Positions 1 to 64,000 of a stretch of 64,000 nucleotides of DNA are shown in pieces; position 1 is the stretch's first letter, and each line of letters opens with the position of its first letter. The notes under the pieces are model-generated. The model was given only the letters and a program-made list of their open reading frames with translations, was not told where the DNA came from and made no database searches. Both the position numbers and the translations under genes were made by a program. The stretch is from Bacteroidales bacterium (GTDB lineage Bacteria; Bacteroidota; Bacteroidia; Bacteroidales; UBA932): contig JAEETP010000004.1 in the NCBI GenBank assembly GCA_016290415.1, positions 1-64,000 of the forward strand, in the 5' to 3' direction.

Positions 1-70
1 TCGCTAGCTCAGTAGGTAGAGCACAACACTTTTAATGTTGGGGTCTTGGGTTCGAGCCCCAAGCGGGTCA
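1..70 (+). tRNA. tRNA-Lys (anticodon TTT), 5' end truncated by about 3 nt at window edge
   Basis: Anticodon arm CAACA-CTTTTAA-TGTTG, T-arm TTGGG-TTCGAGC-CCCAA, 3' acceptor GCGGGTC plus discriminator A. Confidence 0.9.
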
Positions 71-72
71 CA

Positions 73-100
73 AAAAAAGCGGCAGATGCCGCTTTTTTTG
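73..100 (+). terminator. Rho-independent terminator after tRNA-Lys
   Basis: aaaaaaagcggca-gat-gccgcttttttt hairpin with T-run. Confidence 0.8.
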
Positions 101-151
101 TATTCCGGAGATTTATGCCTAACTTGCAGCAAATCACACAATCACGAGACT

Positions 152-1504
152 ATGAAACGGAATATATTCTTTTTTGCGGCTTTGCTGCTGGTGGCGGCGG
201 TCGCAATATACGGCTGCAATAAGCCGCAACCCCAACCGACTCCTGGCCCCGATTCGGACGAAGAGCCTTCACCAACACCTACGCCACCCGGGCCGGGACC
301 AGCACCAGAACATGCTACAATCATATTGTCCCAATCGACCATATCATTCGATTCTTCCGGAGGGGCAGCGTCATTTTCCGTGATTTGCAATTACGACTGG
401 ACGGCAAGTGTATCCGAGACTTGGCTCTCTTTGGACCATTCTCAGGGCACTGCATCTGAATCTGAAGTATATATAACAATCAGTTGCAGCCCCAACCAAT
501 CTTATGACAGTCGGACTGCGGTGATTTCAGTCGATTCGGAAGGATCAACTAAAGAAGTGCTGATCAAGCAGGATGGAAAGACAGCCTCACTGTCTATCAT
601 CAGCAGTACCAGCGTAAATGTGGAATCGTTCGAGGGCGACTGCTGCCATTACGAAAATACAATCAGCTTTACCACCGACCGTGATTGGACTATATGCTGC
701 GATAAAGACTGGGTACATCTCGACAAAGAGTCCGGATTGGCATCGGACAGTCCGATATCCGTGCCTTTCAAGTGTGACCGGAACACAACATCGGAAAACA
801 AAATCGCCACTATTACGGTAGATGCTTCGGGCGCCACCGCTACAGTGACAGTTACAGCACTGGCGTTCCGCGTTCCTGCACCCTTCTCGGCCAAGGTTTT
901 CTTCGAGGATTTTGAAGATGGCGAACACATCAGCGCCTGGACAACCATTGACCTGGACGGAGATGGCTACGGGTGGAGAACTATGAATAAAGATAATGGC
1001 CAAGCGCCCTTATCTGGCTCTCAGACTATGGCAAGTGAATCATACAACGGAACTTACGCCCTGACTCCAGACAACTGGGTCTTTTCTCCTGCAATGGCAC
1101 TATCTACTAAAGAACACTATGTGTCGTTTTGGATAGGTGCGCAGGACCCGGAATATCCGCTGGAGCATATCGGAGTGTATGTAACTGAAACCATACCTGA
1201 CAACGATAATCTGGAAACCGGCTGTACGTTGATACATCAATCTACACTTACTAAGAGCAATCCAATACAAACTACTGAAGTGACTGCAGAACGTCGTTAC
1301 GAACTACATGTCGCAAAGATTCCCGACAATTTCTGCGGCAAGACCATACATATCGGCTTCCGCCATTTCAACTGTACCGATAATTTCAAGGTTAATCTGG
1401 AAGATGTCAGTGTCACCGAAGGCTATCCTCAAATACCAACTGCATCTTCTTCTGCTGTCCCCAGGCGAACCTTCCAAAACGCAAAGTTTGAATCACGCCG
1501 ATAG
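152..1504 (+). CDS. BACON-domain lipoprotein with C-terminal choice-of-anchor/cleaved-adhesin-like domain
   Basis: ATG at 152 in frame with the ORF; lipobox AAVAIYGC; Pro-rich linker; two BACON-like repeats (DWTASVSETWLSL, DWTICCDKDWVHL); FFEDFEDG...W motif. Confidence 0.8.
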   Translation: MKRNIFFFAALLLVAAVAIYGCNKPQPQPTPGPDSDEEPSPTPTPPGPGPAPEHATIILSQSTISFDSSGGAASFSVICNYDWTASVSETWLSLDHSQGTASESEVYITISCSPNQSYDSRTAVISVDSEGSTKEVLIKQDGKTASLSIISSTSVNVESFEGDCCHYENTISFTTDRDWTICCDKDWVHLDKESGLASDSPISVPFKCDRNTTSENKIATITVDASGATATVTVTALAFRVPAPFSAKVFFEDFEDGEHISAWTTIDLDGDGYGWRTMNKDNGQAPLSGSQTMASESYNGTYALTPDNWVFSPAMALSTKEHYVSFWIGAQDPEYPLEHIGVYVTETIPDNDNLETGCTLIHQSTLTKSNPIQTTEVTAERRYELHVAKIPDNFCGKTIHIGFRHFNCTDNFKVNLEDVSVTEGYPQIPTASSSAVPRRTFQNAKFESRR

Positions 1505-1508
1505 ACAA

Positions 1509-1543
1509 AAAGAAACGCCTCGCAAATAGCGGGGCGTTTCCTT
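1509..1543. terminator. Bidirectional terminator between convergent genes
   Basis: gaaacgcctcgc-aaata-gcggggcgtttcc hairpin flanked by A and T runs. Confidence 0.7.
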
Positions 1544-1561
1544 TCTGGCGTTACCCTGTCT

Positions 1562-1945
1562 CTACTCAGAGATGAGTTTCTCGCAGAGGGCGATGTCGTC
1601 GGGGCGGATGATGACCTTGGCGCTGCCGCACTGCGAAAAGGCGTACATATACTCTATGGAGATACCGCCTTCTGACAGTTTGTTCATATACGGGGCAATG
1701 GCGCCGGGACGGTCGGGGCACTCCAGGCATACGACGTCGGTGGTGTTCACTGCAAAACCAGCCTCGCGAAGCGCTGCAACGGCCTTGTCGGTGTCATCTA
1801 CAATAAGGCGCAGGATGCCGAAATCGGAGTTTTCCGAAACGGTGAAGGCCTGCATATCCACGCCGGCCTGGCCCAGGATGTTTGTAACCTCGGTGAAACG
1901 GCCGATCTTGTTCTGAAGAAATATTGATAACTGTTTTATGATCAT
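1562..1945 (-). CDS. ACT domain-containing protein
   Basis: Two ACT-like repeats (IKQLSIFLQNKIGRFTEVTNILGQAGVDMQAF...; CLECPDRPGAIAPYMNKLSEGGISIEYMYAF); adjacent to paaK. Confidence 0.8.
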   Translation of the reverse strand: MIIKQLSIFLQNKIGRFTEVTNILGQAGVDMQAFTVSENSDFGILRLIVDDTDKAVAALREAGFAVNTTDVVCLECPDRPGAIAPYMNKLSEGGISIEYMYAFSQCGSAKVIIRPDDIALCEKLISE

Positions 1946-1957
1946 AGCGCTAAGTTA

Positions 1958-3259
1958 TTAAATTTTTCTGAGATCTTTCACGTGTTTTGCCTTGCCCGCA
2001 CTGCGCTCTATGCTGCCGGGCTCCACAACCTTGACGTCACACTTGATGCCGATGACGCTGGCAATGCGACCCACGATGGCCTTGACCAGACTGTTCATCC
2101 GGCCCACACTGTCGCCGTAGCACTCAGGCCGCAACTCCAACTCCAACTGGAAAGTGTCGGTGTTGTTCACGCGGTCTACAGTGATGAAATACTGGCCGTT
2201 GCACTCTGGGAACTCCATAATCACGGCCTCCAGCTGTGTCGGGAACACATTCACGCCGCGGATGATGAGCATATCGTCGGTGCGGCCCATAATCTTGTTC
2301 ATACGCACCGCAGTTCGGCCGCACTTGCAAGGCTCGTAGTTCAGCGAAGTCAGGTCGCGGGTGCGGTAGCGGATCACCGGCATTCCCTCTTTGGTGAGGG
2401 TGGTGAACACCAGCTCGCCCTGCTCGCCGTGAGGCACGGGCTGCAAAGTCACCGGGTCTATGATCTCCGGGTAGAACATATCTTCCCAGATGTGGGTGCC
2501 GTCCTGATACTCGCATTCGCCGCCAACGCCCGGGCCGCTGACCTCCGTGAGACCGTAGATGTCATAGGCCTTGATGCCCAGCTTCTCTTCCAGCTCTGCG
2601 CGCATATTCTCGCTCCACGGCTCGGCGCCGAAGACGCCAGCCTTGAGCTTCATATCGGAGAGCTTGAAGTCCTCGCTCTGATGCAGGCTCTCGGCCAGGA
2701 ACAGAGCGTAGGAGGGGGTGCAGCAGAGGGCCGTGACGCCCAGGTCCTTCATCAGCAGAAGCTGCTTGGCGGTGTTGCCGCTGCTGGCGGGCAGCACCGA
2801 ACAGCCCACCTTGGAGGCGCCGTCGTGGGCGCCCAGTCCGCCGGTGAAAAGGCCGTAGCCGTATGCCACCTGCACAATATCTTTGTTGGTAAGGCCGTAG
2901 GCCGTAAGGCAGCGGGCCACACCCTCGCTCCAACATTCGAGGTCGTGCTTGGTGTAACCCGCCACTATAGGCTTTCCGGTGGTGCCGCTGGAGGCGTGAA
3001 ATCGAACGATATCGCTCATAGGCGCGGCAAAGGTGCCGGTCGGATAGTAGTCGCGCAAGTCCTGCTTGGTCATAAACGGGAGCTTGCTGATATCTTCGAT
3101 TCCCTTTATGTCGGAGGGCTTTACCCCCGCAGCGTCCATACGGTCGTGATAGTACTTCACATTGTCGTAGGTGTATTTTACTATCTTGACCAGACGCTCG
3201 CTCTGCAGCCGGGTGAGTTCTTCACGCGGCATACACTCCATCTTGGCATTCCACATCAT
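1958..3259 (-). CDS. paaK: Phenylacetate-CoA ligase family protein
   Basis: AMP-binding motif FHASSGTTGKPIVAGYT; YGLTEVSGPG; RGVNVFPTQLEAVI. Confidence 0.9.
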   Translation of the reverse strand: MMWNAKMECMPREELTRLQSERLVKIVKYTYDNVKYYHDRMDAAGVKPSDIKGIEDISKLPFMTKQDLRDYYPTGTFAAPMSDIVRFHASSGTTGKPIVAGYTKHDLECWSEGVARCLTAYGLTNKDIVQVAYGYGLFTGGLGAHDGASKVGCSVLPASSGNTAKQLLLMKDLGVTALCCTPSYALFLAESLHQSEDFKLSDMKLKAGVFGAEPWSENMRAELEEKLGIKAYDIYGLTEVSGPGVGGECEYQDGTHIWEDMFYPEIIDPVTLQPVPHGEQGELVFTTLTKEGMPVIRYRTRDLTSLNYEPCKCGRTAVRMNKIMGRTDDMLIIRGVNVFPTQLEAVIMEFPECNGQYFITVDRVNNTDTFQLELELRPECYGDSVGRMNSLVKAIVGRIASVIGIKCDVKVVEPGSIERSAGKAKHVKDLRKI

Positions 3260-3271
3260 AATATTGAGTCG

Positions 3272-4642
3272 TTAGAGGTTGATCTGCTGTTTCAGTTCTT
3301 CAATGTTTTCGTGAATGTATTCGTCACTCACCTCGCCGTTCACCAGGTTGCCGGCCAGATACTGGTCGTATGCGCTGATATCTATAAGGCCGTGGCCGCT
3401 GAGGTTGAAGAGGATGACTTTTTCCTCGCCCTTGGCGTCGCAGGCCTTTGCCTCGCGGATGGCAGCTGCAATTGCGTGGCAGGATTCGGGAGCGGGGATG
3501 ATGCCCTCTGCCTTGGCAAATATGAGACCCTTTTCAAATGTCTCCAGCTGAGGGATATCTACAGCCTCTACGAAGCCGTCCTTAACCAGCTGGGTCACGA
3601 TCATACCTGCACCGTGATAGCGCAGACCGCCGGCGTGGATATTGGAAGGGCGGAAGTTGTGTCCCAGGGTAAACATAGGGATCAGAGGGGTCATACCTAC
3701 CTCGTCGCCAAAGTCGTAGTGGAACACACCCTTGGTGAATTTAGGGCAGGAAAGGGGTTCTGCTGCAATGTAGCGGGTGTTCTTATGCTCGCCGGAGAAA
3801 GTGTGACGCATAAACGGGAATGCAAGACCGCCAAAGTTGCTGCCGCCGCCAAAGCAACCGATAATGATGTCGGGATATTCGCCGGCCATCTTCATCTGTT
3901 TCTCTGCCTCAAGGCCGATTACGCTCTGGTGCAGGGTAACGTGGTTCAGCACTGAACCCAGGGAGTAGCGGCAGTTGGGAGTGTTCATTGCCAGCTCCAC
4001 AGCTTCGCTGATGGCGGTACCCAGCGAACCCTGGTGGTTGGGATCCTTGGTCAGGATGTCCTTGCCGGCGCGGGTACTCATAGAAGGAGAAGCTATAACC
4101 TGGGCGCCATAGGTCTGCATAATGCTGCGGCGGTAGGGTTTCTGCTCGTAAGAAATCTTAACCATATAAACGGCTGCCTCAATGCCGAACACCTTGGCTG
4201 CATAGCTCAGCGCGGTGCCCCACTGACCTGCACCGGTCTCGGTGGTGACATTGGTGATGCCCTCTTTCTTGCAGTAATAAGCCTGCGGCAGGGCGCTGTT
4301 GAGTTTGTGACTGCCCACCGGGCTCACGCTCTCGTTCTTGAAATAGATGTGGCACTTGGTGCCGATGGCCTCTTCCAGGCCGTAGGCGCGCACCAGCGGA
4401 GTGGAGCGGTAGGACTTATACAGGTCGCGAACCTCCTCGGGGATGTCGATCCACTTGTCGGTCTGGTTGAGCTCCTGCTCAGATGCAGTCCTGGTGAAAA
4501 TGTGGGCCAGGTCATCTACAGTGACGGGCTGTTTGGTGCCGGGGTGCAGCATAGGCAGCGGCTTGTTGGGCATATCTGCCTGGATGTTATACCATTGCCT
4601 GGGGATCTCTTCTTCCTGAAGGATAAATCGTTTGGTTGCCAT
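3272..4642 (-). CDS. trpB: TrpB-like pyridoxal-phosphate dependent enzyme (TrpB2 type)
   Basis: GSHKLNSALPQAYYCKKEG PLP-lysine motif; GCFGGGSNFGGLAFPF; extended N-terminus typical of TrpB2; start ATG at 4642. Confidence 0.85.
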   Translation of the reverse strand: MATKRFILQEEEIPRQWYNIQADMPNKPLPMLHPGTKQPVTVDDLAHIFTRTASEQELNQTDKWIDIPEEVRDLYKSYRSTPLVRAYGLEEAIGTKCHIYFKNESVSPVGSHKLNSALPQAYYCKKEGITNVTTETGAGQWGTALSYAAKVFGIEAAVYMVKISYEQKPYRRSIMQTYGAQVIASPSMSTRAGKDILTKDPNHQGSLGTAISEAVELAMNTPNCRYSLGSVLNHVTLHQSVIGLEAEKQMKMAGEYPDIIIGCFGGGSNFGGLAFPFMRHTFSGEHKNTRYIAAEPLSCPKFTKGVFHYDFGDEVGMTPLIPMFTLGHNFRPSNIHAGGLRYHGAGMIVTQLVKDGFVEAVDIPQLETFEKGLIFAKAEGIIPAPESCHAIAAAIREAKACDAKGEEKVILFNLSGHGLIDISAYDQYLAGNLVNGEVSDEYIHENIEELKQQINL

Positions 4643-4693
4643 AGTTGTAAAGATTAAATGTTTGTTAATTATTGTTTGTATTGTTTTTTCCAA

Positions 4694-4725
4694 CAAAAAA
4701 GGCCGATCCCAAAGGACCGGCCTTA
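4694..4725 (-). terminator. Terminator downstream of asnA
   Basis: Minus-strand taaggccggtcc-tttg-ggatcggccttttttg. Confidence 0.75.
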
Positions 4726-4912
4726 TATGTTTTATCTTATGTTCCTATTATTTGGTACTACACGATCGGTGATGCGCACACAGAAACACTTGATTGCCAA
4801 AACCAAGCGCGCCAAAAGAAAAAGCTGTTAACCTGTGCGTTCATTTCAATCGCTGTTCTGGGAACAAAGGTTTGTAGAAAAAATTATAAATGCAAATATT
4901 TTTTTAAAAATT

Positions 4913-5956
4913 TTAAATCAACGGCATTCCGTGTGCCTTGCAGGCGTCTCTCATATCGTCTGGCCAGATGCTGCTCTGAATCTCGCCGATGTGGCCTTTT
5001 CGAAGCAGGAACATACACAGACGGCTCTGCCCGATACCGCCTCCGATGCTTTGCGGAAGGCCTCCAGAAAGCAGCCGGCGGTGGAAGTAGAGCTCGGCGC
5101 GGGCCTCTTCGCCGCGGATCTCCAGCTGACGGTGCAGCGCCTCTGCATCTACGCGGATACCCATAGAAGAAATCTCGAACGCACTCTCAAGAACCGGATT
5201 CCAAAGCAGGATGTCGCCGTTCAGGCCGGCAAGGCCGTTCTCTGCGATGCTGCTCCAGTCGTCATAGTCCGGAGCGCGGCCGTCGTGCGGCTTGCCGTCG
5301 GAGAGGGCTCCGCCTATGCCTATCACGAACACAGCCCCGTATTTGCGGGTGATCTCGTTTTCACGCTCCTTGGCGCTGAGGCCGGGATAGCGGTCCAGCA
5401 GCTCCTGTGCGTGTATATAGGTGATCTTTTCCGGCAGGATAGGAGTGATGGCGGGATACTTCTCGTATACCATATACTCCGTCTGCAGCAGCACATTATA
5501 TATGCCGTCCACCTTATTCTTAAGATAGGCGAGGGTGCGCTCGCCGTGGCCCATTACTGCCTCCCAGTCCCACTGGTCCACATATAAAGAGTGGAGATTG
5601 TCCAACTCTTCGTCGGGGCGGATGGCGTTCATATCGGTGTAGATGCCGTATCCGCGGGGAATCTTGTACTCCGCCAGCGTCATCCTTTTCCACTTTGCCA
5701 GAGAGTGGACAATCTCGGCCCGCTGGTCGCCCATATCGCCGATGGCGAAAGTCACCGGCCGCTCGATGCCGTTCAGGTCGTCGTTGATGCCCAGTCCGCT
5801 CTTGACAAACAGCGGCGCCGTGACACGCCTCAGCCGCAGCTGCGACGCCAGGCACTGCTGGAAAAAGTCCTTTATGCTTTTGATGGCCTGCTCCGTCTCG
5901 GGGAGAGTAAGGTAGGCCTTATAGTCTTTGGGAAGTATCAGTTTGCTCATATCCAA
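4913..5956 (-). CDS. asnA: Aspartate--ammonia ligase
   Basis: Full-length AsnA-like translation (LRLRRVTAPLFVKSGLGINDDLNGIERPV; SIGGGIGQSRLCMFLL). Confidence 0.92.
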   Translation of the reverse strand: MDMSKLILPKDYKAYLTLPETEQAIKSIKDFFQQCLASQLRLRRVTAPLFVKSGLGINDDLNGIERPVTFAIGDMGDQRAEIVHSLAKWKRMTLAEYKIPRGYGIYTDMNAIRPDEELDNLHSLYVDQWDWEAVMGHGERTLAYLKNKVDGIYNVLLQTEYMVYEKYPAITPILPEKITYIHAQELLDRYPGLSAKERENEITRKYGAVFVIGIGGALSDGKPHDGRAPDYDDWSSIAENGLAGLNGDILLWNPVLESAFEISSMGIRVDAEALHRQLEIRGEEARAELYFHRRLLSGGLPQSIGGGIGQSRLCMFLLRKGHIGEIQSSIWPDDMRDACKAHGMPLI

Positions 5957-5983
5957 TGGCAGTTTGGGGCAAAGATAGAAAAA

Positions 5984-6664
5984 TTACTCTTCCTTGAGCA
6001 AATACGGCCTGAGCCGCCGGGTGCGCTCCAGCGACTGCTCGTCCTGCCAGGCCTTAATAAGCTTGGGGTTGCCGGAAAGAAGCACGTCGGGCACCTTCCA
6101 GCCTTTGAAGTCGGCCGGGCGGGTGTATACTGGCGGGGAGAGGAGGTCGTCCTGGAAGGAGTCTGACAGGGCGCTGGTCTCGTCGCCTATGGCGCCCGGA
6201 ATCAGCCGTACGGCGGCATCCACAATAATGGCGGCGGGGATTTCGCCACCGCTCAGCACATAGTCACCCACCGAAATCTCGCGGGTGATCAAATGCTCGC
6301 GGATGCGGTGGTCTATGCCCTTGTAGTGGCCGCACAGGATAATAACATTCTGCATACACGAGATCTCGTTGGCGTCGCCCTGGTCCAGGATTTTGCCGTC
6401 GGGAGAGGTGTAGATTATCTCGTCGTAGTCGCGCTCGCTTTTGAGGTGCTCTATCAGGTTGTAGACCGGCTCTATTTTCATCACCATACCGGCGTCTCCG
6501 CCGAAGGCGTAATCGTCTATCTGCTTGTAATTACCGCTGCCCCAGTCGTGCAGATTATGTACAAAAATCTCTACCAGACCTTTGTCGCGGGCCCTTTTTA
6601 CAATGGAATAATTCAGCGGGCTGTCCAGCAGCTCCGGCACGGCGGTGATAATATCGAATCTCAT
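5984..6664 (-). CDS. trmD: tRNA (guanine37-N1)-methyltransferase
   Basis: [44 protein letters not shown]. Confidence 0.93.
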
Positions 6665-6748
6665 AGCGTACAAAAATATGAATAAAACCCAAGTTATTTA
6701 GATTTTTTGTATAAATTCGCCCCTTACTGTACACAAAAAACCGAACAA

Positions 6749-8887
6749 ATGAGTGATGAACTTAACAAGGTTGTTTCTGAGGATGTTAATCCCGTGGAGC
6801 AATCCCCTTCCACCGGAGAAGCGCCGGTAAATGACAAATTGAGTGAAATTGCAGACAAGCTTAAAGAGGTGGCCGGCCAGGTCATTGACAAGGCTCAGGA
6901 TGCGATAGAAGACATTAAAGATGCAGCGAAAGGTTTTGCAAAGGATGCAAAGGCGTTTGTGGATGACGTGAAAGAGAATATCGCCGCCGTGGATGCTGCA
7001 GAAGAGGCTTTGAAAGACGAGGCCGAGCAGGCCAAGGCAGAAGAGCCGGCTGCAGAGGCACCCGCCGCCGAAGATGCATCCGCCGAAGAGGAGAAGGATA
7101 TCGACTTTTCCGACAAGAGTCTGAAAGAGCTTGTGGATTCGCTCAAGGAATATATCGACAATTCCGACATCAAAAAGCTTAACAAATATGCCGAGGTCAT
7201 CAAGGCCTGCTTCTACAAGAATCTCAAGAAAGAGAAAGTGGCTGCAGGGTTTGACCAGGCTGCAGAAGAGGCTGTGAAGGCATCTATGGCCGACATTCCC
7301 GCAGAGGCCCCCGAGGCCGAGGCACCCGCCGAGCCTGCCGAGCCGGCAGCAGAGGCCCCCGAAGCAGAAGCCGCATCCACCAATCCGTTTGCAGAGATAG
7401 AGCGTGGCTTCAAGAATCTCTATGGCAAATACCGCAATATGCGCGCTGAGTTTATGAGCGAGCAGAACGCAAAGCGCGAAGAGAACTTCGAGGCCAAGAG
7501 CAAGATCCTGCAGGAGCTCAAGACTCTGGTAGAGGATCCCGGCGACCTGAATAAGGCTTATCCCAAATTCCGCGAGCTGCAGAACAGCTGGCGCGCAATT
7601 GGCGCAGTGCCCCCCGCAAAGGCCAAGGATCTGTACGACTCTTACTATCACAACGTTGAGGTCTTCTACGACTTTGTGAAGATCAACAACGAACTGCGTG
7701 ATATGGACTTCAAGAAAAACCTTGAGGCCAAGGAAGAGCTCTGCAAGAAAGCAGAGGAGCTGGCAGAAAGCGGCAACAGTGTGAATGCATTCCGCGCCCT
7801 GCAGAAACTACACGAAGAGTGGAAAGAGCTGGGCCCCGTGGCCAAAGAGAAGAGAGAGGAGATCTGGGACCGCTTCAAAGCTGCCACCGCAGTGATCAAC
7901 AAGAAATATCAGGCATACTTCGAGACCGCAAAGGAAAAGCAGGTTGCCAACCTCAAGGCCAAGACCGAGCTCTGCGAGAAAGCCGAGGCTATTGCAAACA
8001 GCGACCTTAATCAGAACAGCAACTGGGCCGCTCTCACCCAGCAGATGCAGGATCTGCAGAAGGAGTGGCGCACAATAGGCTTTGCAGTCAAGAAAGAGAA
8101 CGAGAAGATATACGAGCGCTTCCGCGCTGCCTGCGACAAGTTCTTCACCGCCAAGAAGCAGTTCCACTCCGACTTCAAAGACCAGTTGGCTGCCAACCTG
8201 GCAAAGAAAGAAGAGCTTTGCGAGAAGGCCGAGGCCGTTATGAACAGCGAAGACTGGAAGAAGACCTCCGACATCCTCATCAACCTGCAGAAGCAGTGGA
8301 AAGAGATCGGTCCCGTTCCCAAAAAGAAATCGGACCAGATTTGGAACCGCTTCCGCGCCGCCTGCGACACTTTCTTCAACAACAAGGACAAGCAGGGTGC
8401 CGGCAAGGGCGCAAGTATGACCGAGAATCTGGCTGCCAAGAAAGAGCTGATTGCCGCCATAGAGGGCTTCGAACTCTCCGGCAACCACGACGAGGACCTG
8501 GCTGCAATGCACGACTTCCAGGCCAAGTGGCGTGAAATAGGCTTCATCCCCTACAAGGACAAAGATAAAATCCAGGCCGCTTACCGCGACGCCCTCAAGG
8601 CCAAGTTCGGAGAGCTGGCATCAGAAGACCGTCCGGCACGCCGCGGCGGCTTCCAGGAGCGTCCCCGCAGCGCCGCTCCCCGTCAGCTTACAGAGAAAGA
8701 CCGCCTGATCCAGCAGTATGTCAAGCTGGAGCAGGACATCGCCACCTGGGAAAACAATATCGGATTCTTCGAGAAGTCCAAGGGTGCCGAGGCTCTTATA
8801 GGCGACTACCGCACCAAGATAGAAGACGCAAAGAAAGAGTTGGCAGCCCTTGAGGCACAAATCAAGGAGATGGCGGCTGATGAATAA
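6749..8887 (+). CDS. DUF349 domain-containing protein with Ala/Glu/Pro-rich low-complexity N-terminal region
   Basis: Repeated W(K/R)xIGxVPxxxxxxxxxRFRAACDxFF units. Confidence 0.85.
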   Translation: MSDELNKVVSEDVNPVEQSPSTGEAPVNDKLSEIADKLKEVAGQVIDKAQDAIEDIKDAAKGFAKDAKAFVDDVKENIAAVDAAEEALKDEAEQAKAEEPAAEAPAAEDASAEEEKDIDFSDKSLKELVDSLKEYIDNSDIKKLNKYAEVIKACFYKNLKKEKVAAGFDQAAEEAVKASMADIPAEAPEAEAPAEPAEPAAEAPEAEAASTNPFAEIERGFKNLYGKYRNMRAEFMSEQNAKREENFEAKSKILQELKTLVEDPGDLNKAYPKFRELQNSWRAIGAVPPAKAKDLYDSYYHNVEVFYDFVKINNELRDMDFKKNLEAKEELCKKAEELAESGNSVNAFRALQKLHEEWKELGPVAKEKREEIWDRFKAATAVINKKYQAYFETAKEKQVANLKAKTELCEKAEAIANSDLNQNSNWAALTQQMQDLQKEWRTIGFAVKKENEKIYERFRAACDKFFTAKKQFHSDFKDQLAANLAKKEELCEKAEAVMNSEDWKKTSDILINLQKQWKEIGPVPKKKSDQIWNRFRAACDTFFNNKDKQGAGKGASMTENLAAKKELIAAIEGFELSGNHDEDLAAMHDFQAKWREIGFIPYKDKDKIQAAYRDALKAKFGELASEDRPARRGGFQERPRSAAPRQLTEKDRLIQQYVKLEQDIATWENNIGFFEKSKGAEALIGDYRTKIEDAKKELAALEAQIKEMAADE

Positions 8888-10754
8888 ACAGAGTCTGATT
8901 GGATTTGCGCTGATTGGCGTAATACTGCTGGTATTCAGCTGGTATAACACAAAACAATTCGAAAAACAACAGAAGGCACGTATGGAGGCCGACTCCCTGG
9001 CAAGGGTAGAGGCCGCCAAATACCAAGAAGAAATTGCCGCACAGGAAATCACCTGGGAGGGGGACACCCTCCGGGAGGCTTCCGAAGATCAGCCACAGCT
9101 CTACAAGACCCAGAGTCTCAACGCTATGGCCTATGCCGGCGAAGAGAGCGTCGTATACCTTGAAAACGACAATATCAAGGTTGGCTTCACCACCCACGGC
9201 GGTCAGATAGACGAGGTGCTCATCAAAAAGTACTATAAGTACGACAGCACCGCCCTCTACCTTATGCCCAAGGGCTCCAGCAAGTTTGATATGGAGCTGG
9301 ATGCCGGCCAGTACATAAACACTACCGACTTCAACTATGTGGTGGCTTCGCAGAGCAGCGACAATGTCACGATGCGCCTCTATGTGGACGATGACTCCTA
9401 CATAGAGAACATCTATACTCTGCTCCCCGACAGCTACGACGTGGGCCTGCAGACCCGCTTTGTGGCTATGGACAGTATCATTCCCCGTTCATCTCTCAGC
9501 TACAAGGTGAACTGGACAATGGATATGCCGCGTCTTGAGAGAGGATACACAAACGAGAAAAACTACTCTTCGGTTGCGTTCCGCTATTCCGGCGCCGACA
9601 AAATCAAGCAGATTATGCTCCGCAAGGACTCCGGTCGCGAAGATCTGGCCGGCAGTGCCAGCTGGGTTGCATTCAAGCAGCAGTTCTTCTCTGCGATATT
9701 CTATGCTCCCGAAGGATTCTCCGGCGGAGACATCGCCGTAAAGGCCTATCCCGAGAGTGACCCGAATGAGCGTCTGTTCGCCGCCGGAGCCGACCTCACC
9801 GTGGAATACGGCACCCGCAGCGCCGACTTCTCCCGCAACTTCGAGTTCAATTTCACCCCCAACCACTATCCGGTGCTCAAGGGGTACGACCGCAAATATG
9901 ACAAGCTGCTTCCGCTGGGCGGCTGGCTCTCCGGCAGCATATGTAAGTATGTCATAATCCCGGTCTTCAACTGGCTAAGCAAATACTTTGACAGCTACGG
10001 TCTGATTATCCTCCTGCTCACCATCCTCATCAAGCTGGTCATCTCGCCCTTCACTATAAAGAGCTACGAGTCCACCGCCAAGATGAAGGTGCTGCAGCCC
10101 GAGATTCAGAAAATCAACGAGAAGTATCCCAAAGAGGCCGATGCAATGAAAAAGCAGCAGGCCACTATGGACCTGTATAAGAAGAGCGGAGTGAGTATGT
10201 TTGGCGGCTGCCTGCCCGTGCTGCTGCAGTTCCCCATACTGTATGCGATGTTCCGCTTCTTCCCGTCCAGTTTCGAGTTGCGTCAGCAGAGCTTCCTCTG
10301 GGCCCAGGACCTCAGTACCTACGATTCCATCCTGAACCTGCCGTTCAAGATACCTATGTACGGCAAGCACGTGTCTCTGTTCGCGCTGCTGATGGGCGTG
10401 TCTATGTTCATCTACTCCAAGATGACCGCCAGCAGCACCGCTGCCCAGAATCAGCAGATGCCCGGTATGCAGTTTATGACCGTGTGGTTTATGCCCATCT
10501 TTATGGTGCTGGTCTGCAACAGCTTCTCCGCAGGTTTGAACTACTATTACTTCCTCTCCAACCTGATTACCATTGCCCAGAACTGGGTCATCCGCAAGTG
10601 GGTTGTGAGCGAAGACAAACTCAAGGCGCAGATAGCCAAGAAGACGGCAGAGAACAACAGTAAGCCGGCCAAAAAGTCCAAGTTCCAGCAGCGGCTTGAA
10701 GAGGCCTACAAGATGCAGCAACAGCAGCAGAAACAACAGCAAAAACGCAAATAA
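8880..10754 (+). CDS. yidC: Membrane protein insertase YidC
   Basis: MNKQSLIGFALIGVILLVFSWYNTKQ; C-terminal 60KD_IMP region GGCLPVLLQFPILYAMFRFFPSSFELRQQ. Confidence 0.93.
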   Translation: MNKQSLIGFALIGVILLVFSWYNTKQFEKQQKARMEADSLARVEAAKYQEEIAAQEITWEGDTLREASEDQPQLYKTQSLNAMAYAGEESVVYLENDNIKVGFTTHGGQIDEVLIKKYYKYDSTALYLMPKGSSKFDMELDAGQYINTTDFNYVVASQSSDNVTMRLYVDDDSYIENIYTLLPDSYDVGLQTRFVAMDSIIPRSSLSYKVNWTMDMPRLERGYTNEKNYSSVAFRYSGADKIKQIMLRKDSGREDLAGSASWVAFKQQFFSAIFYAPEGFSGGDIAVKAYPESDPNERLFAAGADLTVEYGTRSADFSRNFEFNFTPNHYPVLKGYDRKYDKLLPLGGWLSGSICKYVIIPVFNWLSKYFDSYGLIILLLTILIKLVISPFTIKSYESTAKMKVLQPEIQKINEKYPKEADAMKKQQATMDLYKKSGVSMFGGCLPVLLQFPILYAMFRFFPSSFELRQQSFLWAQDLSTYDSILNLPFKIPMYGKHVSLFALLMGVSMFIYSKMTASSTAAQNQQMPGMQFMTVWFMPIFMVLVCNSFSAGLNYYYFLSNLITIAQNWVIRKWVVSEDKLKAQIAKKTAENNSKPAKKSKFQQRLEEAYKMQQQQQKQQQKRK

Positions 10755-11383
10755 TGGCAGTTGCCGACAATTTGTTAGAGCTACTTAAGGAAATACCGTC
10801 ATCAGTCTCTCTGGTGGCGGTTTCCAAGTTTAAGCCGGCCGAGGATATTATGGCGGCGTATGCTGCCGGCCAGCGGCGCTTTGGCGAGAACCGGCCCCAG
10901 GAACTGGCGGCCAAGGCTGTGGCGCTGCCCGCCGACATAGAGTGGCACTTCATAGGCCACCTTCAGACCAACAAGATCAAGTTTGTGCTGCCGTACGCCT
11001 CACTGATAGAGTCGGTGGATTCGCTGCACCTGCTGCAGGCCATTTCTGCCGCGGCGGTGGCGCAGGGCAGGCGAGTGGACTGCCTGCTGGAGGTACACGT
11101 GGCGGCAGAAGAGAGCAAGACGGGATTCACTCCCGACGAGGCTCTGGCCGTGGCAGCTTCGGCTGCCGACTATCCCGGCGTGCGTCTGCGCGGCATTATG
11201 GCTATGGCCACCAATACTTCTGACGAAGACCGCATCCGTGCCGACTTCCGCCGCGCCCGCGAAGTCCAAAAGGCCGCCGGCCTTCCCGAACTCTCTATGG
11301 GTATGAGCGGCGACTGGCGCATCGCCTGCGAAGAAGGCGCCACCATCATCCGCATCGGCAGCGCCATTTTCGGTGCTAGATAA
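10754..11383 (+). CDS. YggS/PLPBP-family pyridoxal-phosphate homeostasis protein, intact copy
   Basis: LVAVSKFKPAEDI; RRFGENRPQEL; EWHFIGHLQTNKIK; GMSGDWRIACEEGATIIRIGSAIFGAR. Confidence 0.93.
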   Translation: MAVADNLLELLKEIPSSVSLVAVSKFKPAEDIMAAYAAGQRRFGENRPQELAAKAVALPADIEWHFIGHLQTNKIKFVLPYASLIESVDSLHLLQAISAAAVAQGRRVDCLLEVHVAAEESKTGFTPDEALAVAASAADYPGVRLRGIMAMATNTSDEDRIRADFRRAREVQKAAGLPELSMGMSGDWRIACEEGATIIRIGSAIFGAR

Positions 11384-11410
11384 CATTAGCAGCGGCTGAT
11401 TTTTTTAATT

Positions 11411-12043
11411 ATGAGTAAGTTAAGTAACGTAATCTCCATTATTGCCGTTTTTGCTTTTTTATCAATTGTGGCTTCCTGCAAGAGCGATTTCACTAGAGAA
11501 GCTATAGCACGACAGTTGGAACTGTATCCCGAGTCAAGGGTACAGGATATTTATAAGTATTTCTGTCAAGATAATTTGGGTCCTGGTCACATGATTGCTA
11601 ATTATGAAGGGGCTAAATACTACCTGGAGGCCGAACTACAAGAATATAGACAAGACTTGGAGGCTGGCTTATATGAAAGGCCGGCGATGAGATATATGCC
11701 AGTCGGAGACAATGGTAATTATATTAGAGTGGACTTATCTGTTGTTCTTGATAGTATTGTTGATCCTGATACCCTACTGAACGCATTCGTTAGAAGTGCC
11801 AATGAGGGTATTACTCTTTCAGAGGAACGCTGGAATGATAAATGGGGTGAAATATCGGACATCATTCGGCGCTATTACTCGGACATCCCAGATGCTTCTG
11901 CCGATCTTGTCAAAATAGATTCCTTGATGGCCGGTGGTCATTTCATTTTCCACCACAGTAAAGAGTATGAGGATGCATATCATCCTCATTATCGAATTGT
12001 TTCCCGAGATATTTTTATTGATGAGATTCAAGACAAGTTATAA
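11411..12043 (+). CDS. Hypothetical lipoprotein
   Basis: Signal peptide with lipobox SIVASC; no recognised domain. Confidence 0.5.
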   Translation: MSKLSNVISIIAVFAFLSIVASCKSDFTREAIARQLELYPESRVQDIYKYFCQDNLGPGHMIANYEGAKYYLEAELQEYRQDLEAGLYERPAMRYMPVGDNGNYIRVDLSVVLDSIVDPDTLLNAFVRSANEGITLSEERWNDKWGEISDIIRRYYSDIPDASADLVKIDSLMAGGHFIFHHSKEYEDAYHPHYRIVSRDIFIDEIQDKL

Positions 12044-12174
12044 TCTTTTTTGAAAAATTTGGAGATTATAATAATCGTCATTATCTTTACATAAACGATA
12101 TAGTAAACCATCATACGACAATGAATAAGTAGTGACAATATATATTGATAATGACACTTTTTTTTAGTCCTCCT

Positions 12175-12192
12175 TACTTAACTAGTTAAGTA
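12175..12192. promoter_or_regulatory. 18-bp perfect palindrome upstream of PUL, candidate operator
   Basis: TACTTAACTAGTTAAGTA about 60 bp before the ATG at 12253. Confidence 0.4.
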
Positions 12193-12252
12193 GATAACAT
12201 AATAACTAAATAACATAAATCTTATCTATTAATTTTTTAATCAATCATCATT

Positions 12253-13452
12253 ATGAAGAAATTACTTGTTGTTTTTTCACTTCTTGCATTTGTGACACTT
12301 GCACTGGTGGGGTGTAACAAACCTACACCTGAACCTGACCCTGTTCCTGATGAATTTGACTATGCTGCTGCTGTTACCACTCTTTCACAGAAAGTAGCAG
12401 AAATCAACAATCTTCTTGATGGTGCCGTTGTAGGTGAAAAGAAAGGGAATTATCCCCAGAGTGCTGTTGATGCCCTTCAGAGTGCACTCACAACTCTCGA
12501 AGCATCGGTTGCTAATTTCCAGGCAAAGAAAGGCGATCAGAAAGCACTTGATGCTGCTGTAAAGGCTGCAACTGACGCTATTTCTGCATTCAAGGATGCA
12601 CAACTTAAAGAGGATGTTCCATTCCAAAGTAAAGCCGGATATGTATGGGTAGATAATTCGACATCAGAATCTAGCTACATAGACTTCGGTAATAACCCGG
12701 AATTTATTAATTTTGGTCAGCCTAACGCACAGACCGATCATACTTTCACCTTTACGGTCGACCTGGAGGTCTATCTTCCTGCATGGCCGGATGCCTGCTG
12801 GCAATCAGTCCTCTTTGCTTCCACTGAAGGTGGCGTAGACAATGGCGGCGGTTGGGGTACTAACGAGTATGACAACGGAAAGTATCGTTGGGTAATTATT
12901 GATGAGAAAACAGATGGTGGTAGAAACTGGTGTGAAGAAGAGTATCGTTTCGGAGATGACCGTGATATGAGAAATGACTTTGCCGGAGGATGGCATCACA
13001 TCTGCATGACCTATCGCGACAAAGGCGTTCCGGGTAAAGGTGATCATATGAATATGTTCTTCGATGGCACACGTAACTGTGGTAAGAATCGTAATGATAG
13101 TAATATTGCCGGTTATTCCGCATCAAATGCTGGTATAACTCATATGTTCGCATTTGCACGTACTCCGAATGATCTCACACCGGAAGGTGCTGCAACCCCT
13201 AAAGGTGGCTGGTGCAACCCTGGTGGTTCAATCAGAAACCTCCATCTCTGGAGTAGAATTCTTACCAATGATGAGATTGCTGACCTTGCTGCAGGTGTAA
13301 TGGAAGTTACTGCTGAGTCAGAGGGTCTTGTTGCTGGCTGGACCTTTACGGAAACTGTTGAGAATGATCAGGATATCAAGGATATCACAGGTAAGTTCTC
13401 GGCTAAACTTTGTGGCCCTAACGCAAAAATCATAGAGGGAAAACTTCAATAA
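12253..13452 (+). CDS. Lipoprotein with FIVAR-like helical segment and LamG/concanavalin-like domain
   Basis: Lipobox ALVGC; YPQSAVDALQSALTTLEASVANFQ; WHHICMTYRDK, LHLWSRILTNDEIADLAAG. Confidence 0.7.
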   Translation: MKKLLVVFSLLAFVTLALVGCNKPTPEPDPVPDEFDYAAAVTTLSQKVAEINNLLDGAVVGEKKGNYPQSAVDALQSALTTLEASVANFQAKKGDQKALDAAVKAATDAISAFKDAQLKEDVPFQSKAGYVWVDNSTSESSYIDFGNNPEFINFGQPNAQTDHTFTFTVDLEVYLPAWPDACWQSVLFASTEGGVDNGGGWGTNEYDNGKYRWVIIDEKTDGGRNWCEEEYRFGDDRDMRNDFAGGWHHICMTYRDKGVPGKGDHMNMFFDGTRNCGKNRNDSNIAGYSASNAGITHMFAFARTPNDLTPEGAATPKGGWCNPGGSIRNLHLWSRILTNDEIADLAAGVMEVTAESEGLVAGWTFTETVENDQDIKDITGKFSAKLCGPNAKIIEGKLQ

Positions 13453-13512
13453 GCTTTAGTATTTTTTTAGTTGGCTATTTAGGGGGCGGGTGAAATGCCC
13501 GCCCTTTTAATT

Positions 13513-14532
13513 ATGAAAGGGAAAATTACTTTACAGGATATTGCAGATAAACTGGGAGTTTCCAAGACAGTTGTCTCTTGGGTGCTTTCCGGGCAAGGAG
13601 ACTCAAAACACATTAGCAAGGAGACCCAAACTAGAATTCTTGAGAAAGCAAGGGAACTAAACTTTACCCCAAATTATCTTGCAAGAAGTCTGAATACAGG
13701 AAATACTCACACCCTCGGTCTTATTTTCCCATCAATTTCTGACCCATTTTATGCAAGCATCGCCAGGCACGTATCAATCTATGCAAATAAACGTGGATAT
13801 ACGCTAATGGTTGGTAGTTCCAGGTCTGACGGTAACATGGAGGATGCTCTCATAAGGATGATGAGAAATAAAAAGGTTGACGGAATCATGTTGGCTACGA
13901 TGAAGAGGTCAAGGGTTGAGATTGACAGAATGATTGAAGATAATTTTCCATTTGTATTATATGACCGTTACTATCCCGAACTGGATTCAAACTATGTCAT
14001 AATTCAGAATGAGGAGACATCATATCAACTTACCAAGCATCTTATCTCAAAAGGATTGAAGAACATTGCTTTTTTCATGGCCAATGCACATCTGACTACT
14101 ATTCATCAGCGATACCTTGGATATAAGAGAGCATTGAACGAAGCCGGATTGGAACCAAATCCGGAGTTGGTGGTCAGCATCAACATTAGTACTTATATGG
14201 ACGATTTCGCGGCAGCGATGAAGTATATCCATGATTCGAAAATCCCTGTCGATGGATATGTATTCTCATCAGCTCTGTTCGTCCTCGAGGCAGTGGAGTT
14301 CTTCAAAAGCCACGGCATGGATATTCAAAATGGACGGCATATCGCATGTTTCCATGCATCAAGAGAACTAAAGTACATTGTTCCGGAGATGAGTTCTGCT
14401 AAGATACCTACCGATAAAATGGGTATTCATCTTGTTGATATCATGGTTGATGATCTTTCTTTAAGAAAGTCTGGGGCCGATGTCATTCATTATGTTCACG
14501 AAGAGTTGCCTTGTGAACTAGAGCTGAATTAA
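13513..14532 (+). CDS. LacI-family transcriptional regulator
   Basis: N-terminal HTH ITLQDIADKLGVSKTVVSWVLSGQG; periplasmic-binding-like sensor domain. Confidence 0.9.
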   Translation: MKGKITLQDIADKLGVSKTVVSWVLSGQGDSKHISKETQTRILEKARELNFTPNYLARSLNTGNTHTLGLIFPSISDPFYASIARHVSIYANKRGYTLMVGSSRSDGNMEDALIRMMRNKKVDGIMLATMKRSRVEIDRMIEDNFPFVLYDRYYPELDSNYVIIQNEETSYQLTKHLISKGLKNIAFFMANAHLTTIHQRYLGYKRALNEAGLEPNPELVVSINISTYMDDFAAAMKYIHDSKIPVDGYVFSSALFVLEAVEFFKSHGMDIQNGRHIACFHASRELKYIVPEMSSAKIPTDKMGIHLVDIMVDDLSLRKSGADVIHYVHEELPCELELN

Positions 14533-14561
14533 TAGGAATAACAGAATAAATAGGAATAACC

Positions 14562-16766
14562 GTGAGTCGTCGACTATTATATGTAGTCGCTTTACTTCTG
14601 TGTATTGTCAGCTGTAGAGAGACGCCGAATTACACTGATAGTGTTCTGCCGTCAGTAGGTACGGCATACAATGGCCATACCTTTCCGGGTGCGATTCTTC
14701 CTTTCGGAATGGTTTCTGCCAGCCCGGAGACAGGGGTTGGCGATTGGCAGCATTGTTCTGGCTATCATTATGACGATTCATCCATAATTGGCTTTGCTCA
14801 GACACACATGAGTGGTACTGGAGCCAATGACATGGGCGACATTCTTCTGCAGCCCGTCACAGGTGCCCCGAAGTTTGAGGAGGGTAGTCTTGAGAATCCA
14901 GATTCCGGATATAGGTCGAGGTTTTCTCACGCCTCAGAGGTGATACACCCTGGGTACTATTCAGTTAATCTCGACGACTACAAAGTGAATTGCGAGGTTA
15001 CTGTGACAGATAGATGTGCTTTCTATCGTTTCACTTATCCTAAAGCACTGGAGGCAGGCATAATTTTCGACATGATGCATGGCAATGACAGTGGCGTTCG
15101 TGATTGTATGATCACCTACGTTGATGATCGAACCGTCACGGGGTATCGCCGTTCATGTGGATTCGTTTCAGACCACACCTATTATTTTTGTGCAAAGTTT
15201 TCCCAACCTATAATTGATACAATCGCTGCCTATCCCGGGAAATTATATGTGAAACTTAACCCAGGCAAGAGGGTTATGGTCAAATTGGGCCTTTCGACTG
15301 TTAGCTCTGAAGCGGCAAAGGTAAATCTTGATGCTGAAATTGCTGGTTGGAACTTCGAAAAGGTTGTCAAGGTAGCTGACAAGAAATGGAACGATCAACT
15401 TTCAAAAATTAATGCCCAATTTGCAAACGATGACGATAAGAAAGTTTTCTATACAGCATTATATCACAGTCTAATAGTCCCTAACCTTATCACAGATGTA
15501 GATGGTAAATATTTAGGCTGGGATAAGCAAATTCATAAGAGTGAAATCGCTCTCTACACGAACTTCTCTCTTTGGGACACATATAGAGCGGTTCATCCGC
15601 TTTATAACATTATCTGTCCGGAGCAGAACGTTGGCTTCATTAACTCTATGCTTGAACGATACAAGCAAATAGGTTCACTCCCAATTAACGAGTATGGAAC
15701 CTGTGAGACTTATTGTATGATTGGTTATCATGCTATTCCTGTGATTGCAGATGCTATTCTTCAGGATATGACTGGTTTCGATTGGGAATTGGCGTACAGG
15801 GCAATGCTTGATATAGCAAATGATGAGCATAGAGGGGTCGGTTACTACAAGAATCTTGGTTATATCCCTTCTGAACTTGAGAATAACTCTGTCTCCAAGG
15901 TGTTGGAGTATGCCTATGATGATTGGTGCATATCAGAGGTCGCCAAGAAACTTGGGAAAAACAAGGATGCAACTGAATTTTCAAAACGTGCACAGAATTA
16001 TAAAAACATATTTGACGTAGAATCAGGTGGTTTCACCCGAGGACGTTATGCCGACGGAAGCTGGAAAACGCCATTTGATCCGTTTAAGACATCAGGCTTG
16101 GGGAACGACGACTATACGGAGGGTAATGCCTGGCAGTATACATTCTATGCCCCGCAAGATATGACAACGTATGTTGAGATGAATGGTGGCGCAGAGATGT
16201 TCGCTTCAAAACTTGATACTATGTTCTTAACACCGCTTGATCCAAAGTATAACAGTGTACCTGATGTGTCGGGCCTTATTGGTCAGTATGCGCATGGCAA
16301 TGAGCCGAGTCATCATACTGCTTACTTATATAACTTCGCCGGTAAGCCTTGGAAGACACAGCAGATGGTTGCCCGCATACGTAAAGAGATGTACTCTTCG
16401 CAACCGGATGGCCTATGTGGAAATGATGACTGTGGCCAGATGTCTGCCTGGTATGTTTTCAGTGTACTTGGCTTTTATCCGGTTACTCCAGGTGCCGGTT
16501 ATTTCGTAATTGGTGCGCCAGCCGTTAAGGAGGCATCTATTGTGATGCCAAACGGCAGAACTTTCACTGTGTCTGCACCAAACTATAATGAAGACAACAT
16601 TTATATTCAAAGTGTAAAACTCAACGGAGAGCCTTATTATAATTCTTTCTTATCGCTGGCAGATATCAAAGAAGGGGCAGATGTTGAGTTTATAATGGGA
16701 AGTGAGCCTAATGCTGATTGGGGACAGGCTAAAGAAAACTGGCCGGTATCATTAATTGAATACTAG
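14562..16766 (+). CDS. GH92 family glycoside hydrolase (alpha-mannosidase type), GTG start
   Basis: GHTFPGAILPFGMVSASPETG; FSLWDTYRAVHPLYN; GNEPSHHTAYLYNFAGKPWKTQ; GLCGNDDCGQMSAWYVFSVLGFYPV. Confidence 0.93.
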   Translation: MSRRLLYVVALLLCIVSCRETPNYTDSVLPSVGTAYNGHTFPGAILPFGMVSASPETGVGDWQHCSGYHYDDSSIIGFAQTHMSGTGANDMGDILLQPVTGAPKFEEGSLENPDSGYRSRFSHASEVIHPGYYSVNLDDYKVNCEVTVTDRCAFYRFTYPKALEAGIIFDMMHGNDSGVRDCMITYVDDRTVTGYRRSCGFVSDHTYYFCAKFSQPIIDTIAAYPGKLYVKLNPGKRVMVKLGLSTVSSEAAKVNLDAEIAGWNFEKVVKVADKKWNDQLSKINAQFANDDDKKVFYTALYHSLIVPNLITDVDGKYLGWDKQIHKSEIALYTNFSLWDTYRAVHPLYNIICPEQNVGFINSMLERYKQIGSLPINEYGTCETYCMIGYHAIPVIADAILQDMTGFDWELAYRAMLDIANDEHRGVGYYKNLGYIPSELENNSVSKVLEYAYDDWCISEVAKKLGKNKDATEFSKRAQNYKNIFDVESGGFTRGRYADGSWKTPFDPFKTSGLGNDDYTEGNAWQYTFYAPQDMTTYVEMNGGAEMFASKLDTMFLTPLDPKYNSVPDVSGLIGQYAHGNEPSHHTAYLYNFAGKPWKTQQMVARIRKEMYSSQPDGLCGNDDCGQMSAWYVFSVLGFYPVTPGAGYFVIGAPAVKEASIVMPNGRTFTVSAPNYNEDNIYIQSVKLNGEPYYNSFLSLADIKEGADVEFIMGSEPNADWGQAKENWPVSLIEY

Positions 16767-16792
16767 AATCATTACTCTTGAAGGTCCTCGTT

Positions 16793-18682
16793 ATGAAAAT
16801 ATCCAAACTTATAATAATGATGGTGTGCGCAAGTGCCGCTGCTGCATGCCAACCGATAGAAGAAGATCCTGTTACTCCTTCTGATGAAACATACCATGTA
16901 GATGATGGTGTTTGGCCGGCGGTTGAGACTCGTGAGAATGGCAATGTCGTTCCGTATATCTCCAGTATGCCTTCAAGTTATTGGAATGTTACCGGTGTCA
17001 TTTGGTCATCAACCCAGAACCAACTTGATAAAGACTCTGCCACTGGTACAGGTCTTCGTAATCACGTTCTTTTCCAATCACTCGTCGGCCTTTCAAACCG
17101 TGCTCTTCAGGAAGGGACGAACGATATAGTCCTCTGGGGATATTCATCGTCTGAAGGCGCCTCTTATAAAGTCGCACATGACTGGCTTGATGCGCAGGAT
17201 ATCAGATGTCTTGGCGAAGTTAATCCTCTTCAACTTGCACTTAAGGGTGAGAATGAGGAAGGTTCTCTCCGAAAGTTAATCGAAGGCTATGTCTTAACAG
17301 ATCTGGAGGGTAACCAGGAGTCGATATCAGTTGCAACAGTTGCAGCCCATGTGTTCAATGCCATTATCGTGGATGAGGTAGACGAGCATTACTTCAAGGA
17401 TGCCGGCTTTAAGATGTTGTACGACTGCCGTAAAAAGAATCTTAAAGACGCCTGGACAGCATTCAAGGATAAGTGCAACAATCAAGCTTTAATAATGATA
17501 CCGGTTTGGATGGGCGAACTTCGAGGATATGCTATCGAACATGGCCTGTTCTGTTTCAATATCCTTCCAGAGCGAGAATTTAAAGGTAAAACCAACATGA
17601 TTCTTTTCAGGGAGGTCAACGGCTGGCTTGCTCCCAACTCTCCGATATATGGCGCATCGAATTATGATGAAGGAGAAACGGATCTGGTGATTTCAAGATT
17701 TGGTAATAACTGGGTGCCCCTTGACTGGGGGTACAACACCGGTATCACTTCACTCTGCTACCCTGAGCGTAAGAAGTCCGTCAAGTATGGAGGATATAAT
17801 CCGCTTGCTATTGATTACTCAATTACTGATGACTATGATTTCGTGAATTTCTATCTATCTGATGGAGATAACGTTCAGTGGGAGCTCAAGGATTTCTACG
17901 GGGAATGGTATAATAATAAATATGCACAGTCGACCAAGACTGCTTTTGGCATGTCAGTCGGTCAGCTTGCCATGTTCAATCCCGATTGGCTACAGAAACT
18001 GTTCAACGAGCAGAAGCGTGGTTGTTCTGTGTTCGATCGCGGAAGCTACTATTTTATCGATTACCTTGGAGAAAAAAAGAATCGTCAGGAGGTACTTTGG
18101 CAGATGGCGCAAGAAACTGCTATGCAGATGCGAGCTGCCAATGTGAGAATTCTGGCAACCGTAAGTTGGGACTCAACTGACAGTAAGGCCTCCAGAGAAG
18201 GATACCAGGCGATGATCGATGCCAACGATCAGCTTGATGCAATTTTTACAATAGCGTACAACCCATATCCTGATTCGTCAGAAGATATACAGTGGTTCAG
18301 CAATCGTAATGGAATCGATATACCAGTAATCAGAACGACATATGCTATTTGGAACCTTGGTGATCATAATGATCTTGACCAGGGTACACCGGCATACATT
18401 GCCCAAAAACTTAACCAACATAAGAATCAATTTAATCTTATATGCCTTCATAGCTGGAGCAAATTCAGGGACATTGGTACAAGTCCTAACACCTTGGGGG
18501 AGAACATTCCAAATCAGGATGATTATTCATTTGGAGCCTGTATTCATTCATCCGGAGCAGCGGAGCTATGCATTAAAAGGCTTGATGACAAGTTTAAGGT
18601 AGTCAGTCTTGAAGAACTCGTATGGCGTATCAGGATGAAATATCGCCCGGATCAGACTAAACAATTACTTGGATTGAAATAG
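16793..18682 (+). CDS. GxGYxYP-like putative glycoside hydrolase lipoprotein, copy 1
   Basis: Lipobox AAAAC; NFYLSDGDNVQW motif; C-terminal WRIRMKYRPDQTKQLLGL; paralog at 24600. ORF track extends to an ATG at 16778. Confidence 0.6.
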   Translation: MKISKLIIMMVCASAAAACQPIEEDPVTPSDETYHVDDGVWPAVETRENGNVVPYISSMPSSYWNVTGVIWSSTQNQLDKDSATGTGLRNHVLFQSLVGLSNRALQEGTNDIVLWGYSSSEGASYKVAHDWLDAQDIRCLGEVNPLQLALKGENEEGSLRKLIEGYVLTDLEGNQESISVATVAAHVFNAIIVDEVDEHYFKDAGFKMLYDCRKKNLKDAWTAFKDKCNNQALIMIPVWMGELRGYAIEHGLFCFNILPEREFKGKTNMILFREVNGWLAPNSPIYGASNYDEGETDLVISRFGNNWVPLDWGYNTGITSLCYPERKKSVKYGGYNPLAIDYSITDDYDFVNFYLSDGDNVQWELKDFYGEWYNNKYAQSTKTAFGMSVGQLAMFNPDWLQKLFNEQKRGCSVFDRGSYYFIDYLGEKKNRQEVLWQMAQETAMQMRAANVRILATVSWDSTDSKASREGYQAMIDANDQLDAIFTIAYNPYPDSSEDIQWFSNRNGIDIPVIRTTYAIWNLGDHNDLDQGTPAYIAQKLNQHKNQFNLICLHSWSKFRDIGTSPNTLGENIPNQDDYSFGACIHSSGAAELCIKRLDDKFKVVSLEELVWRIRMKYRPDQTKQLLGLK

Positions 18683-18712
18683 ATAATCAACAAATAATAC
18701 ACTAATATCATT

Positions 18713-21700
18713 ATGAACTTATTAACCAAAATTAGCTCTAAACTGATGACAGTTCTGGCTGCGGCTCTCTTTTTAGGAGGGCAGGCACTTGCCCAGAATA
18801 TTTCGGTAACCGGGGCCGTTACAGATTCGCGTGGGAATCCTCTGCCGGGTGCATCTGTCATCGAAGTCGGTACCAGCAATGGCGTTACTACAGATGCTAA
18901 TGGTATCTATGTGATTACCGTGAAACCCAAAGCTGAACTCCAGGCGGTCTTTATCGGTATGAAAACAGAGACAGTTGCGGTGAACGGCAATAAAAAAATC
19001 AATTTTACTCTTGCCGAAGACCGTACACAACTAGATGAGGCTGTCGTTGTTGCGTATGGCGTTCAGAAAAAAGCGACACTTACAGGTTCGGTAGCAAGTA
19101 TTGGAAGTGATGAAATAGTCATCACAAAGAATGCGAATGCAGAGAACATGCTTACCGGTAAACTTTCAGGTCTCCGTGTTGTTCAGAACACATCAGAGCC
19201 TGGTACCTTTAATTCTTCTATCAGTATCCGTGACTTCGGTACCCCCCTTATTATTATTGATGGTGTTCCCAGATCGACTATTGGACGACTCAATGGAAAT
19301 GATATCGAGAGTGTGTCTGTAATAAAGGATGCATCTGCCGCCGTTTATGGTGTAAGGGCAGCAGATGGTGTAATCATTATTACAACAAAGCAGGGAACTA
19401 AAGACAGAATGCACATCACATACGATTATAACCTCAATCTCAGTACACTGACTGGTCTGCCCAAGCCGCTTGATGCACTTTCATATATGCAACTTTATAA
19501 TGAGGAATCATGGCGAAACTACCTCAACCCTTCCGTTCAGTATACTGAAGAAGAAATGAATGCCTATAGGACAGGTGAGGCTGTGTCTACAGACTGGTAC
19601 CATGCAACCGTACGTGAGATTACACCGAGCCATCAGCACACAATCAGTGCTGATGGTGGTACGGATAAAATTCGGTACTACATGAGTTTGGGCTATACAG
19701 ACCAGGAGAGCTTTTATAAGAACGGAGATTTGAAATTTAATCAGTACTTTTTTCGTTCAAACATATCCGCAGACCTAGCAAACGGCCTTACTGCAAGTCT
19801 CAATGTATGGGGAGATCTTGATGATAAGATTCAGCCTCATGAGGGCTCCGGCTCCATAATCAGAGCTCTTTGGCGTCAGAGGCCGTCTGACCCGATTTAT
19901 GCAAATGACAATGAGAAATATCTATACAAGCCCACCGTTGATGGATATAACCCTGTCGCTTTTTCTGATATTAGTCAGGTGGGTTACAATGATCAGACAA
20001 ACAAGTTCTTGCAGACCAAGTTCTCACTTGAGTATAAACCTGCGTTTATGAAAGGATTTGCTGCCAAGGTGTCCCTCAGCTATGATACCCAGATTTATGA
20101 CAGTAAGGACTATAAAAAGGCGTACAACCTTTATACATATAATGCTGCAACAGATGAGTATATTGCCAACACGTTGAGCTCTCCGTCTCAGATAAGTCGT
20201 GAGTACTCATATAATCAGCAGATACTTCTTGATGCTTCGGTTAGTTATGACAACAAGTTTGGTGACAACCATGTGTCTGGGATGGTTTTGTATGAGGAGG
20301 AGATGAACAAGAATGACAGTTTCTATGCAAGGCGTTATCTCAGCCTTGATCTGGATGAGATTTTTGCCGGATTGTCAGAGAACCAGCAGGGAAATGGAAG
20401 CGGTCTAAAAGAGTATGCGTCCCGTGCTGTTGTCGCCCGTTTTAATTACGATTATGCCGGCAAGTATCTTGTTGAACTCTCCGGGCGATACGACCAATCT
20501 TCGAAATTCGCACCTTCGCACCGCGCCGGTTTTTTCCCGGGAGGATCGATAGGTTATCGTATTTCCGAAGAGCGTTTTTGGAAGAACAACAGGTTTCTCA
20601 GTAAAATCAACAATCTTAAGTTACGAGCTTCATACGGCGTGATGGGTCGTGACAATAATCTTGACTTCCAATTCCTTACCGGTTATACATATCCCACGAG
20701 TGGATCAGTGTTTAATGGAGCATATGTCAATGGCCTGTCTGATAAAGGCATTGCAAATCAGAATGTTACGTGGGAGACATGTTACACGGCAAACATAGGC
20801 CTTGACCTGAATGCATGGAATGGTCTCTTGGGCTATTCAGTCGATCTATTCGACCGCCATAGAACAGGAATATTTACGACACGCCGTAATTCCCTTCCCG
20901 CAACTACCGGTGCCGACCTTCCTCAGGAGAATCTTAATGAAGAACGGACTAGAGGTTGGGATATGCAGGCGAGTCATCACAACCATATAGGAGATTTCTA
21001 CTATTCACTCAATGGAAATGTTTCTTTTGCCTATACGATGACTCTCTATCGTGAAAGAGCCGAGTCCGGTAATTCCTATGAGAACTGGTACAATAATAAT
21101 AGTTATAGGAACGTTGGCTTATGGTGGGGACTACAAGGTGTTGGCCGCTATGAAAATTGGGATGAGATTATTAACAGTCCAACACAAGTTGGGAACGGTA
21201 CCCTTCCCGGAGATTATTTATATGAGGACTGGAATGGGGATGGATACATCACGAGTCAAGACAAACACATCATCGGCTATAGTGGCGCTCCTCAGATATA
21301 TTACGGTCTTACTTTTGAGTGCTCATGGAAAGGCATAGATTTCAATATGCTATGGCAAGGGGCAGCTCGTCACTGGGTAGAATACGAAGAGATTTTGGGA
21401 GAGTCCATTTGGGGCGGTGGTAACGGACCGGACTATTTCTTTGACAGATGGCATCCGGTTGATCCGACAGCTGATGTATATGACCCCAATACTGAATGGG
21501 TACAAGGTACGTATGCATTCGGTGGCGTGAGTGGGGCCGGTACATTCAAGGTTGAAAATGCAGCATATGCTCGTCTGAAAAGTGTTGAACTTGGCTACAC
21601 CTTCCCCCGTTCGTTAACCAGAAAAATCGCGATTTACAATTTGCGAATCTACGCTAATAGCTACAATCCGCTTACTTTCAGCAAACTGAAATATGTTGAT

Positions 21701-21781
21701 CCCGAGCATTCTAGCGGTAATCATGGCTACATATATCCAATTAATACAACTTACAACTTCGGTGTTCAAGTTAAATTCTAA
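18713..21781 (+). CDS. SusC/RagA-family TonB-linked outer membrane protein
   Basis: Carboxypeptidase-like N-domain VTGAVTDSRGNPLPGASV; plug IRDFGTPLIIIDGVPRS; DASAAVYGVRAADGVIIITTK. Confidence 0.95.
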   Translation: MNLLTKISSKLMTVLAAALFLGGQALAQNISVTGAVTDSRGNPLPGASVIEVGTSNGVTTDANGIYVITVKPKAELQAVFIGMKTETVAVNGNKKINFTLAEDRTQLDEAVVVAYGVQKKATLTGSVASIGSDEIVITKNANAENMLTGKLSGLRVVQNTSEPGTFNSSISIRDFGTPLIIIDGVPRSTIGRLNGNDIESVSVIKDASAAVYGVRAADGVIIITTKQGTKDRMHITYDYNLNLSTLTGLPKPLDALSYMQLYNEESWRNYLNPSVQYTEEEMNAYRTGEAVSTDWYHATVREITPSHQHTISADGGTDKIRYYMSLGYTDQESFYKNGDLKFNQYFFRSNISADLANGLTASLNVWGDLDDKIQPHEGSGSIIRALWRQRPSDPIYANDNEKYLYKPTVDGYNPVAFSDISQVGYNDQTNKFLQTKFSLEYKPAFMKGFAAKVSLSYDTQIYDSKDYKKAYNLYTYNAATDEYIANTLSSPSQISREYSYNQQILLDASVSYDNKFGDNHVSGMVLYEEEMNKNDSFYARRYLSLDLDEIFAGLSENQQGNGSGLKEYASRAVVARFNYDYAGKYLVELSGRYDQSSKFAPSHRAGFFPGGSIGYRISEERFWKNNRFLSKINNLKLRASYGVMGRDNNLDFQFLTGYTYPTSGSVFNGAYVNGLSDKGIANQNVTWETCYTANIGLDLNAWNGLLGYSVDLFDRHRTGIFTTRRNSLPATTGADLPQENLNEERTRGWDMQASHHNHIGDFYYSLNGNVSFAYTMTLYRERAESGNSYENWYNNNSYRNVGLWWGLQGVGRYENWDEIINSPTQVGNGTLPGDYLYEDWNGDGYITSQDKHIIGYSGAPQIYYGLTFECSWKGIDFNMLWQGAARHWVEYEEILGESIWGGGNGPDYFFDRWHPVDPTADVYDPNTEWVQGTYAFGGVSGAGTFKVENAAYARLKSVELGYTFPRSLTRKIAIYNLRIYANSYNPLTFSKLKYVDPEHSSGNHGYIYPINTTYNFGVQVKF

Positions 21782-21794
21782 TTACGGTACAGTG

Positions 21795-23795
21795 ATGAAA
21801 ACTATCAAAAGTATATTAATTGTGATTGCAGGCATAATTTGCTTTTCAAGTTGTGCCGACCTTGACGTCAAACCTCGCAATATGGTGAGCGATGATGCGG
21901 TATTCAATTCTGCGGCCGGTGTCGAGGCTTACTTTGCGAAACTCTATAGGGAGTTACCCATTGAAGATTTCAATTATACTGCGTCAGATGGCTTTAACCA
22001 TAGATATGGATGGCAGTACAGGCCCAATAGTGGTTATACAGGCGAGTTCATTTCGCGTGATATAGATAACTGCGTCTATGAAAAGGCAGACATGGTCTGG
22101 TCATGGGTTTATCAGAACGTAAGACGTATTAACTACTTCATTAACAACTTTGAACCTTATAAGGATTACTTCAAGGAAGAGACTTATAATCATCTTATTG
22201 GAGAAGCCTATTTCCTCAGAGCATATAGTTACTATGCCCTTGCCAAACGTCATGGTGGTGTCCCTTATCTTACAGAAGTGATAGATTATCCAGATTGTGG
22301 ATATGAAGGCACTTTTGTAGAGAGAAACTCCGAGGAGGAGACATGGAGAATGATAGGCCAAGATTTGGACATGGCATATAATCTTATGGGTTCGGACAAA
22401 ATGGCCCCTGAACGGGCAAACAGATATACTGCCGCCGCGCTCAAGTCCAAAGTAATGCTTACTGCCGGATGTATTGCCAAGTACAATACAATTTACCATT
22501 TCCATAAGGGAAGCGATGGGGCACCCAATGTCCAGGTGTGCGGTATTCCTGCTGACAAGGCTGATGAGTTCTTTAAAGAGGCTTTAACAGCCGCTAAACT
22601 TGTTGAAGGCCATGCATCGCTGTACAAGAAGAAATTTGTCGCTGGAGACAAAGAGAAGATAAGGGATAATCTGATTCAGTGCTTCCTCGATGAAGATAAT
22701 CCCGAGATTCTCTTTGTGAGACGGTATAACTACACCGATACGAACCACAGCTATGATAAGTTTATGCGCAATCGTATGTATCCTGTCGATGGTATCGGCT
22801 CATCGGGTTGTCCCAGCCTTGATTTTGTCGAGATGTTCGAGTTGTATGATATGGAAGGCAATTCTCTTAAGGATGAAAATGGCGAGTTCATATGCTTTGA
22901 CGAGAATGGTGAGTATATCCTTTGGGATGATAGAAATGATCCATGGAAGAACTGTGAACCTCGTTTAAAGGCATATGTTATATGTCCCGGAGATGAGTTC
23001 ATGGGTAAACCTATCGATATACGTAGAGGCATTTATACGGGTCCATGGACTCCTGGAGAACATTCTGGTATAAAACCGTTGCGAAGTAAGACTACATGGA
23101 GTAACTATAAGACTGTTGCCAACGGCGGTTATATTGTCGATGCCGGTAGTGCCGATGGCTCTGAGAAATCTCCCTATGAGTTTGAAGATGGAACAAAGAT
23201 GACGAAATGCGGTTTGGCCGGTCCTTTTAACGAGAATTCAGAGTCTGCCCATACCGGTTTCTCAACGCGCAAGTTCCTCGTGGAATCTCGTACAGAGGCG
23301 GCTTATGAGAATAAGATGGATCAGCAGTGGATAGATATGCGCTATGCAGAGGTGATGCTTAATAGGGCAGAAGCCGAGTATGAGCTCTTCCTTGATGGCC
23401 AGCCTGAAGGAGATTTGGCAGATGCAATGATTCAGATCAATGCTATCCGAGAAAGAGCCGGCGCTACTCTTCTTACATCTGTGGGAGAACTGACACTTGA
23501 TGTGGTTAGAACGGAAAGACGTAAAGAAATGGCAAATGAGAACAAGATCTATTGGGATTTCAAGCGATGGAGGATTCTCGATGTGCTTCAGAATAAGACC
23601 ATATATCATACGCTTATGCCGTTCTATGTTTCTACGACAAGCCCTACTTCAGCGGAAGGTGGAAAGTGGTTCTACGACCGTCGGGAAGACCAATATCATA
23701 AGCAATTTTCATATAATACAAGGTACTACTACCATCCTATTCCCAGTGCAGAAATAAACAGGAATCCCAACCTGGAACAAAACCCTGGTTTTTAA
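21795..23795 (+). CDS. RagB/SusD-family nutrient uptake lipoprotein
   Basis: CFSSCADLDVKPRNMVSDDAVF; GEAYFLRAYSYYALAKRHGGVPYL; INAIRERAG; C-terminal EINRNPNLEQNPGF. Confidence 0.93.
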   Translation: MKTIKSILIVIAGIICFSSCADLDVKPRNMVSDDAVFNSAAGVEAYFAKLYRELPIEDFNYTASDGFNHRYGWQYRPNSGYTGEFISRDIDNCVYEKADMVWSWVYQNVRRINYFINNFEPYKDYFKEETYNHLIGEAYFLRAYSYYALAKRHGGVPYLTEVIDYPDCGYEGTFVERNSEEETWRMIGQDLDMAYNLMGSDKMAPERANRYTAAALKSKVMLTAGCIAKYNTIYHFHKGSDGAPNVQVCGIPADKADEFFKEALTAAKLVEGHASLYKKKFVAGDKEKIRDNLIQCFLDEDNPEILFVRRYNYTDTNHSYDKFMRNRMYPVDGIGSSGCPSLDFVEMFELYDMEGNSLKDENGEFICFDENGEYILWDDRNDPWKNCEPRLKAYVICPGDEFMGKPIDIRRGIYTGPWTPGEHSGIKPLRSKTTWSNYKTVANGGYIVDAGSADGSEKSPYEFEDGTKMTKCGLAGPFNENSESAHTGFSTRKFLVESRTEAAYENKMDQQWIDMRYAEVMLNRAEAEYELFLDGQPEGDLADAMIQINAIRERAGATLLTSVGELTLDVVRTERRKEMANENKIYWDFKRWRILDVLQNKTIYHTLMPFYVSTTSPTSAEGGKWFYDRREDQYHKQFSYNTRYYYHPIPSAEINRNPNLEQNPGF

Positions 23796-23806
23796 TAGTA
23801 TAGAGT

Positions 23807-24586
23807 ATGAAAAAAATAATTAACATATTGTTGCTTCTTGGCGTAGTTCTCGTGTCCTGCGCTAGGATTGATAATTATGAGGAGCCGAAGGAAACGTTTA
23901 CCGGAATGCTTATAGACAAAGGTACCGGCGAACCCTTTCACTGCTGTCCTACAGGTGGCACGAAACTGAAGTTGATGGAATATAGCTGGGATGAGAATCC
24001 TACTCCATTCTATATCCTCTGCAAGGTTGATGGTTCATTCAATCATACCAAGTTATTCAAAGGAGAATATGGAGTTCAGCCGGTTGGCGCATTTGTGCCT
24101 TACCAACAACTGGATGCAGAAGGTAACTACATACGTAATGATGAGGTACGACTCAAGATAGAAGGTACTGTAAAATACACTTTTGAGGTAGAACCATTTC
24201 TCCGTCTGGAGTGGGTGGGCGAACCCTCAATTGATGAAAAAGGACGGCTTGTCGGCAAGGTGAAAATAACGAGAGGCACTGATAACCCGGACTATCAAGC
24301 TAATATTAATTATATAGCGATGTATGTCTCTTCTACGCCTTCTGCCGGTAATGGTAACTATATTGCAAATTTCAGTCAATATAGGAGCTATGAGGACACT
24401 GATGGGAATGCTTATATAGGCGAAGAATTGCAATACACTTCTAAAACAGCACTATATACTGGCCGTACATATTACATAAGATGGGCGGCAAGAACTACAA
24501 CTATTATAAATGGTGTGCAGCACTTCAATTATTCAGATGTTAAGGCAATTGAAGTTCCTGCCGCTTCTGACTCTTCTGAAGAATAA
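23807..24586 (+). CDS. DUF3823-like lipoprotein, SusD-associated
   Basis: Lipobox VVLVSC; IDNYEEPKETFTGMLIDKGTGEPF; directly downstream of susD. Confidence 0.75.
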   Translation: MKKIINILLLLGVVLVSCARIDNYEEPKETFTGMLIDKGTGEPFHCCPTGGTKLKLMEYSWDENPTPFYILCKVDGSFNHTKLFKGEYGVQPVGAFVPYQQLDAEGNYIRNDEVRLKIEGTVKYTFEVEPFLRLEWVGEPSIDEKGRLVGKVKITRGTDNPDYQANINYIAMYVSSTPSAGNGNYIANFSQYRSYEDTDGNAYIGEELQYTSKTALYTGRTYYIRWAARTTTIINGVQHFNYSDVKAIEVPAASDSSEE

Positions 24587-24599
24587 TAACCCCATCAAT

Positions 24600-26351
24600 A
24601 TGAGGAAACATATCAGATTGATTCTTGCCACTCTGGTGGTTTTCGTTTCTTGTGATTCAAACAAGTCTCGAATTGATGGAAACTGGCTTCCATGTGTCGG
24701 GACAATGCCGTCTGCATACTGGAACATAGTTGGTTCTGATGGAATCGATGATTATATGCTCAGCGAATCTCTTATCGGCCTATCTGCTCTGGCTATTGAA
24801 GACGGCGTGAACGATGTGATGGTTTGGAGTCAGGAAAGCAAACAGACTGGTTATGTGAATTCAATCAATGAAATCAAACAAAGTGGAGTAAAGTGCCTTG
24901 GTGACGTAGGAGTTGAAGAACTTGCACTGCTTCCTGCCGATATGCCCGGTAGCCTTCGCAATATATATGATGGGTATGTACTGATTGACATCGAGCACAA
25001 TCCGGAGAGTGTAAGTGTCGGCGCTGTTGCCAGCCATGTCTTCAGAGGACTAATCGTAGATATCAAGAAGAAGGATTTATTCGATCAAGCCGGAATAGAG
25101 ATGCTCTATGATGCTACCCAACAGACGGTGGCTGATTCATGGCATGAGTTTAAAGATAAGTGCAGGAATACGGGTCTTATTTTCAACCATGTCGGCGTGT
25201 TTCTGCTTAAGAACATGGTTATTGCCAACAGATGGTTTTGCATAAATATCAACACCGTTTACGGCGACCCGACAGCACCTCGGAACTGGGATCTGTTTTG
25301 TGAAGTACTTAACTGGCTTGAACCGAATTCTCCTTGCTATGGCGCTGATGCCGGCAGCGATGAAGGCGACCTTGATGAGATAATCTCACTCTACGGTAAT
25401 CATTGGGTCCCGTTTGATTGGGGGCATAATACCGTAATGACTTCTCTCTGCTACAAGGAGAATCAGGGTGACCTGAAGTATCAGCCACTTGACCCTAAAA
25501 CAATAGATTTCTCACTGGACAAAAACTTTATCTCTTACTATATGTCAGATGGAGATAACTGTCAGTGGCTCATGCATTCATTCTATGATAAGTACTATTC
25601 TGACCCATTCATTGACAAGACCAAGTGCTCTTTTGGGATGGCATGCGGCAACCTATCGATGATTTCGCCGGCACAAATGAGATTCCTCCTAGAAAAGAAG
25701 AGACCTCAGTCAAGTATCTTTGAGCGAGGTAGCTACTACTTCATCGATAAACTTGGCCAGTATAAGGATCGCCAAGCAATCCTAAAACAGATGGCTGAGG
25801 CTCAAGCAGCACAGATGAAGAGGAATAATGTGGTGCTCCTGGGTACAGTCACCCGAGATAAGGTTGATTCTCCAGAAGCAATGGAGGGCTATCAGGCAAT
25901 GGTAGACGCAAACGATAACTTGCTAGGAATAATTGCAATCGCATATTCTCCATATGCGGATTCTGATCAGGAGATTATGTGGGTTACAAATAAGAAAGGA
26001 ATCGACATTCCGATCGTAATGACCACATACTCTATTTGGAACTGCCAGACAGAGAATCATCTTGATGAAGGTAGCCCTACATATATCGCTCACAAGATGA
26101 AGCGAGATGGCAAGAAGTACAATGCTATCTGTATTCATTGTTGGAGTTGGTTCGGTGATACCGGTGACAGCGAAGATGAACTTGCGGAATTCGACACGAA
26201 GACATATCCACGCGTTAGTAAGGTAGAGTGTGCGGATATGTGTACCCGTCGTCTTCCTGACACCTACACAACATGTAATCTGGAGGAACTCTTCTGGAGA
26301 ATACGAATGGAATATCGTCCGGAGCAGACTAAAGCCATCCTTGGATTATAA
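24600..26351 (+). CDS. GxGYxYP-like putative glycoside hydrolase lipoprotein, copy 2
   Basis: Paralog of the 16793 product: PSAYWNIVGSDG, SYYMSDGDNCQWLM, LEELFWRIRMEYRPEQTKAILGL. Confidence 0.6.
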   Translation: MRKHIRLILATLVVFVSCDSNKSRIDGNWLPCVGTMPSAYWNIVGSDGIDDYMLSESLIGLSALAIEDGVNDVMVWSQESKQTGYVNSINEIKQSGVKCLGDVGVEELALLPADMPGSLRNIYDGYVLIDIEHNPESVSVGAVASHVFRGLIVDIKKKDLFDQAGIEMLYDATQQTVADSWHEFKDKCRNTGLIFNHVGVFLLKNMVIANRWFCININTVYGDPTAPRNWDLFCEVLNWLEPNSPCYGADAGSDEGDLDEIISLYGNHWVPFDWGHNTVMTSLCYKENQGDLKYQPLDPKTIDFSLDKNFISYYMSDGDNCQWLMHSFYDKYYSDPFIDKTKCSFGMACGNLSMISPAQMRFLLEKKRPQSSIFERGSYYFIDKLGQYKDRQAILKQMAEAQAAQMKRNNVVLLGTVTRDKVDSPEAMEGYQAMVDANDNLLGIIAIAYSPYADSDQEIMWVTNKKGIDIPIVMTTYSIWNCQTENHLDEGSPTYIAHKMKRDGKKYNAICIHCWSWFGDTGDSEDELAEFDTKTYPRVSKVECADMCTRRLPDTYTTCNLEELFWRIRMEYRPEQTKAILGL

Positions 26352-26362
26352 TAAGCTACATT

Positions 26363-28588
26363 ATGCGATACTATAAAACAATAAGTACAAGAGTCGTTAC
26401 ACTAGTAGCTTTAGCTATGTTAATGGCCGGCTGCGCTTCGGATAATCTTACGGATTATGTAAATCCTATGGTCGGAACGGATTGGAATGGCCATACATAT
26501 CCTGGAGCATCAGTCCCTTTTGGACTTGTTTCGGCAAGTCCGGATACTGGTGTTGATGGTTGGGCCCACTGTTCCGGCTACCGATATCAGGATCCAACGA
26601 TCATGGGTTTCTCTCAGACTCATTTTAGCGGTACCGGCGCACCCGATATGGGAGATTTTTTACTTGTTCCTGTTACGGGCGAGCCAAAGTTCGAAGTGGG
26701 CTCTGAAGATAATCCAGATGAGGGTTATAGATCAAGATTCTCACATGAAACAGAAGTCGCGAATCCAGGCTATTATGCAGTCACCCTCGAAGACTACGGG
26801 ATAAGATGTGAGGCGACGGCTACAAAAAGATGTACTTTTTACAGGTTCGTTTTTCCTGCCGATCAGAAGTCTGGTATTATAATCGACCTTGATCATGGTA
26901 TCGGCGATCATAAAACAGATTGCTTGTTAGAATTTACCTCTGATAATACCATCAAGATGATGCGCCGTTCAAGTGGTTTTATAGGGAATCACACATACTA
27001 TAGTTTCGCAGAATTCTCTGAAGATATTGTCGGTTGTGAATACTCAGAAAATAGAGATAAGGTTTACCTTGAGTTCCCTGCGGGTTCAACAATCCTTGTT
27101 CGAATGGGTGTCTCCACCGTAGGCTGTGATGGGGCAGAGAAGAATCTTCGTGTAGAGATTCCTCATTGGGAGTTTGAGGAGGTCAAGGATGATGCCAATG
27201 TGATGTGGAATAAGGAACTTGCAAGAATACATGTTCGAAAAGCAGTCAAAGAGGACGATAAAACTATCCTCTATACCGCACTTTATCATACAATGATTGC
27301 TCCTATAGAGATTACGGATGTTGACGGCAGGCATTATGGATGGGATGGTAAAATCCATGAAAGTAATGTGGCCCGTTATACAACCTTTTCACTGTGGGAT
27401 ACCTACAGAGCGCTTCATCCACTGTACAATATTATATGTCGGGATAAGAATATCGAGTTCATCAACTCAATGTTGGAGTTTGACAAAGAGTTCGGTGGAT
27501 TGCCAATCCATGTTTTTGGAATATGGGAAGTATATGGTATGATCGGCATGCACTCTACAGCTGTTCTGGCAGATGCAATCATTCAGGATGTTCCTGGCTT
27601 TGATTATGAACAAGCGTACGATGCAATGAAGAGAGAGGTAACGCCCTCTGATATATGGTATCTTAGAGGACTTCACCCGATGAATGAACGGGGTTTCATT
27701 CCTGTCGAGAATGAAGATCAATCTGTATCGAAGTTGATGGAATATGCATTTAACTACTGGTGCGTAGCAAGAGTTGCAGATAAACTTGGTAAGACTGAGG
27801 AGGCTGCTAAGTATTATGAACTAGCTAAGGCTTACAAGAATGTCTATGACCCTGATAGCGGATTTGTACGAGGTCGTCATGAGGATGGGAGCTGGGTTGA
27901 ACCATTCGACCCCTATAAAACCGGCAACAGTTATTACACGGAAGGTAATGCCTGGCAGTATAATTTTTATGTGCCGCAGGATATCAATACATATATCGGC
28001 ATGTTTGGCGGAGATGAGGCCTTCGCTTCCAAACTGGACGAAATGTTTCAAACCAATCTTTCTGATGAAAGTTGTGTTACTCTAGACGTTACCGGTCTTA
28101 TTGGCCAATACGCACAGGGGAATGAGCCGAGTCATCATGCCGCATATCTATATAATTTCACCGGTCAACCATGGAAGACTCAGGAGATGGTCGCCCGTAT
28201 AAAGAGAGAAATGTATACTTCTGCTCCGGACGGCCTTTGCGGAAACGAAGACTACGGTCAGATGTCAGCTTGGTATATCATGAGTGCAATAGGGTTCTAT
28301 CCCGTTACTCCTGCAAGTGGATTCTACGTTTTGGGCACGCCCACTTTCAAGGAGATAGCTCTCCGTTTATACAATGGGAAGCAGTTTGTTGTCAAGGCGC
28401 CTAAGGTGTCTGAGGAGAATGTTTATGTTCAGTCAGTAACGCTCAATGGTCGGCCATATACAAAGACATATATATCGACAAATGACGTCCAGAAGGGTGG
28501 TGAACTTGTATTTAATATGGGGCCCAAACCCAATAAGGAGTGGGGCGTGGCAGAGCAAGATAGGCCGCATATCTCAATAAATGATTAA
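26363..28588 (+). CDS. GH92 family glycoside hydrolase, second copy
   Basis: GHTYPGASVPFGLVSASPDTG; HFSGTGAPDMGDFLL; GNEPSHHAAYLYNFTGQPWKTQ; GLCGNEDYGQMSAW. Confidence 0.93.
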   Translation: MRYYKTISTRVVTLVALAMLMAGCASDNLTDYVNPMVGTDWNGHTYPGASVPFGLVSASPDTGVDGWAHCSGYRYQDPTIMGFSQTHFSGTGAPDMGDFLLVPVTGEPKFEVGSEDNPDEGYRSRFSHETEVANPGYYAVTLEDYGIRCEATATKRCTFYRFVFPADQKSGIIIDLDHGIGDHKTDCLLEFTSDNTIKMMRRSSGFIGNHTYYSFAEFSEDIVGCEYSENRDKVYLEFPAGSTILVRMGVSTVGCDGAEKNLRVEIPHWEFEEVKDDANVMWNKELARIHVRKAVKEDDKTILYTALYHTMIAPIEITDVDGRHYGWDGKIHESNVARYTTFSLWDTYRALHPLYNIICRDKNIEFINSMLEFDKEFGGLPIHVFGIWEVYGMIGMHSTAVLADAIIQDVPGFDYEQAYDAMKREVTPSDIWYLRGLHPMNERGFIPVENEDQSVSKLMEYAFNYWCVARVADKLGKTEEAAKYYELAKAYKNVYDPDSGFVRGRHEDGSWVEPFDPYKTGNSYYTEGNAWQYNFYVPQDINTYIGMFGGDEAFASKLDEMFQTNLSDESCVTLDVTGLIGQYAQGNEPSHHAAYLYNFTGQPWKTQEMVARIKREMYTSAPDGLCGNEDYGQMSAWYIMSAIGFYPVTPASGFYVLGTPTFKEIALRLYNGKQFVVKAPKVSEENVYVQSVTLNGRPYTKTYISTNDVQKGGELVFNMGPKPNKEWGVAEQDRPHISIND

Positions 28589-28597
28589 TGGTATAAA

Positions 28598-30832
28598 ATG
28601 ATGAGAAAAATATCGATAGCCTTTTCTCTTATAATAATCAGCGTACTCGCCTGCAGTTGTGACCAAAAGAAGGTGTCATACACTCAGTGGGTCAATCCAA
28701 TAGTCGGGACCGGCTTCACCGGACACACATACCCCGGTGCTGTTCTTCCATTCGGTATGGTTGCGGCCAGCCCGGATACAGACAATACTGATTGGGATCA
28801 TTGCTCAGGCTACAAATACGAGGATTCAACCATTCAGGGCTTTTCTCAGACACATCTCAGTGGTACCGGAGGTGAAGACATGGGGGATATGATGTTCCAG
28901 CCTGTCACAGGTGTGCCTTCTTTCGAATGCGGCCAGAAGGAAAATCCTGATGGGGGCTACCGCTCAAGGTTTTCTCATGATACAGAGATTGCTCGTCCTG
29001 GTTATTATGCTGTAACGTTGGACGATTACGGTATTAGAGTTGAGGCCACGGTTACCGAAAGATGTCCTATTTACAGAATTACTTTCCCCAAGGGAAAGCA
29101 AGCAGGTGTCGTATTTGATCTTGATCATGGTATTCGCGACAATACCCTAGAGTTCTCCCTTGAAAAGGCAGGTGATCGTTCAATCAAAGGTTTGCGCCGT
29201 TCTTCGTTCTTTGTTCGTGACCATACCTTTTATTTCTGGGCAGACTTCTCACAAACACCTCTTGACTGGCAGTTCTCAGAGAATGGGAAGCAATTATATG
29301 TTCGCTTTAAGGAAGGTTCTACACTTTACATTAAAATGGCGCTTTCAACCGTAAGTTGTGATGGCGCGCATAATAATCTAAAGGAAGAAATCAAAGGTTG
29401 GTCCTTTGATAAGATAGCAAAGGCCGCTGACAGGAAATGGAACGAGGCTCTTTCGAAAATTGATGTCCGTTCGGTCGTCAAGGAGGATGACAGGGAGATT
29501 TTGTACACGTCACTATATCATACGATGATAGTCCCCAACATCATAACCGATGTTGATGGCCAGTATTATGGCTGGGATACCAAGGTTCATCAGAGCGTCG
29601 ATGGTACGGAATACACCAACTTCTCATTGTGGGATACCTTTAGAGCGCTTCATCCGCTCTATAACATTATCTGTCAGGATATGAATGTCCAGTTCATCAA
29701 CTCTTGGCTGGAGCACTGGCGTCAGTACGGTATCCTGCCTATCCATGAGTTCGGTATATATGAAGTGTATGGCATGATTGGTATCCATGCTCTTTCTGTA
29801 ATTGCTGATGCCATAATGCAAGATATCCCCGGTTTTGATTACGAGGAGGCTTATACAGCGATGGCGGAGCTTGCAGTCGATCATTCTCGAGACTTCACTA
29901 AAGGAATAGAACCGCTTTTGAAACTCGGGTACATTCCTTCAGAATTCGAGAATAACGCAGTCTCCAAGACACTTGAATATGCATATGATGAGTGGTGTGT
30001 CGCCCAGGTGGCCAAGAAATTAGGTAAAGCAGATGATTGCGAATTCTTTACAAATATCGCTCTCACATATAAGAACGTATTTGATACGGAAAGCGGTTTT
30101 GTCCGTGGCCGTCACGCAGATGGCAGTTGGAGAAGTCCCTTCGATCCATTCAGAGTTTCAGGACTCGGGCATCATGATTATACAGAAGGTAATGCATGGC
30201 AATACACTTTTTATGTCCCTCAGGATATAACCACGTACATTGCAATGAATGGCGGTGATGAGGAGTTTGACAATAAACTTGATATCATGTTCAACACTGA
30301 GCTTGCAGCCGAGGACAATAACACAATCCCGGATGTTACGGGCCTTATCGGCCAGTATGCTCATGGTAATGAACCCAGCCATCATGTGGCTTACCTTTAC
30401 AATTATGTGGGAAAGCCATGGAAGACACAAGAACTTGTGGCCCGTATAAAGAGAGAAATGTACACAACTGGGTTCGACGGCCTTTGCGGCAATGATGATT
30501 GTGGCCAGATGTCTGCTTGGTACATCCTCAGTGCACTGGGCTTCTATCCCGTGACTCCCGCAAGTAATAACTTTGCAATAGGTACACCCAGTTTCCCCGA
30601 GGTTACCGTTAATCTCTCTAATGGAAAACAGCTGGTGGTCAAGGCAAAGAATATATCTTTGGAGAATGTATACATACAATCTATGACGCTCAATGGCAGG
30701 CCGTACTACAAGTCCTTCATTTCAGTAAAGGATGTTATGGCGGGCGGTGAAATGGAATTCGTTATGGGTTCGACACCAAATACAGCATGGGGGTCATCCG
30801 AGGAAGATAGACCAAAGATGTTTATAGAATAA
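28598..30832 (+). CDS. GH92 family glycoside hydrolase, third copy
   Basis: GHTYPGAVLPFGMVAASPDTD; GNEPSHHVAYLYNYVGKPWKTQ; GLCGNDDCGQMSAW. Confidence 0.93.
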   Translation: MMRKISIAFSLIIISVLACSCDQKKVSYTQWVNPIVGTGFTGHTYPGAVLPFGMVAASPDTDNTDWDHCSGYKYEDSTIQGFSQTHLSGTGGEDMGDMMFQPVTGVPSFECGQKENPDGGYRSRFSHDTEIARPGYYAVTLDDYGIRVEATVTERCPIYRITFPKGKQAGVVFDLDHGIRDNTLEFSLEKAGDRSIKGLRRSSFFVRDHTFYFWADFSQTPLDWQFSENGKQLYVRFKEGSTLYIKMALSTVSCDGAHNNLKEEIKGWSFDKIAKAADRKWNEALSKIDVRSVVKEDDREILYTSLYHTMIVPNIITDVDGQYYGWDTKVHQSVDGTEYTNFSLWDTFRALHPLYNIICQDMNVQFINSWLEHWRQYGILPIHEFGIYEVYGMIGIHALSVIADAIMQDIPGFDYEEAYTAMAELAVDHSRDFTKGIEPLLKLGYIPSEFENNAVSKTLEYAYDEWCVAQVAKKLGKADDCEFFTNIALTYKNVFDTESGFVRGRHADGSWRSPFDPFRVSGLGHHDYTEGNAWQYTFYVPQDITTYIAMNGGDEEFDNKLDIMFNTELAAEDNNTIPDVTGLIGQYAHGNEPSHHVAYLYNYVGKPWKTQELVARIKREMYTTGFDGLCGNDDCGQMSAWYILSALGFYPVTPASNNFAIGTPSFPEVTVNLSNGKQLVVKAKNISLENVYIQSMTLNGRPYYKSFISVKDVMAGGEMEFVMGSTPNTAWGSSEEDRPKMFIE

Positions 30833-30854
30833 TCATAGAACAGGAGATACAAAT

Positions 30855-32765
30855 ATGAAGAGAGAAGATATACTTGATGCCGTTGAGAAAGCAACGAGCG
30901 TTGCTAAAGATAAAACAGTCGTGCTGGTCGGGGACTTCTGTCTTGATGTATATTACCACATCAATAGTGCAGATCTTGAGCCTTCACTTGAAACTGGATT
31001 GATGGTTCGCAGAGTCAATAAACTCAAGGACTCTTTGGGCGGCGCCGGTAATGTCTTTGCAAATCTCTGTGCTTTGGGCTTCGGAAATGTAGTCCCTGTC
31101 GGAGTCATTGGTAAAGATATGTTTGGTTTTGAGATGCAGCGTCTTATGCAAGAATGGCTACCGTCTAGTAAACCGCTCTATGTACAGCCGAACGACTGGA
31201 CGACGCCCGCGTATATGAAGCCAATTCTTGATGGCAAGGAGCAGGAACGAATTGATACCGGTCTCGGAAATACTATTACAGAAGAAACGGTAGACATCCT
31301 TCTTTCCGAGATAGGTAAAGCCCTCAAGTCGGCGGATGTGGTCCTCATCAATCAGCAGCTTGAAGGCTCGATATACACGGATAGATTCATTGAGGGCATT
31401 AATAAATTCATTATTGAGAACCCGCAGATACCGTTCATTGTTGATGCTCGGACAATCCAGCATCGTTTCCACGGTGTGTGGCATAAACTCAATACTCATG
31501 AATTGGCCGGGGAGTGTGGTATCGAACTTGATCCAATGAAGAGCGAATTGCCAATTGATGAACTCAAGGCGCTCATGGAAAGGTATTACAAGCAGGTAGG
31601 AGACAAGATGATTGTAAGTCGAGGGGAGTATGGTGCTACTGCATATGATGGCAATTTGTTCGCAACGGCCGAGGGAATCGCATTCATGTGCGAGCTTGAT
31701 ACGGTAGGTGCCGGTGACAGTTTCTTCTCCGGTTTTGCACTAGCAATGGCTGCAGACCTTACTTTAGAGGAGGCGCTCAATATTGGAAATGGGGTGTCAG
31801 GTGTCACTGTACAGAAGCTCCATCAGACAGGTACGGCAACTCCGGAAGAACTCAAAACTCTTCTCGAAAAATGTGATTATACATACAATGCCGACGCCAA
31901 GCCATATATGGTAACCGAGCCATTCAATGCCGAAATCGTAACTGATTGGAGTTTAATAGAGGCACGTCCGGCAATCGAGTATGCAGTATTTGATCATGAC
32001 GGTACGATATCAGTTCTACGCGAGGGCTGGGAAGAGGTTATGGAGGCTTGTATGATTGATGCTATAACAGGAGGAAAAGAGGTAGACCTCAAGATTCTAG
32101 AAGACATTCGTGTCACCTGTCGCAAATTAATCACAAAGAGTACAGGAATCCAGACTATCAATCAAATGGTGCTGCTCTGTGATATTATCAAAGATTACGG
32201 TATTGTCCCTGACAAGGAGATCAAGACTATTCAAGAATATAAGGCTATCTATAATGCCGCTCTTATGGATCATATCCACCATCGTCTTCAGCTCGTTGAG
32301 GAAGGCCTTCTTGATCCTAAAGAGGCGACAGTGGCCGGCAGTATAGCCTTCCTGAAAGCTCTCGCAGAAAATGGCGTGAAGGTGTATCTGGCAAGTGGTA
32401 CAGATACAGATGACGTCCGCCATGAAGCTGAACTCCTCGGATATGCCGAGTTCTTTACTGGTGGAATCTTTGGTTCGGTTGGCGATGTCAACAACGACCC
32501 CAAGCGTCAGGTTCTCAGTCAGATTATCGAGAAAGAGGCCGTTGATACACGAAAGCTGGCAATATTCGGTGATGGCCCCGTCGAAATGAGAGTTGCACAC
32601 GATAATGGTGCCCTTGCTTTTGGCGTACTCAGCAATGAAGTACGCCGATATGGAAGAAACGAGTCTAAGCACGCTCGGCTTCTCCATGCCGGTGCAGATA
32701 TTCTTGTCCCGGACTTCCTGGAATATAGGAAGATTGTTCCTTTCTTACTTAACAAACAATCATGA
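30855..32765 (+). CDS. Fused PfkB-family (RfaE/HldE-like) sugar kinase and HAD-family hydrolase
   Basis: N-half: GDFCLDVYYHINSADLEPS, GGAGNVFANLCALG, DTVGAGDSFFSGFALAMA. C-half: HAD motif YAVFDHDGTISVLREGWE, GDGPVEMRVA. Confidence 0.88.
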   Translation: MKREDILDAVEKATSVAKDKTVVLVGDFCLDVYYHINSADLEPSLETGLMVRRVNKLKDSLGGAGNVFANLCALGFGNVVPVGVIGKDMFGFEMQRLMQEWLPSSKPLYVQPNDWTTPAYMKPILDGKEQERIDTGLGNTITEETVDILLSEIGKALKSADVVLINQQLEGSIYTDRFIEGINKFIIENPQIPFIVDARTIQHRFHGVWHKLNTHELAGECGIELDPMKSELPIDELKALMERYYKQVGDKMIVSRGEYGATAYDGNLFATAEGIAFMCELDTVGAGDSFFSGFALAMAADLTLEEALNIGNGVSGVTVQKLHQTGTATPEELKTLLEKCDYTYNADAKPYMVTEPFNAEIVTDWSLIEARPAIEYAVFDHDGTISVLREGWEEVMEACMIDAITGGKEVDLKILEDIRVTCRKLITKSTGIQTINQMVLLCDIIKDYGIVPDKEIKTIQEYKAIYNAALMDHIHHRLQLVEEGLLDPKEATVAGSIAFLKALAENGVKVYLASGTDTDDVRHEAELLGYAEFFTGGIFGSVGDVNNDPKRQVLSQIIEKEAVDTRKLAIFGDGPVEMRVAHDNGALAFGVLSNEVRRYGRNESKHARLLHAGADILVPDFLEYRKIVPFLLNKQS

Positions 32766-33799
32766 GTTTCATCCAGTTCGATAGACGCCTAATAGATCAG
32801 AAGTCTCTTTCTGAGAGAAAGAATAAGGTGCATATTGCCGAGATATATGTCAAGGAAGATGCGCCGGATCCGGATCTTTCTCCAGAGATTAGAAGTGCTA
32901 TTCATGTGACGGCCGAAAACATAATCGCAGCCCGCAAGGCCGATAAGTCGGTTATGCTCTCATTTGGGGCTCATTCAATTAAGAATGGCCTTGGCCCGCT
33001 AATGGTTAAATTCATAGAAAAAGGATGGATTACTCATCTCGCGACAAACGGTGCGGGCATCATTCATGACTGGGAGTTCGCCTTTCAGGGTGAGAGTAGT
33101 GAATCTGTCGCAGACAATCTTCCTCGCGGACAATTTGGAATCTGGGAGGAGACAGGATCCTATCTTAATTTGATTATCATTGCCGGTGCCTATGAAGGGC
33201 TGGGCTATGGGGGTGGTGTAGGTAAAGCAATCGAAGAAAAGGGTATAAGAATCCCTTCAGAAGAAGAACTCATAGATGTAATAAAGACATCACAAGATAT
33301 GGACAAGGTATCTGCCGCGGCAGATTTCCTTGCCGCAATCAGAAAGGCGCATCTATCAGCAGGATGGTGTGCTATAGATGCACCATATGCTCAGTTCAGC
33401 CTTCAGGCGGGTGCTTATAGGCTCGGGGTTCATTCTACTGACCACCCGATGTTCGGACATGATATCATATATACTCACTACCTTAATAGTGGGAGTGCGA
33501 TAGGCCGTACAGCAGAAAGGGATTTTAAGACTTTTGTGCAGTCGTTCAGCAAAATGGACGATGGGGTTTACCTTTCTCTCGGATCAGCGGTAATGTCTCC
33601 TATGCTTTTTGACAAGGCCTTTAAGCTCTGTCCCATACACGGTCACCACATTGTAGTAGTAGACATAGGAGAACTTAAAAAGATGGATCTTTTCAAGAAC
33701 TCTTCTCCTGCTTCTATCGATTTCATAAAGATAGACAATAGAGTGTTTCTTCTAGCACTGTACCACGAACTATCAGAACTTTCCGGCAATGGAGAATAG
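32762..33799 (+). CDS. Deoxyhypusine-synthase-like (NAD-binding fold) protein, paralog 1
   Basis: GAHSIKNGLGPLMVKFIEKGWITHLATNGAGIIHDWE resembles the DHS G-x-N-x(5)-G...V-T-TAGGxEED region; start overlaps upstream stop (ATGA). Confidence 0.5.
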   Translation: MSFIQFDRRLIDQKSLSERKNKVHIAEIYVKEDAPDPDLSPEIRSAIHVTAENIIAARKADKSVMLSFGAHSIKNGLGPLMVKFIEKGWITHLATNGAGIIHDWEFAFQGESSESVADNLPRGQFGIWEETGSYLNLIIIAGAYEGLGYGGGVGKAIEEKGIRIPSEEELIDVIKTSQDMDKVSAAADFLAAIRKAHLSAGWCAIDAPYAQFSLQAGAYRLGVHSTDHPMFGHDIIYTHYLNSGSAIGRTAERDFKTFVQSFSKMDDGVYLSLGSAVMSPMLFDKAFKLCPIHGHHIVVVDIGELKKMDLFKNSSPASIDFIKIDNRVFLLALYHELSELSGNGE

Positions 33800-34754
33800 T
33801 ATTATAAAACAGACAGCCAAGGACATTGTCCTTGCAAAAGGGAAGGGGGCTTCGCGTATACTTACCTTTGGCTCAAATCTGGTTCAGAATGGCCTCAGTG
33901 ATGTGATAGATGAGTTTATTCAGAATGGATGGATTAATCATCTTGCTACGACCGGAACGTCTATCGTCGATGATTGGAATGTGGCGAGAGGGGATGAACC
34001 GACAGATAAGACTTTCTATTATATCAATCTCGCAATTTTAGTTGGCAACTGGCTGGGTCTGGGCTTTGGTGAGGCTGTTTCAAAGGTGATTTGCGATGAG
34101 ATGATATTCATTCCGGAAGCGTCTGAACTTGAGGCTGCAATCCGAGATGCTCAAGATACATCTAAGGTAGAAGCGGCTGCTGAGTTGCTTGGTAAGATAA
34201 GAGCGAATGAGGTCCCTTCAGGCCGTCTGTATATCCGTTTCCCAAATCGAGAGCATTCAATAATGTATAGAGCCGCAAAGGCGGATATACCGTTTACTGT
34301 TCATCCTCAATTCGGGCTTGATGACTTATTCTTAGACAGTATTTGCTCGTTTGCAGCAATAGGACATGCTTCTGAGGTGGATTTCCTTTATTTTACGAGC
34401 AGCGTATACAATCTTGAAGATGGTATATATATTTCTGTCGGTTCGTCAGTTGCATCTCCGATGATCTTCGAAAAAGCCCTTTCGATGTCTCAAAACGTAC
34501 GGATTCAAAGAGGGTGCAAGATGCACAACCACAAAATAATCGTAGTTGACCTTTCAGAATCAAAATGGGACTGGATGGCAAACGGCGAACCTCCAGAGAA
34601 TCGTCCGGAGTATTATCTCCGATTCTGCAAATCCTTTTCTAGAGCGGCAGCAAAGAGTATGTACTATATCAGTGCAGACAACAGGGACTTCTTTAGAAAA
34701 CTTGATGAGGAGTTGCGTGTGTTAGACGGGCCAGAAGGAAGTCATAGTAATTAG
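33789..34754 (+). CDS. Deoxyhypusine-synthase-like (NAD-binding fold) protein, paralog 2
   Basis: FGSNLVQNGLSDVIDEFIQNGWINHLATTGTSIVDDWN parallels paralog 1; ORF overlaps its 3' end. Confidence 0.5.
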   Translation: MENSIIKQTAKDIVLAKGKGASRILTFGSNLVQNGLSDVIDEFIQNGWINHLATTGTSIVDDWNVARGDEPTDKTFYYINLAILVGNWLGLGFGEAVSKVICDEMIFIPEASELEAAIRDAQDTSKVEAAAELLGKIRANEVPSGRLYIRFPNREHSIMYRAAKADIPFTVHPQFGLDDLFLDSICSFAAIGHASEVDFLYFTSSVYNLEDGIYISVGSSVASPMIFEKALSMSQNVRIQRGCKMHNHKIIVVDLSESKWDWMANGEPPENRPEYYLRFCKSFSRAAAKSMYYISADNRDFFRKLDEELRVLDGPEGSHSN

Positions 34755-34819
34755 AACTTATATGCAAACAACGAAATCTTTGATTGATTGTTGTTTAAAA
34801 AGGTTGGTTGGTTTTTATG

Positions 34820-34850
34820 TAAACAGACGTCAAATTGGCGTCTGTTTATT
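34820..34850 (+). terminator. Terminator-like hairpin at end of PUL
   Basis: TAAACAGACG / CGTCTGTTTA 10-bp perfect stem (34820-34829 / 34839-34848). Confidence 0.6.
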
Positions 34851-34933
34851 GTTGGTCAACAAATATGAATTTGGTGATTTGCATTAAACGATTTGTGACA
34901 TTTATTTGTATGTGTCTTTATCCTTATAATAAG

Positions 34934-35020
34934 TATCTTTGTGCTAGTAATAGTTGGTGTTACGCTTCGGGCGGCTCCGACAAGACTCCACCCCTCTTCG
35001 GAGGGGTGCCGTATTTTAAA
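34934..35020 (+). ncRNA. Candidate short transcript: TATCTTTG -7 box followed by UUCG-capped terminator hairpin
   Basis: TATCTTTG at 34934-34941; CACCCCTC-TTCG-GAGGGGTG at 34989-35008 then tatttt. Confidence 0.35.
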
Positions 35021-35078
35021 ACGACTGATATTCGTTTTCATCGTAATAATAGTAATATCCGTGAATTCCAATATTTCA

Positions 35079-35140
35079 TCGCTTGCGAAGAAGGAGCCAC
35101 CATCATCCGCATCGGTTCTGCAATTTTCGGAGCGAGGTAG
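35079..35140 (+). pseudogene. Duplicated 3' end of yggS (putative attR/right island boundary)
   Basis: Encodes IACEEGATIIRIGSAIFGAR* identical to yggS 11321-11383; about 11 mismatches in 63 nt counted by eye, all synonymous. Confidence 0.85.
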
Positions 35141-35161
35141 GCTAAGATTTTGCCGAAACCA

Positions 35162-35192
35162 TTGACAAATGGTGATTCGTGTATTATATTTG
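35162..35192 (+). promoter_or_regulatory. Bacteroidetes-type promoter (TTGA...TATATTTG)
   Basis: -7 box TATATTTG at 35185-35192; TTGA at 35162-35165 with 19-nt spacing. Confidence 0.55.
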
Positions 35193-35197
35193 CAATG

Positions 35198-35556
35198 TAA
35201 TTAGTGTAGAACAACAGTAAGTTCTCATTTAAACAGACATCTATCCTCGAAGTGGATGTCTGTTTTACTTAAGACATATGCCCATTAACCGAGGGGAGGT
35301 ACTGCAAGCAAACCCCGATAGTTTTCTCACACTTACTGTTAACTAATTACTTTATGAAAACTAGTCAGACTTTGCTTCAACTCTCCATTGGAGTGGAGGT
35401 TGTTAGATTTGTGAAGGTGAGGGCGTATGTCCGTACTCGCTTTGGCAAACCTCAAAAAGTTCGGAGTCACTATCGTAAGTATTCGAGGTGCTTAAGATAG
35501 GTTAGACTTGAAAAAGTACCGTAAGGTACGCTTCCCTCTATCCCCTCGGTTTTTTA
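35198..35556 (+). ncRNA. Candidate structured RNA / leader with small ORF, ending in a T-run
   Basis: Perfect inverted repeats: 35287-35297/35541-35551 (11 bp, followed by T6), 35213-35222/35331-35340 (10 bp), 35231-35241/35255-35265 (11 bp), 35516-35520/35525-35529 (GTAA loop). Confidence 0.45.
35354..35500 (+). CDS. Small basic ORF, 48 aa, unknown
   Basis: MKTSQTLLQLSIGVEVVRFVKVRAYVRTRFGKPQKVRSHYRKYSRCLR; below ORF-track length cutoff. Confidence 0.4.
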   Translation: MKTSQTLLQLSIGVEVVRFVKVRAYVRTRFGKPQKVRSHYRKYSRCLR

Positions 35557-36501
35557 TAAACTTACGATAAGTTCAAGCCATTTGGCGTCTTCGGAGTCGA
35601 AGGTGGCGAGGCGGTCGCTGTCGATGTCCAGGACGGCGATGACGCGGCCGTCGGGGCCGAATACCGGAACCACAATCTCACTCTTGGAGGCGCTGCTGCA
35701 GGCGATGTGGCCGGGGAACTGCTCCACGTCGGGGACGACTATGGTGCGGGCCTCTTTCCAGGCGGTGCCGCACACGCCGCGGCCGTAGCCTATGCGAAGG
35801 CAGGCCGGCGGACCCTGGAACGGGCCCAGAACAAGTTGCGGCCGTCCGGCATCGGTGTGTTTGCCGGCAGCTGCGCTCTCTTCTGCGACGCGGTAAAACC
35901 CTGTCCAGAAGAACTTCATCCCCTCGTGCACAATGGCGGCTATCTCTGCCATACGGGCCACAGAATCAGTCTCTTCTGCCAGATACATCCGCACCTTCTC
36001 GAACACGCGCAGATAGGCGAAAGTCTTCAGCGACAGGTGGCAGTAGCCAGAAGGATTCTTGTCCAGATAATCCTGGTGATATTCCTCAGCGCTGTAGAAA
36101 CACTGCAGCGGCCCCAGTTCAGTGACGGGGTCGGCGCCCAGACGCTCCGCCTCGGCGGCAAAGGCGGCCTCCAGCGCAGGCAGGTCGGCTTTGGAAGAAT
36201 AGTAGACCCCGGTGCGGTAGCGCGTGCCGCAATCCTCGCCCTGCTTATTCAGCGACAGCGGGTCTATAATCATAAAGAACAGCCGGCAGAGAGTTTCCAA
36301 GGAAACGGCGGCCGGATTATACTCCACGCGCACCGTCTCGGCAAAGCCGGTATCATCTTTATAGACCTGTTCGTATGTGGGATTGGCAAAACGGCCGTTG
36401 GCATAGCCGGGCGTGGTGGAAATCACGCCTGTGACCCCCTTGAAAAAGTGCTCCACGCCCCAGAAGCACCCGCCGGCAAAATATATTCCTTTAAGCTCCA
36501 T
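35554..36501 (-). CDS. msrA: MsrA peptide-methionine (S)-S-oxide reductase fused to GAF-type free methionine-(R)-sulfoxide reductase
   Basis: IYFAGGCFWGVEHFF...PGYANG; C-terminal FFWTGFYRV...GPFQGPPACLRIGYGRGVCGTAW...DSDRLATFDSED. Confidence 0.88.
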   Translation of the reverse strand: MELKGIYFAGGCFWGVEHFFKGVTGVISTTPGYANGRFANPTYEQVYKDDTGFAETVRVEYNPAAVSLETLCRLFFMIIDPLSLNKQGEDCGTRYRTGVYYSSKADLPALEAAFAAEAERLGADPVTELGPLQCFYSAEEYHQDYLDKNPSGYCHLSLKTFAYLRVFEKVRMYLAEETDSVARMAEIAAIVHEGMKFFWTGFYRVAEESAAAGKHTDAGRPQLVLGPFQGPPACLRIGYGRGVCGTAWKEARTIVVPDVEQFPGHIACSSASKSEIVVPVFGPDGRVIAVLDIDSDRLATFDSEDAKWLELIVSL

Positions 36502-36553
36502 AAGCACAAATGTAGCGAATAAAATGATTATCTTTGATGTCGTAATAACGAAG

Positions 36554-37324
36554 ATGGCAAGCAGCACCACAATAAGCGTCAAAGACCTCTCTATAGGCTA
36601 TCCCGGAAAGCACTCCGTGAAAACAGTGACGGAGGGCATCTCCGATACCCTGCAAAGCGGGGAGCTGACCTGTCTGCTGGGAGAAAACGGCGCCGGCAAG
36701 TCCACGCTGCTGCGCACACTGGCGGGTTTCCAGCCACCGGTAAAAGGCGAGATAGCCATACTGGGCAAGCCGCTCAACTCGTACAGCAACAAAGACCTGG
36801 CGCGGGTGATAAGCGTGGTGCTTACAGAGCGCACCGTGCTGCAGAATATGACTGTGGAAGAGCTGGTTGGATTGGGCCGCACCCCTTACACCGGATTCTG
36901 GGGCACTCTGTCAGAAACGGATGTCCAAAAGGTGGACGAGGCGCTGGAGATGGTGGGCATCACCGCACTGAAGCATCGACAGATCCAGACCCTATCAGAC
37001 GGAGAACGGCAGAAGGTGATGATAGCCAAGGCCCTTGCGCAGGAGACCCCGATTATCTTCCTGGACGAACCCACCGCCTTTCTGGACTACCCCAGCAAAG
37101 TGGAAATACTGAAACTGCTCCACCGCCTCTCGCGGGAGCAGAACAAGACCATCTTCATTTCTACCCACGACCTGGAACTGGCACTTCAGATTGCCGACCG
37201 GCTATGGCTGATGGGCAAAGGCCGCGGCGTTGTCACCGGCCCGCCCCAGCAACTCATTGAAGACGGTACGCTGGAAAGTTACCTCTGCCTCCCGGGCATT
37301 AGTACTGTCACGAAGACAAACTAA
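36554..37324 (+). CDS. ABC transporter ATP-binding protein (FecE/siderophore-type)
   Basis: Walker A GENGAGKSTLL; LSDGERQKVMIAKALAQ; Walker B IIFLDEPTAFLD. Confidence 0.88.
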   Translation: MASSTTISVKDLSIGYPGKHSVKTVTEGISDTLQSGELTCLLGENGAGKSTLLRTLAGFQPPVKGEIAILGKPLNSYSNKDLARVISVVLTERTVLQNMTVEELVGLGRTPYTGFWGTLSETDVQKVDEALEMVGITALKHRQIQTLSDGERQKVMIAKALAQETPIIFLDEPTAFLDYPSKVEILKLLHRLSREQNKTIFISTHDLELALQIADRLWLMGKGRGVVTGPPQQLIEDGTLESYLCLPGISTVTKTN

Positions 37325-37348
37325 GTCTTACCACGGCGTCTTCGTGAC
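37307..37348 (+). repeat. 11-bp perfect inverted repeat spanning ABC gene stop
   Basis: GTCACGAAGAC (37307-37317) / GTCTTCGTGAC (37338-37348). Confidence 0.6.
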
Positions 37349-37376
37349 GCCAAATCCGGCCAAAATGGGATCATTG

Positions 37377-37422
37377 CTGCCACGAGGATAAGATATAACC
37401 TCGTACGTAGTCTTCGTGGCAG
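37377..37422. repeat. 9-bp perfect inverted repeat
   Basis: CTGCCACGA (37377-37385) / TCGTGGCAG (37414-37422). Confidence 0.5.
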
Positions 37423-37430
37423 ACAGAAAT

Positions 37431-37468
37431 AAAAAAGGCTACCGGAGAATTCCAATAGCCTTTCTTAT
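37431..37468 (-). terminator. Terminator, probably the ancestral oadB terminator now next to the remnant
   Basis: Minus-strand aaaggctattgg...ccggtagccttttttatttc hairpin with T-run. Confidence 0.6.
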
Positions 37469-37482
37469 CGTAGATATACCGT

Positions 37483-37672
37483 TTATCCCAGCATGCTCAG
37501 CAGGATACCTGCGGCAACTGCACTGCCGATAACGCCGGCCACATTGGGGCCCATAGCGTGCATTAGCAGATAGTTCTTGGGGTTGGCCTTCAGACCTTCG
37601 GTCTGGGAGACGCGGGCTGCCATAGGCACTGCAGAAACGCCTGCCGAACCAATAAGGGGATTGATCTTCTCT
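37483..37672 (-). pseudogene. Duplicated 3' end of oadB (putative distal island boundary)
   Basis: Encodes [61 protein letters not shown], identical to the intact oadB C-terminus; about 10 mismatches in 190 nt by eye, all synonymous. Confidence 0.9.
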
Positions 37673-37830
37673 ACCGGCACGGTGAAAGAAGGCGTAAAAC
37701 TCTCAAAGGGATTCTGCTTTGACATTATCAGGGTGATGATCGCTGACGAAGATTCCTGATAGTGATATAGGCGGATGTTTCGTAAAACTATGCTATATTT
37801 GTAAAAAACAACAAATTATCAGCGACCTGT

Positions 37831-40800
37831 ATGAAATCATCCCTGCGAAAATTCCATATGCTGGCAGTGTATCTGCTCAGTCTCGTGTTCCTTCCCTCCT
37901 GCGGGGAGCAGGACCCCATAGGCCCTGAAGACCCTGACGAAAATCAGATTCCGGTCAAGAGTGTTAAACTTGACGTGACAGCCAAGGAACTGGCTCCCGG
38001 CGAGATGCTTCAGCTGACGGCGACGCTCCTTCCCGAAAACGCCACCGACAAAGAAGAAATAGTTCTTTTGTGGAACTCTTCCGAACCTGCTGTTGCACGG
38101 GTCAGCGATACAGGTCTTGTGACAGCAGTAAGCGACGGTGTGGCAGTTGTAACCGTATCTATTACTGCCGACAATAAAGCTCAATGTGAGATTACGGTCA
38201 AGAGTCCGGACCGTGTCGACGGCGTCGTCAAGGCATCTGATTTTGGGCAGACCGGAAAGAGCAACACAGAAGAAACCGCGGCCGGATACGATTATTCATA
38301 TCAATTTGCTCCCCGGGCCGCATGGGCCTCTGACGAAGTAATGAGTGCCGTTTCTGATGTGTGGACCGACGGCCATATGTACAGTTTCAGGCTTCCGGCC
38401 ACGAAAGATTCTTTCTATGGCAATTCTTCGTGCCTTGCTACAGACGATATTATCGTCTTCCGGGATTGTGATGCTTTCCCGGGCGGAGCCGCTATCAAGA
38501 TTGACACCTGGGATGTCTGGAACAATTCAGGTACGGCCGAAAGCTATGAGTACAGGGGATACCGGGTCCCGATCGAACAGGTGTTCAAGCAGCTGCATAT
38601 GGAAACGGCCCAGCTCAATCTGGGAGAAATCCGGCAGATAGTAGACGAAGAAGGCAATCCTGTTGAGTTTGTTCCCACCAAGGCTGGCGGCGGATTTGAA
38701 ATCGCCATTCCCGAGATGTTTGGCAAGGATTTCACTGCCTCGCTCAATCTTGGTGACAACTTGTCGATTACGCCTAAAATGAGGATTGGCTTCAATATGG
38801 ACATAGCCGCCGATGTGGTGGATTTCAAGCTTACCTATGCCCGCTGCAGGGTGGAGGCTGAAGCCGACCTTTCATGCGATTTGACTTTCAAGGCGTCGGT
38901 CGAGAAGAAGTTCAGGACCAAGAGACTCACTGTTTTTCTGGGTGCCATCCCAGTCGGACCTGTAGTGATTTCTCCGGTTGTCACGATGGACTTCGAGATC
39001 AAGCTCTCCGGACAGGTAGACCTCACCTTCTCCGTAGCTTACCAGAAAAGCGTATATGCCCACGCATTCTACAACGGCTCAAACCTGATGTGCCGAGTGG
39101 GCGAAAAGGCGCCGGCTGACCCCAAGGATCCTTTCTCCGTGACCGGCAGTATGTCCGGAGCCGTAGAATTTGGTCCCAACCTGGGAATGGGTGTTTCCCT
39201 GTACGGTGGTGCCCTGGAACTGGGCGTTGACTTCGATCCGCACCTGGTTTATACGGTGTTCAGTTCATACCCCATAAGTGTGGATTCCTTCCGGGGAATC
39301 CTCAATGGTACATACGATACCAACTGGCTTTCATATGCCGGATACGAGCCCTCGCTGGCTTTCAGTTTCGGGGGCTTCATCAAAGCCGCCTATGCCTGGT
39401 CGATGGACTTTCAGGTTCCTGAAGATCTGAGCCTTTCATATTCTTTTGGTAAGACCTATGTGGTGCCTCAGCTTGCCGACGAAGTGACGATTCATCCGAA
39501 TAACGGCTCTACGACGTTCAAGGCATACCTGAAGAACAAAGCTATGTATACCGGGGATATGTATTTGGAAGTCTCGGAAGAGAATCCCACAGGACCGCCC
39601 ATAAAGGTTCCGTTCACCATATCGGGTACGCCCGGGAACGAAGATGGAGAGGTGGCGGAGTGCACGGCTGTTTTCGCCCCTGAGAAAGATGGAGTCCATT
39701 ATCACGCAACCGGACCGTTTATGACCATCAAGCCATTCGGATACGAAGTGAACGCTTCGTTGTTGCCGAATAAGTACCATATGGTCAACAAGACGTTCTA
39801 TTCTGTCGATCAGGCAACTGATAATGCAATCCGGGCCGTTCTCGCAGATCTGTACGCTTGCCGTAAGGGAGAATGGAAGGGTTGTAACTGGTTCGACAAA
39901 GATGTGCCGTTCTGTGAGTTGAAGAACGTGAAACTGCACAAAGAGTCCGATGAGAATACGGCATATTACAAGGAAATCAATCCGGCTTTCTTCCAGACCC
40001 AGGTTCAGATTTTTATTCCTGATGAGTGGGAGATGGGAGGTAGCCTCTCGATTGGGGACCACACGGGCAACTTGAATGATACGGGCTGGGAGTTGTACTT
40101 GCCGGAAAAAGCCGAGTTCTCTTCCATTACCATAGATGATCCCAACCTGGCCAATGCTGTCCTGGCACCGTCCAGAACGTTCACCATCCATTCTCCGCGT
40201 CTGGGTCGATTCAACGGCGGTTTCGGTATTCCAAAGGATAACCCGGCTGACGCGCAGATCGACTTGAGCGGGACGGGCATCCAGATTTTTTATGCCTATT
40301 TCGAAAAGGATGGAGAGACTGTTCCCTTCACAGGAACCGTCATTCTGGACAACTGCGACAGCCTGCGTCATTTCGAATTTTATAAAAGGCTCCCCGCTAT
40401 GGCTTCTTTCAGGAATACACCCAAGCTGAAAGGTCTCTATGTCAATATTTACAATGATACGGTCGAGGACATCACTCCGCTGGTTAATTATGCCGGTGAG
40501 GTGGACGAACTTCGCATCCGAAAGGTAGATAGCAAGTCCGCGGAGCTGATAGGAGAGAACCTGCTGTTCAAAGAGTTGACAATAGAGGATATAAAGTCTC
40601 CGAGCAACGTTACTCTGACGGGCAGGGACGACCTGATAAGTGTGTGTGTGAACGGAGCCGGGACGGTAACCATCAGCGACTGTCCCCATATAAAGAAGGT
40701 AGAAACTTATGCCGGCCAAAACAATATTAAGCCGAATCAGTCGCTTTTAATTTCTAACTGCCCCGAGCTGGGTCTTACCTTTACCAGCCTTGATGGTTAC

Positions 40801-41334
40801 GTGGAAAATGAAGGCTCATATAAGGGCTATCTCTGGCTGAACGCGTCGGACCAGATCAGCATCAGTAACTGTCCCGAGGTTGTGAGTGTCAGGTGGGGAA
40901 AGACGGAAAGGCGGTTGAATATTTCTAATTGTGAGAAATTGCGGTTTGCCGGTAACGGCTCCAACAACGGCTATTTCGGCGGCCACCATTATTCATCTTC
41001 TGATTTTGACCTTGGAAATTGGGGCGGTGAATTGCGGGAATGGTCCATTACCGGCTGTCCGAAGTTGGAGGAGCTGGCGCTTGCATCCGCCCATCTGGAC
41101 GGAGTCCTGCCGGCTCTGCTGCAACAACTTAAAGAGCGTTCGTACGGTAGTTCGGCGTATCCGTTCAAATACGCCTATGAGATCTACTACGAATTCAGCG
41201 GCGATGTTCAGCCTAACCCTTGGCATTACCGGCTGGGGTCTACTAACCCGAACGGGTATTATCTGCCCGGAGAACCCGGCAGGGCCTTCAATCATATCAG
41301 TTATACCTGGTTGGTTTCTCCCTGGGATGAATAA
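37831..41334 (+). CDS. Large surface lipoprotein with N-terminal Big_2 (bacterial Ig-like) domain
   Basis: Lipobox SLVFLPSC; VKSVKLDVTAKELAPGEMLQLTATLLPENATDKEEIVLWNSSEPAVARVSDTGLVTAVSDGVAVVTV; -7 box TATATTTG at 37794-37801. Confidence 0.8.
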   Translation: MKSSLRKFHMLAVYLLSLVFLPSCGEQDPIGPEDPDENQIPVKSVKLDVTAKELAPGEMLQLTATLLPENATDKEEIVLLWNSSEPAVARVSDTGLVTAVSDGVAVVTVSITADNKAQCEITVKSPDRVDGVVKASDFGQTGKSNTEETAAGYDYSYQFAPRAAWASDEVMSAVSDVWTDGHMYSFRLPATKDSFYGNSSCLATDDIIVFRDCDAFPGGAAIKIDTWDVWNNSGTAESYEYRGYRVPIEQVFKQLHMETAQLNLGEIRQIVDEEGNPVEFVPTKAGGGFEIAIPEMFGKDFTASLNLGDNLSITPKMRIGFNMDIAADVVDFKLTYARCRVEAEADLSCDLTFKASVEKKFRTKRLTVFLGAIPVGPVVISPVVTMDFEIKLSGQVDLTFSVAYQKSVYAHAFYNGSNLMCRVGEKAPADPKDPFSVTGSMSGAVEFGPNLGMGVSLYGGALELGVDFDPHLVYTVFSSYPISVDSFRGILNGTYDTNWLSYAGYEPSLAFSFGGFIKAAYAWSMDFQVPEDLSLSYSFGKTYVVPQLADEVTIHPNNGSTTFKAYLKNKAMYTGDMYLEVSEENPTGPPIKVPFTISGTPGNEDGEVAECTAVFAPEKDGVHYHATGPFMTIKPFGYEVNASLLPNKYHMVNKTFYSVDQATDNAIRAVLADLYACRKGEWKGCNWFDKDVPFCELKNVKLHKESDENTAYYKEINPAFFQTQVQIFIPDEWEMGGSLSIGDHTGNLNDTGWELYLPEKAEFSSITIDDPNLANAVLAPSRTFTIHSPRLGRFNGGFGIPKDNPADAQIDLSGTGIQIFYAYFEKDGETVPFTGTVILDNCDSLRHFEFYKRLPAMASFRNTPKLKGLYVNIYNDTVEDITPLVNYAGEVDELRIRKVDSKSAELIGENLLFKELTIEDIKSPSNVTLTGRDDLISVCVNGAGTVTISDCPHIKKVETYAGQNNIKPNQSLLISNCPELGLTFTSLDGYVENEGSYKGYLWLNASDQISISNCPEVVSVRWGKTERRLNISNCEKLRFAGNGSNNGYFGGHHYSSSDFDLGNWGGELREWSITGCPKLEELALASAHLDGVLPALLQQLKERSYGSSAYPFKYAYEIYYEFSGDVQPNPWHYRLGSTNPNGYYLPGEPGRAFNHISYTWLVSPWDE

Positions 41335-41351
41335 TTATCCTAAAGTGCGCA

Positions 41352-41624
41352 GACAAACTGCACAAGGCACACCAGCGAGACCATAACGAATTCGGCAAGC
41401 CTTGGGAATGGACTTCCCAGGACGGATTCCTAACAAGCACGGCCAGATGGCCGATTGTCGTATCAACTGCGACCTTGTCGTGTAATATGGTTGTGTCTTT
41501 GGCTGATAGCGACGGAGACGGGAGCCCCGAGCCGTATGCACCAATATTCCGGTTTGAGGATATCAGCTTCTCAGAAGAAGCTGGAGTTGAATACTCACTG
41601 AACTATTCTTTCGAATACGAATAG
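41352..41624 (+). pseudogene. Possible C-terminal fragment of a degraded surface protein
   Basis: Open frame without plausible start: ...KPWEWTSQDGFLTSTARWPIVVSTATLSCNMVVSLADSDGDGSPEPYAPIFRFEDISFSEEAGVEYSLNYSFEYE*. Confidence 0.3.
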
Positions 41625-41644
41625 TTCTTTTGCAGCGCTCTATA

Positions 41645-41684
41645 AAAAGTCACCCCTTCGTTTTCGAAGGGGTGACTTTTTGTA
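41645..41684. terminator. Strong bidirectional terminator
   Basis: aaaaagtcacccctTCG-tttt-CGAaggggtgacttttt. Confidence 0.85.
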
Positions 41685-41727
41685 TTGTGTTGAGCTGTAG
41701 CGGGATGCGCTCCTGCTAGATGGCGCC

Positions 41728-43020
41728 TTAGCCGAGCATACTCAGCAGGATACCTGCGGCAACTGCGCTGCCGATAACGCCGGCCACATTGGGGCCCATA
41801 GCGTGCATCAGCAGATAGTTCTTGGGGTTGGCCTTCAGACCTTCGGTCTGGGAAACGCGGGCTGCCATAGGCACTGCAGAAACGCCTGCGGAACCAATCA
41901 GCGGGTTGATCTTCTCTTTTGAGAAGACATTGAGCAGCTTGGCCAGCAGCACACCGCCGCCGGTGCCGATGCCGAACGCCACGATACCTACGCACATAAT
42001 GCCCAGGGTCTGCCACTGCAGGAAAGTGTTGGCAGTGGCGGTGGCACCCACGGTGACACCCAGGAAGATGACCACGATGTTGTTCAGCTCGTTCTGGACA
42101 GCCTTGCTCAGACGCTCCACAACGCCGCTCTCGCGGAACAGGTTACCCAGCATAAGGCAGCCGATGAGCGGAGCAGCAGAGGGGAGAAGCAGCGCAATGA
42201 TGATGGTGACCACGATGGGGAAGAGGATCTTCTCCCTCTTGGAGACGTTGCGCAGCTGCTTCATCTGGATTTCACGCTCTTTCTTTGTGGTGAGGGCGCG
42301 CATAATGGGCGGCTGAATGATGGGCACCAGAGCCATATAGCTGTAGGCAGCCACGGCAATGGGACCCAGCAGGTGCGGAGCCAGCTTGCTTGTCAGGAAT
42401 ATGGCCGTAGGACCGTCTGCACCGCCAATGATACCGATGGAAGCAGCCTCGGCAGAGGTGAAGCCCATCAGGTGAGCCACGATAAAGGTGGCAAAGATAC
42501 CCAGCTGTGCGGCAGCGCCCAGCAGCAGGCTCTTGGGATTGGCAATCAGCGGACCGAAGTCGGTCATAGCGCCCACGCCCAGGAAAATCAGGCACGGATA
42601 CACGCCAAGCTTGACACCTATGTAAAGGATGTCCAGCAGGCCTCCGTCGGCCAGAATATGCCTGTAGCTGTGGTAGAACGGACTGTCGGGATTCAGGAAC
42701 TCGTCGTTCCAGAGCTCTGTGTGGAACAGATTGGCGCCGGGGAAGTTGGTGAGCAGCATACCGAATGCGATGGGCAGAAGCAGCAGCGGCTCATACTTCT
42801 TGACGATGGCCAGATAGAGCAGGAAGCAGGAGATGACCAGCATCACCAGAGTCTTCCACCCGCCGGGGGTGGCGAACATCTGGGCAAAGCCGGTGTCGCC
42901 CGCAAACTTGCTCATAGTCTCGCCAAAGTCAAACTGCTGAGCCAGCAGCGGCATTGCCGCAAACATTGCGACAAAGCACACCAATACCCTCAGGATTCTT
43001 TTTGAGGCAGAATTCTTCAT
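41728..43020 (-). CDS. oadB: Sodium ion-translocating decarboxylase subunit beta, intact
   Basis: Multi-TM OadB/MmdB-type protein: [40 protein letters not shown]; in mmd operon. Confidence 0.93.
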
Positions 43021-43030
43021 CGATTCAGCG

Positions 43031-43459
43031 TTATGCAATCTCTACCAGAGGGTCGCCACTCTGTACGGACTGGCCGTTGGATACGAGAATCTTGGTCACG
43101 GTGCCGGCATTGTCGGCCTGGATGGCGTTCTCCATCTTCATAGCCTCGAGGGTGAGCAGCAGGTCGCCTGCCTTCACAGCCTGGCCTTCGGTAACGGCGA
43201 TGCTTACAACAACGCCGGGCAGGGGAGATTCCACCACCTTGCCGGCTCCGGTGGGAGCCTTGGGCGCAGCGGCAGCGGCAGCGGGAGCTGCAGCGGCGGC
43301 TGCCTTGGGAGCTGTAGCTACGGGCTTGGGAGCAGCCTCGTCTTGCAGAAGCTCTGCAGCGTAGGATTTACCATTCACGGTAACCTGAAGCAGTTCGCCG
43401 TTCTGCTCAACGGTTGTCTGGTATTCGTTTCCGTTTATCTTGAAATTAAATTTCTTCAT
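43031..43459 (-). CDS. Biotin/lipoyl carrier subunit (BCCP, decarboxylase-associated)
   Basis: Ala/Pro linker and biotinylation motif [10 protein letters not shown]. Confidence 0.93.
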
Positions 43460-43477
43460 TGTTTTGGATTCTAAGAA

Positions 43478-43816
43478 TTAATTAAAATGGTGCCAGGTGC
43501 TGTGATCGTTGTGCACGATGGTGATCACACCGCTCTCGTTGTCGTGAGCCTCCTCGCTGAAGAGATAGAGGGCGGCGGCAATCGCAGCCGCGGTCTCCTC
43601 GTCATCTTCGTGCAGGGGAGCGTTGGGATTCTCTGCCACAGCGGCGTGAGCCTTCTTTGCAGGTGCGGCAGCCGCAGCCGGGTTCTTTTTCAGAGCCAGG
43701 AGGGTGAAAACCTGCAGCACAAGCACCAGCAGAAGCAGTATCACGAACACTATGCCGATGCCGATGCCGGTCATTGACCAGACATCGCTCCAGTTAGTAG
43801 CTAATAACATAGTCAT
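43478..43816 (-). CDS. OadG-family decarboxylase gamma subunit
   Basis: Single N-terminal TM, Ala-rich linker, position in operon. Confidence 0.8.
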   Translation of the reverse strand: MTMLLATNWSDVWSMTGIGIGIVFVILLLLVLVLQVFTLLALKKNPAAAAAPAKKAHAAVAENPNAPLHEDDEETAAAIAAALYLFSEEAHDNESGVITIVHNDHSTWHHFN

Positions 43817-43830
43817 AACCGCAATCGTTT

Positions 43831-45393
43831 TTACAGAGGGATGTTGCCGTGTTTCTTGGCGGGCAGGCCAAGGTTCTTGTCACGCAGCTGATGCAGCGCG
43901 CGGATCACGCGGAAACGGGTGTTGCGAGGCTCAATGACATCGTCGATATAGCCGTAGCTGGCAGCCTTGTAGGGGTTGCAGAAGAGATCGTCATACTCTT
44001 TCTTCTTAGCCTCCTTGATGGCAGCGGCCTCTTCGGGGGTAGCTGCAGCCTTGATCTCCTTGGAGTAAAGCACTGCAACTGCACCGTCGGCGCCCATAAC
44101 TGCGATGTTTGCGGTGGGCCAGGCATAGTTCATATCGCCACGTAGCTGCTTGCAGCTCATCACGATGTGGCTGCCGCCGTAGCTCTTGCGAAGGGTAACG
44201 GTCACTTTGGGAACAGTGGCCTCGCCAAAGGCGTAGAGCAGCTTAGCGCCGTGCAGAATCACGCCGCCAAACTCCTGCTGGGTGCCGGGAAGGAAGCCGG
44301 GCACGTCCACCAGAGTCACGATGGGAATGTTGAAAGCGTCGCAGAAGCGCACGAAACGGGCACCCTTGCGGCTGGAGTTGATGTCCAGCACACCGGCCAG
44401 CATCTTGGGCTGGTTGGCCACGATACCTACGCTGATGCCGCCCATATGGGCGAAGCCCACGATAATATTGCGGGCATAATCCTTATGAATCTCGAAGAAC
44501 TTGCCGTCGTCCACAATGGCGTTGATGACCTGGTACATATCGTACGGCTCGTTGGGGCTGTCGGGAATGATCTCGTTCAGAGAGTCTTCCTTGCGGTCGA
44601 TGGGGTCATTTGTGGGAACGTAGGGCGGTTCCTCGCGGTTGTTCTGGGGAATATAGCTGATGAGCTCTTTGATAGTGGCCACAACCTCTTCTTCGGTGTC
44701 GCAGGCAAAGTGAGCCACACCGCTCTTGCTGGCGTGCACGCTGGCGCCGCCGAGCTGCTCCTGGGTCACCTTCTCGCCCAGCACCTGCTCCACTACTGCG
44801 GGGCCGGTGAGGAACATATAGCTGGCATTCTTGCGCATAATGGTGAAGTCGGTGAGGGCGGGGGAGTAAACCGCACCGCCGGCGCAAGGGCCAAGGATGG
44901 CGGAAATCTGAGGCACAACGCCGCTGGAAAGGATGTTGCGCTCGAAAATCTCTGCATAACCGGCAAGGGCGTTGACACCCTCCTGGATACGTGCTCCGCC
45001 GGAGTCGTTGAGGCCGATCACGGGAGCGCCGACCTTCATTGCCTGATCCATAACCTTGCAGATCTTCTGTGCCAGGGTCTCTGACAGCGAACCTGCATTC
45101 ACGGTGAAGTCCTGTGCAAAAATGTAAACGAGGCGGCCGCCGATGGTGCCGTAACCTGTCACGACGCCGTCGCCCAGGAACTGCTTCTTCTCCATTCCGA
45201 AGTTGGTGCAGCGATGCAGCATAAACATATCGAATTCTTCGAAGCTGCCCTCGTCAAGCAACATAGCGATGCGTTCGCGTGCGGTATATTTGCCCTTTTC
45301 GTGCTGGGCGTCAATCCTCGCCTGGCCTCCGCCGATGCGCGCCTTCTCGCGATTTTCGATAAGCGCTTTAACTTTTTCGAGTTGTTGACTCAT
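43831..45393 (-). CDS. Acyl-CoA carboxylase/methylmalonyl-CoA decarboxylase carboxyltransferase subunit
   Basis: [53 protein letters not shown]. Confidence 0.93.
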
Positions 45394-45417
45394 TATGATG
45401 ATGATTTATTTGTTGAA

Positions 45418-45837
45418 CTATTTCTCTTTGGGGTTCTCACAAATCTCGGTGAGTACGCCGCAAGTGCTCTTGGGATGCAGGAAAGCGATGTTCAGGCCCT
45501 CTGCGCCCTTGCGGGGAGCTGCATCGATAAGGCGTACGCCCTTGCTCTCGGCGTCTGCCAGGCAGGCAGCCACGTCTTTGGTCTTGAAAGCGATGTGATG
45601 CATACCGCCGCGGCCGCCGTTCTTCTCTATGAACTTGGCGATGGTGCTCTCTTCGCTGGTGGGTTCCAGAAGCTCCAGCTTAACTTCGCCAATCTTGAAG
45701 AAAGCAGTCTTAACCTTCTGGTCCTCTACAACCTCGATGTTGTAGCATTTAAGACCCAATACGTTCTCGTAAAACGGAATAGCCTCTTCCAGAGAAGGGC
45801 AGGCTATGCCGATGTGTTCAATCTGTGACAATTCCAT
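45418..45837 (-). CDS. mce: Methylmalonyl-CoA epimerase
   Basis: IEHIGIACPSLEEAIPFYENVLG; GGRGGMHHIAFKTKDV. Confidence 0.92.
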   Translation of the reverse strand: MELSQIEHIGIACPSLEEAIPFYENVLGLKCYNIEVVEDQKVKTAFFKIGEVKLELLEPTSEESTIAKFIEKNGGRGGMHHIAFKTKDVAACLADAESKGVRLIDAAPRKGAEGLNIAFLHPKSTCGVLTEICENPKEK

Positions 45838-45924
45838 AGCTGATTTTTAATTTATAAATTGATTTTTTGAAAAATTTCAACCAAAAACGCCCAAAGTTAC
45901 AAAATTTATGACACAATACCTATA

Positions 45925-45966
45925 AAAAAAGAGCGCCGGTTCAACAACTTATGAACCGGCGCCCGT
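45925..45966 (-). terminator. Terminator downstream of yebC
   Basis: gcgccggttca-acaactta-tgaaccggcgc with flanking A/T run. Confidence 0.8.
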
Positions 45967-45995
45967 TTGGATAGTATTTGTTTGGTTAAGTGAAT

Positions 45996-46736
45996 CTACT
46001 GCTGCATATTGTGGTATACGTTCTGCACGTCATCGTCCTCTTCAATCTTCTCCAGAAGCTTCTCTACAGCTGCCTGATCGTCGGGCGAAAGCTGCTTGAG
46101 ATCGGTGTTGGGGAAGCGGTCGAACTTGGCGGACATAATCTCGTAGCCGTTGCTCTCGAGATACTGCTGAATCTTGTTCATCGCAGTGAACTCGCCGTAT
46201 ATCATAATCACCTTGGGATCGTCTTCATCTTCGCCGGTACCGTCGCGGAAAACCTCTTCTGCACCGTAGTCGATAAGCTCCAGCTCCAGCATCTCAAGAT
46301 CGATGTCGTCGCGGTCCTTCACTGTGAAGACGCTCTTGCGGTCAAACATAAACTCCACGCTGCCGCTGGTGCCCAGGTTGCCGCCGAACTTGTTGAAGTA
46401 GCTGCGGATGTTGGCCACGGTGCGGTTGGTGTTGTCGGTGGCAGTCTCTACCAGGATGGCGATGCCGTGAGGGCCGTATCCTTCGTAAAGAACCTCCTTG
46501 TAATCGCCCTGGTCCTTGTCGGTGGCACGCTTGATGGCGCGCTCCACATTCTCCTTGGGCATATTCTCGCTGCGGGCCTCCTGCAGCAGCGCACGCAGAC
46601 GGGGGTTGCCGGTGACATCGGCGCCGCCCTGCTTCACTGCGATGGTGATTTCCTTACCGATTTTGGTAAAGGTCTTGGCCATATGGCCCCAGCGCTTGAA
46701 CTTGCGCTCTTTGCGGAATTCAAATGCTCTTCCCAT
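45996..46736 (-). CDS. YebC/PmpR-family DNA-binding regulatory protein
   Basis: MGRAFEFRKERKFKRWGHMAKTFTKIGKEI; NIRSYFNKFGGNLGTSGSVEFMFDRK. Confidence 0.93.
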   Translation of the reverse strand: MGRAFEFRKERKFKRWGHMAKTFTKIGKEITIAVKQGGADVTGNPRLRALLQEARSENMPKENVERAIKRATDKDQGDYKEVLYEGYGPHGIAILVETATDNTNRTVANIRSYFNKFGGNLGTSGSVEFMFDRKSVFTVKDRDDIDLEMLELELIDYGAEEVFRDGTGEDEDDPKVIMIYGEFTAMNKIQQYLESNGYEIMSAKFDRFPNTDLKQLSPDDQAAVEKLLEKIEEDDDVQNVYHNMQQ

Positions 46737-46741
46737 AGATA

Positions 46742-47425
46742 CTAGTTTTCTGCGTTTTCGAGACGGGAGATATACTTGTCAACCTCCATAGCTTCTACTG
46801 TGGTAGGATATTTCACCTTGATGTCATTGTAGAAACCCAGGGCTTCGTCTTTGCGGCCCAGAAGCTCGGCTGCGAGGCCGGCCTTGAGCAGGTAAGCTGC
46901 GGTGAACACGCTGCTGTTGGTCTTGATGGCAGACTTGTATGATGCAAGTGCATTCTCCATCTGGTCCAGACCGGCATAAGCGTCTCCCAGGCAGCTGAGT
47001 GCGCGTGCCTTGAGGATAGGATCCTTGCCATTGTATTTCTTCAGGTACTCTACAGCCTCTGCATAGTTCTTGAGCTGCAGCTGGCAGATGCCGGCGTCAA
47101 AATAAACGCCCTGACCTGCCTTCTTGCCGTACTGGCTGATAACGTCGGCAAAACCAAGCACGTTGCCGTCGCCGTTAAGAGCCTGCTCGTACTGCTCCAT
47201 CTGGAAATAACGCTCTGCGCCTGCTGCGGCGGCCCTTGCCTCTTGCTGTGCGGGTTTGAGCACCCAGCGGTTGAGCGCCAAAAGTGCGCATACAGCGATG
47301 AGGATGATGAGCAGGATGGTGCTGAGCAGATTGCCGTTCTTCTTCAAAAACAACTCAAGTCCCGAAACAGCTTCGCCCACGGCCTGCTGATTCTCGGGTT
47401 TGTTGTTGACTTTCTTTGTTGCCAT
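46742..47425 (-). CDS. TPR-repeat membrane-anchored protein
   Basis: Single TM then tetratricopeptide-like repeats (YFDAGICQLQLKNYAEAVEYLKKY...). Confidence 0.8.
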   Translation of the reverse strand: MATKKVNNKPENQQAVGEAVSGLELFLKKNGNLLSTILLIILIAVCALLALNRWVLKPAQQEARAAAAGAERYFQMEQYEQALNGDGNVLGFADVISQYGKKAGQGVYFDAGICQLQLKNYAEAVEYLKKYNGKDPILKARALSCLGDAYAGLDQMENALASYKSAIKTNSSVFTAAYLLKAGLAAELLGRKDEALGFYNDIKVKYPTTVEAMEVDKYISRLENAEN

Positions 47426-47518
47426 TATGTTTAGATTTTAAAATTTGCGGATTTTAAAGCGTGCAAAATTATAATAAAAATGCGAAACCACAATAATTAT
47501 TTGTACTTTTGAGGCGCT

Positions 47519-48613
47519 ATGTACCTGAAGAAAATCAACATACAGAATTTCAAGAATATTGCCCGCGCAAGCATAGAGTTTTCCCCGGCGCTGAACTGCA
47601 TAAGCGGCGACAACGGCGAGGGCAAGACCAACCTGTTGGACGCAATATTCTATCTCTCAATGACCAAGAGCTACTTCAGGCAAAGCGAGCAGTACACCCG
47701 CACCATAGGGGAGAAGACAATGGTGCTGAGCGGCGAATACATTGCCGGCGACGGCACCGAGTCCCTGGTGGCGGTGATGCTGGACGGCGAAGAGAAGCAG
47801 GTGCGCCTGAACAAGAAAAACTACACCAAATTCTCCGACCATATAGGGCAATACCCCATAGTGATGATTTCTCCCTCCGACACCTCGCTTATAAACGAAA
47901 GTGCCGAGGCCCGGCGGCGTTTTATGAATATGATGCTCTCCCAGACCGACCGGGAGTATATGCGCGCCCTGCAGAGCTACAACAAGCTGCTGCTCTACCG
48001 CAACCGGCTGTTCAAAGAAGACAATGTAAACGCCGACCTGCTGGACACCATCACCATAAAAATGGCCCCTTTTGCCACTTATATATATGAAAAGCGCAAG
48101 GCTTTGTGCGAAGGGCTGCAAGAGCTGGCGGCGGAGTATTACCGGCGCCTGTCAGACGGCAAGGAGGCCATCTCGCTGGGCTATCAGTCAGACCTGCAGA
48201 AGGCGACTCTTGAAGAGCTGATGGCCCGCAATCTGGAGCGCGACCGCATCTTGAAATTCACCGGCTCCGGCCCTCAGCGGGACGATATCATCTTCAAGAT
48301 GAACGACTGTCCCATAAAGAGTTGCGGCAGCCAGGGCCAGCAGAAAACCTTTGTCCTGGCGGTCAAGCTGGCGCAGTTTGTGATGATGCGCCGCCACTAC
48401 GGCTTTGCCCCGATACTGCTGCTGGACGATGTGTTTGACAAGCTGGACAGCGGCAGGGTGGAGTTCTTGCTTAAGACTGTTGCCAGCGAAGACTTTGGCC
48501 AGATATTCGTGACCGACTGCAACAAGGTCCGCCTGAAAAGCATAGTGGCCGGGATGGATGTTGACTCCCGGATGTTCACCGTGAAAAATGGCGTTTTTGC
48601 CGCCGACAACTAG
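47519..48613 (+). CDS. recF: DNA replication/repair protein RecF
   Basis: IQNFKNIARASIEFSPALNCISGDNGEGKTNLLDAIFYLS; ILLLDDVFDKLD. Confidence 0.93.
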   Translation: MYLKKINIQNFKNIARASIEFSPALNCISGDNGEGKTNLLDAIFYLSMTKSYFRQSEQYTRTIGEKTMVLSGEYIAGDGTESLVAVMLDGEEKQVRLNKKNYTKFSDHIGQYPIVMISPSDTSLINESAEARRRFMNMMLSQTDREYMRALQSYNKLLLYRNRLFKEDNVNADLLDTITIKMAPFATYIYEKRKALCEGLQELAAEYYRRLSDGKEAISLGYQSDLQKATLEELMARNLERDRILKFTGSGPQRDDIIFKMNDCPIKSCGSQGQQKTFVLAVKLAQFVMMRRHYGFAPILLLDDVFDKLDSGRVEFLLKTVASEDFGQIFVTDCNKVRLKSIVAGMDVDSRMFTVKNGVFAADN

Positions 48614-48616
48614 TCT

Positions 48617-48907
48617 ATGGACCGCAAGAAATCAGCCACTATAGGAGAAGTGCTGGAGCGCTACCTGGCCGACAGTCCTTTGGCCGACGGGTTGCGCTTT
48701 TCCCGCGTGTGCCAGGCCTGGAACGATGTCGTGGGGCCTTCTGTAGCCTCTATGAGCTCCGGCCAGAAGTTCTCTGCCGGCGTGTTCACCGTGCGCCTGG
48801 GCAGCAGCGTGCTGCGTATGCAGCTCCAGATGAGTGTAGAGGACATCCGCGCCCGTATGAACAAGATCCTGGGCGACAGAACCGTGCAGAAAATCAATCT
48901 CAGATAA
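48617..48907 (+). CDS. DUF721 (DciA-like) protein
   Basis: Small ORF directly after recF; AWNDVVGPSVASMSSGQKFSAGVFTVRLGSSVLRMQL. Confidence 0.8.
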   Translation: MDRKKSATIGEVLERYLADSPLADGLRFSRVCQAWNDVVGPSVASMSSGQKFSAGVFTVRLGSSVLRMQLQMSVEDIRARMNKILGDRTVQKINLR

Positions 48908-49875
48908 TGCTTCATAAAATAGTTATAGACGCCGCGGTGCCCTACATCAAGGGCGTGTTTGAGCCGTATTTCCAGCAGGTGGAATATGTCCCCGGCGCAG
49001 CCATCGATGCCGATATGGCCAGGGATGCCGACGCCCTGGTGATCCGCACCCGCACCAAGTGCAACGCCGCCCTGCTGGAAGGCTCGGCCGTGAAAGTGAT
49101 CGCCACCGCCACTATTGGCCTGGACCACATCGATACCGATTGGTGCAAAGAACACGGCATAGCCGCCTTCAATGCCCCCGGCTGCAATGCCGACGGCGTG
49201 ATGGAATATGTCTTTGCGGCGCTTAACGTATTTGCCAGGAAAATGCCCCTGGAAGGCGCCACGCTGGGCGTGATTGGGGTAGGGCAGGTTGGCCACAGGG
49301 TGGCCGATATGGGCCGAAAACGCGGCTTCCGGGTGCTGGAAAATGACCCTCCGCTGCAGGCGGCCGGCACATCCAGGCAACTGGTGGACCTGGACACCCT
49401 GCTTCGCGAGAGCGATATAGTAACCATCCATATCCCGCTTTGGGCAGAAAACCGCGACTTTGCAAACGCCGCATTCTTTGAAAAGATGAAGCCCGGCGCC
49501 ATATTCATCAACGCCTCCCGCGGCGGCATAGTGGACGAAGCAGCCCTGCTGGCGCACCGCGACAAACTCTCCGCCCTGGCCATAGACGTCTGGAAAGGCG
49601 AGCCCAATATAAATCCGGCGCTGCTGGCCGCCGCCGACATCGCAACTCCGCACATTGCCGGCTACACGATTGTGGGCAAGATAAACGGCACTGTCGCTTC
49701 CGTTCGCAACGTGGCCCGCACTCTGGGCATAAAAGAGCTGGAAAACTTCTCGATACAACATAGTTACAAACCTTATAACATAGAAGGTTATGACATCTTG
49801 GCCGACGATGCAGCACTGCGCGCCGACCCCTCTGCCTTCGAGAGCCTTCGCAACCACTACAATCTGCGCGGATAG
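48907..49875 (+). CDS. pdxB: 4-phosphoerythronate dehydrogenase
   Basis: KVIATATIGLDHIDTDWCKEHGIAAFNAPGCNADGV; GVIGVGQVGHRVADMG. Confidence 0.88.
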   Translation: MLHKIVIDAAVPYIKGVFEPYFQQVEYVPGAAIDADMARDADALVIRTRTKCNAALLEGSAVKVIATATIGLDHIDTDWCKEHGIAAFNAPGCNADGVMEYVFAALNVFARKMPLEGATLGVIGVGQVGHRVADMGRKRGFRVLENDPPLQAAGTSRQLVDLDTLLRESDIVTIHIPLWAENRDFANAAFFEKMKPGAIFINASRGGIVDEAALLAHRDKLSALAIDVWKGEPNINPALLAAADIATPHIAGYTIVGKINGTVASVRNVARTLGIKELENFSIQHSYKPYNIEGYDILADDAALRADPSAFESLRNHYNLRG

Positions 49876-49927
49876 TGTAATATGATTTTTTGATTATCTT
49901 CGCAGGTTGATTATACCCTTCACAGCG

Positions 49928-51088
49928 ATGATTACCAATAAGGCCATAGAGGCTTTCAGGCAGATAGAGACTCCGTTTTATTATTACGATATGGCGCTGC
50001 TGCAGCAGACACTGCAGGAGTGCAGCAAGCAGGCCGGTCTATACGGCTTCCAGGTGCACTATGCCATAAAGGCCAACGACGACCCCCGCATACTGGCTAT
50101 GGTGCGTGATTACGGCTTTGGCGTGGACTGCGTCAGCGGCGGCGAAGTGAAACTGGCCCTTGATGCCGGCTTCGCCGCAGAGAAGATAGTTTTTGCCGGC
50201 GTAGGCAAAACCGACCGCGAAATCAACCTTGCGCTGGATGCCGGCATCGGCTGCTTCAACGTGGAGTCCATCCCCGAGCTGGAGGTCATCGATGCCCTGG
50301 CCCGCGCCAAGGGCGTGCAGGCCCCCGTCTGCATCCGTGTGAATCCCGACATAGACGCCCACACCCACCGCTACATCACCACCGGCCTTGAAGAGAACAA
50401 GTTCGGCATCAGCGCCTGGGCCTTTGACGAGCTGGTGGCCGCCCTGCGCGCCGCAACCAACATCGCCTTCAAGGGCCTGCACTTGCACATCGGCTCGCAA
50501 ATCACCATTATGGAGCCGTTTAAGCTGGAGTGCAAGCGTGCGCTGGAAATCGTGGCCAAGTTCCGCGAAGCGGGCTTCGAAGTCACCGACCTGAATCTGG
50601 GAGGCGGCCTGGGCGTGGACTACGACTACCCGTCGCTGAATCCCGTGGCGCCTTTCGAGGCCTGGTTCGGCACTGTGGCAGAAAACCTGCCCGTTGGCCA
50701 CGGTCAGACAGTGCACTTTGAACCCGGACGCGCCCTGGTGGCCCAGTGCGGCCACCTGATTTCCCGCGCGGTGTTTGTAAAGAAGGGCAAAGAACGCAAG
50801 TTCGTGATACTTGACGCCGGTATGAACGACCTCATAAGGCCGGCCCTCTACGGCGCAAGGCACTATGTAGAGAACCTCACGTCCCGCGGCGGAAAGCTCC
50901 GCTACGACGTCGTGGGACCCATCTGCGAGAGCTCCGACACCTGGGGAGAAGGGCTGCTGCTGCCCGCCACCAGCCGCGGCGACCTGTTTGCCATATGCAC
51001 CGCCGGCGCCTATGGTCAGGTTATGAGCATGCGCTACAACCAGCGCCCCTTTGCCAAGGCATATTATTCTGATGAAATATTGAAATAA
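49928..51088 (+). CDS. lysA: Diaminopimelate decarboxylase
   Basis: FQVHYAIKANDDPRIL; FNVESIPELEVI; LHLHIGSQI; GPICESSDTWGEG. Confidence 0.9.
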   Translation: MITNKAIEAFRQIETPFYYYDMALLQQTLQECSKQAGLYGFQVHYAIKANDDPRILAMVRDYGFGVDCVSGGEVKLALDAGFAAEKIVFAGVGKTDREINLALDAGIGCFNVESIPELEVIDALARAKGVQAPVCIRVNPDIDAHTHRYITTGLEENKFGISAWAFDELVAALRAATNIAFKGLHLHIGSQITIMEPFKLECKRALEIVAKFREAGFEVTDLNLGGGLGVDYDYPSLNPVAPFEAWFGTVAENLPVGHGQTVHFEPGRALVAQCGHLISRAVFVKKGKERKFVILDAGMNDLIRPALYGARHYVENLTSRGGKLRYDVVGPICESSDTWGEGLLLPATSRGDLFAICTAGAYGQVMSMRYNQRPFAKAYYSDEILK

Positions 51089-51091
51089 GAT

Positions 51092-52417
51092 ATGTTTGAG
51101 AACTTAACAGACAGATTAGAGAGATCGTTTAAACTTATAAAAGGCCAGGGCCGCATCACCGAAGTCAACATCTCGGAGACCCTGAAAGAAGTGCGCCGCG
51201 CCCTGCTGGACGCCGACGTCAGCTACAAAACCGCAAAAACATTCTGCGACACCGTAAAGCAGAAAGCAATAGGCCAGAACATCCTGATTGCCGTAAAGCC
51301 CGAGCAGATGATGGTCAAGATCGTTCACGACGAACTTGCCGAGCTTATGGGCAGCGAGCATTCCGAGATCAACGTCAAGGGCAACCCCGGCACTGTGCTG
51401 GTGGCCGGCCTCAACGGTTCCGGTAAAACCACCTTCACCGGCAAGCTGGCCCTCTGGCTCAAGAGCAAGAAGGGTATGAAAGTGCTGGTGGCCGCGTGCG
51501 ACACCTTCCGCCCCGCCGCCATAGAACAGTTAAAGACCCTCTGCGGCCAGGTCCAGGTGGAATGTTACAGCGAAGACGGCGTCAAAGACCCCATCCAGAT
51601 AGCCCAGAACGCCATTTCCAAGGCCCGCCGCGAAGGCTACAGCGTGGTGGTTATAGATACCGCCGGCCGCCTGGCAGTGGATGAAGAGCTGATGAACGAA
51701 ATCTCTGCCCTGCACCAGGCCGTGAAGCCCACCGAGACACTGTTCGTGGTGGATGCGATGACCGGTCAGGACGCTGTGGAAACCGCCAAGGCCTTCAACG
51801 ACCGCCTGAACTTTGACGGAGTGGTCCTCACCAAGATGGACGGCGACACCCGCGGCGGTGCTGCCCTCTCTATCAAGGCGGTGGTGGACAAACCCATCAA
51901 ATTCATCTCCAACGGAGAGAAGATGGAGGCGCTGGACATATTCTACCCCAAGCGCATCGCCGACCGAATCCTGGGTATGGGCGACGTCGTTTCCCTGGTA
52001 GAAAAGGCTCAGGAGCAGTACGACGAAGAGGAGGCCCGCAAGCTGCATAAGAAACTGGCCAAGAACCAGTTCACCCTCTGGGACTTCTACGGTCAGATAC
52101 AGCAGATAAAGAAGATGGGCAACATCAAGGACCTGGCGTCTATGCTGCCCGGCGTGGGCAAGGCCCTCAAAGACGTGGACATAGACAACGACAGCTTCAA
52201 GAGCATAGAGGCTATGATTCTCTCTATGACGCCCTACGAGCGTGAGAATCCCGACCAGATCAACGGCAGCCGCCGCAAGCGCATAGCAGCGGGCAGCGGT
52301 GTCACCGTGGTGGATGTCAACCGCCTGCTGAAGCAGTTCGAAGGCACCCGCCGCGTTATGAAAAACTTTGCCGGAGGCAGCAACATCGCCGGCAGTATGA
52401 TGAGAAAACGCAGATAA
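51092..52417 (+). CDS. ffh: Signal recognition particle protein
   Basis: GLNGSGKTTFTGKLALWLK; DTAGRLAVDEELMNE; C-terminal M-domain. Confidence 0.95.
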   Translation: MFENLTDRLERSFKLIKGQGRITEVNISETLKEVRRALLDADVSYKTAKTFCDTVKQKAIGQNILIAVKPEQMMVKIVHDELAELMGSEHSEINVKGNPGTVLVAGLNGSGKTTFTGKLALWLKSKKGMKVLVAACDTFRPAAIEQLKTLCGQVQVECYSEDGVKDPIQIAQNAISKARREGYSVVVIDTAGRLAVDEELMNEISALHQAVKPTETLFVVDAMTGQDAVETAKAFNDRLNFDGVVLTKMDGDTRGGAALSIKAVVDKPIKFISNGEKMEALDIFYPKRIADRILGMGDVVSLVEKAQEQYDEEEARKLHKKLAKNQFTLWDFYGQIQQIKKMGNIKDLASMLPGVGKALKDVDIDNDSFKSIEAMILSMTPYERENPDQINGSRRKRIAAGSGVTVVDVNRLLKQFEGTRRVMKNFAGGSNIAGSMMRKRR

Positions 52418-52420
52418 ACT

Positions 52421-53296
52421 ATGATACTTTTAGACGGAAAAGCCACTGCCGCCGCCATCAAGGCGCAGATTGCGGCAGAAGTTGAACAGATGGTCGCATC
52501 CGGGCGCAAGCGTCCGCACCTGACCGCCATCCTGGTGGGCGAAGACGGCGCCAGCAAGACCTACGTGGCCAATAAAGAGAAGGCCTGCGCGGCCGCCGGA
52601 TTTACCTCCGAAGTGGTGAGAATGCCCGCAGACACCACCGAAGAGCGCCTTCTGCAAGAGGTGGCCCGCCTTAACGCCGACCCCGACGTGGACGGCTTCA
52701 TAGTGCAGCTGCCGCTCCCCAAACATATCAACGAGAGCCGCGTGATAGAGGCCATTGACCCCCGCAAAGATGTGGACGGTTTCCATCCCGAAAACGTGGG
52801 CCGGATGGTGCTCGGGTTGGACAGTTTCGTTTCTGCAACTCCCTATGGCATAGTGGCTTTGCTGGATCATTACGGCATTGAGACCAAGGGCAAGCACTGC
52901 GTGGTGCTGGGCCGCAGCAACATAGTGGGCCGCCCCATTGCCAATTTGCTTAGCCAGAAAGCGCAGCCGGGCGACTGCACGGTGACCATCTGCCACAGCC
53001 GCACCAAAGACATCGCCGCCTACACCCGCGAGGCCGACATCATAATCGCCGCGCTGGGCGTGCCCGAATTCCTGAAGGGCGATATGGTGAAGGATGGCGT
53101 AGTGGTTGTGGACGTGGGCATTACCCGCGTGGCCGACAGTTCCGAGAAGGGGTATCACCTGGTGGGTGACGTCGCCTTTGATGAAGTTGCCCCCAAGGCA
53201 TCTTACATCACTCCCGTCCCCGGCGGCGTGGGTCCTATGACCATCGTGTCGCTCCTAAAGAATACTTTGAAGGCCGCGTCCTCCGCTGCGCGTTAA
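52421..53296 (+). CDS. folD: Bifunctional methylenetetrahydrofolate dehydrogenase/cyclohydrolase
   Basis: [43 protein letters not shown]. Confidence 0.95.
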
Positions 53297-53386
53297 AAAC
53301 AAGCTTTGCTCCGGGCCAGTCGGCTCGTCGCGCCTGTTCCCTACGCAAACTTGTTTTTCCGCTTGCTCCGGAAGCGGCGTCTCGGA

Positions 53387-54187
53387 TTAATCGTAGACTT
53401 CTATGGGGCAGTAATGACCGCCACGCTCGTTTTCGGGCGGTAGCGTCATATAATCACCGAACATCTTCTCCAGATACCTGTCCGGATGCGCGGGCCCGGA
53501 GAACATCTTCCCTTCGAACTCAATATCCTTGCACGGGAAAATATCACTTATGCACCTTGGCGAGGGGAAGTGGGTATAGTAGCGGCTCATAACATCGCTT
53601 TTAATGATAGCCGCGTGCAGACGCGCTATGCTGGTCATAAGCCATACGAACGGCCACAGGATATATGCCGCCGCCTTTACCAGAACCCGCCGCAGAGCAG
53701 ATTTATACGCCACTTTGCCGTAGTTATGCATCTCGCGTGAAACCCGGCGATAGAAAAAGCAGATAAACTTCTTGACTCTCATAGAGGGGACTCGCTCTAC
53801 CAGAATTACATCCAGAAAAAGCCCCCGGTACTTCTGGCATCGCGATTCGGGCTGGTCAAAGAGCGAGTGAAGGTCGCGGATGCGGGGCGACATCTCAAAA
53901 TGATTGGGGTCGGTGGTCCAGTCCTGATAGGCCAGATCGGGCGGGAGAGAGGCCAATGCAGCGGCCTTGAATCGCTTGTAATCCTTCTTGAGGATGCAGA
54001 TGTCCATATCGTCGTCCCAGGGGATAAAGCCTTTGTGACGTACGGCCCCGAGAAGGGTACCGGCATCCAGCCAGTAATCTATGCCCTCGCGGCGGCATAT
54101 CTTGTCCACCTCCTCCAGGATGTGGAGCATCCTGAGCTGCGCCTTGCGCAGGGTAGAACCTTCTGGGTTATACTGATTCATTGGCAT
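53387..54187 (-). CDS. LicD-family phosphotransferase
   Basis: EEVDKICRREGIDYWLDAGTLLGAVRHKGFIPWDDDMDICI. Confidence 0.92.
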   Translation of the reverse strand: MPMNQYNPEGSTLRKAQLRMLHILEEVDKICRREGIDYWLDAGTLLGAVRHKGFIPWDDDMDICILKKDYKRFKAAALASLPPDLAYQDWTTDPNHFEMSPRIRDLHSLFDQPESRCQKYRGLFLDVILVERVPSMRVKKFICFFYRRVSREMHNYGKVAYKSALRRVLVKAAAYILWPFVWLMTSIARLHAAIIKSDVMSRYYTHFPSPRCISDIFPCKDIEFEGKMFSGPAHPDRYLEKMFGDYMTLPPENERGGHYCPIEVYD

Positions 54188-55187
54188 TGGTGTTCAATAG
54201 TCCCATTCCCCAGTTATAGACAGTGTCAATCGTGGGGGCATTAATTGAATACTTGTCGTTCAGGAGCTTGATGTAGTGCAGCCCGCAGGGGAAATCTTCT
54301 GTGAAATATCTGCTCTGAAAGTCGGGAATCCAAGTGCCGTCGGCGGTCTGCTTCATAGGCGAGAGAATGTCCCTGAAGGCGGTAATGCTCTGCAACTTGC
54401 GTGTCAAAGAGGACGCATCCCGCGACTGATAATAGTCCAGCAGGGTGGGGATATGCTCCCTTGAAACATTCAGCTTATCCAGCAGCAGAGACAGCTCGCT
54501 ATCCATTGCCATAATAATGCGCGAAGCCTCTAGTGTCCATTCCCGGTAGAAGTAAACGTTATGATCCCAAGCGCCTTTGCTGCCGGGGCCGAACATAGAA
54601 TACAGCCTTCCGGTGTGGAGTATGGGGTTGCTGTTGCTGATGGCTGCCTCCAGATAGCTGTCCAGAAGGGTCGTGGGCGTATCCCACAGGCGCTCGAACA
54701 CAAGCCTTAGACCCTCCGGGTCATTGATATTCACTGTTGCCAGTGCCAGTTGCTTTTTGTACCCCAGAAGAAGTGCCGAATGTCCATATTGCTCTGTACG
54801 GGCAATGAAAGGCACCCTCTGGAAACCGAACAGTGGCTGGCCGGGCAAAATCTCCATAGCCTCAAAGAAAAAGCCGGAACTGGATACGATGGAGCCCACG
54901 GGCGTGTTGCCCACAAAAGGCTTGATCTTTTCCAGTGTCGGCCTTATAGCAAAGCCCGGCAGGCACAGCAGCACCAGGTCCGAGCCGGGGATCACCTCTT
55001 GGGCAGAAGAACTGACCCTATCAAGACGGCCGCGGTATTGCTTCCCGTCCGGGTCGGTGGCAACAACCTCACCGGCCCAGAGGTCCGGTTTGCGGGAGAG
55101 CAGACTCACGCTCACACCTTCGCGCGAAGGGAGAACCGCCGCGCAAACGTGCCCCAGGGAACCGCTGCCGCAAATGCAAACCTTCAT
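54168..55187 (-). CDS. Octopine/nopaline-dehydrogenase-like NAD(P)-binding protein
   Basis: N-terminal Rossmann motif KVCICGSGSLGHVCAAVL; central SNSNPILHTGRLYSMFG. Confidence 0.75.
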   Translation of the reverse strand: MKVCICGSGSLGHVCAAVLPSREGVSVSLLSRKPDLWAGEVVATDPDGKQYRGRLDRVSSSAQEVIPGSDLVLLCLPGFAIRPTLEKIKPFVGNTPVGSIVSSSGFFFEAMEILPGQPLFGFQRVPFIARTEQYGHSALLLGYKKQLALATVNINDPEGLRLVFERLWDTPTTLLDSYLEAAISNSNPILHTGRLYSMFGPGSKGAWDHNVYFYREWTLEASRIIMAMDSELSLLLDKLNVSREHIPTLLDYYQSRDASSLTRKLQSITAFRDILSPMKQTADGTWIPDFQSRYFTEDFPCGLHYIKLLNDKYSINAPTIDTVYNWGMGLLNTNANESV

Positions 55188-55189
55188 AA

Positions 55190-56998
55190 TTACAGGCTCC
55201 TGAGCTTTTCAATCAAAAGTGAGTTGTCGGCAGTGCTTCGCACCGACAGCCTTATATATTCACCGCCGGCCATAGCCTTCTTTTCAGAACAATCCTTGAT
55301 CCAGATATTATCTTTAAGCAACTGGATGGCAAGCGAATGCGAAGCAAAGCGGCCCTTGAGGCGGCAGAGCAGATAATTGGCCTCACTTGGGAATACTTCC
55401 AGCCAAGGTATCTGCTTGAGCTCTTTATAAAAACGATCCCGCTCGGCCCGCAGCCGCTCACAGCCGGCCTCATAGTCGCCCTGATATTTCTCCAGTATCT
55501 GCAAGAAAAACTCCCCGAAAGAATTGATGTTCCATATGGCGACGTCTTTCTTGAGCCGGGAGATGAGCTCCGTATCGCCGCTGGCCAAAATGCCAAGCCT
55601 CAGGCCTGGCACACCGTAGGACTTGCTTATACTCTTGATAACCACCAGCTTGCTGTATTTTTCAAGGTACTCGTCCTTAAGCAGAGAAATCTCGCCGGCG
55701 TCTGCGCAAAAGTCCAGGAAAGACTCGTCCACCACAAGGCTGATATCCTTATGTTGAGCCCATTGCAGAATCCTGTCCATTTCGCTCTTGTCCAGGCAAT
55801 TGCCGGAAGGATTGTCGGGGTTAATCAGAATCAGGGCGGAGATGTCCTTGCCGGAGAAATAGTCAATGATGTCGCCGGCATCGTAGCGGAACCCGCTTTT
55901 AGTGCCGGTAAAGGCCACCACGCGCTCTGCCGGCAGCCGGTTGGGGTATTCTTCGAAAGTGGGCAATATGCAGCCGACTTTGCCCCGGATGCCTTCCATG
56001 ACGGCTTTGATGAGCTCCGAAGCCCCGTTGCCCACCAGGATGTGCTCCGGTTTGATGTGGAAATCCTTGGAGGCGAGCAGCGCGTTCACCGCCATCCCGG
56101 AAGGGTAGGACCTTGTGAGCGGCTCAAAACTTGCCTTTATCTCGTCCATCATCCTCTGCGGAGGGAAGTATGGGTTCACCAGATAGCAGAAGTCCAGCAT
56201 CTGCGGATATCTCCAGTAGCCGCCGTATCTTTTTGAAATGGAGGCGTAGTGGCTCTCGCCGTCGGGGGCGAACATACCTGTGGCTATGTCCAGATCCTGG
56301 GCGTCATCTATCTCATACCAGGTCTGTCCGGACAGCGGAAGTGCGCGTATAGGGGCGTCGTGTAGCAAAAGTATCACCTTGAGCACCTGCTCGTAATAGG
56401 CATTCTTGCCAAGGGATGTGCTGTAGGCCTCAAGAAACGGCACATAATACCGCGAAGAGAATTCCTTGCTGAACTTATATATGTTAACTGTCTTGTAGTA
56501 ACTTTTGATATCTTCGTAGCGGAACTCTTCCTTGTCCAGAAAACTCTTGATGCGGCAGTTTTCTCCAAGAGTCACCACTGTGCCGTCCATCCAGCTCTCA
56601 TATTTATCTACCAGCGCAAGGTTGGGGTAGGGCGCATTTACAATAGCCTGCAGCACATCAAGATTGAAGATAATGTCTGACTCCAGCAGCAGCGTATCTT
56701 CTTCAAGGAGATAATTGCGCGCAAGGAACAGAGAGTAGATATTGTTGGTCTTGTCGTAGATGTCATTTTCTACATATTCTACCGGAATCCCTTTGTAATC
56801 AGTGCCCACGTGGCTGCGCACCTTTTCGCCCTTATAGCCGACTACCAGCACTATGCGGTCCACGCCCACGGCGTGCAGGTGCTCCAGGGTGCGGTCTATC
56901 AGACGTATGCCGTTTACCTCCAGCATACATTTGGTGTTGTCCCTGGTCAGCTGACCAAGTCTTTTGCCCATTCCGGCCGCCAAAATAATAGCTTGCAT
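55190..56998 (-). CDS. Fusion: N-terminal sugar/phosphocholine-type nucleotidyltransferase plus C-terminal PLP aminotransferase (HisC/CobD-like)
   Basis: MQAIILAAGMGKRLGQLTRDNTKCMLEVNG; C-half ILINPDNPSGNCLDKSEM, VDESFLDF, SISKSYGVPGLRLG. Confidence 0.88.
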   Translation of the reverse strand: MQAIILAAGMGKRLGQLTRDNTKCMLEVNGIRLIDRTLEHLHAVGVDRIVLVVGYKGEKVRSHVGTDYKGIPVEYVENDIYDKTNNIYSLFLARNYLLEEDTLLLESDIIFNLDVLQAIVNAPYPNLALVDKYESWMDGTVVTLGENCRIKSFLDKEEFRYEDIKSYYKTVNIYKFSKEFSSRYYVPFLEAYSTSLGKNAYYEQVLKVILLLHDAPIRALPLSGQTWYEIDDAQDLDIATGMFAPDGESHYASISKRYGGYWRYPQMLDFCYLVNPYFPPQRMMDEIKASFEPLTRSYPSGMAVNALLASKDFHIKPEHILVGNGASELIKAVMEGIRGKVGCILPTFEEYPNRLPAERVVAFTGTKSGFRYDAGDIIDYFSGKDISALILINPDNPSGNCLDKSEMDRILQWAQHKDISLVVDESFLDFCADAGEISLLKDEYLEKYSKLVVIKSISKSYGVPGLRLGILASGDTELISRLKKDVAIWNINSFGEFFLQILEKYQGDYEAGCERLRAERDRFYKELKQIPWLEVFPSEANYLLCRLKGRFASHSLAIQLLKDNIWIKDCSEKKAMAGGEYIRLSVRSTADNSLLIEKLRSL

Positions 56999-57034
56999 TT
57001 CTAGTCTTTTTGAAGTCCAAACTGCTAATTTATA

Positions 57035-57068
57035 AAAAAAAGCGCTCCCGAAAAAGGGAGCGCCCGTA
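57035..57068 (-). terminator. Terminator downstream of DUF2490-like gene
   Basis: gcgctccc-gaaaaa-gggagcgc with A/T run. Confidence 0.75.
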
Positions 57069-57084
57069 TTCTATGAAGTGAAGC

Positions 57085-57879
57085 CTAGAAACTGAACTTG
57101 TAGCCTACGCAAAAGGCACCGTAGAAGGTTTGGTCCCAGTACAAGGCTTTGAGACGGGTGCCGTTGTCGGCGGTGTCGGTCTCCTTTTCTTTGCAGTAGT
57201 CGGTCAGGATATAGAAGTCGAAGCTGTTGTGGCTGTCCAGCTTCCACTCGGCGCCTATGCTGCCCCGGACACGGTTGAGGTAGGCGTGGTTGTAGCCCAG
57301 GAACTGATAGTCGGCATATGTCTGTGACACGGTGCTCCAGGTTGCGGAGCAGGAGGGGTCGTTGAACACGTTCCTGAACTCTATATATGCATACGGCTCC
57401 ACGTGCGAGAAACCCTTATATGCTGCTTGCAGCCGGCTTTTCAGAGCCAGGGAGTTGGGAGTGGTCTGCTTTTTAATGGCATTCACATCCTTGTGTGTTA
57501 GCTGCAGGCGTTCCCGCAGCGAGAAGTTCCAGTCGCCGGCGTGGAGAGTCGCCTTGGCATCTACATAAATGCGGTGCCGCATCTTCCACACCCCTTCAGA
57601 ATATTTCTTCTCTATCATATTGTAGCCGAGGCCGAACTTGAAAGTCTTATTCAGCTTGTAAGTGAGGCCCAGCCCGGCGTCGTAACGGCCGATCTCGGTA
57701 AAATTGCCGGCAGTGCGGGCCTCTCCCTCCAGTTGGAGGTGCAACCCCTTGGCCAGTTTCTTGTCCAGAGTGAGCCCCACGCGGGCACCCAGTTCGGTCT
57801 CCAGCGGGTTGGTGGTTATCTGCGCAGAAGCCAGCAGGGGGAAAATAGCCGCAACGGCAAAAAGTAAAATGCGTTTCAT
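57085..57879 (-). CDS. DUF2490-like outer membrane protein
   Basis: Signal peptide; beta-rich; LRERLQLTHKDV, C-terminal FCVGYKFSF. Confidence 0.65.
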   Translation of the reverse strand: MKRILLFAVAAIFPLLASAQITTNPLETELGARVGLTLDKKLAKGLHLQLEGEARTAGNFTEIGRYDAGLGLTYKLNKTFKFGLGYNMIEKKYSEGVWKMRHRIYVDAKATLHAGDWNFSLRERLQLTHKDVNAIKKQTTPNSLALKSRLQAAYKGFSHVEPYAYIEFRNVFNDPSCSATWSTVSQTYADYQFLGYNHAYLNRVRGSIGAEWKLDSHNSFDFYILTDYCKEKETDTADNGTRLKALYWDQTFYGAFCVGYKFSF

Positions 57880-57883
57880 AATG

Positions 57884-58651
57884 CTACTGTTCTACAAAGT
57901 CCTTGGCCTTTACAAGAGTGTCAATAGAGCCGCTCTGGCCTTTCTCCAGAGTGTAATAAATCTTGATAAAGGCGGCATCCTTAAGAAAATCTACGTGGCC
58001 GACCTCCAGATTGTTGATTTTGACGCCGACGCGCTTCTCCAGATCGGCTATAAGCTCTGCGCGGCGCTCCGGCACAATGAGGTCTATGCGGTCGTAGAGC
58101 ACCAGTTTGGTGGAGGTGTGCTTGAGCAGCCGCTCGCTTTCCAGAACCCAGATGAGCAGCACCACCAGCAGATTGCTGAGCGCCATAATGCCCACGGTGC
58201 CCACCGACAGCTCGTAGTGCGGATTGGGGCCGGCCGCACCCACCAGTTTATAAACCGGCGCCAGGCCGTTCATTGCCGCCAGGGCGATAATCACAAAGAG
58301 ATAGGTCATCTCCCTGATAGGAACCGTCTCGGTGCGGTAGCGGATGATGCCGAAAATGGCAAACAGACCCAGCGTGAGGCCTACGCCCACCTCCACGTTG
58401 CCCATAATATAGAGCAGCATCAGCATCGCCGTAGAGAACACCATAAAGGTGAAATAATAGTCGCGGCGGCGGCTCTTGCGATAATAGAAAAACTGCACTA
58501 ATATCCAGCATACCAGCAGATTCAGGAAAAACCTGATGCACAGTTCGGTGATGGACTGGCTGGTGGACATCATAGCATCCGTGATGGACTGAACGTCCAT
58601 TATATTTTCGTCGGCAAGATTGTATTCGCCAATGTCTTGTGCTGAAATCAT
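57884..58651 (-). CDS. DUF4956-like membrane protein
   Basis: Multiple TM helices; GLFAIFGIIRYRTETVPIREMTYLFV. Confidence 0.75.
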   Translation of the reverse strand: MISAQDIGEYNLADENIMDVQSITDAMMSTSQSITELCIRFFLNLLVCWILVQFFYYRKSRRRDYYFTFMVFSTAMLMLLYIMGNVEVGVGLTLGLFAIFGIIRYRTETVPIREMTYLFVIIALAAMNGLAPVYKLVGAAGPNPHYELSVGTVGIMALSNLLVVLLIWVLESERLLKHTSTKLVLYDRIDLIVPERRAELIADLEKRVGVKINNLEVGHVDFLKDAAFIKIYYTLEKGQSGSIDTLVKAKDFVEQ

Positions 58652-59439
58652 ATTACTTGAATTTTCTTGTTTATTGTCTTTTCTATGGTACGGACTTTCT
58701 CTTTAAACCTATTCCGTTTCACCGAGCCGTCGGTGAGGGTTATCGCCACGCAATATTTGCTCACCTTGACCGGCTTGACCCTGTTGTCCAGCAATATCCT
58801 TTTCATAGTGCTGGCGGCGTGGCCGTCCTGCTTGAGCTCTATGATGACCGCGTCTTGCAGCGATGCCTGGCGGCCGGTGCGGAAATTCTCAAAATTGAGG
58901 GCGGTGTCTATCGTGACCCGTTCGGTTTTGCCGGCATTCACAAGGGTAATCCGGTTGAAGGCGGTGGATGCCGACGGCGAAATCATATCCGCCGTGTAAT
59001 CCGATTTTCTGGTCAGATATTCCCTGGCCGCCTCGTCACCGCTGAAGTCCATCAGCTCGCCCTTGTCTATGCGGGTGCGTTTCTTTTTGGTGCGGCCGTG
59101 GTTGTTCTTGCGCTTGATCTCAAGATATGCCTCGCCGGAGCTCACATACACGCGGGTGCGGACTTTCTGCCGCACCAGGCGGCGATTGTGATGGTCCAGG
59201 AACATCTTCAGGCCGGGAGTGTCGTAGTAAACAGAGTAGTAGGGGCTTATCTTGGCACCTTCGGTCTCGAGCGCGCGGTAGCCCGCTTCCCTCGCATCTT
59301 CCAGTACCTGCATCAGCGTAGCTTCGCTGGTCAGGTATTTGGTGTCGATGCGGTTCTGCAGCTTCACCGAGTCCATCTCCTGAAGCGAGATGGGCTCGAA
59401 GGCTGCCGCTCTGTCTCTAACCGACGGGACACTATTCAT
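58648..59439 (-). CDS. VTC-domain (polyphosphate polymerase-like) protein
   Basis: QNRIDTKYL; YSVYYDTPGLKMFLDHHNRRLVRQKVRTRVYVSSGEAYLEIKRKN. Confidence 0.82.
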   Translation of the reverse strand: MNSVPSVRDRAAAFEPISLQEMDSVKLQNRIDTKYLTSEATLMQVLEDAREAGYRALETEGAKISPYYSVYYDTPGLKMFLDHHNRRLVRQKVRTRVYVSSGEAYLEIKRKNNHGRTKKKRTRIDKGELMDFSGDEAAREYLTRKSDYTADMISPSASTAFNRITLVNAGKTERVTIDTALNFENFRTGRQASLQDAVIIELKQDGHAASTMKRILLDNRVKPVKVSKYCVAITLTDGSVKRNRFKEKVRTIEKTINKKIQVI

Positions 59440-59848
59440 CTTGAGTGATATACTCGTAAACCTTGGTGCTTTGCAGTTTGCCCTTGGGGCTATAGGTATA
59501 TTGCACCTTTTTCTTGCCGAACTCGTTGTATTCGAAAGTCTTGTAATTGACCAGGCGGTTGTGCTCGTCATAGACAAGTTCGCGGGTCATACGGAGGTTG
59601 GCCCCCCACTCGTAGCGTTTGCGCCATTTCTGCTTGCCGGCAGTGTCGTATTCTATCTCTTCTATCTTTTTGCCTTCGGCAGAATAAGTGGTGATATGAT
59701 CCAGTTGCCTTGCACCCTTGGCGCTGGTGTTCCACTCCTTCACCACCATATTCTTCTTGTTCACGGCCTTTGCAGCGGTTTCGTTCTGGGCCATCGCCGC
59801 CGGCATTGCCAGCAGAAGGCAGCTTAAAAATATGATTATCTTTTTCAT
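59432..59848 (-). CDS. Hypothetical secreted protein with YD/MORN-like repeats
   Basis: Signal peptide; repeated Y(S/N)xxGKxxxxxxY units. Confidence 0.55.
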   Translation of the reverse strand: MKKIIIFLSCLLLAMPAAMAQNETAAKAVNKKNMVVKEWNTSAKGARQLDHITTYSAEGKKIEEIEYDTAGKQKWRKRYEWGANLRMTRELVYDEHNRLVNYKTFEYNEFGKKKVQYTYSPKGKLQSTKVYEYITQDE

Positions 59849-59884
59849 AACTTGTAAAGATACATTTTTTTGTAAAATAATCCA

Positions 59885-61651
59885 TTAGTGCCAGTGGCCG
59901 CCGCCTCCCGGGCCGCCGCCGGGGCCGGAACCGCCGCCACCTGTGTACTCTGACAGGCTGGTGGATGTGCCCCCGCCAATGCCGTCGGTGGCCCAGACGC
60001 CGCTACACAGTTCGCTGCCGGGTGCCACCGTAACGCCCTTATAGCCGGCGCTAAGCGAAGGGGCGCTCACCACAAAGCTGGAGATGTTGGATGGAGCCTT
60101 GAATGCGGCAACTATCTTGCTTCCGTCGTAAAGGCCGTTCCAGGCATTGGCAGTTGCACCAAATGTATAGACGCTCTGCGAGGCTGAATATCCTCTCTCA
60201 AGGCCGCCGTAGGCCACGAGCGTGGCGCCGCTGTTGATGTAGAGTTTGTAGCCGCCTTCTGTGTTGGCATCCACTGCCACTTCTGCGCCGCCGGCGGTCG
60301 AAATGGCATATAGATAGCCGCCGTTCAGCTTGAGGTCACCATTGGTGTCAATGGCGTCATTTGCAGAGGAATAGCAGTATACAAAGCCGTCGTTTATGTT
60401 CAGCTCGCCCTGGCTGTTTATGGCATCGTCGCCCGCAGAATAGGCGTAGGTCTCGCCGCCGTTGAAAGTCAGTTTTCCCTTCACCTCAAAAGCCTCGCTC
60501 TTGCTGGTTTTGACGAAGATGCTGCCGCCGCTCACGGTCATATTGCCGGCGTAAACATAGTTGCCGGAATTGCCGCCCCAGCCGGCCTTGGTGGCACTTT
60601 CTTTATAGCCTATTTTAATGCCCTTGCAGGAGACATCGTTGCTCTCGCTGCCGGTGGTGGTAATGGACAGCGATCCGCCGCGGACGTAACTGTCAGAGAG
60701 CGTGTGGTTCTTGGAGTCGTAGCCATAGACGCCGGCGCGGATTCCCTTGCCGCCGGTGCCGGTATTGGTGATGGCCACCGTGCCGCCGGTCATCCCAAAG
60801 AAATTGTCGGCCTTGATGCCGGCGCTCCCGGTATATTCGCCGTCCTCGCTGTCGTAAGCCACTCCGCCGCTGATGTTTATGGTGGTGCTTCCGCCCTCTA
60901 CAAGCACATAATCGTCGCTTGTGATGCCTTTTTTCATAGCCGCCCTGGCGGTGATGTCAAGATTGCCACCGGAAATCTGCACATAGTCGTTGGCCTTGAC
61001 GCCGTGGCCCGCGGCGCTGCCGGCAGTGACTGTGATTGCAGGCGAATCGGAGAAGGCTATGTGGTCGTCTGACACAATGCCGCTCTTGCCGGCGCTGTTC
61101 TGGCAATTGACTGTGAGAGAGCCGCTTCCGCTGAACAGTAACGACCCTTCGCTGAACAATACACCCTTGCAGTCTTCGCCGTCGGTGGGGTATTGGGCGC
61201 TGCCGGAGTCGCTCAGGGAATTGCTGCCGGTGACCTCCACATAAGTCAGGCGGCCGCTCTGGATATTGATGGCGGCGCCGGCCGGGTTAGTCAGGTTAAG
61301 GCCTTCCAGCCTCACCGCCTGGCGGGCCTCGCTGTAGAGTTTGAACGAGCCGTTTGCAGACTCCCCTTTGAGGATATAGAGGATATTGTCGCTCCCGGCG
61401 TAGGTGATAACCACCGAACCGCCGTCAGAGGCAACCGAAAACTGGTCTGAGGTTCCGGAGACAGAAGCCCCGTCTGAAGAATAGGTGACGGTGACCTCGC
61501 CGTTGAAATCGACTTCCGATATACTGCCGTCCGGCTGGCCGTCGCCGCCGCTACCGCTTGCCGGATCGTCGGTTATATCCAGAATGTCTCCCACACATCC
61601 TGCTGCACAAATCATACACAGCAGGGCTATCAACAAACAAATCTTTTTCAT
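59885..61651 (-). CDS. Carbohydrate-binding lipoprotein of the Cthe_2159 type, Gly-rich C-terminus
   Basis: Repeated GIxxDDYVxxxGG(S/T) units; SANDAIDTNGDLKLNGG; GGGSGPGGGPGGGGHWH. Confidence 0.75.
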   Translation of the reverse strand: MKKICLLIALLCMICAAGCVGDILDITDDPASGSGGDGQPDGSISEVDFNGEVTVTYSSDGASVSGTSDQFSVASDGGSVVITYAGSDNILYILKGESANGSFKLYSEARQAVRLEGLNLTNPAGAAINIQSGRLTYVEVTGSNSLSDSGSAQYPTDGEDCKGVLFSEGSLLFSGSGSLTVNCQNSAGKSGIVSDDHIAFSDSPAITVTAGSAAGHGVKANDYVQISGGNLDITARAAMKKGITSDDYVLVEGGSTTINISGGVAYDSEDGEYTGSAGIKADNFFGMTGGTVAITNTGTGGKGIRAGVYGYDSKNHTLSDSYVRGGSLSITTTGSESNDVSCKGIKIGYKESATKAGWGGNSGNYVYAGNMTVSGGSIFVKTSKSEAFEVKGKLTFNGGETYAYSAGDDAINSQGELNINDGFVYCYSSANDAIDTNGDLKLNGGYLYAISTAGGAEVAVDANTEGGYKLYINSGATLVAYGGLERGYSASQSVYTFGATANAWNGLYDGSKIVAAFKAPSNISSFVVSAPSLSAGYKGVTVAPGSELCSGVWATDGIGGGTSTSLSEYTGGGGSGPGGGPGGGGHWH

Positions 61652-61813
61652 AAGAGTATTAGTTATTTGTACCCGGGTAAAGGTTTATGTTGTGAATGTA
61701 GACAAAAATCGTGTCGCTTTCGGCCGGTTTCGCTTGCCGAAAGCCGTTTTTAAACGTTTATTTAACGAACGCCCGATTTTTTCGAACGAAAAATTCATAA
61801 TTTTGTTACCGAT

Positions 61814-62947
61814 ATGCCCTCATATAAGAAACAGGAAAACCTTTTGTACGCCGCCCTATGGGTGTTGCTACTGGTGGTGCTGCCGCTGGTGACCATTCCC
61901 CAGATATGGCACGGCGCGCCGCCCGATGCGGCATCGCAGCTGGGGGGCTCGGCAGCGCAGCTGGCCGGACAGGCGCAGACGCTGGGGGCTCCGGCACCGC
62001 AACTGGCCGCCCGGGCCGGAATGCCGTCCCGCTCTATATGGCACGAAGTGGTTATGGTGTGGCTGGTTTTGCTCCCGTTTCTGCTGCTGTTTCTGGCACA
62101 CAACTACCTGGCGGTCCCGTTTATCAAAAAGGGCAGGACCAAGATATATCTGCTGTTGCTGGCGGCCCTGATAGCCCTATGGGCACTTTGGTGCTTCAAG
62201 TTTGGTCATAAACCGATGGATGGCGGCCCGTTTGGCGGCCCTGGCCCGTTCGGCAGCCCGGATGGGTTTGGTGGTCCGGGCGCTCCCGGTGAGATCGGTG
62301 GGCCTGGCGGCCCGGGCGCTCCCGGAGAGATCGGTGGGCTTGGCGGCCCGGGCGCTCCCGGCGACACGCTCGGTTTTGGGCCGCAGCACGGTGGGCCAGA
62401 GCGGTTACCCGGTGACACGCTCAGCCTCGGGCAGAGACTAGGGATGCCTCCCGGAGGACCCGGAATGCACGGCCGGCCGCCTATGCGCCCCTCGCTCTCC
62501 AACTTCTTCCTGGGGCTGCTTCTTCTGGGAGTGAACCTGGGCATAATGTACTTTTTCAGAGCCAGGCAGCAGGGCAGGGCTCTGGCCGATATGCAGCAAA
62601 AAAGCGCCGCCCAGCCGGTTCAGGAGCGGGCTCTTTTCTTCAAAGACGGGCATCAGAAGGTTCGCATACCGGTCTCCGATATCCTGTATGTAGAGAGTAT
62701 GGGCGCCTATGTGAAAGTATTTAGCTCTGCCCAGGATCCGGGTGTGTATCTGGGCAGCCTGAAGTCGGTGGCAGATGCCGCTCCAGAAGCGCTGGTGCGC
62801 ATCCACAAGTCCTTTATAGTGAATCTGTCAAAAGTGAAACAGGCCGGCAAAACGTCGGTCACTCTAATGGACGGAACCACTCTCCCGGTGGGAGAAGCCT
62901 TCCGCGAGGCCTTTACCCGGGCCTATACTAACCAAGGAAATTCTTGA
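61814..62947 (+). CDS. Membrane-anchored LytTR-domain regulator with collagen-like insert
   Basis: TM segments; GPGAPGEIGGPGGPGAPGEIGG repeats; C-terminal LytTR VRIPVSDILYVESMGAYVKVF...IHKSFIVNLSKV. Confidence 0.85.
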   Translation: MPSYKKQENLLYAALWVLLLVVLPLVTIPQIWHGAPPDAASQLGGSAAQLAGQAQTLGAPAPQLAARAGMPSRSIWHEVVMVWLVLLPFLLLFLAHNYLAVPFIKKGRTKIYLLLLAALIALWALWCFKFGHKPMDGGPFGGPGPFGSPDGFGGPGAPGEIGGPGGPGAPGEIGGLGGPGAPGDTLGFGPQHGGPERLPGDTLSLGQRLGMPPGGPGMHGRPPMRPSLSNFFLGLLLLGVNLGIMYFFRARQQGRALADMQQKSAAQPVQERALFFKDGHQKVRIPVSDILYVESMGAYVKVFSSAQDPGVYLGSLKSVADAAPEALVRIHKSFIVNLSKVKQAGKTSVTLMDGTTLPVGEAFREAFTRAYTNQGNS

Positions 62948-63878
62948 TGTTGTCTATGGTGCGCTCCAGCAGCAGGGCGCGGGCCTCGTTGCTGGTCCAG
63001 GCGACGTGGGGCGAGAGACTTGCCCGCTCTGGATGCTGCAGGTGAAGCAGCGGATTGTCTGCCGGCAGCGGCTCTTTGGTGAAGACATCCAGCCCGGCTC
63101 CGGCAATCGTGCCTGCGTCCAGCGCAGCCGCCAGATCCGCCTCGTTTACAATGCCGCCGCGGCCCACATTGATAAGGATGGCCGTGGGCTTCATCATCTT
63201 AAGTTCGGGGGCGCCAATCAGGCCGCGGGTGCGGTCGTTAAGCGGCGCGTGTATCGACACTATGTCGCTGGTTTTCAGCAACTCTTCCAGCGACAGGGAA
63301 GGGTAGTCCTTGCAGTGGCCGGTGCCCGAGGTAGAGAAGTAGGTCACCTTCATCCCGAAAGCCTGCGCCACGCACGCCACGCGGCTGCCGATTCGGCCCA
63401 TACCTATAATGCCAATCTGCTTGCCGGCCAGCTGCGGCCAGGGGCGGGTGACATCGGTGAAAAGACCCGATGCCGTCCACGCGCCGCTCTTTGCAAAACT
63501 GTCCCAGTCGGGGCCGTGACTAAGCAGCGCAAAGATGTGCATAAAGGTCACATTCATCACACTCTCGGATGAATAATCGTCCACATTCCGCACTGCGATT
63601 CCGCGATCTGCCGCCGCTTTCAGGTCAATATTATTCACGCCCGTCGCAGTCACGCAAATCAGTTTTAATTGCGGCGCAACGGCCATAATATCACCGTTTA
63701 TAACAACCTTGTTACTAAGGGCGATCTCGGCATCTCTCAGACGTTCCGCCGTCTGATCCGGGGCCGTGCGGCCATAAACCTCCAGCGTCCCGAACTCGCG
63801 AAGGCGTCCGGCAATCCCGGCCTCCTCCAAATAAGCGCCGCCGCCCAGCGTGTCGGCATCCAGAATCACAATCTTCAT
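62928..63878 (-). CDS. D-2-hydroxyacid dehydrogenase
   Basis: CVTATGVNNIDLKAAADRGIAVRNV; GIIGMGRIGSRVACVAQAFG; NVGRGGIVNEADLAAALD. Confidence 0.9.
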   Translation of the reverse strand: MKIVILDADTLGGGAYLEEAGIAGRLREFGTLEVYGRTAPDQTAERLRDAEIALSNKVVINGDIMAVAPQLKLICVTATGVNNIDLKAAADRGIAVRNVDDYSSESVMNVTFMHIFALLSHGPDWDSFAKSGAWTASGLFTDVTRPWPQLAGKQIGIIGMGRIGSRVACVAQAFGMKVTYFSTSGTGHCKDYPSLSLEELLKTSDIVSIHAPLNDRTRGLIGAPELKMMKPTAILINVGRGGIVNEADLAAALDAGTIAGAGLDVFTKEPLPADNPLLHLQHPERASLSPHVAWTSNEARALLLERTIDNIKNFLG

Positions 63879-64000
63879 ATACAAATAGTGTTTAGTTGCG
63901 TAAAGGTAGTAAAAATAACTAATCCGCACCTTTTGCCCAAGAATCCCCTGGGGGCATTTGCCCTTTCCGTCAGAGCTGCTGATTCCATAAGGGTTTAGTC

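Follow-up and report, generated by a model that had tools for sequence, protein, structure and literature searches.

The locus raises the question of how a block of PUL genes came to lie directly behind yggS in the window (the whole 64,000-nucleotide stretch of DNA analysed), and why the end of yggS is found again on the far side of that block. Comparison of the two sites showed a direct repeat of 63 nt, 11320-11382 against 35077-35139, with 53 identical bases (84%; 53/64 with the last stop base included) and a longest run of identity of 20 bp. The left copy is formed by the last 21 codons of yggS, and both copies gave IACEEGATIIRIGSAIFGAR* on translation, all base changes being synonymous. 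The initial annotation had reported a second yggS C-terminus at about 35 kb, and its positions were right within 1-2 bases; it had also described about 11 of 63 differing positions, all synonymous, of which the synonymy held and the count had to be corrected to 10 of 63, or 11 of 64. The DNA 5' of 35077 is unrelated to yggS and the alignment begins abruptly at that base, as had also been noticed. The runner-up ungapped 63-nt match to the yggS tail within the 64-kb window reached 34/63, and in the MAG to which the window belongs (2.3 Mb) the tail occurred at two places only, both in the window. The features that frame the locus are as follows, G003 being a genome of the same genus.

10754-11383, + strand: yggS, a PLP-binding protein of the YggS/PROSC family (Pfam Ala_racemase_N, 5.7e-21)
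11320-11382, + strand: left repeat copy, attL-like, the apparent island-supplied yggS 3' end
35077-35139, + strand: right repeat copy, attR-like, the apparent displaced native yggS 3' end (62/64 to the G003 tail, collinear with the G003 downstream DNA, 133/137)
35141-36582, - strand: native flank, intergenic DNA and msrA-GAF (PMSR, 5.6e-55; G003 msrA 90%)

An island inserted at the 3' end of yggS, as the initial annotation had proposed, should be missing from related genomes in which yggS is followed closely by the DNA from 35141 on, and a PUL between yggS and msrA in all relatives would have spoken against it. In G003, the yggS tail runs directly into the 35141 sequence and then into msrA (yggS at L003:6993-7619, msrA from 7770), and the genes flanking this empty site are 90-99% identical to those of the window, with msrA at 90%. 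The spacing between yggS and msrA was 2-880 bp in at least six genus members (G020, G006, G012, G014, G009 and G025), and a PUL adjoining yggS was seen in no other genus member. The interval is variable within the genus, since G025 (L010) holds a small DUF4160/DUF2442 gene pair there and G005 (L011) about 2.3 kb of other genes. In the window, a segment of about 270 bp (35278-35550) to the right of the island is bounded by inverted CCGAGGGGA / TCCCCTCGG and folds far better than its shuffles (z -5.0); it has no Rfam match and contains a 48-aa ORF without Pfam match, and it is missing from G003, while a closely similar ORF occurs in G006 (L007).

We then compared both tails with those of the genus. 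The yggS body (10754-11319) matched G003 at 552 of 566 positions (97.5%), and the G003 tail matched the proximal copy at 54/64 versus 62/64 for the distal one. The similarity to G003 continued 3' of the distal tail (133/137), so that 35077-35277 agreed with the G003 tail and following DNA at 97% over 201 nt in total. Because G003 matches the body and the distal tail and not the proximal tail, the distal copy is by sequence the native yggS 3' end and the proximal copy the island-borne one, and this bore out the earlier prediction of a replacement tail. By the same comparison, yggS in the window is apparently a mosaic gene, with a native body and its last about 25-63 nt from the island. Over the last 42 nt, the distal copy agreed with G003 at 41/42, and the proximal copy agreed with G006 at 40/42, with G009 at 38/42, with G020 and G005 at 37/42 each, and with G003 at 33/42. 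Being nearest to G006 and far from G003, the imported tail looks like that of another species of the same genus. The results showed direct repeats, an empty site in relatives and a native-distal, imported-proximal polarity, which together are the marks of a site-specifically integrated island at a gene 3' end.

The island proper (11384-35076, 23,693 bp) contains 14 ORFs, all in the same orientation, long and tightly packed.

11411-12043, + strand: putative lipoprotein of 210 aa; ORF with no Pfam, NCBIfam or PHROGs match
12253-13452, + strand: DUF4972 protein with a sub-threshold Laminin_G_3 match
13495-14532, + strand: LacI-type regulator
14562-16766, + strand: GH92 (Glyco_hydro_92, 1.8e-178)
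16778-18682, + strand: GxGYxYP putative glycoside hydrolase
18713-21781, + strand: SusC-like TonB-dependent transporter (TIGR04056, 4.3e-249)
21693-23795, + strand: SusD-like lipoprotein (SusD_RagB, 6.9e-39)
23807-24586, + strand: DUF3823 protein
24510-26351, + strand: GxGYxYP putative glycoside hydrolase
26363-28588, + strand: GH92 (9.2e-171)
28598-30832, + strand: GH92 (1.5e-176)
30855-32765, + strand: PfkB kinase-HAD fusion, its kinase part nearest the HldE heptose-7-phosphate kinase model, far under the cut-off
32762-33799, + strand: GSU2086-family protein (NF052581, 7.4e-80, over the cut-off)
33789-34754, + strand: GSU2086-like paralogue (NF052581, 2.2e-52, under the cut-off)
34755-35076, + strand: non-coding right end of the island, 322 bp, with no gene found and no Rfam match at gathering score

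With its SusC/SusD pair, CAZymes and regulator, the island is a PUL. We take its GH92 enzymes to be of alpha-mannosidase type from what is known of the family. Its G+C content is 43.5%, versus 54.6% in the flanks, and GC3 was 0.35-0.47 in the island versus about 0.7 in yggS, msrA and the upstream gene; the imported tail is genus-like, yet the composition of the cargo is unlike that of the genus. Only 27 nt separate the yggS stop from the start of the first island gene, and read-through of the yggS transcript into that gene is therefore plausible. At the opposite end, Rfam returned sub-threshold matches only, and a Bacteroidetes-type promoter match was seen at 34905-34941 (TATCTTTG; TTTG, with a 25-bp spacing that is longer than expected). 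Its direction is across the right repeat; were the island circular, transcription from it would enter the first island gene.

The cargo is foreign to the genus in its distribution as well. Bar short, distant matches, none of the 25 other genomes of the genus contained the first half of the island, and its last gene was absent from every genus member tested; relatives of the last gene were found in only 2 other of 399 family genomes and in a Bacteroidales MAG from horse faeces (L050). The latter carries a GxGYxYP, GH92, PfkB-HAD and double GSU2086 block whose proteins are 59-73% identical in amino acids to those of the island and whose surroundings differ. The two GSU2086-type ORFs of the island match each other at 40% over 266 aa. 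The PfkB-HAD gene and these two paralogues (30855-34754) are kept alongside GxGYxYP/GH92 genes in both G392 and L050, and this conservation suggests that the block may carry out a step of sugar-phosphate metabolism so far undescribed for GH92 PULs.

Among the scanned island ORFs, no recombinase, relaxase, excisionase or phage protein was found, in agreement with the claim of the initial annotation that the element lacks an integrase, and no relics of mobility genes were found in the island. The longest ORF-free stretch is the 322 bp of the right end, and therefore no gap is large enough to hide a recombinase gene. The island thus has neither an integrase of its own nor the relaxase, conjugation or phage genes of an ICE, IME or prophage, and its scanned ORFs show the lack of integrase and transfer genes that is characteristic of a CIME. 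Three tyrosine recombinases are encoded elsewhere in the same genome, two XerC/XerD-like and one of mobile type (458 aa, Phage_int_SAM_5 and Phage_integrase; L053, G000:C152:20223-20819, near the end of contig C152), and none of them could be linked to yggS as the integrase of the island.

Where a gene 3' end has been duplicated and replaced and an empty site exists as well, insertion by an integrase is the classic cause. The island brought a substitute tail and displaced the native one, as is characteristic of elements that integrate site-specifically at the 3' end of a gene. We therefore consider it likely that the PUL island at 11384-35076 was acquired horizontally and that site-specific recombination placed it at the yggS 3' end, and the empty site and the native distal tail support the insertion proposed initially. 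The empty site, the polarity of replacement, the foreign composition and the lack of an island recombinase are directly supported by the data, and from them we infer the involvement of a site-specific recombinase, probably of tyrosine type. Most likely, the locus is an integrase-less (CIME-like) PUL island whose integrating recombinase is now absent or supplied in trans; the island may have lost its integrase, or it may always have moved in trans as a CIME-like element. In the proposed course of events, a circular island form with an attP bearing a yggS-like 3' arm would have crossed over at the 5' end of the repeat or close to it, by which the last codons of the host would be swapped for synonymous ones and the native tail would be displaced 23.8 kb downstream and left as a remnant. 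The YggS protein sequence, exact C-terminus included, would be kept because the replacement codons are synonymous. As to the position of the crossover, yggS is host-like left of 11327 and foreign from 11359 on, and the switch falls inside one 39-bp interval. Our best guess is the CATCGC shared by 11320-11325 and 35077-35082, because base 35083, the one informative site, is that of G003 and differs from the proximal copy; the outer limits are 11320-11358.

One of the two forms of this explanation, and not exclusive of it, is that the island is the immobile PUL residue of a larger element (ICE, IME or prophage) that once had its own integrase and transfer functions at one end and lost them by deletion. 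In favour of this, the att-like ends are clean and no mobility gene was found between them, and decay of ICEs and IMEs to CIMEs has been described (PMC5704250); against it, the ORFs are long with little space between them and no mobility-gene relic was found, and we regard decay as a possible but tentative account. The main mechanistic rival is uptake of linear DNA from another species of the genus with the PUL beside yggS, which would have joined on the left by homologous crossover in the conserved tail and on the right by an illegitimate join (homologous or homology-facilitated illegitimate recombination). The resemblance of the imported tail to other genus members, the 20-bp identical run between the copies and the lack of a recombinase all fit this account. 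The right join, though, would have had to return to recipient DNA no more than 39 bp from the left crossover and at the end of the same gene, an improbable coincidence, and no genus member was seen to have the PUL beside yggS; we therefore consider this account unlikely. An assembly chimera or MAG contamination is suggested by the 156 contigs and the estimated contamination of 7.2%, but a single 82-kb contig spans the two junctions, synteny with G003 holds on either side, and the mosaic of the tail is exact and leaves the protein unchanged, which makes an artefact very improbable. An ancestral PUL lost in the relatives, with the second tail arising by local duplication, is already disfavoured and scarcely credible, for although relatives could in principle have lost a PUL, the tail at the empty site agrees with the distal copy, the proximal tail is foreign, island and flanks are 11 points apart in G+C content and the genus lacks the cargo.

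To what extent yggS is used by other elements was examined with a codon-degenerate pattern of the conserved yggS tail in 399 family and 393 order genomes, of which the pattern matched about 65-73%, so that its sensitivity is incomplete, and with the full-length yggS protein in 250 family genomes. The initial annotation had proposed a search for yggS tails that flank different cargo in other genomes, and none were found in the family or order samples: within the reach of the pattern, no genome among about 790 besides that of the window had a tail remnant flanking cargo. According to these searches, yggS does not appear to be a visible integration hotspot, and a recurrent use of yggS as attachment gene goes beyond the evidence. 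Candidates from G015, G016, G054, G099, G102, G176, G191, G477, G511, G765 and G782 were rejected as full-length paralogues, split genes, contig-end splits, chance pattern matches or contig overlaps; in G782, contigs C35 and C83 have exactly 141 nt in common, an assembler k-mer overlap. G554 was judged by the pattern match alone. In G015 (L004, G015:C37:3-1428), two convergent yggS genes, 96% and 82% identical to the window protein, lie about 210 bp apart, the first begins at the contig end, and the pair resembles a chimeric or palindromic assembly. Scans of viral contigs with the yggS tail, the end motif of the island and its genes gave nothing useful and no second element with yggS tails; four phage-collection scaffolds had at most one yggS tail each, and where yggS occurred in phage or plasmid records it was a whole gene on an unannotated fecal scaffold or a large replicon. 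It is a speculative and rather doubtful extension that the yggS 3' end might serve, in this Bacteroidales genus, as the attachment site of an unseen class of integrase-less PUL islands, moved in trans by the recombinase of another element, with glycan-diet genes spreading as pure cargo. If true, integrase-based screens for mobile elements would be blind to such cargo. The signature of a replaced tail, namely a body like one species, a tail like another and the native tail kilobases downstream, lends itself to an easy genome-wide scan.

The island was finally compared with known systems. CIMEs are defined as attL/attR-flanked elements without integration and transfer genes, and like the ICESt1-related islands of Streptococcus thermophilus, the present island has att-like repeats at a gene 3' end and no such genes (PMC5704250). 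No related active element was seen for it in the about 790 family and order genomes or the viral contigs scanned, nor was tandem accretion, and it is only putatively mobile; its host is an uncultured Bacteroidales, its cargo a PUL and its target yggS. A CIME in the strict sense, with functional att sites and mobilised by another element, goes beyond the evidence, and on its sequence features the island may be called only CIME-like. In Dehalococcoides, 15 ssrA islands without integration modules have been described, in which cargo likewise lies between direct repeats of the target gene, some without recombinase (PMC3146451); those islands reuse their site and have full modules in others, whereas the present one is a single case in a protein-coding gene. 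Tyrosine integrases target the 3' ends of housekeeping genes, and the streptococcal ICEs at rplL, rpsI, rpmG, guaA and lysS resemble our island in using a protein-coding gene 3' end, but they carry integrase and conjugation genes, and yggS is not among the targets named in the part of that work cited here (PMC4701971). In gut Bacteroidetes, 47 SusC/SusD loci were reported on chromosomal mobile elements, a setting like that of our PUL (PMC6907783). That survey accepted genomic islands only with an integrase or transposase or with kinship to prophages or ICEs, and an integrase-less, unrelated island would fall outside it. PUL islands that lack a recombinase, yet have exact joins to a gene tail and an empty counterpart site, may therefore be under-counted. 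The kind of island is thus known, while yggS, for which we found no description as an attachment gene, appears to be undescribed in that role in the literature searched. Overall, the case is real, well supported and slightly unusual, a PUL island that lacks an integrase and is joined precisely to the yggS tail.
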